Shown here piece after piece: positions 1 through 64,000 of a DNA stretch of 64,000 nucleotides. How positions within the stretch are numbered: position 1 is the first letter of the stretch; each line of letters begins with the position of its first letter. The notes beneath the pieces were generated by a model. That model was not told where the DNA came from. It saw only the letters and a program-made list of their open reading frames with translations, and did no database searches. Source of the stretch: Pisolithus tinctorius (lineage: Eukaryota; Basidiomycota; Agaricomycetes; Boletales; Pisolithaceae); NCBI GenBank assembly GCA_024663395.1, contig JANFAH010000004.1, forward strand, positions 3,162,001-3,226,000, given 5' to 3'. Position numbers and translations under genes: made by a program.

Positions 1-1
1 C

Positions 2-1597
2 AAAGAGGGGGATAGCAGCTATGCCCAAGTGAACCCACAAAATCTGAGACTGGTCTTCACCCAGGAGCAACTAGCAGTCTCCCTTCATGCAACATACCTC
101 AAGTACCTGGTCTTACAAGCAGTTGCCTTAATGGATATAGAAAAACTTCATAATGATATCCTGACCGCACTGCCAGATGACCTAGTCTCACAAATCCGCC
201 TGTCTGACATGTCTGATCCCCAGTGGTCAGTAGATGACACCAGCTTCCTTCAGCTTGATGGAAGGATCTATGTGCCAGACTCAAACGACCTTCACCTTAG
301 GGTCTTGTGCCTTAAACATGACCACCCTCTGTCCAACCATTTCAGCCAGAACCACACCCTAGAGCTCATTTGGCATGAATATACCTGGCCTGGCCTCAGG
401 ACATTTGTCAAAGACTATGTCCAGTCTTGCATGGCCTGTGCTCAGGCTAAGGTTCCCCACCATCAGCCTTACAGCCTCCTTAAGCAACTTCTGGTGCCAG
501 AGAAGCCATGGAATTCTATCTCTATGGATTTCATTGAGCAACTTCCAGCCTCAACCAGCTTCACAGCCATCCTCATTGTAGTTGACCAGCTTTCCAAGCA
601 GGCCATATTCATCCCCACCCATGACACTATCACAGCCCCAGAACTCGCCAAGCTGTTCCTACTCCATGTCTTTTCAAAACATGGAGTGCTGGCCCATGTA
701 ACCTCAGACCGAGGCTCGGAGTTTGTCTCCCACTTCTTCCAGTCACTCGGTAAGGCCTTAGATATGCACTTACACTTCACCTCGGGCTACCACCATGAAG
801 GTGATGGCCAGACCAAGAGGACCAACCAGACCCTTGAACAGTATCTCTGAGTGTACTGCAACTACCAGCAGGACAACTGGGCCAACTTACTACCCCTGGC
901 CAAGTTTGCTTATAACAATGCCCCTAGCACTACTACTGGTGTTTCACCCTTTTTTGCTAATAAGGGCTACCATCCCAACATCTCAGTATACCCTGAGCAT
1001 GATCTTACCTCTGCTCAGGCTTGTGACTATGCAGTTGACTTAGACTCACTGCATCAATACCTATGGGAAGAAATGACCCTTGCACAACAGCACTACCAAG
1101 GACCAGCTGATGCTAAATGCATGCCAGCCCTGGACTTCAAGGTCAGTGACCAGGTGTATGTCAAAGCCAAATACTTCTGGTCAACCTGGCCTTCCAAGGA
1201 GCCCTCCAAAAAGAACCTTGGACCATACCCAGTCATAGCCCAGGCCAGTACCCACTCATTCACACTGTGCCTGCTGGACTCAATGTGCACAGTACATCTG
1301 GTCTTCCATGTTTCCCAACTTGAGCTGGCCATCCCTAACACCATCCCAAACCGGACTCAACCACCACCCCCACCAGTCGAAGTTGACAGAGAACTAGAGT
1401 TTGAGGTGGCTGAAATCCTCAACTCCAAAGTTGACCAGCATCGCCAGTGTTGGCTTCAATACTTAGTCCATTGGACCAGCTACAAGGGGACCAATGAAGA
1501 AACTACTTGGGTACTCACCACTGAGCTAGACAATGCATCTGAACTCGTACAAGAATTTCATTCCCGCTACCCTGGTAAACCCGGGCCATACCAATGA
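2..1597 (+). pseudogene. Gypsy element 1: 3' end of pol (integrase and chromodomain)
   Basis: The reading frame is open from the left edge of the window, so gag, protease, reverse transcriptase and most of RNase H lie outside. Visible in order are an HHCC zinc-binding segment (HDHPLSNHF, then CMAC), the integrase core with two catalytic Asp (SMDFIEQL and TSDRGSEF), and a C-terminal chromodomain of the VAEIL...YLVHW...EETTW type near 1390-1540. Two defects are seen. The third catalytic residue, Glu of the usual GQTER motif, is Lys here (GQTKR). An in-frame TGA at 848-850 breaks the chain where the related element B has a sense codon. The frame is the same on both sides of the stop. Integrases of this chromovirus type insert cDNA, guided by the chromodomain. 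This copy is almost certainly dead. Confidence 0.93.
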
Positions 1598-1780
1598 GGA
1601 CCTGTCTCAACCAGCCTCAGTTTCTGTTTCTGTTCCCTATTGGTATCTAGTGTTCCTTTGATCTCTTACTTACTTTGTTTTCTCTTTCTTGTTTTCTCTT
1701 ACTGTACTATAGAAGACCAAGACCAGACACTGCACATGACATTCACAGAGGAAAAAACTACAAGACTATATGCTATGGAA

Positions 1781-2813
1781 CTACTCGGCCTCAGCCATGG
1801 TGTCATCCTCCCTGCTGGACTCCTCCTCCTTGTCCTCACCATGGGCCCTCAGCCAGTCAGAATTGAGCTCAGATGAGCCTGAGTCTGAGGGGGACATGGC
1901 CATCCTGAAGCCATAGGACTTGTTGAGCATTGCCTCAAGCACATCAGCGATCCTACCAGAGTTCTCAGCCATGGTCTCATGGGCCTCAAAGAGGCCCACC
2001 AGGTTGTTTGCAATAAGCCCTGCAATGTTGATCAAGCACTCGAGCTTGTCTTCCAAGCCCAAGAATGCTGTTGCACCAGGCCCCCTTGGTCTGCTCCCAC
2101 TGGCCTCGTCTTCATTGACATCCAACACCTCCAGTGGCTTGTCAATGGCCTTCAACTTCTTCTTACTAGGCCTGCGCTCAGGAGTCTCCTCATCAGCCTT
2201 CTGCTTCTTCCCCTTGTCGACTCTCCTGGCCTTGGGACTGGCCTCAATGTCCTTGCCATCATCAGGCCATCAGCACTTGCCTTTCAACAGGTTTCAGTGC
2301 ACACACACAACCCATTTCTTGTTGCTGTATATGAGGAACTTGCAGACAACCTGTGCCTGAGTGCAGCAGGTACAGCTAGAGGATGTTAGACAAGAAGAGT
2401 GCAGGTGATAGGAAAAATACTCACCCAGGGTCCATCACCACCCTCTTCACTTCACCCCTGGCCTCACCACTAGCACCCCCAGTGCCGGCCTCAGCCTTGT
2501 GCTTGCACTCAGCCTCCCACCTCTCCTCCTCTTCACACACTCTTCTCTCCTCAGCCTTGGCCTTCTCCCTCTCAGCCCTCTCGGCCTTGGCTTGCTCTCT
2601 CACCACCCTCTCGGCCTCAAGCCAAGCCTGCTCCTCCTGCCAGGCTTGCTCAGCTGCCTTGTGCCTTTTCCTCTCCTTCAATGTGGCCTTCATCACTTCT
2701 TCCTTGTTGTTGGTGTCATACCTAATTTTGTCATTGGGCACTTGGGTCCAGTTGATGATGGCATGGCCCTTGTTGTTGTTATTGGTGGCGATGATCAGTC
2801 TTGAGTCAGACAT
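1781..2813 (-). pseudogene. Antisense accessory gene of element 1, Zn(II)2Cys6-type protein
   Basis: This gene lies between the pol stop and the 3' LTR of element 1, on the opposite strand. Exon 1 starts at 2813. It encodes a short N-terminal segment and then a long Ala/Glu/Arg/Lys coiled-coil stretch (AKAERAEREKAKAEERR). A GT-AG intron (2376-2424) follows. Exon 2 opens with GCTCC and gives the spacing CX2CX6CX12CX2[stop]X6C, which is the fungal Zn(II)2Cys6 signature with the fifth Cys replaced by TGA. A basic stretch (KGKKQKAD), a second TGA just after the last Cys and an acidic Glu/Asp-rich C-terminus ending at 1781 complete it. The known role of such clusters is DNA binding by transcription factors; a regulatory role here is inference. 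Equivalent antisense genes sit at the same place in elements B, C and D. Confidence 0.72.
2376..2424 (-). other. Intron of the antisense gene in element 1
   Basis: On the minus strand the donor is GTGAGT and the acceptor CTCTAG, 49 bp in all, a normal size for basidiomycete introns. Splicing joins GG to C, giving a Gly codon immediately before the first Cys codon, so the reading frame passes from the coiled-coil exon into the Cys cluster. That a real intron restores the frame supports the antisense strand as the coding strand. Confidence 0.7.
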
Positions 2814-2920
2814 GATGAAGAGGATGTGAATGAAAGATGCAAAGGGCTTAGCAGGTCACAAGTACCAGTTTTTCAAACTCAGCCTGTCACTCTTGCAGGG
2901 GTCTCATGGGTTTGACCCCT

Positions 2921-2933
2921 AAGAGGGGGATAC
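2921..2933 (+). promoter_or_regulatory. Polypurine tract of element 1
   Basis: AAGAGGGGGA directly precedes the TGTCA start of the 3' LTR, with three bases between. It would prime plus-strand cDNA synthesis. Confidence 0.8.
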
Positions 2934-3442
2934 TGTCATAGCCATGTCTCAACCCCAGCCAGTCTTGGCCTCGTACTCATTCAGTCTGGCCTCAGCCTTG
3001 CCAATCCTATATCTCCAGTTAGTCTAGCGCAGTAACACTGCTTTGCAGTGCCTGTCACTTTGGTTGAATCCTGCCTGGTCCTGTCCCCAGTCCACCTGTC
3101 CTGGTCTCCATCGTCTTTGTCATACCTTACTAATACTTGTCTTACCAATCTTCTTAGCAATCTTTGCAAGACCAGCATTACCAGTCTCTGTACTATAGTT
3201 GTTTCTAGTATATAAAGCCTTAGATACTTGGCCTGTACTTCCTCAGTCTGAAATCAACAAAGTTATCCTGATAACCCTGTCTCAGCCTCAGACTCAGACT
3301 GAGACCCACACAAGGGAATAGCACTGCAATCTCAGTCGCTAAGTCCAATCAGTCCACCCATCTGTACCTCTGTCTCTCCTCTTGATCCTGACCCCTTGGC
3401 CTCATGCCTGCTTCGGTCTCTGGTCCGGACTCAACCTGGACA
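2934..3442 (+). repeat. 3' LTR of gypsy element 1
   Basis: The repeat opens with TGTCATAGCC right after the polypurine tract and contains a TATA-like TATATAAAG at 3209-3217. The end is placed at a ...CTGGACA just before sequence that aligns with LTR family B. The right end is therefore inferred from where the LTR-B similarity begins, and could be off by some bases. The matching 5' LTR is outside the window. Confidence 0.65.
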
Positions 3443-3839
3443 ACCCACAAACTTGACTTCCACCTACCCTCTGTCAGTTACAAACTTTCTCCAGTCTGAC
3501 TGTTGTCAGACTTGTGCTAGTCTGCCATCAGACCACATGGACCATTCTCTGAGGGGTTGTGTGACCTCCTTTTGGACTTCTCCTTGACAATGCACAGCCA
3601 GGTACTCTACAGCACATGCACTGCATGGTCCAGTGCCTGGACTGTTTCCTTTTCAGGATGTTCTGTGTTACCCATCCATATGTCCTCCATCTTCCCTTCA
3701 TTCATTGTCTAGGAAGTTTTACTCAAAAATTTATGAGTCTCTGTATGTCAGTTCTGATTCCAGTTACTGTACCCCTGTAATGGTATAAAAGCATGTACTG
3801 TACTCTGCCATTCTCCAGTACAAATATCAACTTAGTTCC
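3443..3839 (+). repeat. LTR-B copy, left part
   Basis: The sequence matches the solo LTR-B at 33066-33800 from about 75 bp inside its start, including the TATA-like GTATAAAAGC near 3783. Its beginning is cut off by element 1. It continues at 10203 on the other side of element A. Confidence 0.8.
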
Positions 3840-4239
3840 TGAAGCAATCAAAGACGAAGTCTTCTCAGCTATCACTTCAAACCAGAGAGAGTTGGGAGTG
3901 GAAGCTGTTGATTGAGAAACAAGCTCAAAATGAACTAGATTAGAGAACCTGGCTATGACAAATGACAGGACTTATATACTGCCTTACTGTTTGTATGTAC
4001 TGCCATGAGAGAACATTCTAGAAAGAAGCAAACAAAAGAGAGAACTACACTATTGGATGAATGCAAACATGCATAAGTAATGAGGCATGGCCTTACTAAG
4101 TATCATGTAAGCGTGAAAGAGTAAACAAAATGGAAAGGTCCGAGATGACTAAGCATCCCTAAAGTGTAACCCTAACCAGAGGATGGATATATATGGGCAA
4201 CTAGGGAATGCGGAAGTGAAAAGTCTACCAGTCATTACA
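3840..4239 (-). repeat. 3' LTR of element A
   Basis: 400 bp, the same length as its partner at 9798. It differs from the partner mainly by transitions, for example GACGAAG here against GACAAAG there. The reverse strand carries a TATATAAG-like box in common with the solo copy at 49461. Confidence 0.92.
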
Positions 4240-4253
4240 CTATCCCCTCCTAA
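4240..4253 (-). promoter_or_regulatory. Polypurine tract of element A
   Basis: On the minus strand AGGAGGGGATAG ends directly at the TGTAATG start of the LTR. The pol stop codon TAG overlaps its beginning. Confidence 0.75.
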
Positions 4254-7200
4254 GGTTCAACTTCCAGGCAAGACCAAACAGGACAAATGGTAGTGAATGG
4301 TTCCAGCATGAGTGTGAACAAGCTGTCACAGCTTTCAGATGACAGGAGGGATAATTTATGGGGTGCCCCAGGGTGGGATCGATAGACATCCTTGATCACC
4401 AACTGCAAATTCTTCAAGGCAGAGGCTGGCTCCCAAGTACAATCTTCTTTGGGGTATCCCCTCCAATGCATGAGGAATTGAAGGGCTCCACGTTTCAAAT
4501 GGGAGTCAACAACATATTCAACCTCATATTCGACATCTCCTTCATCAGTAACCCTCTGCAGTCCAGGCCTGTTAACAGGTTGCCCATTGAGGGCACTGAG
4601 ATAGGGTTTAACCTGTGAGATATTCACAACCGGGTGAATCCTCATGTTGCATGGCAACTTTAATTTAAGAGCTTCATATGGTCTGATCCAATGGAGTAAG
4701 AAGGGGCAGATGAATGGTGTCTATCCACTTGTTGCTTCTGCTGGGAACATGCTTTGGCAAGGTTTGCTTTTATGTCCTGAAACACCTGGAACCAGGATTT
4801 GGCAACTTCCTCTGCTGCTTCTACCTTTGAAGTCGCCAGTTCAATGCCCATCCTAGGTCTATAGGATCAAGTAACTTTGAAGGGGCACTTGCCAGTAGAA
4901 GAGGACACAGAGTTGTTGTATGCAAACTGAGCCAAGGGCAGCCATTCCTCCCAACAAGCCTGTTGTTGGTTGGCATACATCTGTAAATACTGCTGAATCT
5001 CGCAGTTCAACCGCTCTGTTTGTCCATCCATTTGCAGGTGGAAAGCCATAGAGAGTTTTTGCTGTACTCCCAGCATTTTAAATAGTTCCCCTATGAAAGC
5101 AGAGGCAAACTGTGGGCCCTGGTCTGATATGATAGAGTCCACAAGTCCATGATGTTTCCAAACATGTGTCAGGTAAAGATGAGCTGTGCTAGCAGCTGTT
5201 TCTTCCACAGTGCAGGGGATGAACTCTGCTTCCTTAGAGAATCTATCAACAATGACCAGGACATGGGACTTCCCAGAAGATCCCTTGACTCCAAGGTCCA
5301 TAAAGTTGGTTGTTAATTCTCTCCAAGGCCTGTCAGGGACAGGTAAAGGTTTGAGTTCTCCTGCAGGTGGCCTATTTCCAGACTTGCTGGCTTGGCATGT
5401 TTGGCAATGCTTCATACATCAGGTTTCAAGGTAGACCACATGAACCAGCATGTGATCAACTCCTGAGTTCCTTTTATTCTGCAATGTCCCACTAGGGGAG
5501 AGTCATGTAGAGCATTAAGTAGCTTCCTTCTAAGTGCACTAGGCACCCAGACCTTTTCTCCATCATAATGAAGACCACCTCCGAGTTCACATCCAGCAGG
5601 GATTCCTTCAGCTTTAGTGGACTCAATCTGCAAATCTTCCATGAAGGGGTTTTCCAGTTTTACTGAGTGAACCTGGCTCAGGTTTATAAATAGGGACTCT
5701 TCTGACCTTGCCCTTTCCTTTCCTTCTACAAAGTCTTCTTGTCATGACAGGGCATCTGGTCTTCCCATCATGACTCCAGGTTTATGAACTATAATACAGT
5801 TAAACTGACTAAAGTACTGTGCCCAGCATGCCTGGCATGGTTGGAGCTTTTGTGCAGTCATGAATCACTTGAGGTTATGATGATCTGTACAAATTTCAAA
5901 CTGGTATGGGGTTGCCTCGAGGTAATGACAGCATTGCTCTAGTGTGCAGATAATGGCAAGCATTTCTTTGTCATGAACTGTATAATTAAGTTCAGCCCCA
6001 GATAGAGAGTGACTGGAGTAGGCAATGGGTCTCCAGAGACCATCATCACATTCTACCAAGAGCACTGCTCTGGTGGCATAGTCCGAAGCATCCGTTTCTA
6101 ACTGAAACCTCCAATCTTGATCAGGAAACATAAGGACAGGGGCAGTGGTGAAGGCTTCTTTTAGCATGTCAAATGCCACTTGACATTTGTCATCCCATAT
6201 GAATGGAAGGTCCTTCTTTGTGACATTGTTTAGGGGTTTCATGATCTGTGTGAAGTCCTTAATGAAACATCAGTAAAAGTTCACCAGGCCAAGGAAGCCA
6301 CAAACTCCACAAACATTAGTAGGTATGGGCCAATCCTGCACAGCAGAGATCTTGGCAGGGTCCATATGTACTCTGTTAATGCCAACAATCATTCCTAAAA
6401 AGTCCACCTCTTGTTGTCTGAAGATACACTTCTGTGGCTTGACAAACAGGTCATTTATTTTTAGCCTTCTAAGCACCTCCAGCACGATCTTGTTGTGTTC
6501 CTCCTGACTGTCTGTTTTTGTAAATATCATTAGGTCATCGATGTAGACAACAAGCACATCTTCCATATCGCCAAAGATATTGTTCATCATGTTCTGGAAT
6601 GTGGCAGGTGAGTTACAAAGCCCAAAGAACATGACCAGGGGCTTGAAAGCACTGCAATGGCATACAAAAGCAGCTTTCCATTCGTCACCTTCCTTGATCC
6701 TAATGTTGTTATAACCCCAGCAAAGATCCATCTTTGTGAAGAGTTTGCAACCCTTCAGCTTGTCCACAAGCTGAGATATTAAAGGGAGAGGGTATGAGTT
6801 TTTGACAGTATGCTTGTTTAAATAATGATAGTCCTGGACCATATGCTTTTTGCTGTCCTTTTTAGGGATGAAGAACACCAGAGACATCTGTGGTGATTTA
6901 CTAGGCCGAATATAGCCCTTCTTGAGCTGACCATCGACAAAGTTGCTGACTTCTTTCTGCTCATCAGGGGAGAGAGGAATCAACCTTCCTTTCTTTGGCA
7001 CAAACAACTCCTTTAGTTCTATGGCATGGTCCCAAGGTTTCCTAAGTGGCATGCATTCAGATTCCTTTTCAGAGAAGACTGATAAATATTCATGATATGC
7101 CTTTGGAATGAGTTCCTCAGGGGTTTTATCCATTTTTGGTTTGTCTGTTCCTAGATTTCGAATCCAGGTCATATAAGAGTCCATGGCTTCTCTTTCGAGT

Positions 7201-7613
7201 TTTTCCACCTTGTGCATGAACGAGGTTCTAGGGGCCAACTGTTGGCATCTAGTTGGGCATCTTCCCATTGTGACCTTGCCAGTTTTCCAATCTATCAGTG
7301 GGTTATGCTGATGTAACCAGGTGTGTCCCAGAATCATGGTACTACCTCCTAGATTGGTAATCTCGGCAAGCAGCTCTTCATGGTGGTCAAGGTAAGAGAC
7401 TTGAAGGTGAGCCTGATGTGTAATCCTTCCAGCAGAATTAGGTGAACCATTGACATTAAATACATCAACTGCCTTTGGCAATGCTATCTTTGGAATCTGG
7501 TTCCTTTCAACAAAGTCCTTATCTATAAATACTCCAGTAGCTCCACTATCAAGTAGCGCATTCACCTTGAATGCCAAACTGGCATTCATCTGCAAAACCA
7601 AAGGAACCTCCAC
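4250..7613 (-). pseudogene. Pol of gypsy element A
   Basis: Reading on the minus strand, an aspartic protease comes first (LLDSGATGVF near 7545). Reverse transcriptase follows, with an intact YIDD catalytic box near 6540, then RNase H (ETDASD near 6085). The integrase has its HHCC finger split by a TGA between the His and Cys pairs near 5412. Its core shows NFMDLG, ISDQGP and DGQTER, so all three acidic residues are kept. A chromodomain (FLMHWRGYPKEDCTWEP near 4430) closes the protein. Several frame changes and stops break it between 6270 and 5865 and around 5640 and 4860. Because the catalytic residues survive, this is one of the better preserved copies in the window, but it is not functional as it stands. 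Confidence 0.92.
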
Positions 7614-7970
7614 AGAATCTTTCAGGTTCAGCGTGCATCAGGTTTCAGACCATAGGAGGTCTTTGCACTACTACCTTCCAGATCGGGGAGATTGAAAGAA
7701 ACATTTTTTTGCTTTTTATTGCAAGTGGAATTAAGCAGGCATGGTTTTACATCTGGCCCCAAGCCCTTTCAGGACTCCACTTCAGATGATGTAAAAGTAA
7801 GAGAAGAAACAGATTCTGAACCATTAAATAACTCCTGTGGTTCTTTGACATCAAGAAAAGAGAAGCAATTGAAAGAAACTACTGGTACACTATCTTGTAT
7901 GTTTTTATTTTTGAATTTTGTATTTCCTTTTGTATTTCCAAGTCTGTAGGTAGAATGAAATCCATAAAAA

Positions 7971-7994
7971 GAAGAAGAAGAAGAAGAAGAAGAG
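7971..7994. repeat. GAA trinucleotide microsatellite
   Basis: Eight uninterrupted GAA units lie between gag and pol of element A. They fall in the decayed gag tail and seem to be secondary expansion. Confidence 0.9.
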
Positions 7995-8039
7995 GAAACA
8001 GGAACAAATGTCCATATGCTAGAGTCTGCACGACCCAAT

Positions 8040-9032
8040 TTCACTGCAGCTCTGATTCTTTTAACCGGTTGATATGAGCAACAATCTGCTCGAAGCTCAT
8101 CCCCTCCATTGCTTGTAGGTAGGGATTGGGTCCAGTGTCAGTATTTACAGCCCTGACAGGGCATCCTTGTGGTTGTGCCTGTTTAGGGCACTCACTTCAG
8201 TAATGGCCCTTAAGGCCACATCCAAAACAGGTTATGTGGGACTTGTCCTTAGGGGGTCCCTCCCCCTTTCCTTGCCATTGGGTGGCACCTATATCCATGG
8301 GAGTGCTGGCCCCAGGTTGCATTCCTGTGGCTGTGAAGCCACGAGGGTGATTTTGAGGCCATACCCTCAAAGAGGAGGCCATCATGTATCAGTGGTTTTC
8401 AAAATTTCCAGCCACCAACCAGAGCTCTGTTATGTACTCCTTGTACATATCCTTCCTTTTTCCCAGGTGATGCATGAGGTGGAGCACCTCAGGGTTTATG
8501 GCCTATTCCAGGCACAGGATAGCCAAATCGTCAGAAGCGCTTGCCATCAGCTTCCAACTGTTGAACTCTGCCAAAAAGGTGTCCATTCAAGACTGTCCTT
8601 GCCTCGCCTTTTGCATCTTCTTCTGGGCCCAATCCCCATTGTTCATGGGCTGGAAGTGGGAGTTGAGATTGGCCACCACCTCATCAATGGTGGGCCAGTT
8701 CACATTTGCCAAGTGGTAGTCCAACTTGGCCCAGGCATAGCTGCCAGTGATTGGACCAGTCATCCAGGTCCAGAATTCCATGCAGTCCTGACTTGTATAG
8801 TGGTGGACAGCCACTTTACAGTAGGCTCTCATTTTGATTACCCACTCATATTTAGCCACAGAACCATCAAAAGTCCTGGGCTCGGTGACACCCCTTTTGG
8901 TGGGGTCAAAGTTGGTTGCTTGCACTGCAGCTGGTGCAGGCATGTATTGTTGCATGGCTTGTGCCATTGCTGCTGCCATAGCCTGGACCATGGTGTAATC
9001 AACAGGGGGGGTTGCGGTTGGTTTGGGTCCAT
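8040..9032 (-). pseudogene. Gag of gypsy element A
   Basis: The likely start is the ATG at 9032. A C/G homopolymer right after it shifts the frame into the main segment from 8991. The capsid-like part has FDGSVAKYEWVIKMR and ends in a stop at 8587. A later fragment (8385-8197) carries a CCHC zinc knuckle, CFGCGLKGHY followed by SEC, with one stop inside it. Gag packages the RNA. The copy is broken by at least two frame changes and several stops. A large open frame on the opposite strand here is only its shadow. Confidence 0.8.
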
Positions 9033-9797
9033 TTCTGCTTGTTAGCAGGACCAGTTTGTGAGGGGACAGCAGATGGAATGGTGGTTCCGGAGGTTGTAGG
9101 GTTGGTTGAAAACAAACCCAAGCTTGTTCAGGTCAGGAGAGGGCGAGGGAGAAGGGTAAACAAGTTCCGGAGTTACCTCTCGGAAGAGCTCAAGAGGGGG
9201 AAGAGGGAGTGGGGTGAGCAGAGAGAGTGAGTGCAAAAGGTGCAGGGTAGAGAGTTCCCTTTTGTAAGGGAGGAACCTAAGAGGGAGACGAAGCTCAACC
9301 TCTTCTTTCTTGATGGCAGGAATGTTGGCAAGGTAAAAGTAATGTAGGCATACTACTCACCGATGGTGTTCAGGACCACTAAACACGTAGTCCATTTGCT
9401 GTTGCACACCTGATCAATCTCCTAGAGATAGGGAGAGACCAGCCTGGCACACTATGTGATCTACAGTGGGTGTGAGAATGTTGACTATGGGTCTACCTCT
9501 GCTGCTGTGCAGGAACTACAACTAAGTATGGCTCAGCCACTCTGGACCTTGTGGGCCCTCTTGATCAAGTGTCACCCTGTGTACACCAAGCTTGACCTCA
9601 GGACAGTGTATATACATAGAATTAAAACTCCCTAAGACATTTGCCCAACTGGCTCCATTGCTTGGGTGCTCTCAGTCACACTGACAGAGGTGAAAAAGAA
9701 ACTATGGGCAGAACTGCCCACTATGACTATCGTACTGCCGTTAACCCTCAGTGCCAGGTATGAAGGGATAGGGGAGAAGTTATGAATCTAGCTCGAG
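9033..9797 (-). other. 5' leader of element A
   Basis: This stretch lies between the 5' LTR and gag of element A. I see no convincing coding segment in it and no clear tRNA-complementary primer binding site next to the LTR. Confidence 0.6.
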
Positions 9798-10197
9798 TGA
9801 AGCAATCAAAGACAAAGTCTTCTCAGCTATCACTTCAAACCAGAGAGAGTTGGGAGTGGAACCCATTGATTGAGAAACAAGCTCAAAACAAACTAGATTA
9901 GAGAACCTGGCTACAACAAACAACAGGACTTATATACTGCCTTACTGTTTGTATGTACTGCCATGAGAGAACATTCCAGAAACAAACAAACAAAAGAGAG
10001 AACTATGCTATTGGATGAATGCAAACATGCATTAGTAACAAGGCATGGCCTTACTAAGTATCATGTAAGTGTGAAAGAGTAAACAAAACAGAAAGGTCCA
10101 AGATGACTAAGCATCCCTAAAGTGTAACCCTAACCAGAGGATGGATATATATGGGCAACTAGGGAACATGGAAGTGAAAAGTCTACCAGTCATTACA
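9798..10197 (-). repeat. 5' LTR of element A
   Basis: 400 bp, TGTAATGACT to TTGCTTCA on the minus strand, followed on the plus strand by the target duplication GTTCC at 10198-10202. Confidence 0.92.
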
Positions 10198-10202
10198 GTT
10201 CC

Positions 10203-10476
10203 TACTCCTTCTGTCTCTGACCTCCATCTGTCAGAGTTACCTCCAACTGTCCATCTGGTCTCTACCTCTGAAATATGAGGGATGAGATCATGCAAGGGGG
10301 TAGTGCATGAGCTAAACCCAATGCCCTCACTCTGCTCCACCTTTTCTTCAGCAGACTTTGTTTCTGCCAACACTCCACTAGTCAGAGTTCTGTTCTTTTG
10401 TGTTGGACTTGCTTCCAGACCCCTCCCCAGACCTTGTTAAGCATCAGAGTTGGTCAGAGTAGGCCTGGACTTGACA
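10203..10476 (+). repeat. LTR-B copy, right part
   Basis: This continues the LTR-B copy interrupted at 3839 and ends in ...GGACTTGACA like the solo copy at 33066-33800. Confidence 0.85.
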
Positions 10477-11234
10477 CTTGTGTATGTAATTCAGTAGGTT
10501 TCCTGTGATAGTTTTTTCCACCAAATATTTATTAGGTTTATTACTTGGCTGGTACCCAGCCAACAACTTATGAATGCAATACATCTATGTCCCTTCATCC
10601 ATCCAGGGCAAGGTGAATGCCCATCACATGGCATGGCAATGGAGGTGCCATAGCTGGTTGGATCCAGCATGGTTACCACATGGTAGTGAGGAAATCCAGA
10701 AGGTTCTCGAAAGAGAACCACCCTCACTCAAGGGCTGGTTGCTGACCTGGGGGTGTGCATCATGTCACAGGCCTTAAAAGGCTGGGCAGGAAGTCTCCTT
10801 CCCCCCCTCTCATCTTAATTCCCAACCCATGTACACCAGACCTGGGATGGGTCACCCTTAGCACCACAAGCATCACACCTCACTGGTCACCCCACTGGGG
10901 TAAGGGCAACTCCCATCATTGGTAGTCCCACTGGTAGCTACCTAAATGGCTCAGGATAGGAGGTGGTTGGGGTAGCAGTAGCCCCCTGACGAGAGCTTTC
11001 ACAGGCTCGAAACCACCACTCCTCCCTTCCCTTTACCTACCCCTATGCTTACTGTACACGGCCCTGACCCTCGGGGAGTGGCGACTGACGGAAATAGTAA
11101 GTAGATGGACAGCCCCGATACCTCCCTAGCACATAGATCTAAAACTACCCCCCTTCGGGGGGTAGTGGACCAACAGTGAAAACTCGCGAAATTATAAGAT
11201 ATCGGAAAGGACAATACAAATGAAAACGAGGGTT
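10477..11234. other. Non-coding stretch without recognisable gene
   Basis: No reading frame, repeat or RNA gene is convincing here. The last part (from about 11000) is richer in CpG and probably contains the 3' untranslated region of the GTPase gene on the minus strand. Confidence 0.5.
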
Positions 11235-14134
11235 TCAGACTCCTTCGCTCGTCCACTCTTCGTCTCTCTCCAGGTCAACTCGTGGAATCGTTTCGAGCGC
11301 CCTAGATACTCGAACCTCCCTGTCGTCTGAAGGGATCATGGATGTGATCTTGTCGAGAACCGGGTCACCAGCCGTACTCGGATATCGGAAAGATCTGATA
11401 TCCACGTGGGTGTGCGTCATCCATTCGGATCCATTGTAGGCTTGGTACGCCAGCTTAATCGCCGTGCGAGTAGTCTTCTTTGCCCTCATGCCAGCTGTGA
11501 GTGAAAACAGTATTTCCAGTACGTGTGTCAAATCAACGATGTAAGCCATGAACTTTGTGGGGACACCTTGCCTAAAAGGACGTGACTCAGTTGACGCTCG
11601 AAGATTCGTAAGAGTCCCACGTACGGTTGCTGGTAGCTTGCATAAACCCACTTGCCAAGGCTATGTGTGGTTGACGGCAAGACTACAGGAGCTAGAGCCA
11701 TGGAAGGTGCGTCGCTCCTTGACGTGCAACAAGTTCCTTGAGTCTGTTACACAGCAGGATCATAGCAGTACTTACGCGGATAATGTGCCACTACCAGAAA
11801 GGTTGAGATTCGACTCGGTTGGTGCATCAACTTTTTCAACCATGTTCATCATCAAATTTCGAAATTCTTCACTATACAAATGCTATGATGGAGATGTCAG
11901 CATGTCATAGTAAGGGCCACTGGTAGGGTAACACTGCTCACTCGGCAAGGATCATAAAAATTCCAGACCGCCACAATGTCAGTGTGTATGACACAAAGGC
12001 AGTCCTGCATCGTGTAACCTGGGAAATTTGCGCTGGCACCTAATAGCCTCCAGTATCCTTGTAAAAAGATGAGCTTCTAATAGTGTTTCAGACATCCGGA
12101 CCCACTCTGCTTCCCTACGCTATTTGACAAGCAAGTCAATTTATATGCACCTATCGCAGTGATTGACACCTACGCGATTGATAAGTTAACCTTCAATGTA
12201 GGCAACATTCGTTGTGCCCCTCCAGGTGCCAGAGGCACTGGCGATACTTGGTTCTCCGGCGAAGTCAAACTCATAGATACCATGTCCTGAGTAAGGGTTA
12301 TTAGGTCCCTAAGCTCGTGCTCATATCTGGGTTTTGCTGGTGGTCTCTGGGCTGAGTGGTTAGAATGGAACCGAAGGACTAACACCCACAGCTAACTGCA
12401 ACATGTGCAATATTCTCTCCGGTAAAGTCTTCGATTAACTGGACGCATTCCTCTTGTAGAAATCGTCGCTCTGCTTCGGGATCGCCTGGCTTTCTCTGCC
12501 GCATGAAACTCACGAGCCGGTCACGTTTCGTGAATACGACTATCGTCGGCGCTGAATGCGGTTGGTATGCGGCAGATGAAACAACAGTATAATTGCTCAC
12601 TATTCCCCAGGACTTCCTTCCTTATTTTCAAAAACGCTTCTAAAGCGTTCTCCAAAAGTCGTTCACCGTGCGTCGGAATGGGTATTTGAACACACAACCT
12701 ATCATATAGACTCGTCTGTCAAAACCTTCAAGGTGGCTGTCTCAGAACCACGTACCAGACCGCGTGAAGCTGATCTTTGATCTTGGGTTCTTTCTTCCTC
12801 TTTACTATGAATGACTTCACGCTTTCATAGTTTCTAGCATCGCCTGCCTCAAAACCTTTGCTATCATGCAAAATGAGCCGGTCGTTCTCTGGCGAAGTGA
12901 ATTCCATTTCGATGTCCGCTTGCCCTGGTATATCCTTTGATACACTCTATGGCCGTCATCAACGCCAGGTAGGGACACAGAATTTGAACCACCCAACCGC
13001 AGTGTCCACACCGAAGATTCGATTGATCAAAGTAGATTTTCCAACGCCTGACTGTAAGGATGTTAGAACCTAGGCGAGTGGCGGCAAACAAATTCAAGTC
13101 ACCTTTCCAGTTACCAGGACTCGGAAACTAATGCATAGCAATAAATGAGACACTAGCAAGTGTGAAACTGAGGCTCACCGAGGAAGCTGTTTGATGAGCT
13201 CTTCAGTGGTTGGTCGTAGACCATCGCGATTGGCAGGTAAGGGCATGTTGGCAGGTATAGGTATACCAGCGCTCCGAACTGTATCCTGCCAGTTGCTTCT
13301 ATAAGCACATGTCCAGTACCGCCGGCTTCCCACGTACAACGGATGTGGAACGAGCAACGATTGGTTGCTGAGCAATCGACTGTGAAGCCACAGGGTTTGC
13401 GGGTACGCGCGGAGCCGCAACCTGTAAACCCTCCGTCAACACTCATCGTGTAACAACTGGTATTTGCGTACGCGAAGAGTGAGTTGTCGAGCCCGGGGAT
13501 TTTGAAACACACTCGGAGTCGTAGTCTGTAAGCCCTCTGTCAGCACCGGACGAGCACTGAGGGATGATCAGGACCCGCAGCTCTCCCAAAGGTTCGGTTT
13601 GCAATATAACTCCGAGGGTGACGTCTAAATCTCCGAGGGTGATGGTCACCTTGCCACTTTTCTTGTGGAGCCCTGTGCGTGTTTCAGAAGTAATCCAAGA
13701 AATGACATGTGTTCTCAACAGTACCTTGTCCCCGGAACTTGGAAAGAATCTCAATAGAGCTAACCGAGATGGAGTCAGAGACAGTCCGGTAGGAAAGATC
13801 GAAGATTGACTCCCTGCTCCCTACTGAGAGAGAGAGATTCTCCGGTGGAAACCTTCTATGGTGAATGGGTCAAGTGGCCAAAAACGGGGGTCGGCACAAT
13901 TTTTGTAAAAGAGACTGACGGTGGAGGACGGAAATCTCGAATAAAAATGCCTTTCCCTCTGTTAGGGATTTCGTATCGGCCATCATCGAGCATGAGTTCA
14001 ACAGATTCAATGTGTTGGGCGTTCCGCAACCTGATATCTACCCACGAAAGTTTTACATCGATTAGTCTCGTGAAGATTGCAATCGGTGAAATCGTTACAG
14101 GACAACCGGGGCGACAGATCCATAGTAGCAGCAA
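11235..14134 (-). CDS. G-domain P-loop GTPase, spliced gene
   Basis: The gene reads on the minus strand through several exons separated by short introns. An N-terminal domain (14134 to about 13530) contains VESVELMLDDGRYEI and later TLGDLDVTLGVIL, a C2-like beta-rich module by appearance only. A G1/P-loop GVGKSTLINRIFGVD follows a CTTACAG acceptor near 13060. A G3-like LHDSKGFEAG lies near 12880, and a G4-like TKRD near 12530. The C-terminal part has QRMLPTLKV, the exon MQDCLCVIHTDIVAVWNFY near 12000, and a last exon 11651-11235 ending EEWTSEGV. This motif set fits a GTPase family that is expanded in Agaricomycetes and has no established function. The true start is uncertain, since exon borders in the N-terminal half are not resolved. 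CpG dinucleotides are frequent, unlike the flanking transposons. I see no clear disabling change, so it may be an active host gene. Confidence 0.75.
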
Positions 14135-14477
14135 ATTGAATGACCAGTGGGGGATAATAGCATTGAACTGCCCTGAAGCAGCTATGAATTTGGAAAAAGT
14201 AATTTAGAGTTCCCGCGCCTTGTAAGCAGAATGGGCGGGAAGACAGTCAAAATTTGAACCGAACTTGGAATTTGTGGCCAATTTGGTTGGAACGAGTTAC
14301 CTTGCTTGCAAGGTCTCTACCAGGGTCATAATTGCGTGGGAATCAACTCACCACTGAAAGTCCTTCCTTTTCAGGTGTCACCGAAAATTTTTCCATTTCA
14401 GGCTCAAAGCCACAGAGCAGACATGGCTTTTTAGCATAGCAAATAAATACTGTGTCCAACAGTGATGTTGTGGTAAT
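14135..14477. other. Spacer between GTPase gene and Helitron
   Basis: This contains the upstream region of the GTPase gene and, somewhere inside, the 3' end of the Helitron. I cannot place a convincing CTRR-type Helitron terminus. A short perfect hairpin (ACCTTGC with GCAAGGT) is at 14299-14314. Confidence 0.5.
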
Positions 14478-16322
14478 CTAGTACATTCTCAGGTCATCCT
14501 GTGTCATCGTCATCTCCTGCCACCACCCCCTCGTCTGCAGATCAAGGCACTCTAGACAGTCATCCTCTGCCAAAAGTTTGGGGGAATGTGCCACTTTGAA
14601 GAGTTTCTCATCAAAATCCCATAGCAATCTGATCATGCCATGCCCTGAACTTCTTGACAGCACAACATATAGGTTGAACAAATTTAGACCACCTGTGGGT
14701 GGGGTTGCAATATCAACAAGTACACAGGGAATTGTCTGGCCCTGCACTTGGTAGTCTGTAAATGCATATGCAGCAATCATTGGGTACTGTCAATGCTTCA
14801 CCACATGGGTTATCATATGGCCATCAGGTGCCTTGCATTTGATGTGAATGGTTTTTTCTACAGGGTCTATGGGAATCACTGCAGCATCCAACCCAGGAAG
14901 TTTGGAAGTGCACATGTGATTGAGTTTCATGAGAATGTATGGAGGGGGGTACATGAGTTTCATGACACTACCCTTGTTGGAAATCTGGGGTTCATCGGGG
15001 TGTAGCTTTATATGCATGATGGTGCTGCATGCTCCATTGGTGATGTCAAGGTCAGTCTGCACATTTTGTGTGACCATCACCTTCATGCCCACCAACATAT
15101 CCACATTGTCAGGTAACTCACTTCTCCATCATTGTGTATGATTGCCCCCTGCCATCCCTCATGTGGTGAGAGCATAGTGTTCTGCCAATGTCAGTGGTTG
15201 ACCTTTGATAGTGTCTGTTGCAGTACTTGTGAATATGCATCTATTTTTTTCCTGTGCATGGTTTAGAACTGCAATCTCATTCCAGAGCTGTCAAATGCCA
15301 TGATGGGGTGTAACCAGTCAGGCATTGGTCCAAGGTGCAGAGGAGAAATTGGTGGGCATACATCTGGGGTTAGTGAGTACAAGAGAGTGCAATATCTCAG
15401 TGTGATGTGCTTGGACTCAGCTGTAGTGCAAGTGTTGTAGAAAGTCATGCCAGATGGCATCTGTCACCTGGATCTGCTCTCGAAGAACCACAACTGTTTG
15501 AAATTCTTCATAAATCATGCAACCAAGGTCAGGGAGAGTATGGTCACACTGCATGGTTGTAGGAAAGTAGAGAGCCTCAGTGGGTCCAACAGTGACAGGG
15601 GGGGAATTGATGGAAATCTCCACACATGATAACACTGATGCCACCAAATGAATGGTCACTGGCATGTTGGCCAATGACCATTTTCCCTATACTGATGTTC
15701 CAAGACAGTGGTGCAAGGAATGTTTTTCCTAGCATCGACATTTGTCCAAGATGAGATATTCATACATCTTCCAGAACTGTTGCAAATTGGCTCTAGTCTG
15801 AGCACTCAGTGGCATGGCTCTAGAGCACAACATCATGCCAATTGTGCGCATCATCTTGTTGTTGATGAGAGATGCTGCAACACCAGTGTATGCTGCCTTT
15901 ATTAACATATGCCATGCCCCATGGTGTGTGAAATACTGTGTAATGGATTGAATCACCTTCGACTTCCCCATTCTGCCCTCACCATGAATGAGCATGCACA
16001 AGGGAGGCAGTTTGCAACCACATAAGGATTGGTCAAGATGCCTGGTCACTATATCATATGCATGACATTGGTCTAGTTTGAGCATTGAGGGATCTACACC
16101 AGCTAATGGGCTCTCCACTAGCTCTGCAGTAACTGTGTGTGACTGGATATCTGGCAGGTTGTGCTGGTCCAAGGGAATGACTCTCAGTGGTATATCAGTG
16201 GTGGTTGATGCAGAACACCCTACATCTGTCCCCACATTCTGAGATTGAACTTTGTGTGCCATGAGATCCTTCCACATTAACAAGTTCTGAAAGTCCTCTT
16301 TGCCAGCATGACATACCCCTGA
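14478..16322 (-). pseudogene. Helitron helicase, C-terminal half
   Basis: A PIF1-type superfamily 1 helicase is visible on the minus strand. The Walker A motif (HGEGRMGKSKVI) is near 15970, followed by TGVAASLI. A degraded Walker B-like segment (LILDKC) lies near 15740. The C-terminal part has AYAFTDYQVQGQTIP and LYVVLSRSSG near 14760-14650 and ends in a stop at 14478. Several stops and frame changes break it, for example at 15729 and 14780. The N-terminal half is found 9.9 kb away at 26246-30114. Gypsy element B has split the gene, and the frame continues correctly across the gap when one duplication copy is counted. Helitrons move by rolling-circle replication using a Rep nuclease fused to this helicase. 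Confidence 0.92.
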
Positions 16323-17029
16323 TGTCAAGTCTGGGCCTACTCCGACCAACTCTGATGCTAAACAAGGTCTAGAGAGTGGTTCAGAAGCAAGTCTGACACA
16401 AAAGAACAGAACTCTGCCTGGCAGAGTGGTGGCAGGAATGAAGTCTGCTGAAGCAAAGGTGGAGCAGAGTGAGGGCATCAGGTTTAGCTCATGTGCTACC
16501 CCCTTGCATGATCTCAGCCCTTGTATTTCAGAGGGAGAGTACAGACAGAGGTCAGAGACAGAAGGAGTAGGAACTAAGTCGATATTCATACTGAGGAATG
16601 GTGGAGTATGATACATGCTTTTATACTACTATGGAGGTACAGTAACCGGAATTGGAACTGACATATGGAGACTTGTAAATTTTCAAGTAAAACTTCCCAG
16701 ACGATGAATGAAGGGTAGATGGAGGACATACAAGCAGGTAACATAGAACATCCAAAAAAGGAAACAGTCCAGGCACTGGACCATGTGGTGTGCATGCTGC
16801 AGAGTACCTGACTGCATGCTGTCAGGGAGAAGTCTGAAGGTAGTCACATGACCCCTCAGAGAATGGTCTGCCTGGTCTGGTAGGAGAGCAACACAAGTCT
16901 GACAGTAGTCAGAGTGGAGATGGTTCATAGACAATAGAAGGTGGGTGGAGTTGGTGTGGAGTGAGTGAATGACTGGTGGAAAAGGGTGCAGAGTTAGTGA
17001 TGATGCAGGATGAATGCATGGTCATGACA
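16323..17029 (-). repeat. 3' LTR of element B
   Basis: 707 bp. It is 26 bp shorter than its partner because a segment next to a repeated ACAGACAGAG near 16550 is missing. It carries the family's TATA-like TATAAAAG in reverse orientation near 16617. Confidence 0.92.
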
Positions 17030-17050
17030 GTGCCCCCCCCCCCCCCTTAG
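17030..17050 (-). promoter_or_regulatory. Polypurine tract of element B
   Basis: A run of 14 C on the plus strand (17033-17046) reads as AAGGGGG... on the element's strand, three bases before the 3' LTR. Confidence 0.8.
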
Positions 17051-17124
17051 GGCCTGAACCCCTGAAGGCTGCATGTATGGGACAAGATCAACATGAGTTG
17101 ATCATTTGAAATTATTTTGATGCC

Positions 17125-18407
17125 TTGAGGATAATGGATTTAGCTGCAGTGGAGCTCCGTCGGAGTTTGAAGTACCACTTAAAAACACATGTCAGGGTAC
17201 TGAACCTTTGTCCTTCCCTCCCATCATCATGTCCTTCCAGCATGAGAACACAACCCCCCAACCAACCCCAGGCCACTCCTGTGACTACTCCCAAGTCATG
17301 GACAACACATTGGTCATCCTCACTGATGACTCAACTGACACCAAGCACGAGGAAAATGCAGAGAAGACCTGTCAGAGGGAGGAGGTGGAGCAGAAAGAGA
17401 GGGAGCACAAGGCAGAGTGCAAGGCCAGATGATGAAAGGCAGAGGAGGCACAACTGGAGGTGGAGCAGAGGCAGAGAGAAGAGGAGGAAGCACAGAGGAA
17501 GAAGGTGGAGGAGGAAGAGGCAGAAAGTGGCAGTGGAGGAGGCTGAGAGGCAGAGGCAGAGGGCCTCCCAGGAGTGGGCTCAGGCCAGTCAGGATGAGGC
17601 CATGCAAAAGTGAGCGACAAAGCACTGTGAGTCAGGCAGAGCTGACTTGTATTTTACCTTACCCTACTTTCATTTCAGGTTAAGCGGCATGGTGTACAAT
17701 ATCAACACTGCCCAGAGGGTCCCTGGGACCTCTGTGGTGGTCACTGATACCAGGAGGCCACCTTGCACTTGCTGCATAGCAAGTCTGACAGGGGGTCAGT
17801 GCCTGCATGCCCTGTCACAACAAGAAAAAGATGTGCAGCTGGATGCAGGAAGAGGTGGTAGCGGGACCTTTGCAAAAGAGGGCAGGGATGGTGAGGGAAG
17901 GGAAAGGAGACAGTGATGGAGATGGAAGAGGCAGGTGATGAGCAGGAGGCAGGTGGAGAGGACAAGGAAGAGCCAGCAACACTGCATGAGGGACCCTTAG
18001 GAGCAGGGGTCTCTTCCTGGTGGATGGAGTGGGAGTGGGAGTGGCAGCTGCAGGCTGCAGAGAGGTACATGGCAGTGCACGAGAAGGCTGCGACAGCCTT
18101 TGAGAGGATGGCAAGGGCAGCAGAGTGGATGGTGGAGGCTGTGGAGTGGACAGCCAACGAATGGGGGCTGTACTGTGAGTGGGCAGAATGGGCAGAGATG
18201 AGGAGGAGGGAGGATGTGCAAGAGGCCAGGATGGCTGAGCTCAAGCACACAGGTGGAGGATGGAAGAGGCCTCAGCTGGAGGTGGTGGAGGACAAGAATG
18301 AGGAAGTGGATGAAGGTGCAGCAGGGGATAATGAGGAAGAAGTCAAGGGAGAGCAGGAGGGCAGTGAAGAACAGGAGGGTGGTGGAGAGCAGGTGATGGA
18401 AGAGTAG
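17125..18407 (+). pseudogene. Antisense accessory gene of element B, Zn(II)2Cys6-type protein
   Basis: This gene is on the plus strand while gag-pol of element B is on the minus strand. Exon 1 has MSFQHENTT near 17229, VILTDDS and a Glu/Arg/Lys coiled coil up to about 17610, broken by TGA codons. An intron from GTGAGC near 17611 to TTTCATTTCAG near 17680 is likely. Exon 2 shows PPCTCC (first Cys pair). After a one-base shift in a G run near 17790 comes CMPC, six residues and C, the second half of a Zn(II)2Cys6 cluster with exact spacing. The third Cys is missing. The rest (17913-18407) is rich in Trp, Ala and Glu, with WMEWEWEWQ, a probable coiled coil, and an acidic tail. A T-rich stretch follows the stop. 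Its place and structure match the antisense genes of elements 1, C and D. Confidence 0.68.
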
Positions 18408-18605
18408 AATAGTTTTGTTTTGTTTTTCTTTTTTCTTTTGTTTTCTAGTTTGTATATTTTTTTTTGTACTATTACAAAATAGACTTGTGATTTTGTTTGT
18501 GACTCTGAGAAGTGAAATGGATAAGTGGAGAAAATTCTAAAGTACTTAAGGTAGTTTGGTAAGGGGTGGAGTTGGCCCAAAGAGGAAGGTTATGTGAGCA
18601 GAGTA

Positions 18606-21600
18606 CTATGGCGGAGGTTGATATGGGCCAGGCTTGTGTGGATAGCATTCATGGAAAGCAGAGACTATGTTGGAAGCGTGATCTAGTTCAGTTGCAAGCA
18701 ACCAAGAGGTTTCTTCGTTGGTGTTCTCATAACCAGCCCAGCAGACTAGATACAAGAGTTGACAATGGCAGTGACAGTGGTCCACCTTAGAGTCAAGTAT
18801 CTCTGATACTTCATACTCAAGGTCACCATCGACATCCACTGGCAGAGGTGGAGGTTGTTGTCAGTTTGGGAAAGGGTTAGCTGCTGCAGCTTCCAGTTGT
18901 GAGACATGGAAGACCAGATGTACTGAGCACATAGAGTCAGGGAGCTTAAGGGTGACAGAGTGCATACCTGGCCTGGCCAAGATGGTGAATGGACCTAAGT
19001 ACTTTTCAGAGAGTTTTTCCAAAGGATGAGTGGAGCAGAAGTACTTGGCTTTGACATAGGCCTGTTCTCCAACCTTGAACTCAGGTGGAGGTATGTGTTT
19101 AGCATCTGCTGGACCCTGGTAGCACTGCTGAGCAGTGGACATTTCAGAGCAGAGGAAGTCATGAAGGGCAGAGAGCTCAATGACATAGTCATGAGCCCTT
19201 GGAGAGGTGAAGTCTTGGTCAGGGACCACAGACAAGTTTGGATGATATCCCTTGTTCGTGAAGAAGGGAGAGACTCCAGTAGTCACACTTGGTGTGTTGT
19301 TGAAAGCAAACTCCACTAGAGGTAACAGCTCAGCCCAATTGTCTTGTTGGTAGTTACAGTAGACATGAAGGTACTGCTCAAGGGTCTGGTTCATTCACTC
19401 AGTCTGGCCATTGCCTTCTGGGTGGTAACCTGAAGTGAAGTGAAGACACATATCAAGGGCCTTTCCTAGAGAGTGGAAGAAGTGTGAGACAAACTCAGGA
19501 CCTCTGTCAGAGGTGACATTAGCTGGAACTCCATGCTTTGAGAAGACATGGGTTAGGAAGAGCTTAGCAAGTTTGGTGGAGGTGATGGAGTTGTGGGTGG
19601 GGATGAACACTGCTTGCTTTGAGAGGCAGTCCACTACCACAAGGATGGCAGAGTAGCCACTGGAGTTGGGGAGGTGTTTGATGAAGTCCATGGAGATGGA
19701 GTTCCAAGGTCTCTCTGGAACAGGGAGTTGCTTCAGTAGACCATAGGGGTGGTGGTGCAGAGTTTTGCTCTGTCCACAGGTGGTGCAAGACCTGACGTAC
19801 TCTTTCACATTGGAGTGGAGGTTAGGCCACACATAGTCTCTGCAGATGAGTTCCAGGGTGCAGTTCTGCCCAAAATGGCCTGCTAGAGGATGGTCATGCT
19901 TGAACCAAAGCACTCGAAGGTGGAGATCATCAATGTCAGGGACAAAGATGCGACCATCAAGGCAGAGTAGACCGTCAGAGTCCAGGGACCACTGAGGCTT
20001 AGTCAGAGTTGGAAGATGGCTGGCAGAGACAGGGTTGGAGGGTAGGGCAGAGATGATGTTGGAGTGCAAGCACTCAATATCGAAGACCATGGCAGCACAG
20101 AGCACAGGTGCCATGAGGGTGGTGGTAAGGAGGGATGACACAAGTTGCTCCTGTGTAAACATAGGGCAGAGATTGTGGGGATTTACCTGTGCATAGTCCC
20201 TATCCACCCCTTTTGGGTAGATGTCCCAATGCCACATAAGCATGTTGGGTTTGGCTCCAAGGCAACCAGGTCGGAAGTGGATGGAAAGATTGAACTGGGA
20301 AAGGTACTCCAACCAGTGGGCCTGTTGACGAGTGAGAACCTTAGAGGTGGAAAAATACTCAAGGTTTTTGTGGTCCATCACCATGTTGACAGTTAAGGCG
20401 GAACCTTCTAGGTAATGCCACCAATGGTGGAAAGCCTTGAAGATAGCCAACAGCTCCTTGTTGTGGGTATCATAGTTGAGTTCCAGTGCAGTCATGGTGC
20501 AGGAGTAGAAAGCAACTGGGCAGAGTTCACTGTTGGAGCAGGTGATTGACAAAATGCCAGCAATGGCATAGTTGGAGGCATTGGTTTCAATTGTAAGCAG
20601 AGTGTCAGGGACCCAGTGAGTGAGAACAGGAGCAGAGCTGAAGGCATCCTTCAGGCAGAGGAAAGCAGAGTGGCACTCCTCAGAAAAGTTCCAAGGAGCA
20701 CCCTTTCATGTGAGGTGAGTGAGTGGAACAACGATGTCGGAGTAGTTATTAATGAACCATCTGTAGAAATTTGTGAAACCAAGGAAAGACTGGATGTCTC
20801 ACACCTTCCATGGCTCAGGCCAGTTGCGGACTGCCTGAACCTTCCCAGTGGACATGGTGAGACCAGAGGGAGAGAGGACATAACTGAGGTACTTGATGGA
20901 GTCAGAGTGAAACTTGCACTTCTCTGGCTTGGCATAAAGACCATGCTTTCAAAGGTGGTGGAGTACCTCTTTTACATGTTCACAGTGCAACTCCATGTTC
21001 TGCAAGTAAATTAGGATGTCATTAAGGTATACCATGACACAGACATCAAGCATGTCTGCAAAGATGCTATTCACGAATCGCTGGAAGGCCACAGGTGCAT
21101 TAGTCAGACTGAATGGCATTACCCACCACTCGTAAGAACCATAATGAGTGCAGAAAGCCATTTTCCATTCATCTCCATCTGTGATGTGGACTAGATGATA
21201 GGCATGGCAGAGGTTGATCTTGGTATAGACTTTAGCATGGCTTGGGGAGTCGAGTAGATCAGAGATGAGCAGCAGTGGATAGCAATCTTTTTTCATGATT
21301 TTGTTGAGTCCTTGATAGTCTATGCAGAGGCGGAGTGAACCATCCTTCTTCTTTATGAAGAGGACAGGGGCACTGTGAGTGGAGGTGGACTGTTTGATGA
21401 AACCATAGCCAAGATGCTTGTCAATGAAGGTGCGGAGAGCTTCAAGCTCTGGCAGAGAAAGAGAGTAGATCATGCCAATGGGCAGAGAGGCTCCTTCCTC
21501 AAGGTCAATCTTGAGATCGAATGAGTGGTGTGGTGGAAGTTCAGTAGCCTTGTCTTTCCTAAAGATGTCAGCAAACTTGTGATACTCAGGAGGAACTGAG

Positions 21601-22166
21601 GAGAGGTCAGGAGGCAGGGAAGAAGCACAGGATGCACAAAGCTTCACATCATCAGCAGAGAGCTGTAAGTGGAACTGTCTAGAGCCAGGGAGAGCACAGG
21701 CTCTGACATATGCAGCAGCATTGATGAGTGAGATGAGCAGAGCAGAGCATGGCAAGTCTGTTGGAGGTGCAGTCAGAGCTGCAAATGGAGTGGAGGGTGT
21801 TGGATTTGGAGTGGAGGTCATAGTGGAAGATGACGAAGGTGCCTGGGGTGTCAGCATTCCCTGTAACAATGGTTTGAATGATATACTGCCCAGTACCCAG
21901 TCAATCAACGGATTGAAGTGGGTGAGCCAGTTGTGTCCTAATACCAGTGAACATGAAGAATCCAACAGAGTAACATAAAATGAAATGGAACTGACATCAC
22001 CAGAAGGGAAGCAGAGGGAAAGATCTACTTCTTGGGAAATGACAGCATTTGTACTACCATCAAACAAGCAGAGCAGAATTGGCAGAGAAACAGAGGAAAC
22101 AGGAATGGCATATTTTTTGATTATTGACAGGTCTATGAAACAATGAGAGGAGCCAGAATCGATCAA
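18606..22166 (-). pseudogene. Pol of gypsy element B
   Basis: On the minus strand the protease (MIDSGSSHCFID) opens at 22166 and is followed by reverse transcriptase. The catalytic box near 21040 reads YLND instead of YxDD, so the first Asp has become Asn. RNase H follows around 20550-20300, with frame breaks and stops between 20949 and 20552. The integrase has HDHPLAGHF with CTTC, SMDFIKHL, TSDRGPEF and GNGQTE, so the three acidic residues are kept. A TGA directly after GQTE at 19395 cuts the chain. A chromodomain (LVCWAGYENTNEETSW) ends at 18606 after another stop near 18860. The layout is the same as element 1, to which it is closely related. Inactive copy. Confidence 0.93.
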
Positions 22167-23108
22167 TGCAGAAACAGTATCAACAGAATAATCCAGAAGA
22201 GTTACAGATGGAAGTAGAGAATTGGGACTAGAAAGAGTGGATGCATTGAGTCAGATGTCCGGCTGCACACAGTTGAGATCAACACTTCCTCCAGGCTGTG
22301 CAAGCTCCCTGGAGGAGCAGACTAATTTTTTGGCTCTGCCTTCTCTGCAGACAGAGGAGGCAGAGTTCTAGCCATAGCTGCACAGGCTTTGGCTGTGTGA
22401 GAGGTGGACTTGGGACAGTCCTTGGCAGAGTGGCCAGCCTCACCACAGAAGAGGCAGAGGTTGTTCTTCATCCTGTGCTGGCATTCAGTGGAGGTGAGTT
22501 TGCCATCCTTGCCCAGAAGATGGGCAATATCAGACTTGGGTGGATCTTTCTGTCTGCCCTTGCCCTTGGTGTCAGACTTTGGAGCAGAGGAGGATGACAA
22601 TGATTTAGTTTTGTTGTTGGAGTTGGAAGACTGTGACTTGTCAGAGGCAGACTTGGTGGTGTGCGAGATTTCTGCTTTACACTCCCAGTAGCACGCATCA
22701 ATAGTCTGAGCGAGTTCACAGAGTCGTGCAAGGGTAGAAGGTTTTCTGATGTGAGTGATCTCATCCTTGATGTGGTCTGGAAGACCACTATAAAAGTGGT
22801 GGCAGAGTGCACCAACACTGTAGTCCTTGACTTGTGAAACCCAGTGATTGAACTCCATGACAAATTTGGTAATTTGAGAACCATCTTTCATGGTGAGGTT
22901 CTCAAGTTGTTGGACAGCATCTGCTATGACATCATGTGGACTGAAATTAGTTGTGAGCTCTTGTAAGAACTCATGGTAGTCGTCCATCCAGAGTGGGCAG
23001 TCATAGTTGTCAGGATTTAGTAGGTCTGGCTCGAACCAAGCCAGAGCCATACCCTTGAGATAAGACTGAGCGAAGGTGACCTTGGCTCTGTTGGAGCAGA
23101 ATGTGCGG

Positions 23109-24965
23109 TGTCACACACCAAAGGTGTTGTGGACATGGTTACAACTGACTCTGCCTAACTTGTCGACGAGTTGTGCACAATGCCCAAGCATGCAGATGAA
23201 GACTAAAGGCCTTATGCATAGAAAGACTGTCAGACATTAACAGTCATCCTTTGCACAAGAACGAGTCATCAGTGCTAAAGAGAAAAGAGGAAGTGAGTTA
23301 AGTGCGCATTAAAGGTTTTTAGCGCCCATGTATGGCATGCTGGTTTTCGTCGTATCTCCACCATTTCCAAAGATATCGACTCCATTCCCACACTCGCTTA
23401 AAGTGCTCAGCCCCACGATTCTTCCTTCCAAATTTGGAGAGGATCCTCGCACCCTGCGTGTTTCTACAGCACTCCATCCATCAGATGCTCATTTCACTAA
23501 GTCCATCAATCATGGCCACCTCTTCATCGGTCATCTCCCTTGTCTCATTTGCCAGAGACAGTGGCTATGTATATCTGCCAGGCATTCCCACCAGCTTCTG
23601 TCCTGAAGCCCCCTGGTTCATCCCATCATTGTCAGCCCCGTCTCATCCCATGCAGCTTGGTCAGTGTGTTCTCCTTGTCAGTATGACTTCCAGAAGGACA
23701 TTTTTTGGTCGCCTCAGGTTTGTCACTCGGTTAGAAAGGTCTTATGTGGTCGTTTCAGTCTCCCCAGTTGATGAAGCATATGGATTGTTCCTCCCTGCTC
23801 CCTGCACTGTCTTTATTCCAGTCTCGTCTGTCATTCTTCCCGCATTGCGACAGCTGCAGTATAATCTACTGTCCTCCAGCCTCCCTGATCGCATTCATGA
23901 TGAGTATGACATGCATCTTGCCTTCTTACTGCAAGATCCAGCAGAAGACATCCCCCCTTCTCCTCCTCCTCCATCAGAACCCCATCCATGAAGTTTTTGT
24001 TAACTTCGCTGAGAGGATGGAAGGGTGGGAGATGTGATCGTGTATGCTCTCATTGCCCCACAGACCCCCAATGCCCTGGCCCCCTTTGACACCTGACTCA
24101 TGCCCTTCAATTCTGGAATTAATACTTCCCTGTCTGGAAACACCGTCCATCTGTCATGCTGTCTTTGGGTCTAGAGATGTCTCCACCAAGATCTAACTTG
24201 CATCGCCACCCCCTAATGTGATATCAGTGCGCTTACTCAGTTTCTGATTCTATTTGACTCATTTTGTGATATTTTGACTATCCTTGACTCGTTCATTGCC
24301 AATACTTACCAATCTTCTTTGCTTGCTTACTTTTCATTTCTCGCTTACTCATCATGATTACTCAGTCCTTACTCATTACTTACCAAGTGTTTGTGCCTTG
24401 TTTGTCACAAGCTGTGCTCCCCCCTCAGTACATAAACCCCCATGTACTTAGCTACAAAGAATCAATCAGAAGCCATTCACTCAGCAGTCAGTCAGTTCTT
24501 CAGTGCCTATCTCGTCACCGACAGTTGAGGCTCATTCGGGAGAGTCTATCTGTCTTCATTTGTATCATTGGTAGTTGAGGCTCCATCAAGGGTCTATCTA
24601 CCTTCATTCATTCATCTGAAGTATCATCTGTGCTCTGTCAGCACACCTGCTTAGTCATCCATCCACTCCTGCGTAACTCGTCATCGACTTGCACCAGGAG
24701 CACATCCAAAAGATCATCACACCAGAGTACTTTCGGCTGAATACCTTCACTCTATTCAGCATCCCCCATCTAGTCATCACTTGCTTATCTACTCCTGTGT
24801 AACTCATCGATGACTTGTGCCAGGAGCACTCTACTTGAAGTCCCTCCCCCCACATCAGGTTTCTCTGCCCTCCAGGTTCTGTGGAGGTAAACCACCACTC
24901 GCTCGTATTTGTCTTTGGTGTTGGATTTGTTTGGTTTACACCAGCTTTCCACACTTTGACTCACA
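23109..24965 (+). mobile_element. 1.86-kb insertion in gag of element B
   Basis: The insertion is bounded by GCGG on both sides (23105-23108 and 24966-24969) and starts TGTCACACACCAAAG. It ends CTTTGACTCACA, so the ends are imperfect inverted repeats beginning TGTSA. It holds one open frame (23512-23991) and a long right part with a twice-repeated stem-loop near 24664 and 24790. No transposase or reverse transcriptase is present, so it is non-autonomous. Orientation is unknown; plus is given for its open frame. It could be a TIR element, or an LTR-type remnant ending in TG...CA. CpG is more frequent than in the host element, which suggests a younger insertion. Confidence 0.7.
23512..23991 (+). 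CDS. Hypothetical protein inside the 1.86-kb insertion
   Basis: A 159-residue frame starts MATSSSVISL, chosen because this ATG precedes the compositionally protein-like part; the frame is open upstream to 23332 as well. It has a hydrophobic, Ser/Pro-rich character with RRTFFGRLRF and LPDRIHDEYDMHLAF, and ends in a Pro-rich tail (PPSPPPPSEPHP). I do not recognise a family. There are no transposase motifs. It could be a captured gene fragment. Apart from one 5-bp spacer region upstream, no frame damage is seen, which is unusual in this neighbourhood. Confidence 0.4.
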   Translation: MATSSSVISLVSFARDSGYVYLPGIPTSFCPEAPWFIPSLSAPSHPMQLGQCVLLVSMTSRRTFFGRLRFVTRLERSYVVVSVSPVDEAYGLFLPAPCTVFIPVSSVILPALRQLQYNLLSSSLPDRIHDEYDMHLAFLLQDPAEDIPPSPPPPSEPHP

Positions 24966-25512
24966 GCGGGGGCAGTCTTGGAAGTTCAACTCACATTGTA
25001 TGAGGAACTTGCAGAGTTTCTTAGGGTTGGAGCCATCGAAGGTGTCAGGTTCATGGACTTTGGTTTTCAGAGCAGAGTCCCCAGTGCATGAACTAGACCG
25101 CACGAGCGCATGGACAGCTCTAGCAAGAGCTACGAGGGGATCCTCTGGCAGCTCAGCTGGGTCTTCAGGGATATCCCCATCACTGCTGCCCCTGCCATTG
25201 GGATCACCATCAGGATAATCAGGGTCAGGGTCAGGTCCATCATCTCAGTTATGAGGAGGTGGAGTATGGAAGGCTGATGGGTGGAGGTCAGAGTGACCAG
25301 CTTGTGAAGCACTTTTGCCTTCAGCATGAGAGCAGTGTTGAGTGGAGAAAGATTGGAATTGTTCAATGATGGAAGGGAGTTGATGTAGATTAGCTAGCAC
25401 TACAGTGAGGTTCTCAGTGACCTCTCTTTGAGATTGAGCTCGAGTTCTCATAATGGTGTAAGTTTTTTGGAGGACAGAAAATGAGATCATACAAGTGTGA
25501 GTATGAATATAC

Positions 25513-26245
25513 TGTCAAGTCTGGGCCTACTCCAACCAACTCCAATGCTAAACAAGGTCTAGAGAGTAGTTCAGAAGCAAGTCCGACATGAAAGAACAGA
25601 ACTCTGACTGGCAGAGTGGTGACAGGAACAAAGTCTGCTGAAGCAAAGGCAGAGCAGAGTGAGGGCATTGGGTTTAGCTCATGTGCTACCCCCTTGCATG
25701 ATCTCAGCCCTCATATTTCAGAGGGAGAGTACAGACAGAGAGTTGGAGGTAACTCTGACAGACAGAGGTCAGAGACAGAAAGAGTAGGAACTAAGTTGAT
25801 ATTCATACTGAGGAATGGTGGAGTATGATACATGCTTTTATACTACTACAGAGGTACAGTAACCAGAATCAGAACTGACATACAGAGACTTGTAAATTTT
25901 CAAGTAAAAATTCCCAGACACAAATGAAGGGTAGACAGAGGACATATGAGCAGGTAACATAGAACATCCAAAAAAGGAAACAGTCCAGGTGATGGACCAT
26001 GCAATGCATGCACTGCAGAGTACCTGACTGCACACTGTCAGGGAGAAGTCCAAAGGTAGTCACATGACCCCTCAGAGAATGGTCTGCCTGGTCTGGTAGG
26101 AGAGTAACACAAGTCTGACAGTAGTCAGAGCAGAGATGGTTCATAGATGATAGAAGGTGGGCAGAGTTGGTGCAGAGTGAGCAAATGACCAGCAGAAAAG
26201 GGTGTGGAGTTAGTGATGATGCAGGATGAATGCATGGTCATGACA
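25513..26245 (-). repeat. 5' LTR of element B
   Basis: 733 bp of LTR family B. On the plus strand it reads from TGTCAAGTCTGG to GGTCATGACA and is followed by CCCGA, the target duplication. Confidence 0.92.
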
Positions 26246-29200
26246 CCCGATGTCGATGGTTCCACTGGTATGTTATTGCAAAGACTCCCTCCATTCATCC
26301 ATGTGGGTGTGACACTCTCAGGAAAGACTCTCATGAGTTTGGCAGCTTCTACTGCAAGATGTCCATGTAACTCTTCCTGCCATGGTGTTTGACTCACAAT
26401 AACAGCCACTAAGCCCTGTTCAGTCAGCAAGCAATGCTGCACCCCCTCAGTGTATCCACTGTCCTCCTCCAAATCTTCTCCACTGTAGGAATTTTTGCAG
26501 ACCTCAGAGGGAGGCTCTTGTGCATCCAGCCCTTGTTGATCACAAGCAGATGTCTCACAGTGGTGAAAATATTGGATGCCAGAGATGATATAGTGTATTT
26601 GGGTGGGAGCAGATGCCAAAAACCTTGTCAATGCAGCCTCCCATGTCACATCAGCACTTTTCAGGTCAGCACAGATGTCCCACCATAGCTTTAACAGAAA
26701 AGAGCATCAATGCACAGTAAAATGGGTGACAGTTGGGATCATCCTGCATGGGGAAATAGCAACCAATGAAATTTGGCAGTGTGTGATGACCCTTGGGCCG
26801 AAGCACTCATTCTTTCTCCTTGAATCTTGGATGCAGCACTTGGTATTATATACATGCGTGATGCAGTCGGCTGCATGGTTGCTGGTGGGTGGATGTGACA
26901 GCATCTGTTCCTGATGCTGGATGTGTACTCTGCTGTTTACCCTTCCTGCACTCATATGTGTCCATAAAGAACTCCAAGACATTCTTGTGCCCTAGATCAT
27001 TGCTGCAATAAATGTAGTCAGTTACCTGACACTTCGGATAAAGGAATCCCTGTGGGTCTGCATCCAATGTGACGACATCTGTAGCATCTTCCTGTAGGAC
27101 ATTTCAGATGGCTCTCAGGCTCAGTAGTGGGTCTCTGGGAGATCATACCTCATCTGTCAGCTGTGTTTGCTGATGTAGTGTGGCAGCAACTTCAGCAGCT
27201 TCATGTGCCTGTCTGACACATGACATGCGAGGTGTTATTGGTCATGCAATGTAATGGATGCACAAAATACTTACCTTGCAGACACATCCAATGTTTGGCA
27301 GGACAAGTTTGGATATATTCCTGATAATTTCCTCATGAAGCTTGACCAATAGATAGGCATATAGTGGTGCGAGTGGTAGGTGTCCCCCCATCCCATTAAA
27401 TAGGACATTACCATCAGTGCCACCAGCTCCTGCTCTCAGTTTATGGCATGTACCAGGTGAAAGAGTAGCAGGTGTTGTTGATTGTGGAGATCTTCCAGAT
27501 ATGGTGTATGTGCCTTGTGGTATGCCAGCCCTTTGGTTAGGATTGCAGACAAGTTGTAATGTTTACCTTGTTTTTTTGTTTGATATGAGGTTATGTAAAA
27601 TGACAGATTTGTGGTTTCCCTGGAGTTCATCAGCAACTTCACATCATTGTTACACCACACATTGATTGCTAATGCTGGAACCCATCCATTGATAAATGGA
27701 TGCAAGCATTTCATTCCCCATTTGCCAATCTCCAAGATGAAGTTGTCATCAGCTAGTGCAAATGGTGCTTGTTGCTTGCACACCAGTGGGCCCTTCCTGC
27801 TGGGAATCAGACACCAATGGATTTTGCAGGTGTGTAGTTGTTTTGCTCTTGCCACCTGCTGCTCCAGTTTGGCTACCTGATTATCATAGTCCTCCATGTG
27901 TGGATTGGGTGGCCATGAGTATGCTACATCCACATCATTTGGGATCCTTCTGATCATCTCTGCCAACTCCAGACCTGGCACATATGCTTGCATGTTGGCT
28001 TCAATAAAAGATTGCACCCACTCCCGAAATTTCACCTCCTTCAGCATCTGCTCCATGTCATCCATCAGTGGAGAGTTTTTTAGCCACAGCAACATGTGAA
28101 GATGTAGCGACTCCCATCCCTGCAACTCCACCATGCCAAAGTAAGTGCTCACATAACCGAAGATGCCCCTTTGGCATTGCACACTATAGGGACTTGCAGC
28201 AATGCTGAAGAGTGTTTGTACGATTGTTTTGATCATGAAATGGAAGAATTTTGCAGCAGGATATGGGTCCGCAGTGATGTTCACTGCCTGCTTCTCTTTG
28301 GATGGTCTGATACTGGCAAGAAACTTATCCATATTGATGTGCTCACCTGCAAAGATCTGTGCAATGGGATCGTGCAAATCACATGCATTGATTGTTATCC
28401 ATAAACTTGGTGGGTTCAACATGATGGATGTTGCCCATATCTGACTTTGCAGTCGGTAGTGGCTTTGGTCAGATCCCTGTACACAGCCTGCTGTGGTGTA
28501 AAGATGCTTCTGCAGTAGTTGTATTGCTGGGTCACTGATGTGCTGATGCTGTTCTTCCTGCCTCACAGCTTGCTGCATACTAGCCAGTGAGATTGTGGAC
28601 AGGAGGTGTGTGTCCTTGTTGAAACTGTTGCACTGCATCTGTACTTGGGCCAAACCAAGTGCTTGCCAGCATTGCAAGAATGCAAAGGTGATGAATGGGA
28701 ATGTGACATGTCTTTGGAAGCGGCGGTCATGGTATTGCAAGGCCCATTGCACATGGTCTGCGAAGTCAACTGGGACCAGTTGCATGTGTTCTATGCCACC
28801 CTCGCCATATGGAAAAAGAGATGAGTATGCCTTTTCGAAAAAGTTATGCTCGGTGTCTGCAGGCTGCAGCATGTGGTTGACTGATTGCTGTGGTGGCTGT
28901 CCAAAATCAGAGACAGGTTTGCCTCCATACCTAACAGCATAACCTCCCTCTTGACCCTCGTCCCATAGGTCGACAAGCCCCCAGGTCATCAACTCTTTAG
29001 CAGTCAGCATTGAGAGGTCAGTATCAACTGTCCCTGTGGCCTGCAGAGGAACAACTTTGGGGCTCACACCTTCACCCATCAAGTCTCCTGCGATGTCTTT
29101 GGCATCAACTACCCAAAGGTCATCCTTGATAACCAACTCTGCGACCTCATCATGAACTCGTACCTTCATTATCATCCACCAGCACATATCCCTCACCCTC

Positions 29201-30114
29201 ATCATCCAGTATGTGCATGTCTTCAGACTGTCATATGATACTGCTTATCTCCAATGGCACTTTGTCTATTGGCAAGGCATCTAGCCATTGTGAGCATATT
29301 TTGATATCACTGTAGTACTTGGGATTGTTGCTTTTAAGCCATAGCAATGCATCTCTAATGGCATCATGATGCACATGAAAGGTACTATGAAGCCAACCTT
29401 CTGGCAACTGACCTGGCCCAATGAACATCACTGTGATCAGGGATGCCAATATCATTGAAGGGCATGGCATGAGGTTACCAGTGATCATGGATGCAATGCC
29501 ATCAATATCAAGGTCATATGTGGTCACATTGCCCTGCATGGCACTTTGCAATGCCAAGAGGTCTTGAACACCACCACTGTGCTTTGGGAACAATTTGAAG
29601 ACATAGATGCATGGGTACAACAGTGCTATAAGCAGTTGCTTGGGAATATGAGCACCTCCAAGACCCACAGGGTGTGGCCAATCCACAACTGATTGGCAAG
29701 TGAGTATCAGGGAGGCTTGTCTGTTGCTGCTTGTAAGTCATCTGTGCATTGGCAACATACCATGACAGTGCATTGTGATAGGTCTCTCCAAACACCCACA
29801 GGCTCCAACAATATGCCATCTATCAAGAAATGTTTGCAGTGTGGTCTATGTGGCTTAAGGCTTTGAGGATTGGGTACATCAGCGAGCTTGATGACCTTCA
29901 GTCTGTCATCTACAATGCTGCATTCCCATGTGCAGATGGCGCATGTGCCTGTAGCCAATGCTTGGTTCGAGGTCACCCAATGGAACTCTGCATAGCAGTG
30001 TTTGACTTCATCCTTCATAGGCAGCTCCAGAAAATGGGTAGGATCATATTCTTGCACTGCCATCATTGGTGCTACATCGTCTTCATCTGCTACCCATGTG
30101 CTCTTGGAAGACAT
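26246..30114 (-). pseudogene. Helitron Rep-helicase, N-terminal half
   Basis: Reading on the minus strand from about 30114 (MSSKSTWVADEDD), an N-terminal region follows with frame changes near 29700 and 29220. The large open segment 29205-27436 is a Helitron-like N domain. It has DTEHNFFEKAYSSLFPYGEGG, a central part, and the HUH nuclease motif in the form LHLHMLLW near 28095. After it come AIN with a stop, YLMGWGD near 27380, and further helicase-linker sequence to NNIPVEPSTSG at 26246. The helicase domain resumes at 16322 after element B. Stops and frame changes show it is not functional. The Helitron 5' end lies between here and about 30780 and I could not fix it. Confidence 0.9.
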
Positions 30115-30782
30115 TGTGGGCCTCTCTGCCCTCTTGTGCTTGTGGGCTCCCTGTTGGTGAGCTGCTTCTTCATTGGCTTCAAGACATCAACATGCTAGGG
30201 TGCATAACATCATTATCAACTCTGGAGGTGCATCTTTGAGCACCTGGGAGATCAAAAGATCCTTTCTCTGTTGCTTGTTCCTGGTCAATGACATTACTCC
30301 ATGCAAGCTGTATATTATCTCCTTCATTGTCAGTGAGGACAGTTGTGTCCAAGGGTCCATTTTGTTCCCCATGACACAGGAGAAAGGGGTATGTGTCCTC
30401 ACCCCTATCTGCATGCGAGTCACTGCTGAAATATACACATGCATGCATGGCTCCTTATTCCACTTGGGTCACAGGGGCAATTCAGTGTTTGGGCATCACT
30501 ACAACATCAACAGGTGATCAACTCAACAGCCATCAAGTGTCCCTATATAAGGCATCCATCTCGTCCATGACTACAATATTCACATGTCCACATTTGTCCA
30601 TCCATACACTGCTGTCCATGCCTGCTTCCTCTCTTCATCTGCTTCAGCCCTTCAATTTTTCCTGCCTTGTGTGCTTCCTCTCCAAGAAACCATCCACCTC
30701 AAATGGTTTCTGTGAACCTCAGAGTACTTAAATACTGCCTGTGTACCTGTTAGATCACATAATGTGCACAACAGCAGTTGGC
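30115..30782. other. Spacer between Helitron and F-box-like gene
   Basis: I see nothing that I can call as a gene. The Helitron 5' terminus should lie in this stretch. Confidence 0.5.
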
Positions 30783-31217
30783 TTACAATGCATCCTCTAC
30801 CACCCCAATCCATGGTGTGACATAGCCACTTTCTGAGTCACATACCTGCCCCCCCAGCAACCACTGCACATCATACACACCCAGCAGCCAGAAGAGGTCC
30901 TGTGGCATCTGTGTGACATGTGGCACTTGCTGCCTTTCCACCCACATCCCTTTCCCATCACTGAGCAAATGCACTTTCAACTTGCAGGACTTCTTGTTGT
31001 CATGGAATTGCTTGCATGCAACATAGTGAAAGCCATGCAGGGAGTACTTCATCAGCATCTTTAGATGTTTGACCTTAAAGTTGCCATAATAGACTGTGCC
31101 TGGATTGACAATAGAGAGCCCACACAGGGTTAGTGCTGGATAGGCACAAAAGATATGGTCTGCAGTTATCAAGTTCATCACTGCCATACTGTGAAACTGA
31201 AATATTGGTGAGACTGC
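30783..31217 (-). pseudogene. F-box-like basidiomycete protein, C-terminal half
   Basis: An uninterrupted frame on the minus strand runs from AVSPIFQFHS to TPWIGVVEDAL and a stop at 30783. It contains HIFCAYPALTL, HLKMLMKYSLHGFHY and PQDLFWLLG. I recognise it as the C-terminal half of a multicopy protein family of unknown function in mushroom-forming fungi. The N-terminal half is at 57066-57610. Element C was inserted after the segment VVVSNTEV, and the frame continues if a 4-bp overlap is removed. The first residues of the frame upstream of 31217 are LTR sequence and do not belong to the protein. Confidence 0.65.
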
Positions 31218-31871
31218 TGTAAGGAATCTGCCTTCCTTGGATGTGTAAGCCCCTATCATCTACTGTTCCACAATATTGTTATGTTCCTGGACCTCTCATA
31301 TCCACCATTGTTCACATGCTACCTTCCCATGCCCTTGCTCCCTCTTGTGCAATGCTATACCTGTGGCTGCTGTGCTCTGCTTGCTTCCCTTCTTTCAGAC
31401 TCTTTCTTTTAACATGGTCTCTGTTCCCTTTTCATTAGTAGTATACCCTCAGCCTCTGTTCAGGCCTGTCTCATGTTTACATGCTGTTGTGCAGCTTTCC
31501 TTTACTTGTACCCTGTCTTACTTAGGTTCCAGGTTTGCCTGGACTATAAAGCCCTGTACTTAGGAACATACAGAATGATACCTTTTGGCACTGGGAAGGT
31601 CACTATGAGTTTCTTTTTCACTTCATCTTCACACACCTCACAACAACCATGCACAAACTATGCATACTGCTCACAACACTCACACTGCCAGTACTACACT
31701 GCAGACCATGCCATGCATGTCATGAATCATTACCACTACAAAGTGCTGAGTCCTGCCTTCTAGTTTCAACAGTCCAGAATCCCTTGGGACAAGCAATTTT
31801 TTCCCTTCATTTTATTGTTGTTACCTAAGCCATTTAGCTTGTATTATACAGCTACTTGGACTTTTCCTACA
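31218..31871 (+). repeat. 5' LTR of element C
   Basis: It starts TGTAAGGAATC, ends TTTTCCTACA, and has a TATA-like CTATAAAG at 31544-31551. It aligns over its full length with the copy at 56413. Confidence 0.88.
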
Positions 31872-31873
31872 AC

Positions 31874-31890
31874 TGGAGCCCACTGCAAGG
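31874..31890 (+). promoter_or_regulatory. Putative primer binding site of element C
   Basis: TGGAGCCCACTGC begins two bases after the LTR. TGG complements the CCA end of a tRNA. The tRNA species is not identified. Confidence 0.55.
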
Positions 31891-31914
31891 GATTCTGCTG
31901 TCACTTCCAGAAGG

Positions 31915-34900
31915 TTGCTCAGGCACACCACTGAATGCACCAAACTAGAAAATTTATGCCTCCACTTTTGCAACCTGAACCTGTCAGAGGACTCTGACCT
32001 CTTCTGCCCTGTTTCACCTGTAACACTGGATCATGCACAATTACCTGCTGACATTCTGTGGGTACTACCCATGATCACTCCTCCTGATATTTTGGCAGAT
32101 TGGATATCCATCATGCTGGATCACCTAGATCTCACTTCCCCTGATTTCCCTGGTGGCTTTATCCACTTGACTCCCCAAAGACCCAAAACCCTGCCATCAC
32201 CTTTAACACCTGTCACATCATCTGATTCATCATCACCAACACCCTCTTTTTCCTGTCTCTTTGATGCCTCTGAATCTATACCCAGACTCCCAGTTCCATC
32301 CACCACACTGCCATGACCACTCACTTGGTTGCAGACCACCCATCAGCCAACTAGTAACCTGCTGACACTTCTGCCAGTCCACTTGTGCACTATACCACTC
32401 ACTCTGCACCCACAGCCAATACCCATTCCACCCATTACCAATCTGGCACTGCCACCACAGGTGATCCCACCAATGGCTAATCCCCAATTTCAGATGCTGC
32501 TCTGTGGTACACAAAACTCACCTAAATTTAGTGGAGATTCACCTGTGCAGCTCCTGCAATACCTACATCAACTTCCTCGGTACTCTTGCTGCTCTCAATG
32601 ACCATGGCAAGATCAAAGCTGCAATCCATTATGCTGACCTCGAAGAAGCCAAGGTCTGGCAAACACTTCTGGAAGCTGCACCTGCAGCTGATGACTGGGA
32701 TGCCTTTGTAGCTGCTGTTAAGGGCTTGTACCCTGGCTGTGAAGGTGACAACCACTACTGCCACACAGACTTGCAGTACCTTGTCAAAGAATATCAGTCT
32801 AAGCCCATGCAGAACCAGGACAACCTAGGAGAATACCAGTGGAAATTTGCTAAGATCTCTGCCCTCCTCATTAAAACTAAAAAGCTTGCAGAGACAGAAC
32901 GGGACTCCATGTTCCTTAACAGCTTTCCAAGGGCCATTGCAGATTGCATTTGTCATTGCCTTTCCATAGTCTGCACTGACCTCCACCCAGATGACCCTTA
33001 CCCACTTGCAGAAGTTGTCAAAGCCACCAAGTTCCTCCTGACAGGATCTGCCCTATGTAGCATGGTGTCATAACCATGCATTCACTCCAAGTCCTTACTC
33101 ACTCTTCACCCTCTTCTGCCAGTCATTCACTCACTCTGCATGAACTCCGCCCATCATCTGTCATCTACAAACCATCTCCGCTCTGACTGCTGTCAGACTT
33201 GTGTTGCTCTCCTACTGGACTGGGTGGACCATTCTCTGAGGGGTCATGTGACTACCTTTGGACTTCTCCCTGACAGTGCGCAGTCAGGTACTCCGCAGCA
33301 TGCACACCACATGGTCCAGTGCCTGGACTGTTTCCTTTTCTGGATGTTCTATGTTACCCATTCATATGTCTTCTGTCTACCCTTCATTTGTCATCTAGGA
33401 AGTTTTTACTTGAAAATTTCTGGGTCTCCGTATGTTAGTTCCGATTCCAGTTACTATACCTCCATAGTAGTATAAAAGCATGTATCATACTCCACCATTC
33501 CTCAGTACGAATATCAACTTAGTTCCTACTCCCTCTGATTCCATCTTCTGCCTGTTGGAGTTATCTCCAACTCTCTGTCTGTACTCTCCCTCTGAAATAT
33601 GAGGGCTGAGATCATGCAAGGGGGTAGCACACAAGCTAAACCCGACGCCCTCACTCTGCTCTGCCTTTGTCTCAGTGGACTTCATTCCTGCTGACACTCT
33701 GCTAGTCAGAGTTCTGTTCCTTTGTGTTGGACTTGCTTCTGAACCCTTCTCTAGACCTTGTTAAGTGTTGGAGTTGGTCGGAGTAGGCCCAGACTTGACA
33801 CATGGTACCAATGATGGTTACTGCAGCCTCACCAGCTGTGCCTCCTTTGCCAGCTTACATGCTGCAAGTACCACCTGCTGGCACTGTCATCAAACAAGAA
33901 TACAACTTCCAGGCACAGTGCCCACCACAGAAACACAGACCTGGCTGCAGCTTCTGCACAGACCCCAATCACTGGACAAGGATGTGCATGCTTGTTGAAG
34001 TTTATATCTGCACCAGTAAGATCACAAGAGGTACAGACAACTGTCTCTATCTTGCAGATGGGAGCCAAATTCCACACTTCCCTGAATGTGACTCACTAAA
34101 AGAAGCTGGTGACCATGTCATGGCTGACAGAGACCAGGCCAATGCACATGCTGCAACTCCAGCTGCTCCATGCAACCCAGCTTCCCAAGGCACAGCTAAC
34201 CTCTTCTGTGTCATTCATCCTGCAGTTGACATGCAGTTGGAGATTCAGCCATCCACCTTTCTAAACACTGTCCAGGATGTAGACAAATCAGCTGCTGACT
34301 TAGATGACCCTGACTTCCAGGCATACATCGCCCAAGCTTGGGCTACCTATCAGGCAGACAAAGGTAACAAAGGAGCAGTCATTTCCTGCAGAAAGAAAGC
34401 ACACTTTGACAGGGTTGAACTTACAGCATGTCCTGCCAACCCTCCATGAGTAGATCCTCATGCAGCCACTGTTGAAGAGGAAATCATTTCCCCTGGTGTT
34501 CAATGCTCACATGCCACTTGCCAGGCATCTGAGCCAACATCCACCACTGCAAAACCATATGTTCCTCAGACTAATCCTGCTCTGACAACTGAGTGCAAAG
34601 ATTCCACACCCGCAGCAATTGTCCCATCACAAACACCATACCCAGCAGCTCACAATCAGAACCAGTATTGTTACTTGTTCCCACCTGAAGATGAAGCCAC
34701 ACCCAAATGTATTGTGGAATGCATACTCAAAACCAGCATTGCCTTGCCAGTCAAAGAATTATTCACAGTATCTCCTGAGTTCCACAAACAATTCAGGGAC
34801 ATCACCATGGTGAAATGCATCACCACCAATGAGATTGAGGTAGTGTGTAGTGATGAGGATGAGGGAGTGCATGTAAATGAACTGACCAGCCACAGCCCTC

Positions 34901-35239
34901 AATGAACTGCATGCAAGTATGGAGATTGTGTCATCCACAGTGATGATGGCTCCATTGTAGCTCACCACACTCTACTGCTCCACTGCATCAAAGCCAAGGT
35001 CCCCAGGACTGACATCACAATCAACTGCATACTAGATTCTGGTTTGGAAATTGTTTCCATGCCTAGGCACATCTGGGAAAAGATTGGGTTGCCATTGCAC
35101 AGTGACCATCTCATGACTATGACCTCTGCTAACATGTCTAAAGACACTACTGTAGGCATTCTAGAGAACCTGAAACTCAACTTCAGAGCCAGCACAGTCA
35201 TGCTCCAGGTTCAGGTAATTGAACATGTGAACTTCAATC
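31915..35239 (+). pseudogene. Gag and protease of gypsy element C, split by a solo LTR
   Basis: Gag begins near 31915 and has a stop at 32314-32316 and a frame change near 32575. Its capsid-like core runs from PKFSGD through WDAFVAAVKGLYPGCEGD and DNLGEYQWKF to SALCSM at 33065. A 735-bp solo LTR interrupts it. The frame resumes at 33801 and reaches a CCHC knuckle (CSFCTDPNHWTRMC) near 33945. Stops at 34447 and 34903 follow. The aspartic protease is visible at 34980-35239 with CILDSGLEIVSM and ends at HVNFNL, where a foreign sequence begins. The remainder of pol is at 48362. The gag type is one common in Agaricomycete gypsy elements. Confidence 0.85.
33066..33800 (+). repeat. Solo LTR of family B
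   Basis: 735 bp running TGTCATAACC...GACTTGACA, flanked by CATGG on both sides (33061-33065 and 33801-33805). It contains TATAAAAG at 33471-33478. Such a single LTR with a duplication is left by recombination between the two LTRs of a full element. Confidence 0.96.
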
Positions 35240-36330
35240 TTGCAAGGAGGAAAGTCCATTCACAAGAGGAGCTAACAATTTACAGGCTAAATTTTCTTGA
35301 CTTGGCAACATATCTATGGGTCTTGAGACAGCTCAAGGCTGACAAAGTTGAAGATCTGTATTTGCACAGCTTTGACAAGGAGTTCCAGTGTGAAATCATT
35401 CAGAAAATGCAACACAATGATCAATGGTGACACTCGGATGATCCATGGCCCATGCAGCAAGTAACATACACAGCCACATGACTACTATGCAAAGGATTTC
35501 ACTCAGAGTGAGTGCAAACAAGCACAGAAGACTACTATGAGCATTGAAACGACCAGGGAACTAGTTCGGACAAGCAGCAACAGCCTACAAAGTCTTTTCT
35601 GAGTTCATCGATGCACAGCTCACTGACAACTGATGTACAGGAATCTATGGAATTACTGGAATGCATGCAGCATGAGCAAATACTGATGTTAGTGTCAGCA
35701 AGTCACATGCAGCCACCAAGCTCACCCAAGAAGATGGCAAGTGAAGGCCCAAGTACTGATTACATTGAGAAGGCCACAGACATGCCATGTTTCGAGATGG
35801 AGGAGTCTACTTCGAGAATGAGTGAACTACTGACTGTGGAATTGCAGGAAGTGCCAGAGCTCAAGTGAGTTGAGCCAGTGGCAGTGGCAGTGGATGAGCC
35901 ACCCATGATGAAGGGGCCATTCAAATTCAAGGCAAGCAACAGTGCTCAAAGGGGTTTCTCATTTGTTCTCACCAAGTTCCTCAACTGGCCACTGGTACTT
36001 TCTACTCAAGATGTCAAAGTCTTGAGGAAAACACTGTCGAAGCTCCTGTGGTCAGTGAAGATGTACAACAGTTGGCAGATGAGTCACTTGTGTCAAAAGT
36101 GTCACTTGATTTTGGAACAGAAAGACTTGAAGAATGCATGAAGTCTGAGAGAGTTGAAGATGAAGCACTCAAAGTGCTTGCAAGCGATCATGAGGCAGAT
36201 AGGTCAGTACACAAAGGGAATTCTAACTCACACAGGACATTAAGAGGTATGGAATACATTGAGGTGAAGGTTATTGCAAAGAAGATCAAGATCAAAAGGC
36301 CATTGAAGCTGGTCACATGAAGGAAGCTGC
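35240..36330 (+). pseudogene. Gag-like fragment of another retroelement
   Basis: Directly after the element C protease, the frame turns into KVHSQEELTIYRLNFLDLATYL and DKEFQCEIIQKMQ, a gag pattern that differs from that of element C. It is followed by acidic Ser/Thr/Glu-rich sequence broken by stops at 35428, 35866 and later. No zinc knuckle is visible. It lacks a start and is a 5'-truncated remnant. Confidence 0.6.
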
Positions 36331-36759
36331 CAGAAGAAGTTTTGCAGGTAGAAATGTTGAAGCACATGGTGAGGATGGACAACCTCGCACTTGAAGTGTT
36401 CTGCAACTGTGTGATACCAGCAATATATGTTTTATTCAGGAATTTGTCGAGAGTATCGATACATGCACTTGGTATTAGGACTTGTGCAGAAAGTCCTGCG
36501 ATGTTGACTAAGCAAAGTCATGTGATCACTCTGCACATCAAGGCCACATGCACTCAAGTAATACTACACACTGACAAGACTAGTACTACAGGACAACTAT
36601 GCAAGATCGCTGCAACTGAAGGATATGAAGAATGGGGTGAATGATGTGCCATGTGTGAGGTACTGCAGTTTTGAGCAATGGTGACCAGAGTGAGGGTGAC
36701 AGGAGCATCAAACAGAGCAACAGCAACAACAATGACAACAACTTTAATTAGTGCAGGTC

Positions 36760-39700
36760 AATGGCTGGGCAAGATAGAAGAGGCCATTCGATGGGATTGG
36801 GGCATGAGGAGTGTGGATAATGGGCTTGATGCCCCAAGGTTTTGTTTTGAATTCATAGCATTTTACTTACATCCATTCTACACTAGGGAAAACTGGGTTA
36901 TGCCACAAAGATCAAGTGACATACAGATGAGTGTGATACAAGAGATGATGACAATGACACTTGACACAGTGTGGTGGCCATGCATCACTGGGACAGCCAT
37001 TCAATGGAAACAGGGCACAATGAGTGTGGATATTGGGCATTATGCCCAGGGTTTTGTTTTGGTTTCACAGCATCTTACTTACAGCTATTTTGCTCTAGAG
37101 AAGGTAGCTTTCTATGATGAATAGTGATCATGATACAAGAGGCAGTGATGGCAACAATGCTTGATGCAGATTGAAGGCCATGTGGTGCGAGAAGGGCCAT
37201 ACAGTGAGGGACAAAAGCATTGCAATGTATGTGAGGTGTGAGTTGCTGCTGATGTAGCTCAGGCTATTCTGCCCAGATAATCATGATACCTATACCATTG
37301 GAAAGGGGTGACCCTAAGCTTTCCAGAGCACTAAGGTTCAGTCCAGACAAAGCAATACATGCTGAGATACACCCTATTCTTTCCAAAAAGTGCATTGCAA
37401 CACTTTTGTCCCTGACTTGTGAAATAGTGAAAAGTGACCTTTTGATGGGATTAAGGGCATGAAAGATGGAAAAATATGATTACATAATAGACCACATGAT
37501 CTTCCAGATGATTTGTCAGCATGTAAACAATGACAAACATTGGATTTGTACCATTAACCCTGCCTCTTTTACCACAACTCATGAAATCATCTCTCTAGCT
37601 CACATGGTCATTTTCTCAAGGAATTCTTATCAAATACTTGTGGCCACCACAGTGCCATCAGTATAAAATGCTCTCAGAACCATCAGTGCCTTAAAAAACC
37701 TGCTGTCAGTCATTCCCTGGACTGTTTCCCCCCCCATGCCTGATGTGTTCTGAGACTAATCAGTACTTGGAAGGCTGAGAATGTTTTGGAGGTCAATCTG
37801 GCACTTCAGAACATGATGGACACACTATCCCCCTCTCAACCAATGCATTTCTGGCACAGGGACAGTGGTATGGTAGTTAGGGCAAGACAAAATCCTCTTT
37901 ACCCCTGGGTGTCATCAGAAGGATATGCTACTGAACTGCCATGAAGCAGAATCCTGTGCTTCCATCTGGCCCTGAATATTGCCTTTGGTCACATATGACC
38001 AAATAATCATTCCCCAGTCATCTACAGTTCAGATCAGAGCAAGATCTAGTGAACCCTCTTGTGGTCCTCAGAGCACAAGGAGGTTTTGTCTCACCCCAAC
38101 TTCCATACCAGTGTTCCTGTGCCCAAAATGCATTGGTTGAGAGGGGGATAGTGTGTCCATCATGTTCTGAAGTGCCAGATTGACCTCCAAAACATTCTCA
38201 GCCTTCCAAGTACTGATTAGTCTCAGAACACATCAGGCATGGGGGGGGAAACAGTCCAGGGAATGACTGACAGCAGGTTTTTTAAGGCACTGATGGTTCT
38301 GAGAGCATTTTATACTGATGGCACTGTGGTGGCCACAAGTATTTGATAAGAATTCCTTGAGAAAATGACCATGTGAGCTAGAGAGATGATTTCATGAGTT
38401 GTGGTAAAAGAGGCAGGGTTAATGGTACAAATCCAATGTTTGTCATTGTTTACATGCTGACAAATCATCTGGAAGATCATGTGGTCTATTATGTAATCAT
38501 ATTTTTCCATCTTTCATGCCCTTAATCCCATCAAAAGGTCACTTTTCACTATTTCACAAGTCAGGGACAAAAGTGTTGCAATGCACTTTTTGGAAAGAAT
38601 AGGGTGTATCTCAGCATGTATTGCTTTGTCTGGACTGAACCTTAGTGCTCTGGAAAGCTTAGATTCACCCCTTTCCAATGGTATAGGTATCCTGATTATC
38701 TGTGCAGAATAGCCTGAGCTACATCAGCAGCAACTCACACCTCACAAACATTGCAACACTTTTGTCCCTCACTGTACTTACAGTCACCATGCTTTAGGGA
38801 ATATGGATGTCTACAAGGTATCGTACAGAAGCTACTGCGACTATGAGTGATGGCAATGACAACAAGAGTGACAATGAGAAGAGAAATGGTGATGATGATA
38901 GCATCTGACATAGATTGATGGCCACACAAGACTAGACTTGCAGTTCAATGGAGACAAGGTGCAAGGAGTGTGGGTACTGAGCCTGACGGCTCAATGGTTT
39001 GCTTCGATTTCTGCATGTTTTACTTACATCCTGGTTGTTCTAGTGAAGTCAGGTGTCTACAACAAACAGAGATCACAATTCAAGAATCTACAACAGTCTA
39101 CGAACAAGGGATGCAAGGAAGTACAGCAAGATGATCACAAGGACTACAGTTCAATCTTCGACAGCCATCATTGAGGATATGAGGGCTGATGAGCACAATA
39201 CTGAGCCTGATGGCTCTGGTGTTTGTTTTGGATTCAGAACATTTTACTTACAACTATGCTACTCTAGGGAAAACAGATGTACACAATGAAGTGTGAATGA
39301 CAGCCACACGAGTGTGATACAAGTACCTCTGGCTATGTACGAGGAGAAGGCTCTTACCCTGCCAGCTGAAATGATGGTTAACATCACCATTGCCAAGCGA
39401 ACCATCCTCAAACTCAAACCATGGTCTGTTCGCTGTGCCATGGAAGAGACTGGCCCAGTGAGTTCAGCTGTCAAAGTGAAACTACTTTCCTGGCTACAGC
39501 CAGATGCATCTATGCCCTTAGAGCCCAATGGCTCAGGTTTCTGTTTTTGTTTTGCAGCTTTTTACTTATGAGTATGTTGTTCTAGAGTAGATGATGATTC
39601 AGAAGAAGGAATGCATTGGCCTACAGAGTGACAAGTATGGCAACTACAAAGAGCCACAAGAGAACAATTTGAAGTGACTCTATGGACTCACATGCAAGAC

Positions 39701-40479
39701 TTAATACAAATAGCAACACAATGGCAAGGTTTGGAGTCACAGCGAGATGCGCAACATACGAGCAGTTTCGAGATCATGCTGACTGGGATTGAAGGCCCAA
39801 ATTTTAGTTTTCTCTTTAAGCCATTTCACTTACACCTACAATGTTTTAGGGAATATGACTATTTACAGGGTATCATAGGGAAGCTACTGCCACAGCGAGC
39901 AAAAGCAACAGTGACCAGGGTGCATATGGAGAAACAAGCATGACAACTACAGATAGACAGTGCTGTCGAAGGAGGAACCCATTGACTTACAGACCAGCAA
40001 ATCTGGCTAACATGAAGTACTGCCAGGCAAATGCAATGACCATGGTTTGAACTACAACAGTGATCATTAAGGATACAAAAGCCAGCAAGCATGGATACCA
40101 AGCGCAAAGACCCAAGTTTCTGTTTTAAATGCATGACTTTTTACTTATGTGGCAGTATTATTACAAGTGGGGAGAATCAGAATGGTACATGAGAGGATGA
40201 GCACTAGTGTCATGGTGCAATACCAAAGAGAGCAAGATGTTTGATGATGAAGGATGGGAGCCTGGGTGGTGAACACCAGTGGGGACAATGAGGCTTAACA
40301 TGGATCAACAGCTGCACAAATGTGCAAGTGGCTTTCAAGATGCACTGAGTGGGCTTGGCAACCTGAGGTTTTGTTTTTGTCTTGAGGCATCTTACTTACA
40401 GCTAGGTTATTCTAGATTATTTGAAGGGCAATGAAATACAAATGAAGACTCAAGTGACCTCAGCACAGTATTTGATAAG
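36760..40479 (+). repeat. Degenerate tandem array with conserved hairpin and T-rich box
   Basis: About eight units of 210-320 bp share GAGTGTGGATA, a short hairpin of GGGC/GCCC or GAGCC/GGCTC type, a TTTTGTTTT box, TTTTACTTACA and TTCTAGGG. Hairpins are at 36822-36834, 37035-37047, 38979-38992, 39203-39216, 39521-39534 and, weaker, 39785-39798. Two further units near 40110 and 40360 have lost pairing. The array is interrupted at 37200-38776 by a palindromic element and at 40480 by a LINE. Confidence 0.75.
37202..38774. mobile_element. Palindromic Tc1/mariner-like element, copy 1
   Basis: 1573 bp, flanked by TA on both sides, starting CAGTGAGGGACAAAAG and ending CTTTTGTCCCTCACTG. The right half is the reverse complement of the left half with the centre at 37988. 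Mirror positions match exactly along the length, so there are practically no indels between the arms. A 66-codon frame appears in both arms (37466-37666 plus, 38310-38510 minus) and I do not regard it as a gene. Within each arm another inverted end motif (CACTTTTGTCCCTGACT near 37400) occurs. No transposase is encoded. TIR sequence and TA duplication point to mobilisation by a Tc1/mariner-type transposase. Confidence 0.9.
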
Positions 40480-41367
40480 TTTTTTTTTTTTTTTGATTCT
40501 AGATTAAAGTGCGTGAAGGAGGGATTACCCTATGTTGCACTATTCTAACTAATTCAATGTTCTAGCTTGGGCCCCCTGTGGCCCACCAGTCCTTACCAGC
40601 GAGCAAATGCCCTAATGGCAGAGCTTGGGGCTCCCCATTAGTCCACCATTCCTGCCAACCATTTTAGACACTCCACCTTGAGGTAAGGTAGGTTTATGAC
40701 TTTGGCTAGACATTTGAATCTATCTACATGTATCCAGCAGCTGTGAGGCCAACTGGTAGGGGATATAGTGCGTTCTTCCATGTCCAATTATCTGGGGCTG
40801 TCGTGGCGTTTAACAGTGCAGATGGGGGTGAGAGTTGCTAGGGGGACATGTGAACGGTTGTGGCATGTGGCTGGGGCAGGGGAGGGGTAGATTGGGTTGG
40901 GTGTGAGGGAAGAATGTGGAGGTGATGAAGTGCATGATTGTCGAGCGTTTTTGGGGGGGAATGGAATGTAGGTGCCAGGTTAGAGTGCTGGTGAGGTGTT
41001 ATGTCTAGAGTTTTGATAGAGGCCTGCTTTGTAGGTGTCTTTTGGGGACACATGGTGTGGGTTGAGTGCCTTTTTCTGTTTAATGAGATGTTCCCTGTGC
41101 TTTTCATTATCCTTCATTGCAGTTTTGTTTGTTAACCTCACCAAGTGTGTGTTGGAACCGTTTAGTGGTATCTACATATTTAATGAGGTGTGGCTGGGCT
41201 TTTGGGTTGGACAGTAGGAATGATAGGGAGGTGGCATCTCTCCCTAATGTTCTTTGCAGGATATGTCATTCTCTGTTGTATCTTGGACATTGGAGTAGGT
41301 AGTGGTGGACATCCTCTGGTCTGTCCTCTCCACATTGAAGACATGAGGGAGTGTTGCTATGTTTGAA

Positions 41368-44300
41368 TCACTGCAGGTGTTTGTTGAGTGGTGAATGACC
41401 TGTCTGTAGGTACATGTACAGGCTTGTTTGTTTTTTGGGCAGTGAAGCAACTAGTTTTGCGAATGAGGGGCTGGGGAGAAGAGGGTCGATGTTGGATGTT
41501 TTTTGATAGCAAGGGGATTTCTTCCAGGTATTGGGCCAAAGGGCTTTCAGTTTTGCAGCATGGACTTTCTTGAGGGCAGAGACACTGTGGGGCATTTGTG
41601 TTTTCAGTACATTGGGTAGCAAGTCTGGGTGGCTGGCAGTGGCTGCTCCTCCTGCTGCCAGTTTTGCTTCCTCATCTGCTAGTTCATTACTTTCAACTTC
41701 CATGTGTCCCACTATCCAGTGTAGTGTGATGCTTCTTCTTGTTAGGCATTCCTCTTTGATGATTCTGAGGATCATTGACCTGAAGTGTGTCAGTAGGTAG
41801 TGCCCAGGTCTCGTTGATGGTCACTCACTTGATCTGATTACAGCTTGGTTGGCAGCTAGTATGGATGCTGGGAATGTGATGTCATCTCTGGTTGTGAGGA
41901 GATGTGCTGCTAGCAGTAGTGCTACCACAAGACTGCTGCCATGCCTACTCCTTCTTCCATGCTTGAGCCATCCATGAAGATTAGTGTATGGTCTTTGGTA
42001 TTTTCAAGGTCCTTGACTGCTTCCTTCTTGTTTGGAGCTATGGATGTGGTGTGTGATGGGCTTGCATAGGGAGGAGTTGGGCCTGCAGGGTTGGATGGAC
42101 TTGACTTGTCTTGGGTCGACATTTAGGTCATGTACCAGGCAGTGGATTGCTGTTCTGTGATGTTTTGCATTGGTTTTGGCGATTCTGTTGATGTGCGTGT
42201 GTAGAGGGTCAGGGAGAATGTGTGCATGGACTAGAAGAGTGTCAGTGGGGGTGGTTCTCATAGTGCCTGTTATGGCTAGGGCTGCTGTTCTCTGGATTGA
42301 TAGGATGTGGTTAATTATGCCTCTCAAGCCCCTTGTTCTGGTTGGGTGATTGCCAGAGAATGCTGGTTGTAGCCAGACTGGTGCTGCATACATCACCTTT
42401 GGAACTACTACTGCATGATAGAGTTGTCACATGAGTTTCATTGGTATACCCCATGATGCTGCTGAGATCCTCCTGAGTAGGAGGGCTTGTTTTGTTCCTT
42501 TTGCGATTGCTTGAGCTGCTTGTATCTTCCATCTCAGCTCATGGTCAAGGATAATGCCTAGAAACTTGTGAGTCACCATGGGTGTGATTACTGTGCCTCT
42601 TATCGTTAGTGGTGGCCTGGGTTTGGTTCTGCTGAGCATGAAGTCCATCAAAGTGAACTTGCTCGTTTCAAAGCACAAGTTGTGTTTGTCAGACCATTCA
42701 TATCTGCCTTCTTCACGTTACATCATGTTGAGTAATGTTGCATGGGTATCTGTAAAAGTTTTGCTGATGGCGACAAAAGCTGTGTCATCTACAAATGCTA
42801 GAGTTAGTTCCTTTTTGCCTTTAGCCATGTCTACTAGGTCTGTGCTGTAGATGGTGTAGAGTATCATCAATAGAGGGTCACCTTGCCTGATGCCATTGCT
42901 GACTGGGAACCAATTAGATTCATAATCATTGAATTTCAATCTGGTTCTTCTGTTTGTTAGCAGCCTTTCTGTGTATCTTACAATGTCTAGTGGGAGTCTT
43001 CTCTTCCTCATGTTGTGTAGGAGTTGATCTGTTACTGCATTTGGGAACACACCTTCTATGTTGAGGAATAGTGCCGATACCACTTGTTTTTGATGCCATG
43101 CATGATGTATTGTTGTTTCGAGCAGGAGCAGTGAGTCCTCGGTTGAGCAACCTGGTCTGCTGCTGAAGTGGGTGGATGGGAGCAGCTGGTGTTTTTCTAG
43201 AATGAATGATGTGCATTTGGCCACTATTGCTGATAGCAGTTTTGCCATTGTATTGAGTAATGCTATTGGGCGGTAGGCCTTTGGTGTTGTGTAATCCAGT
43301 TTGTTCAGTTTACGGAGTATGACAGTTGTCGATTCCCTCCAGGGGTTGTAGTATGTACAAAGGGTGAACACTGTGTTGAAGGAGTGTAGTAAGTAGTCAA
43401 GAAGCAATGGAGATTTTTGAAATACTATTGTATTAGCAACTCCATCCAGCCCCAGTGCTTTGTATGGGCTGAGGTTTCTGACAGTTTGTGCAAGTTGGTC
43501 TCTCGTGATGGGGGACCACATCATTACTGGTTCTGGGTAGTCGTAGTCTTGTGGTACTGACAAGTGGGCTGGAGGTGGGGGAAACAGTGTCTGTGTGAAG
43601 AGCTGACTTTTGTCTTCATTGGAATTGACCATTGTAATGTTGCCTTTGTCACCTACTTTTTTGAGAGACGGTATTCTGGCCTTGCTGCTGTCACTGTGTG
43701 GTTTGGATATGTAACCATTGGCTGTCCAGAGGTCCTTGTTGTTGGCTTCTTCTAACCAGTCTCTCCAATGGTTTTTCTTAGCTTCTTGGATGGCCTTGTT
43801 GTATTCTTTAGCTTTACTTTTTCTTACACTGTGGCTTTCATGATCACAGATTGTGTGGAACATATATGAGGCTTTACTTAGCATTCTAAGTTCCTTTCAT
43901 AGGGTAGTCAGCTCTTTCATCCACCAGCATTTTTTGGGTGGGTGGGGCTGCAACCTCGGTACTACTTTCTCCAGAGTAGTGCACAGTGCTATGTCTATGC
44001 CTTGCATTTTTGCTTGAAACTCTTGCTTGTTTGTGATTACTGAGGGTGGTCCAATCTTGGTCAATTCAGCCATCAGCATCTTGTTGAACTTCTCCTGGTC
44101 GACTTTTCTGTAATTGTAGCTGGGAGGAGACATGGACAGGGTGAGGTCCATGTCAATGCATGTCAGGACTGGGATGTGGTCCATGTTGGGGCCTCTGTCT
44201 TCTGGGCTTGTGTTGCAACTGGTCAGCTCTTCCATTGTCAGTTCTGTGCAGAAAATGTTGTCTGGGCATGTCCAGTTGCCTGTGGATGACAATTGGAGGG

Positions 44301-44907
44301 TGGGTATTCCCTTGGGTAGTGCTTGCACCATTCTGTAGTCCGCCACTAGCTCTAGTAGCTTTTCTGTGGAGCCTAGCACCCTTGCCATGAATAGGTGATG
44401 GTTGCAGTCCTCATCCCACAGCAGGTGGTGTCTGTTGAAGTCACCTAGCCATATCATATAGTCATTCACCATTGGTCTAACTTTGTCAGCATTCGCAGTG
44501 AGGAATGTGCTAATTGCTTCTAGCATTTGATCATGTGTGCAATTGTTGTATATGTTGAATATCGTGTAGGTGCCCTTTGCAGTCCTTAGCTGTGTTACAA
44601 TGACATCTGCGGAGGGGAAAGCTATCTGTTCCCAAGTGTTAGTACTGATTTTTGAGTTGATTAGAGTTACTGCTCGGGATCTGGTGTTTTGGGTGGATTT
44701 CATTGTGGGGTATGCAACCCTCCAGTGGGTGTTTGCTTGGATATTGCCTATTCGGTTGATTGGGGGTTCCTGAATGGTGACTATGTCCCATTTGTCCGCT
44801 ATTTGGCTGTTTAGTAGAGAGTGTAGTGCCATGTGGGAGGTGTTGAGATTTTGTTGCCATATGCATAGTTTAGTTAGTGCATTGGTTTGGTGTTGGTGTT
44901 CAGGCAT
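41368..44907 (-). pseudogene. LINE ORF2: endonuclease, reverse transcriptase, RNase H
   Basis: An APE-type endonuclease (44907-43897) has VTIQEPPI, WLGDFNRH and MDHIPVL, its catalytic Glu, Asp/Asn and His. A stop at 43897 separates it from the reverse transcriptase (43884-42718). This has YRPIALLNTMAKLLS, a motif A that reads FLNIEGVFPNA where Asp is expected in place of the first Asn, GIRQGDPL and the catalytic FVDD. After frame changes and stops at 42718 and 42427, an RNase H remains with FMDGSS near 42030 and HWIVGHMEVESNELADEEAK near 41710-41660. The domain order fits the Tad1/I-type LINEs of fungi. Non-functional. Confidence 0.92.
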
Positions 44908-45083
44908 CGATTAGGGATGGGATGGGGTTTGGGGTCTCTGATTGTGGGTTAGCTGCAGGGGTGAGCTGGGTCTGGGTCATGTTGTCAGGGGGGGGGGATG
45001 TTGCATGTTGTGTGGTGACACATGATGGGGCCACCTCTACCTCCCCTTATTCTGTTGTTCATGCCTTGTCTTGGTGGGTTGGC

Positions 45084-46747
45084 TCAATGGTTGATGGCTT
45101 CGCCTAAGGTTATTTGCCTGAGTTGGCTTGGGGCAGGTGGAGTTAGCATTGGAGGTCTCACGGGTATGATCAGGCCTGGTGGTCTTGGTGGTAGTTTGAC
45201 GTGTGTCCATTCTTCATCCATTGGGAAGTATGGCGTGCAGTTTTCCAGGGTGTGATCATCCATTGCATTATGTCTTCTGGTGAAATCCAGGCAGTTTCTG
45301 TCTACACTGGAGTGGGAGTTGTCCTGGCAGTTTATGCAGAAGTGGGTGGCGGTGGTGCATTCCTGCATGTGGTGGGCTTGGGCACATATGCTGCATGTGT
45401 TGGTTTCTTGTTTGCAGTCCCTGGCTAGATGACCTATGCATTGGCACTTTAGGCATCTGATTGGCTCCTTTTTGTCCTTGTGGGGGTGGAGTCTGTTGAA
45501 GCCCCAATAAAGACGTCTCTTAATAGTTGGTTGGCCACTTCCAGGGAGGTGATGGAGACAAGTGCATGCGCGACTCGTTGGTTGGGTGTGCATTTGGCTG
45601 GGTCTTTGATCCATTTGATTTGCACAATCAATCCTTGCAGGATGTTGTTTTCATTTTCCATGTTGCAGAGGGTATCTGGGTTGTCTGTTAGCATTGAGAT
45701 GGGGAGGAACAGAATTACAATGTTGTAGTGTTGATCTTTGATTAGCACTTCACTGCCCAGTTTGGCTAGAAAGGCTGCCTTGTTGGCTGGTTCCTTGATC
45801 CATTCTGCTGCTTCTTGGCTGTTGAGTTTGAGTAGGAGGCCATTATTGTGTAGTTGCATGACTGATTTGAGTTGCATGTCAGGGCCGTCCATTTGGTCTA
45901 CTGCTTCCAGTGCTTGTTTGATCAGGTCAATGACGTTCTCCCTTGGGGTGGTGTTGTTTAGCTGATGGTGGTTACCATTTGTGTCAATAAGTATCTGCCT
46001 TTCTTTGATTGCTGCATGGGCTTTGGCATATTCTGGTGAGAAGCATTTGCCTAGTGGTATCTGGTTTGGGTTAGGTGGTTTCGAGGCGAGCACATCTTTG
46101 TATGGGGTGGGGAATGTGACGGGTTGCTGGGTCATGATATGGTTCTTCAGGTCCTCTAGGGTCAATTTGATTGTGCTCATGTCCACAATTAGGTTTTGTA
46201 CCTTGTTTTCTAGTTGATTGGGATCTGTGCTGTTGGTCGTGCTGGTGAGAGACTTGATTTTCCTGGCAATGTTATCACTTAGTGTTTCTGCGGTTTCGTT
46301 GATCTTCATCATGTTTTCTGAGGCTGTTAAAATCTTCGCCACTTGAGGGGAGATGGTGGCAATTACTGAAGTTTCCAGTTTGTCTGATACAGCTCTGGTG
46401 ACAGTGTCAGTTAGCATTGACACTGCGAGGTCCTTGACCAAGTAGGCTGCTGCATGGATGGCTGAGTGTAGCATGTTGTTTACACCTTTGGTCTGTGATA
46501 TGTAGAAGAGGGCATATGAGATGTGCTTGGGTGTGGCTGGTTCACCTTGTATTGTGTATAGCTGGTCTAAGAATAGTCTGGCTGATTCCATATCTTTTAT
46601 TTCAGTGTCTGGGTCATTGATGATTTCTTCTAGGGAGAAGCTGTTGCTTCTGGTGGTCTTGCCTAGGCCTGACATGCGAGGGGCTGGCAGGGGTCCTGAC
46701 ATGGCATAGGAACTTGACCTCGAGGATGTCCATCCAGTTGAGGTCAT
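45084..46747 (-). pseudogene. LINE ORF1: nucleic-acid-binding protein with zinc knuckles
   Basis: The frame from 46747 (MTSTGWTSSRSS) to 45449 is open for 432 codons. The C-terminal part continues in a shifted frame (45614-45084) with three Cys/His knuckles, CLKCQCIGHLARDC, CSICAQAHHMQEC and CINCQDNSHSSVDRNC. It ends near 45084. A helical region with ENKVQNLI and NHIMTQQP is in the middle. Such proteins coat the LINE RNA. The only clear damage is the shift between the two frames. Confidence 0.88.
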
Positions 46748-46957
46748 GTGTTGGGGCTTGGTTTTGTGTTTGTGTGGGGGTGGATGGTGCTGTGTGTGAA
46801 GGGTTGTTGCTTGTGGCTCTGATAAATGCTACTATACATCGCTTTTACTTGTGACAGGCTCTGCTTTTTGCTGGCTGCTACAAAGAGTCCTGAAATTTTT
46901 CAGGGTCTCAGTCGGGGTGCCACATGGAGCGGAGTCAAGAAGTGTATTCGATAAGTT

Positions 46958-48361
46958 CAAACACAAATGGTCAGCTACCAACAAAGGGCTGGCATTGAAC
47001 AAATCAAAGGCTGATCCCCAAAGAGGGGTAGAATCTGTCGAAGTGAGAGGAGTGCTGAGAGCGATGGTACAGGAGGGGAAACTCAGGAAAGGGATATACA
47101 AAGTCCAGGTGACCTTTTTAGTTTTGGTTCAAACACTTTATACTGTGAAGTACAGGTACTTTAGTGCGAAGGAAAAGGTGATCAATGGGGATGGGCAGCT
47201 CGAAGCCATCCATCAGTACTTAGTATCAAGACTTTGTCCACCTGACTATGAGGTCAAAGGCTGACAATCAAGATCGAAGCAAATTAGTGCCTGTACCTGC
47301 TGGGGTCAAAGACCTATCTTCAAAGGAAGCTCGAGGATCCACAGACTAAAGGTGACAGGTTTTATTTTAGTTCAAACATATACTATGTCAGTGTCCTTTG
47401 TGTCTAGGGTTGAAAAAGTTGCAAACAAAGATGGACAACTCGAAGTCGCTTGGCAACACCTGGTGCGAGGGCTTTGGCCCCCAGATGAAGTGCCAGGTGA
47501 GGTACAAGGAGTCAAGTGTGCATGTGTGCAGAGGGCCAAGGCTGTGAAGATGGGAATGGGACAGGTGGATGAGGCAAGAGTCCTGAGCAGCCACTGCTTT
47601 TGAGGAACTTGGGAGCTGTGGAGTGATTGAGGGCCAAAGGGGTCATCTGCAAGGAGAGCAAGAGTCATGTTCGGAGGCAAGCAGTTTTGAGGGCAGAGAG
47701 GGTTATGCTGTGAGGCCAGGAGTGGGTCTTGGGAGAGAAGGGGGTTGTGTTTGAGTAGTGTGAGGCTAGAGGGGCGAGGTGCCATGTTCAAAGGGCAAGA
47801 GTTGTGTTTGAGGGTGAGGATGTGCAGCAAGGTCGAGGGAAGCAGATGCAAGGGCGAGGATGTCTGCACAAGGAGGAGAGCAACTGAGGATGGTTGAATT
47901 CTAAACCCCCCCTCAGATGTAGGGAACAAGTTTGAGTTCCCTAGGAGAAGCTGTCCGAGTCAAGAGTTCAGGGGTGGGGAGTTGTCTTTTTGTTTTATTT
48001 CCTTCTTTTGTTTTTCATGTTTGTACCACTGGACTTGGTGGCGAGCAGCCATGTTGCTGACTAAGCATGCATGCTGTGTTTGTGCGAGTTCAGCTTACCA
48101 TAGGGAAGGAGTTCATCTCACAGACCCTCAGTAGTAGGGTGATACAGTCTTGCATTTTGGCAAGTTTTCAAAGTTAGATTTATTACTTTGGGGAGTACCC
48201 AAGGTGCCAGGAGGACTGGCAGAAGGTATTGCACAGACAGAGCTAAGTAGTCTTTTAGTTCGCATTTTTACACCTTTACTACACTTTGTTTCTCCAAAAC
48301 AGGACCTCCCTTTTGGGTCAAGCATTATACTCACCCATCACTGATAATTACTATTTCTAGG
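46958..48361 (+). other. Decayed tail of insertion E with a second repeat type
   Basis: Two units at about 47105 and 47347 share GGTGAC, a TTTTA-rich box, GTTCAAACA and GACAACTCGAAG-like sequence, followed by purine-rich GGGCTTTGGCCCCC hairpin DNA near 47470. From 47990 a T-rich stretch like that at 18410 follows. Long antisense frames here are simple-sequence shadows. I see no gene. Confidence 0.5.
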
Positions 48362-51300
48362 TACCATCACTTACCTATTCCTACAGTGGACAGCAGATTA
48401 CTCTCTGTGACCCAAATGACAGCTGTGAGTACACTCTGCCCATGTGCCTGTGGTGCAAGGGCTGCCCATGCTTTAAGTGCGACAAGCACTGCCATAGTCA
48501 CCAGAGTATTGTTGAATGGGATTTTTGAATATTGATGATCCACCAAACAGTCAGAGAGAGCCTACTAAGATGTCCTGTTTGCTATTCAGCTGCTGCTACC
48601 CATTCCTCATTCCCACAGTGTCTTCCCTAGCCTTCACCTCAACAAACTTCTGTTTGCCCATGGCACCCAAGCTGCAGAATATACCAGAATTCCCTCACCC
48701 ACTTTCACTTTCCTCTCCTCCACTCAGATGATACTAAATCCCTCTGCTATAGCTGCCCTTAATAGCATTTACCAACTAGACCCCACACTCTGCACCCTCA
48801 TGTACAAGCCAGTTGCCAAGAAGGTTTGGACAGTACCTGCCCTGATGGTGGAAGAATTCTGCATCATGTGCAGTCCACCTGATGATCTGCTCACTGGCCT
48901 CCAACCACTACCCACACACCCACCAGACTTCACTCCAGGCATTCATTTCACTGCTGAAAGGGCTGCAGAGCTTGATCTCGATCTGGCAGGCTGCTTTGGC
49001 CAGAGGAACTTAAACTTGTAACTTGGCTTGTTTTGGTCCATGAGCCCACATTTGCTTGGGATATCACAGAGTGCAGACACCTAGATGAACACTATTTCCC
49101 ACCTGTAAAGATCCCCATGATTCCACACATGCCTTGGGTCCAACACAGTATCCCTATCCTGAGTGTGATACATGCCCAAGTCATCAACATGATTAAAGAT
49201 CACATCAAGTCTGGCATGTATGAACCTTCTACAGCAGCTTACTGCTCTCACTGGTTCTGCATAGTAAAGAAAGATGGAAAGTCTCTTTGCCTTGTACATG
49301 ACTTACAGCCCCTGAATGCAGTGACCATCCATGATGTGTCTGTCCTGCCCTTTGTAGAACATCTTGCAGAGTCCTTCACTGGATATGTGGTGTATGTGAT
49401 GATGGACCTCTACTCTGGGTATGACCAGTGCACACTTCACATTGATTCCCATGACCTCACTGTAATGACTGGTAGACTTTTCACTTTTGTGTTTCCTGGT
49501 TGCCCATATATATATCTACCCTCTGGTTAGGGTTACACTTTAGGGATGCTTAGTCATCTCGGACCTTTCTGTTCTGTTTACTCTTTCACACTTACATGAT
49601 GCTTAGTAATGCTGTGCCTCATTACTAATGCATGTTCATGTTCATCCAATAGTGTAGTTCTCTCTTTTGTTTGTTTCTTTCCAGAATGTTCTCTCATGGC
49701 AGTACATACAAACAGTAGGGCAGTATATAAGTCCTGTCATTTGTTGTAGCCAGGTTCTCTAATCTAGTTCATTTTGAGCTTCTTTCTCAATCAACAGGTT
49801 CCACTCCCAACTCTCTCTGGTTTGAAGTGATAGCTGAGAAGACTCTCATCTTTGGTTGCTTCACTCACCACCTTCAGTACCCCACTTGGACTGCATTGGC
49901 TTACTACTCTGCCACAAGGTCATGTGAATGCAGTCCAGGTATACCAGGGAGATACTGCATTTGTGCTTCAGGATGAGATCCCACATCATACCTTGCCTTT
50001 CATAGATGACATCCCCATAAAATCAGAGACCACCTGCTATCAGTGCACAGACAGTTCCTATGAGACTATCCCAGAGAACCCTGGGATCTGGAAGTTTATC
50101 TGGAATCACTGTATAGTCATTAGCCACATCCTTCAGCATTTGCAGAATGTTGGAGCCACCATCTCAGCAAAGAAGTTCATCCAAGCCACTCCATCTGCTG
50201 TGATTGTTGGCCACAAGTGCACCTTTGAAGGTTGCATTCCCAAGGAAAGCAAAGTGCAGAAAATCTGTGACTGGCCCAAGTGCTGCAACCTGACACAGGT
50301 TCACAGTTTCCTTGGTGTCTGCAGTGTCCTCCACATCTTCATCAAGGACTTCACCAAGATCATGTGGCCACTGGTCATACTCACACAAAGACATACTATT
50401 TACATGGGACAAACTGCAATGTGCTGCCATGCAATGATTCAAGGATGAAATTATAAAGTCCCCCACACTGCAGCAGATCGACTACAAGTGCAGTTGCAAA
50501 GCCATTCTAGCTGTTGACACATCAGTCATCACAGTCAGCTACATCCTCTACCAGCTCAGTGAAGATGGAAAATGATACCCTAGTTGCTTCAGATCCATCA
50601 CCTTCAATGAAGTGGAAAGCTGCTACTCCCAGTCTAAGCTCGAGTTGTATGGCCTCTTCCATGCATTGTGCATGGTATGGGTATATGTCTTTGGTCTCAC
50701 TAACTTCACTGTGGAGGTAGATGCGAAGTACATTAAGGGCATGATAAATAACCCAGATCTGCAGCCTAACACAACGATCGATCACTGGATTGCTGGCATC
50801 CTCCTCTTCTCATTCAAACTCATGCATGTTCCCACAGAAAAGCATGCCAGCCCTGATGGCCTGTCCCACTGCCTGCAGTCAGAACTTGACTTGCCTGAGG
50901 ATGATGACCATGAGGATTGGTTAGACCATTTTTACTCTTTCTCTACAGAGGCTGTCAATGACTGCCTGCCTCCTACATCTCTTTCCAATCATGATCACCA
51001 TTCCTTACCACCACCTTCTTACCATCTGGCAAGCCTCCCACCACCTGCATCCTTCTATCTCGCCTTCTCTGTGACTGCTGATGCTGATAACACCCCAGAT
51101 ATCTCTGATGACCCTGCCATCCTGCAGTCTGCAAAGGCTCATGCATGGGAGGAAAAGATTGAAATGATCCATGCATTCCTCATGAGCTGCGTGCAACCTC
51201 CTGACCTTACCAATGCACAGTACTCCTCCTTCCTTAACTCTGCCAGCTGCTTCTTCCTTCTAGATGGCAACTTATGGCATAGGGAACCGCATGGATGGCA

Positions 51301-52524
51301 CCAGCTAGTTGTTGATGAGTCCAAGTGGTATCACCTCATCAAAGAAGTGCATGATGACCTTGGACACAAAGGTGTCTTCATGGTCCACACCCACCTTCTC
51401 CTCCGCTTTTGGTGGCCTCTGCTTGTCAAGGACTTGAAGTGGTATGTTTGCACTTGTCATGAATGTCAGATCCAACAGATGCAGAAGCTTCATATCCCTC
51501 CCACTGTGCCCATGATAAGGGGCCTGTTTCATAAAGCTCACATTGACATGATGCTAATGCCCAAAGCTGGTGGCTACCACTACATAGTACAGGCTAGATG
51601 TGCACTTACCTCATATCCTGAATGGTGCATGCTTTGTGCAGAAAATAGTACCATGCTCATGTCCTTCATCTTCAAGGACATTCTATGCTGCTGGGGTCCA
51701 CTTGCTGAAATTGTCATGGACAATGGTCCCACATTCATCCAGGCCTTGGATGCCCCAGCCATGCAATATCATATCCATCACATTTGTATCTCTCCTTACA
51801 ACTCTCAGGCTAATGGTATCATAGAGCACTGCCACTATGAAGTTTGTGAGGCTATCATGAAGAGCTGTGAGAATGACAACTGCTGCTGGCACACTGTCAT
51901 GCACTCTGTGTTCTGGGCTGAGCGAGTCACCATTCTGAAGTCCATGAGTTTATCTCCTTCATGGTCCACAGTGTTGAGCTGCTGTTCCCATTTGACCTTG
52001 CTGAGGCTACTTTCCTTTTGCCCCTATCCCACAAAGATGTGTCACTGCTGACTACCACAGAACTGATTGCCTGGCATGTGCACCAGTTACAGAAGCATCA
52101 GGATGACCTAGACCAGGTCCATGATAACATCCTCTGCACATGCTTCCAGTCTATCCAGCAGTTCAAAGACACCTTTCTGCATTGCATCAAAGACTATAAC
52201 TTCACTCCTGGCACCCTCATGCTTGTTCACAACTCCCATGTAGAAAAAGAACTGAACTGGAAGATGAAGCCAGGTACACTGGCCCCATGGTCATCCTTCA
52301 TCAGACCACTGGGGGCTCAATACCTGCTGGCTGAGTTGGATGGCTCCATCTCCAAACTCTGCTTCGCTGAATTCTGCCTACTTCCATACCACCCATGGTC
52401 TCAAACCCACACAACCATCACTTGCACTACTGGGTTAGATGACAAAGAACTAGACCAACTTCTTGAGGAGGCTGAGGATGACCCCACTAATGATGAGGTA
52501 GAGGCTTTTGCCTCAGACAGCTGA
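48362..52524 (+). pseudogene. Pol of gypsy element C
   Basis: After a protease remnant (SGQQITLCDPND, stop at 48528), the reverse transcriptase N-part runs 48728-49460. It has IVKKDGKSLCLVHDLQPLN and MMDLYSGYD. A solo LTR-A then interrupts it within HDLT. The frame resumes at 49864 with TTFSTPLG and the catalytic LPFIDD near 50005. RNase H shows ILAVDTS near 50505, with a TGA in ENGDGK*YP-like sequence near 50575. From 50612 to 52051 comes RNase H end and integrase: HDDLGHKG with CHECQ, HIDMMLM, VMDNGPTF and NGIIEH, all three acidic residues kept. A frame change near 51955 leads to the C-terminal part, ending in an acidic tail at 52524. There is no chromodomain. Confidence 0.92.
49461..49863 (+). 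repeat. Solo LTR of family A in reverse transcriptase of element C
   Basis: 403 bp, TGTAATGACT...TTGCTTCA, flanked by CTCAC (49456-49460 and 49864-49868). A TATA-like TATATAAG is at 49724-49731. It belongs to the same family as element A. Confidence 0.96.
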
Positions 52525-53439
52525 CTGTCCATCCCTTCCAGCAACCCCAGCCCATCCATTATGCCCTCCCCTTCTTTCCTTCCTACTTGCCTCTGTACAC
52601 CCTTCTCCCACAATACCCCTACTTCCTGCTGCAGCTTCACCCACCTCTCCATGGCTCCCTCTGCTACCCTCATTCCTTCTCCTATGCTGACTGGGGACAG
52701 TCAGTGTTCAAAGACCCCCACAGGGGTGACCCACATACCACTTGATACCAAACATAGTTCATTTCTCCTTATCTGTTTTACCCTGGGTTTTGTCTGGAGA
52801 CCTCTGTTCCACCCTGGGTTTCATCTGTTGATCCTACTGATAGCTAGTCCTCACTCAAAAAACATAAAAACTGCTAACTAAAAGTCCAAAACCATCCAGA
52901 AAAATAACAAAACACTGAATAAGTATATAACTAAAACAACATCTCTCCTATCTCTCTTACTAGTCTTGCTGACACAATCCTTGGCCACTGTATACCATGG
53001 ATGCTCCCAACTACCCCACACATTTCCTCTTCAACCATGCAGTCAGCATGCACCCCTTGACCTGCTTTTCCTTCAGTTCTTCTTCTGTCTCCTTGCAGTT
53101 GATACCCAAAGACCATCCCAGTTACCCTATAAACAGTCCTTTCATTCCCTCTTCAAGACATCATCACATCTTACTGTCAACACCACACCACAAGGACATA
53201 CTGCTGAGAGAAGTTGGAAGTCACACAAAGAAGACAAGCTGGGCAGTACCCCATGCACTCAACAAAACCATGGCCAATGCAGAGTTGGCTCCTTGCTGGG
53301 TGGATGCAAGTCTCTTGTGGTACCTTACTTCACAACCACACAGAACAGGCTAGCACAATATATTTTTCCACATGTAATGCATGGAACAATGATGGTATGA
53401 GGGATGATGCAGAAACAAGGGTATATACTGCACAATGAC
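52525..53439 (+). other. Non-coding stretch after pol of element C, with a hairpin
   Basis: A hairpin CTGACT-GGGGAC-AGTCAG lies at 52687-52704 and is followed by AAGACCCCCACAGG. The same motif precedes the 3' LTRs at 56413 and 62879, yet no LTR follows here. The rest is AT-rich sequence without a convincing gene. Confidence 0.55.
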
Positions 53440-54541
53440 CTACTCAATTCCATGCTCTGCCAGAGCCTCTGCAAGCTGCTTGATGTGCACCTGCAGATGA
53501 AGGTTGGCTGAATGTGTGGCCACTGCCTCAGCCCTTACCATTCCAAGTGCCTGCAAGAGCTCTGTCACAGCTTTGCCACTCACCCTGCTGTGCACTGGTG
53601 CCTTTCTCTTGCTGTGCCCACAGGTTTTGACCACCTCCATGATGTCATTGTCATCATTGTCATTGGTTCACTTTGATGGACCAGCCTTCATGGCCTTCAT
53701 GGATTGCACTGTTGTGCATTAGCTTTGGACCTGTTAAGACAATCCCACCACTTACCAATGGATGCACCAGCCTGCACCTTCTTCCCTGCAGCCTTGCTCA
53801 ACTTTTTGCAACCTTGCTTGATGCACATGCATGTGTTGCATGTCTTCCCCAAGGTACCAGTGCATGGTGTGTTCTTCAGTGTGCACTGCATGCATGCCTC
53901 CTTGTGCATGATCAAGGCTGTGGCTGGGATGCAGGTCTTCAGCTGGGTAGACTCTTTGTCACTCTCAGCGATCATCTGTCAAGATTGCTGTGTGGCTGTG
54001 GTGTCAATAACACTACACCACACAACTGTGGGTACTTACCTTGCAAGCCAGCTGTTGGACCTCCACATGGGACATCTTGGCTGCTGCACCTTCATCACTG
54101 ATCTCCACCATAGTCTCCTCCTCCATCTGAACATCCTGCTCAACCCTCACACATGCCTCAGCTTCCTCCATGGTCCACCATTCATAAAAATCATCTGCCT
54201 CTGCCAGCACAGGAGCATCCTCTGCATTGACCCAAATGGAGATCCCAAGTGTCTTCCCTCACTCAACCAAGGGCATCAATGCCACCTGCAGCAGTCTTGT
54301 CAACCCACATGACCACATCCCTGAATGAACCTCTTACTGTCTTCTCCTCCCAGTGCCTTAGCCATGTCATCTTCTCTTCCTACATATCCTCCCAATCATC
54401 AGGCACACATTTCACCTCAGTGATGAGCCCTGCCAATGCAGCTGTGAGCTGCTCTCTCAAGGAAGCCTTCTCTGCTTCCATGGGGTCTGGAGTCAATGTG
54501 TGGACAAGTTGGGACAGTTGAGGGGTGCAGTTTGCAGACAT
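53440..54541 (-). pseudogene. Antisense accessory gene of element C, Zn(II)2Cys6-type protein
   Basis: The gene reads against gag-pol. Exon 1 starts at 54541 (MSANCTPQLSQ) with a helical segment (SLREQLTAALAGLI), a stop near 54385 and an acidic part (EEETMVEISDEGAAAK). A GT-AG intron at 53976-54039 joins ACK to the next exon in frame. That exon has a perfect CX2CX6CX7CX2CX6C cluster (ACMQC...TPC...KTC...NTC...QGC) followed by basic KKLSKAAGKK. A second intron (about 53709-53755, donor GTAAGT) leads to a last exon with TCGHSKRKAPVH and a coiled-coil-like end (LHLQVHIKQLAEALAEHGIE, stop at 53440). The cluster spacing is that of fungal Gal4-type zinc-binding domains. It is the best preserved of the four antisense copies, though exon 1 has stops. 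Confidence 0.75.
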
Positions 54542-54649
54542 GGTATGAACAAGAGAGATGGTTGGTAATGGGGGGAGAAAGAATCGATTCGATGCGAAGG
54601 TTTGAGCCGTGGACTAACAATTATATACTTAGCAACCATGAGGTGCTTA

Positions 54650-56221
54650 CAGTGAGGGACAAAAGTGTTGCAATGTTTGTGAGGTGTGACTTGTTGCTGA
54701 TGTAGCTCAGGATATTCTGCACAGACAATCATGATACCTATACCATTGGAAAGGGGTGACTCTAAGCTTTCCAGAGCACTAAGGTTCAGTCCAAACAAAT
54801 CAATACATGCCAAGATACACCCTATTCTTTCTGAACAGTGCATTGCAACACTTTTGTCCCTGACTGGTGAAATCACAAAATGTGACCTTTCAACAGGATT
54901 GAGGGCATGAAGGATGGGAAAAAATGATTACATAATAGACCACATGATCTTCCAGATGATTTGTCAGCATGCAAACAATGACAAACATTGGACTTGTACC
55001 ATTAATCCTCCCTCTTTTGCCACAACTCATGAAATCATCTCTCTAGCTCACATGGTCATTTTCTCAAGGAATTCTTATCAAATACTGGTGGCCACCACAG
55101 TGCCATCAGTATAACATGCTCTCAGAACCATCAGTCCCTTAAAAAACCTGCTGTCAGTCATTGTCTGGACTGTTTCCCCTCCCATGCCTGATGTGTTCTG
55201 GGAGTAATCAGTACTTGGAAGGCTGAAAATGTTATGGAGGTCAATCTGGCACTTCAGAACATGATGTACAAACCAGTCCCCTCTCAACCAATGCATTCCT
55301 GGCACAGGGACAGTGGTATGGAAGTTAGGGCAAGACAAAATCCTCTTTACCCCTGGGTGTCATCAGAAGGATATGCTACTGAACTGCCATGGAGCAGAAT
55401 CCTGTGCTTCCATCTGGCCCTGAATATTGCCTTTGGTCACATATGACCAAATAATCCTTCCCCAGTCATCTACAGTTCAGATCAGAGCAAGATCTAGTGA
55501 ACCCTCTTATGGTGCTCAGAGCACAAGGAGGTTCTGTCTCACCCCAACTTCCATATCAGTGTTCCTGTGCCAGGAATGCATGGTTGAGAGGGGACTGGTT
55601 TGTACATCATGTTCTGAAGTGCCAGATTGACCTCCATAACATTTTCAGCCTTCCAAGTACTGATTACTCCCAGAACACATCAGGCATGGGAGGGGAAACA
55701 GTCCAGACAATGACTGACAGCAGGTTTTTTAAGGGACTGATGGTTCTGAGAGCATGTTATACTGATGGCACTGTGGTGGCCACCAGTATTTGATAAGAAT
55801 TCCTTGAGAAAATGACCATGTGAGCTAGAGAGATGATTTCATGAGTTGTGGCAAAAGAGGGAGGATTAATGGTACAAGTCCAATGTTTGTCATTGTTTGC
55901 ATGCTGACAAATCATCTGGAAGATCATGTGGTCTATTATGTAATCATTTTTTCCCATCCTTCATGCCCTCAATCCTGTTGAAAGGTCACATTTTGTGATT
56001 TCACCAGTCAGGGACAAGAGCGTTGCAATGCACTGTTCAGAAAGAATAGGGTGTATCTTGGCATGTATTGATTTGTTTGGACTAAGCCTTAGTGCTCTGG
56101 AAAGCTTAGAGTCACCCCTTTCCAATGGTATAGGTATCATGATTGTCTGTGCAGAATATCCTGAGCTACATCAGCAACAAGTCACACCTCACAAACATTG
56201 CAACACTTTTGTCCCTCACTG
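54650..56221. mobile_element. Palindromic Tc1/mariner-like element, copy 2
   Basis: 1572 bp between TA dinucleotides (54648-54649 and 56222-56223), with the same ends and mirror structure as copy 1, centred at 55435/55436. The 66-codon mirror frames are at 54914-55114 plus and 55757-55957 minus. The two copies differ by scattered substitutions, so they are independent insertions of an element that was already palindromic. Confidence 0.9.
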
Positions 56222-56374
56222 TATGTCATTGGTCTGGACACCTACACATGGCATTCAATGGTTTTCTTGCATTCCTTGGCTTCTACATGGAATCCTCTGG
56301 TGTTCTTGAATCCTCAGCACTGCACCTTTGCCATCACCATGCAGCAAAGCTATTTACATCCTCCATGCCACATG

Positions 56375-56412
56375 GCTGACTGGGGATGGTCAGCATCTAA
56401 GTCCCCCACAGG
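56375..56412 (+). promoter_or_regulatory. Hairpin and purine/C tract before the 3' LTR of element C
   Basis: GCTGAC-TGGGGATG-GTCAGC (56375-56394) forms a six-pair stem, followed by CATCTAAGTCCCCCACAGG up to the LTR start at 56413. The same arrangement precedes the LTR at 62879. Confidence 0.6.
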
Positions 56413-57065
56413 TGTAAGCAATCCACCTTCCTTGGATGTGTAAGCCCCTATCATCTACCATTCCACAATATTGTTATGTTCCTGGACCTCTCATATCCAC
56501 CATTGTTCACACACTACCTTCCCATGCCCTCACTCCCTCTCACACAATGCTATACCCATGGCCACTGTGCTCTGCTCACTTCCCTTCTTTTGGACTCTTT
56601 CTTTTAACATGGTCTCTGTTCCCTTTTTGTTAGTAGTATACCCTCAGCCTCTGTTCAGGCCTGTCTCATGTTTATGTGCTGTCACATGGCTTTCCTTTAC
56701 TTGTACCCTGTCTTACTTAGGTTCCAGGTTTGCCTGGACTATAAAGCCCTGTACTTAGGTACAGAATGATACCTTTTGGCACTGGGAAGGTCACTACAAG
56801 TTTCTTTTTCACTTTGTCTTCTCTGCACACCTTGCAACAACCACACACAAACTACACATACTGCTCACAACACTCACACCACCAGTACTACACTGTGGAC
56901 CATGCCACACATGTCATGAATCATTACCACTACAAAGCACTGAGTCCTGCCTTCTAGTTTTGACAGTCCAGAATCCCTTGGGACAAGAAATTCATTCCCT
57001 TCATTTTATTGTTGTTACCTAAGCCATCTAGCTCATATTATACAGCTACTTGGACTTTTCCTACA
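56413..57065 (+). repeat. 3' LTR of element C
   Basis: 653 bp, TGTAAGCAATCC to TTTTCCTACA. It matches the 5' LTR at 31218 with mostly C/T and G/A differences. Confidence 0.88.
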
Positions 57066-57610
57066 CTCCCACTTCTGTGTTAGAGACTACAACATCAATG
57101 TGACAATTGCCCTTGCCCCAAGTGACAATGGATGCAATGGTTGATTGGGAGTATATGGGGGTGGTCTGGTGTGTTCTTCACAACTTGTAGCATTGATGCT
57201 TCAACAGGATTCTGAGGTGGGGGTAACAATGTTTGGGCAATTGAGGTCTGTGGGTGTCCAGTCCATAGTGTTCTCAGGCAGGAGCACATGAAGTGCTGTA
57301 GATCCAGAAACAATGGCATCACACATATGCAGTATGTGCAGCAGAATATCAGGGTCTTTGAAGAATGGCATGGCTATCTTTCACATGCGATAGCACAGAT
57401 ATCCTTGAACTGCATTTGCATGCCATCTACTTGTCACTGCAAACATTAGAATGGCATGCATGTCACTATATGCCAGGATGGCCTGCATGAGTTCCAAGAC
57501 ATTGGAAACATGGGATGCCATGTCAATGATATGGTGGGTCTCCTGACCTTTGTGTCTCATGTCTCTTTTATAGTTTGACAATCTTTCAGGGGTTAGGTCA
57601 TTGGGGTGGG
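57066..57610 (-). pseudogene. F-box-like basidiomycete protein, N-terminal half
   Basis: On the minus strand the frame begins around LSNYKRDMRHKG near 57600. An F-box-like helix set (LELMQAILAYSDMHAILMFAVTSR) lies at about 57510-57430. A TGA follows CYRM, then SGSTALHVLLPE near 57290, with a frame change to YSQSTIASIVTWGKGN and IDVVVSNTEV at 57066. The protein continues at 31217 on the far side of element C. Function is unknown. The F-box label is by pattern only. Confidence 0.6.
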
Positions 57611-58045
57611 GCTCTTTGTGCCCGGCAAGGCCGACTCACAGGCCTGGCACCACAGTGCTTGAGGTTCTTGGGTTGAGGTTGGTCACTCTGAAAGTTCAAG
57701 GTGTGCTGTTGTCTGTGATGTTCAACATTGCATGTTAAAGTCTTTAATATGTTGTTGTAGTGTCCAAGCCCATTTACTATCTCTCTTCTGTGTTCTACTG
57801 TAACATCTCTGCCATCATCCCTAATTGGGTTCAAACTTCCATTGTATTCACATTCACATCACTGCTCGCCATTGATGCACTGACAGGATGACATCTTTCC
57901 AGCCTGCAGCAGTTTCATCTGGGGCAGATCCATGCAGAGATGTAGAGGACCTACTCTATGTACACCTCAATGATGTCATGCATGTCTTCTTCAATGTGAA
58001 TGTCAATTGCATGCAACAGTGTCTGCATATTCATAAACATGTAAC
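57611..58045. other. Upstream region of the F-box-like gene and junction to element D
   Basis: I see no further gene. Somewhere between about 57900 and 58100 the sequence passes into the truncated pol of element D. No LTR or duplication marks the junction. Confidence 0.45.
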
Positions 58046-60798
58046 ATGCCTCACTGGGATCTTGTGCATGTTGATTTTTGTCAAAAAAGATGTAATGTCT
58101 ACAGAATTTTAGATCTTATGGTCAGATACGATCATCACACCATCCATGACAAATACCATGATCTTACTACTTTCCAAACCCCTATTGGTACCCTTCGACT
58201 CACCAAACTCCCTATGGGCTACACAAATGCCATCCAGATTTTCCATGGAGACATCTGTTGGATATTGAAGGATGAAATTCCAGAAGTTACCCTCCCATTC
58301 ATTGATGACTGCCTGATCAAAGGCCCCAAATCTTGTTACCAAAATTCTGATGGTACCTACCAGATGATCACACAAAACTCTGGGATCAGATGCTTCATCT
58401 GGGAACATCTGCAGAATGTCAACTGCATCTTACATCATCTGCATCATGCAGGAACTACTGTCTCAGCAAAGAAATGTGTCATCGCCATGCCATCTATCAT
58501 AGTGGTTGGTCATAAGGTGTCATTTGAGGGGAGAATTCTGGATGAAGCTAAAGTCCAGAAAATTAAAGATTGGCCCTACTGCACTAATGTCACTGAAGTG
58601 TGTGGATTTCTAGGTCTTTGCTCATATTGCAGGATCTTTATCAAGGATTTCACTAAGCATGCATGTCCCCTCATTGAGCTGACCAAGAAAGATGTCTCCT
58701 TTGAATTCTGCAATGAACACAGAGAAGCCATGGATTATCTTCACCAAGCTATTGTCTTGTCCCCTGCACTATGCACTATCAACTACAATTCTGATAGGAA
58801 GGTCATTCTGGCAGTCAACACTTCAAATATCACTATAGGATACCTCCTCATGCAGGAGGGGGAAGATGAAAAATGCTACCCTGTGAGGTTCAGCTCGATA
58901 ACTCTCAATGACCACAAATGCCATTACAGCCAAGCCAAACTGGAGCTCTTTGGTCTTTTCCATGCTTTACATGACATCAGACTTCACATTTTTGGTGTGT
59001 GGAATTTAGTTGTCAAGGTTGATGCATGATATATAAAAGGGATGATTAACAATCCTGACTTACAGCCCAACACTACCATCAACTGCTGGATTGTGGGAAT
59101 TCTTTTATTTGACTTCAAGCTTGTACATGTCCCTGCACACAAGCATGTGGCACTGGACAGTCTATCAAGGAGACCAAAAGCAGAAGAAGATGAGGATGGG
59201 GAAGAGGACTATGAGGAGTGGATAGATGAGTGTGGAGCCTTCACTGTTGAGCTCTTGAACTGTAGGGAGGCCCATTTTGAGTCTCAGCCTTACCCTTCAG
59301 CAATTCCAAGTACCTTGTCAGACTCACCCTTGGTCTTGTCACAGAGTCTAGGCATCTATTCCTCTGAACAAACCTTGCTGAGTGTCTACAAGATGGAAAT
59401 TCTGCACTCAGAGACAGCAATCCAGAGAGAGGAGAGGTTGAAAGTGGTGAAGGAATTTTTGGAGATGAAGAAGACACCAGAAGGATTGGAGGAAGGGGAG
59501 TTGGAAAGCCTGGTGCATCTTGCCACTCAGTATTTCATCAAAGGAGGAGAGCTGTGGAGGAAAGACCCCCAAGGATGTCACCAACTAGTGGTCACCCCTC
59601 ACAAATGCCTCAGGATTCTTTGTCAGGCTCATGATGAGCTAGGACACAAGGGTATCTACTTGACCTGCATGTGTTTGCTGACTCATTTCTGGTGGCCTAT
59701 GCTAGAGCAGGACATCCACTGGTACATCAAGTCATGTCACAAGTGCCAAATACACTGTTTGGATCACATACATATTCTGCCAGTCATTGCCATCCCTGAG
59801 CCCCTATTCTTCAAAGCATATATGGACATGTTCTTAATGCCAAAGTTGAATGGATTTTGCTATGTCACCCAAGCTCGCTGTTCACTCACTAGTTACCCAG
59901 AGTGGGCTATGCTTTGTGCAGAAACTGGCAAGTCCATCAGAAAATTCATCTTTGAGCAAATCTTGTGCTGCTGGGGTGCTGTTGCAGAAATTGTCACAGA
60001 TAATGGTGGTCCCTATGTCCTCACCCTCAATTGGCTCTCCAAGACCTTTGGAATTTGCCACATATGAATCTCACCTTATAACTCACAAGCTAATGGAGTT
60101 GTTGAGCATTGGCATTTCGATGTGAGGGAGGCATTGGTAAAGAGTTGTGGTGGAGAAGCATCAAAGTGGTCAGAAGTGGCTCCAGCAGTGTTCTGGGCAG
60201 AGAGGGTTATGATTCACAAGGAAACTGGGTTTTCTCCATTTTATATGGCTCATGGCATCGAACCTAGACTCCCCTTTGACATTGCTGAGGCAACATTCTT
60301 AGCCCCTTTCAAGGCAGAATTTTACTTGATGACAGAACTCATCACCCATTGTGCTCAACAACTCCAGAAACATTCAGAAGACCTTGCTCACATCCATGAT
60401 CTCATTCTGAAGTCTCACTTTGTGTCAGTCAAAGACTTCGTTGCTTGTTTTGCACACACCATCCATGACTTCAACTTCAAACCTGGGTCACTCATCCTTG
60501 TGCAGAATTCATGTATTGAGCGAGAACTAGATTGCAAGACCAAACCATGCTACCTAGGCCCCATGATCATCATTCAGCATACCAAAGGAAGCTCATATAT
60601 CCTGGTGGAATTAGATGGTGCCATGTCCAAATTCCATTCACCACCTTCTGTCTTTACCCATATTTCCTGTGGAACAACTCTCGTATCAAAGTCACACAGT
60701 TGACTGGAATTTCTGCAGGTGACTTAGATCACCTGGAAGACAATTCATTACCAGACCCTGCACTTGCTGGTGTCCCTTTGGATGAATCAGATGAGTAG
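58046..60798 (+). pseudogene. Pol of gypsy element D, 5'-truncated
   Basis: The sequence starts inside reverse transcriptase at about LDLMVRYDHH, so gag, protease and the first reverse transcriptase motifs are missing. TTFQTPIG, LPFIDD near 58310 and VCGFLGL follow. RNase H has ILAVNTS, where the expected Asp is Asn. A TGA at 59027-59029 interrupts DA-YIKG. The integrase has HDELGHKG with CHKCQ, MDMFLMP and VTDNGG. A TGA at 60065-60067 precedes SPYNSQANGVVEH with the catalytic Glu. A frame change near 60640 leads to the C-terminal end DLDHLEDNSLPDP, stop at 60798. Both TGAs fit decay of CGA. The element is of the same type as C. Confidence 0.92.
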
Positions 60799-61031
60799 CA
60801 CAGCTTTCTCTCTATCTTTTCCTTTCTTTTCTTTCCTCTCTCTGGTATTCCTTTTGCTTATACATATACCCTCTTTGTCTCATATGAAACAAAACCTCTC
60901 AAAAAAAAAATTCTGCTCATCTCTCTCTCATCTCTCACCAACTCATTCTCTTTTCCTGCTATTCTGTTCAAATACCAAAAGACACATCCAAAAGAAAATT
61001 CCGCAGTGTATTTTCCATACTGTACATGTAT

Positions 61032-62611
61032 TTACATGTCTCTGAGCTGATCCTTCAACCTCTTCAGCTCCTCATGTCACCCCTGAACCACACTGATCTG
61101 TTGCTCTACTTGTGTTGCCAACAGTGCCAGCATCTGGTGGATCTGGGACAACTCAAACTCCTCATCATCCACCCTACCCTCCAACAGTCAGATGCACTCA
61201 GCTAGAGCCTTGTGTGTAGTCAATTCGCTTGGGTTTGTGACCAGTGGAGTTTCTTCGACTGGGGGAACTTCAGACTTGTCCTGCTTGCTGATGATGGGTG
61301 TGGGTGGATCGTCCAATAATCCAGTTGGTCAGCCAAAGAGTCCACCATTGCTGAGGTCTCCCAGATTGTTCATAGGTGGTGGTGTTGGCTCAGGGAGAGG
61401 TTGAGGTGCAGGAGTTTCTGAGGGAAGGAAGAGAGGAGGTTGAGGTGCAGGAGGAGGCATGTTCAAGGTCGAAGGGGGACTAGCATGAGGTGTTGGGTGC
61501 CCAGGAGTTGGTTTGGAGTTTTGCCTGGGGGGTGGTTTGTGAGCAGGGATTCGAAGTTTCAGCCCAGTTGTCACCAGAGTTTTGGTTGTCACCATTACCA
61601 TTACTGACTTGGTCTGTTTGTGTGATGGCCCAGCAGCCATCTCTCCACTACCAGCATTCTTGTGCTGTGTTATGGTTCAGTGTTCTCATTCTTTGTGTCA
61701 TGATCAGCTTGTACTCACCTTCCTACCCACTCTGAGCAACCAGCTGCACTTCCGCTTGGCCTGCCTGCATCACTTGCATGACTCCCCAGGTAGCCCTTCA
61801 CACACTCCCTGCATTGAAGGTTGGCTTTGGGTGCCAGAGTGCCAGTGTTTGATGGGTCAGAGTTAGGTGGGCATTCGCCTTCATTGTCCCCCAGCTTGTC
61901 AACTTTGTCTGTGGCCTGTGGAGTTTTCTGAACAATTAACTGTCACACTCAGAGGTTCCTGGAGGGTAGGGCATACCTTTTCCTTACCCTTCCCCTTGCC
62001 TGCACTATCCACCTGTTGCCTCACCTGTCATCCAGTCCCCCTCATAGACTCCCCTGCTTCAGTGTCACTCAGCACATGGTCTTGACCTTCACCTACCGCC
62101 CTTGCTGTCTGTCTGTGCATACACATTGAAGGTTCTCTTGCCAACCTTTCCACCTTGAGCTGCACCCTCAACTCTACCCTCTCCTGGTAGTCTTCGAAGA
62201 TGTCATCTATGTGGATCCATCTCTTCTCCACTGGGCACTGGAGGTCAGTGATGGTGATGACACCTGGGACTAGAAGGTTTTGGCACATCGCAGATTCCTC
62301 AGTGTAGTCCCACATGCACTCATTGCAAACCTTCAGTATGGTAATCCCATTGTCATTGATGTATTTCCACCATGAGCAAATGCCAGCCTGTGGAACTCTA
62401 TCAACATGCAACACACTGCAGTGGAAGGTTTACTCACCCAAGTCTTGTCCCAGTCCTCCACCCATGCGTAGATCATATCCAAACTCTCCTCTGGCTGTGG
62501 TGCCATCTCAATCAGGTCCCAGATGTGCCCTAGAGCTTCTGAGAGTGCTGTGGTTGCCTGGTCCTTCATGCTGAATACAGGGCATGTGTCATTGACAGAG
62601 TAAGCTTGCAT
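61032..62611 (-). pseudogene. Antisense accessory gene of element D, Zn(II)2Cys6-type protein
   Basis: On the minus strand exon 1 starts at 62611 (MQAYSVNDTCPVF), with a helical part ending WVEDWDKTWV and a GTGAGT donor near 62438. The next exon (to about 62028) has WWKYINDNGITILKVCNECMWDY and a coiled-coil part with YQERVELRVQLKVERL. Near 61810-61745 lie CREC and, after an apparent short deletion, CEGLPGESC, stop, C, six residues, C. This is the second half of a Zn(II)2Cys6 cluster with exact CX7CX2CX6C spacing and a basic QAKRKC. A GTGAGT donor follows. The C-terminal region is Pro-rich (61640-61329) and ends in a coiled coil (HEELKRLKDQLRDM) at 61032. Order and location match the genes in elements 1, B and C. 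Confidence 0.66.
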
Positions 62612-62840
62612 AGTAGTTGGTGAGGGTAGTGAGAATCTGAGAGTGAGGAGGTGGAGTAACAAGGGTGAATCTGACGATGAGACAGTTTCTGGGCGAGTTT
62701 TTAATTCTGTAGGGCTGTTGCTGATGTGTTCACCATGTGCAGAGTTTTTGCTCACACAAGGTGCATGGCCAAACATGAGCCATCTTTGTTTATGTCACCT
62801 GCTGAATCTCTGCTGCCCTTCTGTTGTGACTCAATGACCT

Positions 62841-62878
62841 CTGACTGAGGATGGTCAGCATTTGAAGACCCTGGGAGG
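62841..62878 (+). promoter_or_regulatory. Hairpin and purine tract before the 3' LTR of element D
   Basis: CTGAC-TGAGGATG-GTCAG is at 62841-62858, then AAGACCCTGGGAGG up to the LTR start. The stem is conserved with those at 52687 and 56375. Confidence 0.6.
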
Positions 62879-63868
62879 TGTAGGGAGTGGTATACTCCCT
62901 GAGGCTGAAATAGGGATGACAACACCAAAATTCTGCTGTTACCAAAGTCAACCCCTATCAGAGCATCTGCCTCATGCATCTGCCTTGTGCACTGCCTTGC
63001 CCATTGAACCTTTGGAGCTCCCCTGTCCATCAATAACACACACCAGTCATTGTCCCAGAATTCCATGTCAACATCAACCTGACATACATCTATCCAGAAT
63101 TCTGCAGTCATGTTGCCTCAACCTTTGCCTTGCCACATAGCTGGGAAATCACACAGATCATCAGTAAAAACTCCAGTTACCCCTCTTGTTCTTCTCCCAC
63201 AAACCTCTCTCCACAATGCGAGTACCCCTTTGCATCTATGGCCTCTATCCTTCGCATTCCACCCCATGGTATGATGTACACTTGTCCTGTTGGAAGATAC
63301 CTGTCTTTTCCCATTTGTTTTTCTTGGTTACTACTTAACAGTTTGTCTTCACACAATTCTATATGGCTTTGACATCTGACCTGTTTCCCTCTTTGTTTTT
63401 TGGAATTTTGCTTTACCTGCCCCACATTTCTCCAATCAGTACCTTACTATCCTTGTACTATATAAGTCTGCCTCAGCAACGAAAAAGAATCATCATCTTT
63501 TGGGACTCACAATCTGTGTCATATGCAAGTCTAAAGTGTTCAAAGAGTCCTTGCATCCTGTGTCTGCTGTGTATCTGTGTCTTTGTGTCCTTAATCTGCT
63601 AGTTCCTCATTTCCCCTCCCATGCACCTAATTTGTCTCAGAGTTACTTCATCGGGTCAAGATCATCACTTGGAATTTCAAAAGCAAGTCTATTCCTACCT
63701 ACAACTCTGCAGAATTAAATTTCATGCCCAACATTTGACTCTTCAACCAACTCTACCATCACACTCTACATCTCCTTCCTACTCAGCACCCCTTGGGTTG
63801 AGCCTAGGGGTTTCCCCTACAGCTTTCCCCTATTTGCATGCTACCCAGAGGTAGTGTCCCCCAGCACA
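62879..63868 (+). repeat. 3' LTR of element D
   Basis: It starts TGTAGGGAGTGG after the conserved hairpin and has a TATA-like ACTATATAAG at about 63458. The end is placed at ...CCAGCACA, where similarity to a C-type gag (reverse strand) begins. No duplication can be tested because the 5' end of element D is missing. Confidence 0.6.
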
Positions 63869-63870
63869 GG

Positions 63871-64000
63871 TGTCAGAACAGGATTACTTGGAGGAACATA
63901 TGGTTTCACAGCAGTGGGTGTTGGCACAGGTGCAGAAGGCTTGGATGCCTGGCAAGCAGCATGTGAACTTTGAACACCAGGGGAAATTATTTCCTCCTCA
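63871..64000 (-). pseudogene. Gag fragment of a second C-type gypsy element
   Basis: The last 130 bases are the reverse complement of sequence closely similar to element C gag at about 34480-34600, including CCATATGTTCCTC. They run off the window edge. This shows another C-type element in the opposite orientation, apparently interrupted by element D. Confidence 0.75.

What the first reader, a model, noticed from the sequence alone, without database searches (positions are those of the whole stretch)
1781..62611. Four different gypsy elements each carry an antisense Zn-cluster gene at the same position
Elements 1 (1781-2813), B (17125-18407), C (53440-54541) and D (61032-62611) all have, between the pol end and the 3' LTR, an opposite-strand gene. 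In each it runs coiled coil or helical segment, intron, Cys cluster, acidic or Pro-rich C-terminus. The clusters are: element 1 CX2CX6CX12CX2(stop)X6C; B CX2C plus CX2CX6C; C complete; D CREC plus CX7CX2(stop)X6C after the stop is read as a residue. Elements 1 and B have chromodomains and C and D do not, so the gene spans two lineages. Convergent orientation and position suggest selection for a function. Element A, compact and without the gene, is a natural contrast.
Basis: partly seen in the sequence, partly recalled or inferred. Interest (0 to 1): 0.9.

Follow-up and report, generated by a model that had tools for sequence, protein, structure and literature searches.

The report
Jumping genes with a backwards zinc gene
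In the genome of a forest fungus, several families of virus-like jumping genes each carry a small extra gene, written backwards at the same spot, for a possible zinc-binding control protein that natural selection has preserved, so these jumping genes may carry their own regulator.

Summary
The window lies in a 92.5-Mb genome, almost certainly Pisolithus tinctorius. Four gypsy families in two pol lineages each carry, between pol and 3' LTR, a multi-exon gene on the opposite strand. All four window copies hold stops; only C keeps its six cysteines. Genome-wide each family gave 119-150 scored matches. Family 1: 20 of 20 fetched loci have the gene antisense beside the pol end. D: 79 of 119 gene hits lie antisense behind a D-type pol end, none same-sense. 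In six exon segments the antisense frame has the lowest dN/dS (0.12-0.26) of all frames compared. Splice sites are conserved. Intact copies encode CX2CX6-8CX7-12CX2CX6C, like fungal Zn(II)2Cys6, but stay below Pfam's Zn_clus cut-off and have their basic residues in the second half. Antisense genes at this place are known in plant Retand/Grande/RIRE2 and Botrytis Boty (brtn); six searches of one open library showed no Zn2Cys6-like, multi-exon, basidiomycete case. Best explanation: an element-encoded DNA-binding regulator of the element. That function is inferred; transcription was not tested and structure prediction never ran. Common ancestry of the four genes is unresolved.

The parts
2425..2813 (-). 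Element 1 antisense gene, exon 1 (N-terminus and charged coiled-coil-like segment)
   Evidence: open in the window copy; 150 best of 460 candidates scored in own genome; 12 of 16 copies without stop, dN/dS 0.17
1781..2375 (-). Element 1 antisense gene, exon 2 (Cys cluster, basic and helical segments, acidic end); window copy has two stops
   Evidence: 150 of 438 candidates scored; GT..AG intron 2424-2376 conserved in most of 21 aligned copies; dN/dS 0.16
29..1597 (+). Element 1 pol 3' part: integrase and chromodomain
   Evidence: Pfam Integrase_H2C2, rve, SH3_Tf2-1, Chromo
2934..3459 (+). Element 1 3' LTR (5' edge abuts the polypurine tract; 3' edge approximate)
   Evidence: alignment by eye with the about 530-bp LTR pairs found in 5 of 20 family-1 loci
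17229..17609 (+). Element B antisense gene, exon 1 (two stops in the window copy)
   Evidence: donor GT in 11 of 11 copies
17679..18407 (+). Element B antisense gene, exon 2 (Cys cluster with a frame change in the window copy, Trp/Glu-rich helical segment, acidic end)
   Evidence: 150 of 392 candidates scored; dN/dS 0.22, controls 0.35-1.29
18633..23110 (-). Element B gag-pol with chromodomain (gag, protease, RT, RNase H, integrase)
   Evidence: Pfam, chromodomain by tblastn
16323..17029 (-). Element B 3' LTR
   Evidence: direct repeat with 25513-26245, 87.6% identical
25513..26245 (-). Element B 5' LTR
54338..54541 (-). Element C antisense gene, exon 1
54040..54285 (-). Element C antisense gene, exon 2
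   Evidence: GTAAGT donor in 10 of the 10 copies with letters there
53756..53987 (-). Element C antisense gene, exon 3 with the complete six-Cys cluster
   Evidence: 150 of 251 candidates scored; 11 of 11 copies without stop in the 73-codon segment, dN/dS 0.22
53440..53708 (-). Element C antisense gene, exon 4 (acidic stretch and C-terminal helix)
   Evidence: dN/dS 0.23
54622..54630 (-). TATATAA-like core promoter candidate of the C gene (position approximate)
   Evidence: TATATAA in 8 and TATATAT in 2 of 11 C copies, about 80 nt before the ATG
49033..52524 (+). Element C pol (RT part, RNase H, integrase; no chromodomain found)
   Evidence: Pfam; C-D pol segments 42-54% identical
31218..31871 (+). 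Element C 5' LTR (aligned part)
   Evidence: 90% identical to 56413-57065
56413..57065 (+). Element C 3' LTR (aligned part)
62438..62611 (-). Element D antisense gene, exon 1
61977..62387 (-). Element D antisense gene, exon 2
   Evidence: 119 matches among 122 candidates; dN/dS 0.26
61719..61915 (-). Element D antisense gene, exon 3 (Cys cluster, decayed in the window copy)
   Evidence: dN/dS 0.47 over only 41 codons
61032..61664 (-). Element D antisense gene, exon 4 (Pro-rich, C-terminal helix)
   Evidence: dN/dS 0.34
58037..60703 (+). Element D pol (RT, RNase H, integrase; no chromodomain found)
   Evidence: Pfam

Best explanation
Each of four gypsy families of Pisolithus tinctorius carries an accessory gene between pol and the 3' LTR, on the strand opposite to gag-pol, with introns that are in the orientation of that gene. 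SHOWN here: the gene is a resident of the element (fixed place, orientation and spacing), it is or was protein-coding under purifying selection, its splice sites are conserved, and intact copies encode a helical/charged protein with a six-cysteine cluster spaced like the fungal Zn(II)2Cys6 cluster. INFERRED: it is transcribed as an antisense mRNA from a promoter near the 3' LTR, spliced, and translated into a nuclear, probably self-associating, zinc-cluster protein that binds the element's own DNA and tunes its transcription, so that dose rises with copy number. The antisense orientation explains why introns persist: the genomic RNA carries their reverse complement, so they are not removed in a transposition cycle. 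Gene real, resident and selected: about 0.95. DNA-binding regulator of the element: about 0.5.
For: Residence: 20 of 20 family-1 loci, picked along the list, have the gene antisense next to the pol/chromodomain end, 19 within 300 nt, one 2.05 kb away. D: 79 of 119 gene hits antisense within 5 kb behind a pol end (89 of the 150 rows given), 0 same-sense, median gap 1474, IQR 1457-1494; 77 of 89 pol ends have the gene. C: 77 of 100 (100 of 150 rows, against 150 pol ends), 0 same-sense, median gap 1212, IQR 1204-1227. B: 29 of 60 (60 of 150 rows; 150 of 1854 pol candidates), 0 same-sense, gap 456-466. Selection: median dN/dS in six segments 0.16, 0.17, 0.22, 0.22, 0.12, 0.26; other frames 0.76-1.99 except the mirror sense frame 0.29-0.42; element 1 pol end 0.125. 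Splice: 18 of 21 donors GT and 19 of 21 acceptors AG in family 1; B, C and D mostly intact. Cluster: six Cys invariant in 23 aligned family-1 proteins, intact pattern in 106 of 120, 59 of 105 and 29 of 55 proteins of 1, C, D, against 0 of 5600 shuffles. Co-inheritance: gene and pol distances correlate in 16 loci, rho 0.41, 2 of 2000 permutations as high. Analogy: maize Grande gene23, a nuclear antisense-encoded protein with its own promoter (passages of PMC7264820).
Against: No transcript, zinc or DNA-binding data. Pfam Zn_clus stays below its cut-off (best E 0.026); hhalign to Gal4 gives 3.4% and 0.6%; the basic residues sit between Cys 5 and 6 rather than 2 and 3. The apparent excess of CGG/CCG pairs in the LTR is not specific: pol/gag windows of the same element have similar numbers. 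In D the Cys segment (0.47) and C-terminus (0.34) are less constrained, and D exon 2 is only slightly below its mirror frame (0.26 against 0.31). Structure prediction never ran.
Confidence: 0.5

Rival explanations
1. The protein serves integration or nuclear entry rather than transcription: a DNA-binding tether that brings the integration complex to preferred sites, complementing (1, B) or replacing (C, D) the chromodomain.
For: Present in elements with and without chromodomain; a nuclear role in integration complexes was raised for plant antisense proteins (PMC7264820 section read).
Against: The gene is spliced from its own antisense transcript rather than made as part of pol, as integrase tethers usually are (recalled); no insertion-site test was made here.
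Confidence: 0.15
2. It counteracts host silencing (for example RNAi or DNA methylation) as an element-encoded suppressor.
For: Faster divergence of the gene than of pol (mean distance 0.230 against 0.132) fits an arms race; many broken copies have TGA stops, as C-to-T changes at CGA would give (tables).
Against: dN/dS is low throughout, with no segment above 1 in the gene frame.
Confidence: 0.15
3. Only the antisense RNA matters (dsRNA or transcriptional interference); the reading frame is incidental.
For: Antisense non-coding transcripts of retroelements are known (passage of PMC7264820).
Against: Frame-specific constraint, conserved splice sites and invariant cysteines.
Confidence: 0.05
4. 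A host Zn2Cys6 gene family is merely hitch-hiking in, or misread as, retroelements.
For: 40 of 119 D hits and 23 of 100 C hits examined were not linked to a listed pol end; public annotation calls many of them host 'hypothetical' or 'Zn(2)-C6' proteins.
Against: Fixed spacing and orientation, no same-sense case. Unlinked hits include fragments, and the pol lists were capped. The host's canonical Zn_clus set is separate: 75 hits, 48 over the cut-off.
Confidence: 0.04
5. The four genes arose by separate captures that converged on the same place and motif, rather than from one ancestral gene.
For: Outside the cluster no similarity between families was found by profile comparison; 1-C 9% and B-C 28%.
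Against: 1-B 90%, C-D 87% and 1-D 69%, same place and orientation, basic second half in 1, C and D.
Confidence: 0.35

Closest known systems
Plant Retand elements with antisense TRP28 ORFs (PMC11963269: abstract, Discussion section and passages seen)
   Same: gypsy; long pol-3' LTR region; antisense ORF in nearly all recently active families; suggested DNA binding and regulatory role
   Different: TRP28 is another domain and Retand is a non-chromovirus plant lineage; the words intron and zinc do not occur in the main text; here a six-Cys cluster, several introns and two lineages including chromodomain elements
Maize Grande gene23 and rice RIRE2 antisense ORFs (passages and three sections of PMC7264820; originals not read)
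   Same: antisense, between pol and 3' LTR; gene23 protein nuclear and transcribed from its own promoter
   Different: no zinc cluster mentioned there (0 occurrences of zinc); plants
Botrytis Boty antisense gene brtn (Zhao et al. 2011; only title, reference entries and passages in PMC7264820 and PMC8365987 seen)
   Same: fungal gypsy element with an antisense gene in the same place
   Different: ascomycete; I did not see the brtn protein, so homology or a Cys cluster could not be compared
Fungal Zn(II)2Cys6 transcription factors (Gal4 type; Pfam PF00172)
   Same: six cysteines with Zn2Cys6-like spacing, coiled-coil-like segment, basic and acidic regions
   Different: below the Pfam cut-off, basic residues in the second half, encoded by a retroelement
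HTLV-1 HBZ (recalled; only the antisense promoter in the HTLV 3' LTR is in a passage seen)
   Same: antisense, spliced, nuclear coiled-coil regulator from the 3' end of a retroelement, as a way of working
   Different: bZIP, not a zinc cluster; no claim of homology

Membership tests
Antisense accessory ORF between pol and 3' LTR (aORF-3R) | opposite strand to gag-pol, between pol and 3' LTR | tested here: met
   D's 3' LTR edge is inferred only
Antisense accessory ORF between pol and 3' LTR (aORF-3R) | present in most copies of the family and conserved | tested here: met
   D: 77 of 89 pol ends have it; dN/dS. For B (29 of 150) and C (77 of 150) the capped lists do not allow a rate from the pol side
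Antisense accessory ORF between pol and 3' LTR (aORF-3R) | transcribed in antisense | not testable with these tools
   no RNA data; TATA-like box in 10 of 11 C copies
Fungal Zn(II)2Cys6 binuclear cluster (PF00172) | six cysteines, CX2CX6CX5-12CX2CX6-8C (spacing recalled) | tested here: met
   1, C and D fit; B has X8 in the first loop
Fungal Zn(II)2Cys6 binuclear cluster (PF00172) | Pfam gathering score of 21 bits | tested here: not met
   matches sub-threshold in 7 of 23 (1), 0 of 22 (C), 1 of 17 (D) members at E up to 1; best single scan 13.5 bits
Fungal Zn(II)2Cys6 binuclear cluster (PF00172) | basic recognition stretch between Cys 2 and Cys 3 (recalled for Gal4) | tested here: not met
   mean net charge C2-C3 0.56, 1.19, 0.10 against C5-C6 2.00, 1.97, 3.72 for 1, C, D
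Fungal Zn(II)2Cys6 binuclear cluster (PF00172) | two zinc ions bound, Gal4-like fold | not testable with these tools
Retand / TRP28 | TRP28 (Transposase_28) domain | tested here: not met
   no such Pfam hit listed
Boty brtn | homology to the BRTN protein | not tested
   sequence not available in the calls

The most novel reading that the evidence does not exclude
A widespread fungal counterpart of retroviral antisense regulators: gypsy retrotransposons of at least two lineages share an ancient antisense, intron-bearing zinc-cluster gene whose product is a self-made transcription factor acting on the elements' own LTRs. Its antisense orientation is what lets introns survive reverse transcription, and hundreds of proteins annotated as host Zn(2)-C6 proteins in such genomes are in fact element genes, a reservoir of DNA-binding domains for the host.
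Probability: 0.33. Interest if true: 0.82.

Novelty: new variant of a known kind. Interest (0 to 1): 0.62.

Why it matters
Antisense accessory genes of LTR retrotransposons are known in plants and Botrytis, but their function is undetermined in the papers seen. Here is a fungal set with hundreds of copies, frame-specific selection, conserved introns and a recognisable candidate DNA-binding motif, which makes the question testable by ordinary biochemistry and reporter assays. It also bears on annotation: many 'Zn(2)-C6' or 'hypothetical' proteins of Pisolithus are retroelement genes, not host regulators. The conserved introns argue that the orientation itself is functional, because a sense-strand intron would be expected to be lost in retrotransposition.

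Tried and rejected
CGG/CCG site excess in family-1 LTRs: large against dinucleotide shuffles (for example 19 inverted pairs against 4.6 expected) but pol/gag windows of the same element have 10-15, so I do not use it. I first took a palindromic unit beside C for its 3' LTR; its ends and the undisturbed relatives show an inserted palindromic transposon, and the true LTR pair is 31218-31871 / 56413-57065. A cross-test of D genes against C pol ends stopped with an error and is not used. Relatives in viral contigs: two scans, none. Solved-structure searches gave nothing significant (best E 0.086, 8.1 and 1.6). Idea of a host gene family: see rivals. Independent genera: could not be reached; protein searches were filled by Pisolithus.
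Full report
WHERE IT IS. The window is part of a 92.5-Mb, 221-contig genome. Contig lengths shown for several contigs (for example 1431670, 1374859, 6752466) equal the longest contigs of proteins named BKA82DRAFT [Pisolithus tinctorius], so the host is almost certainly this ectomycorrhizal basidiomycete. Published work gives gypsy elements 19% of an earlier 71-Mb assembly of the species (passages of PMC5689174; the word antisense does not occur in its main text).

THE FOUR ELEMENTS. Pol sequences fall in two lineages: element 1 and B (integrase 65%, C-terminal part 64% identical), and C and D (42-54%); between lineages 20-23%. Element 1 and B have a chromodomain; the scanned C and D pol ORFs show none. 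B has both LTRs (16323-17029 and 25513-26245, 87.6%). C has LTRs at 31218-31871 and 56413-57065 (90%) and is broken up by nested insertions. Element 1 is cut by the window start. For D only the inferred 3' LTR edge (about 62879) is in the window; no second LTR copy was found. In five of the 20 family-1 loci full LTR pairs of 524-532 nt were found, 94.8-100% identical, with one more partial pair, so the family includes recent insertions.

THE GENE. Reading each opposite strand gives: element 1, exons 2813-2425 and 2375-1781; B, 17229-17609 and 17679-18407; C, four exons between 54541 and 53440; D, four exons between 62611 and 61032 (exon joins agree with the annotated proteins aligned). Splice sites hold across copies. 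Family 1: 18 of 21 donors are GT and 19 of 21 acceptors AG; of the others L023 and L028 lack both and L021 lacks the donor region. C: donor GT after exon 1 in 10 of 11, after exon 2 in 10 of 10 copies with letters, after exon 3 in 11 of 11; D: 7 of 7 at three donors; B: 11 of 11 at its donor. The C gene has TATATAA (8) or TATATAT (2) about 80 nt before its ATG in 10 of 11 copies. The start codon lies about 120 nt (1), 200 nt (B), 270 nt (D, inferred) and 300 nt (C, in an uninterrupted relative) from the 3' LTR.

RESIDENCE. Searching the genome with exons gave 150 scored matches of 438 (1, exon 2), 392 (B) and 251 (C) candidates, and 119 matches of 122 (D). These include fragments and some duplicate contigs. 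All 20 family-1 loci picked at intervals have the gene antisense beside the pol end, 19 within 300 nt and one at 2.05 kb; in four (L027, L032, L034, L035) the pol-end match is split or partial. D: 79 of 119; C: 77 of 100; B: 29 of 60 gene hits lie antisense downstream of a pol end within 5 kb, with no same-sense case in any of the three; two C genes lie on the other side of a pol end. Gaps are tight: 1457-1494, 1204-1227 and 456-466 (IQR). For D I gave 89 of the 150 pol rows (those above the C-type ones), for C 100 of 150 gene rows, for B 60 of 150 gene rows; pol lists are capped at 150 of 1339, 512 and 1854 candidates, so the unlinked share is an upper bound. From the pol side 77 of 89 D ends have the gene; 77 of 150 (C) and 29 of 150 (B) are lower bounds.

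SELECTION. Codon tests (Nei-Gojobori, codons with gaps or stops skipped) on 21 (1), 11 (B), 11 (C) and 7 (D) copies gave median dN/dS: 1 exon 1 0.17 (five copies dropped for lack of alignable exon 1), exon 2 0.16; B exon 1 0.21, exon 2 0.22, Cys part 0.13; C exons 0.12, 0.21, 0.22, 0.23; D 0.12, 0.26, Cys part 0.47 (41 codons), C-terminus 0.34. The pol end of family 1 gives 0.125. Shifted frames gave 0.76-1.58 for the four segments tested; sense-strand frames gave 0.83-1.99, and 0.29-0.42 for the one frame whose third position mirrors that of the gene, always above the gene frame. For D exon 2 the difference from the mirror frame is small (0.26 against 0.31), but the mirror frame has stops in 7 of 7 copies and the gene frame in 3 of 7. 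Synonymous sites are near saturation, so pN/pS is also given: 0.28-0.38 in the gene frame against 0.41-0.56 in the mirror frame. Copies without a stop: 16 of 21, 12 of 16, 2 of 11 (B), 11 of 11 and 9 of 11 (C exons 3 and 1), 4 of 7 (D exon 2). In family 1 gene and pol distances correlate (rho 0.41, 2 of 2000 permutations) and the gene diverges faster (0.230 against 0.132).

THE PROTEIN. Intact copies read CX2CX6CX12CX2CX6C (1), CX2CX8CX9CX2CX6C (B) and CX2CX6CX7CX2CX6C (C, D). The pattern is intact in 106 of 120, 59 of 105 and 29 of 55 database proteins of 1, C and D, and in 0 of 5600 shuffles; all six Cys are invariant in 23 aligned family-1 proteins. Around it are a charged, coiled-coil-like exon 1 (1, B), helical segments, and acidic (1, B) or Pro-rich (D) parts, by reading. 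Pfam Zn_clus is only sub-threshold, though some public records are named Zn(2)-C6 fungal-type. Net charge is concentrated between Cys 5 and 6, the reverse of Gal4 as I recall it. hhalign links 1-B (90%), C-D (87%) and 1-D (69%), always over the cluster only; 1-C 9%, B-C 28%; Gal4 3.4% with D and 0.6% with 1. The Gal4 side was a single sequence, so that comparison is weak. Host canonical Zn_clus: 75 hits, 48 over the cut-off. Structure prediction never started.

DISTRIBUTION. Protein searches gave 182 (1; the 120 listed all P. tinctorius), 55 (D; 19 P. orientalis) and 105 (C; 8 P. orientalis) relatives. Only the 8000 best word-sharing candidates were scored, so other genera are not excluded. 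Two scans of viral contigs found none.

MECHANISM. The shown facts say: an element gene, protein-coding, spliced, opposite to gag-pol. The inferred step is that the zinc-cluster-like protein acts in the nucleus on the element's DNA. I prefer transcriptional control to tethering or anti-silencing because of the motif and the plant analogues, but no call decides this; a test for enriched CGG sites in the LTR failed its control. The intron argument is inference from the retrotransposition cycle: introns in gag-pol orientation would be spliced from the genomic RNA and lost, whereas introns in antisense orientation are carried as reverse complement.

LITERATURE. Six searches ran. Read: abstract, Discussion and passages of PMC11963269; abstract, three sections/parts and passages of PMC7264820; passages of PMC8365987 and PMC5689174; a term search of PMC3411680 (no occurrence of the terms). 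Antisense ORFs in this place: plant Grande, RIRE2, Retand, PvRetro13 and fungal Boty (brtn). None of the listings or passages seen describes a Zn2Cys6-like antisense gene in a basidiomycete gypsy element; subscription papers, including Zhao et al. 2011, were not seen.

VERDICT. Real, selected, and a new variant of a known kind; function inferred; common origin across the two lineages open.

Noticed in passing
37200-38776 and 54648-56223: Two 1.57-kb palindromic units with ends CAGTGAGGGACAAAAG; the second is inserted in element C at what looks like a duplicated TA (pogo/mariner-like, recalled). Arms 96-99% complementary.
   Followed up: partly
42718-46828: Minus-strand ORFs that read like a LINE (endonuclease-like and RT-like), lying inside the span of element C (no domain search made).
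   Followed up: no
14478-16625 and 27436-29737: ORFs that read like Helitron helicase/Rep remnants (by eye).
   Followed up: no
3454-3840, 10197-10480, 33064-33804: Further B-type LTR copies; element A (about 3840-10152) is nested in the first.
   Followed up: partly
own genome C17:1347943, C44:548716, C45:532440, C110:105664, C115:82351, C133:39121: Six D-like gene fragments with the same score (49%, 73.7 bits), several close to contig ends: perhaps a subtelomeric repeat carrying a D-type gene.
   Followed up: no
own genome: Stops inside copies are mostly TGA, as C-to-T change at CGA codons would give; not counted.
   Followed up: no
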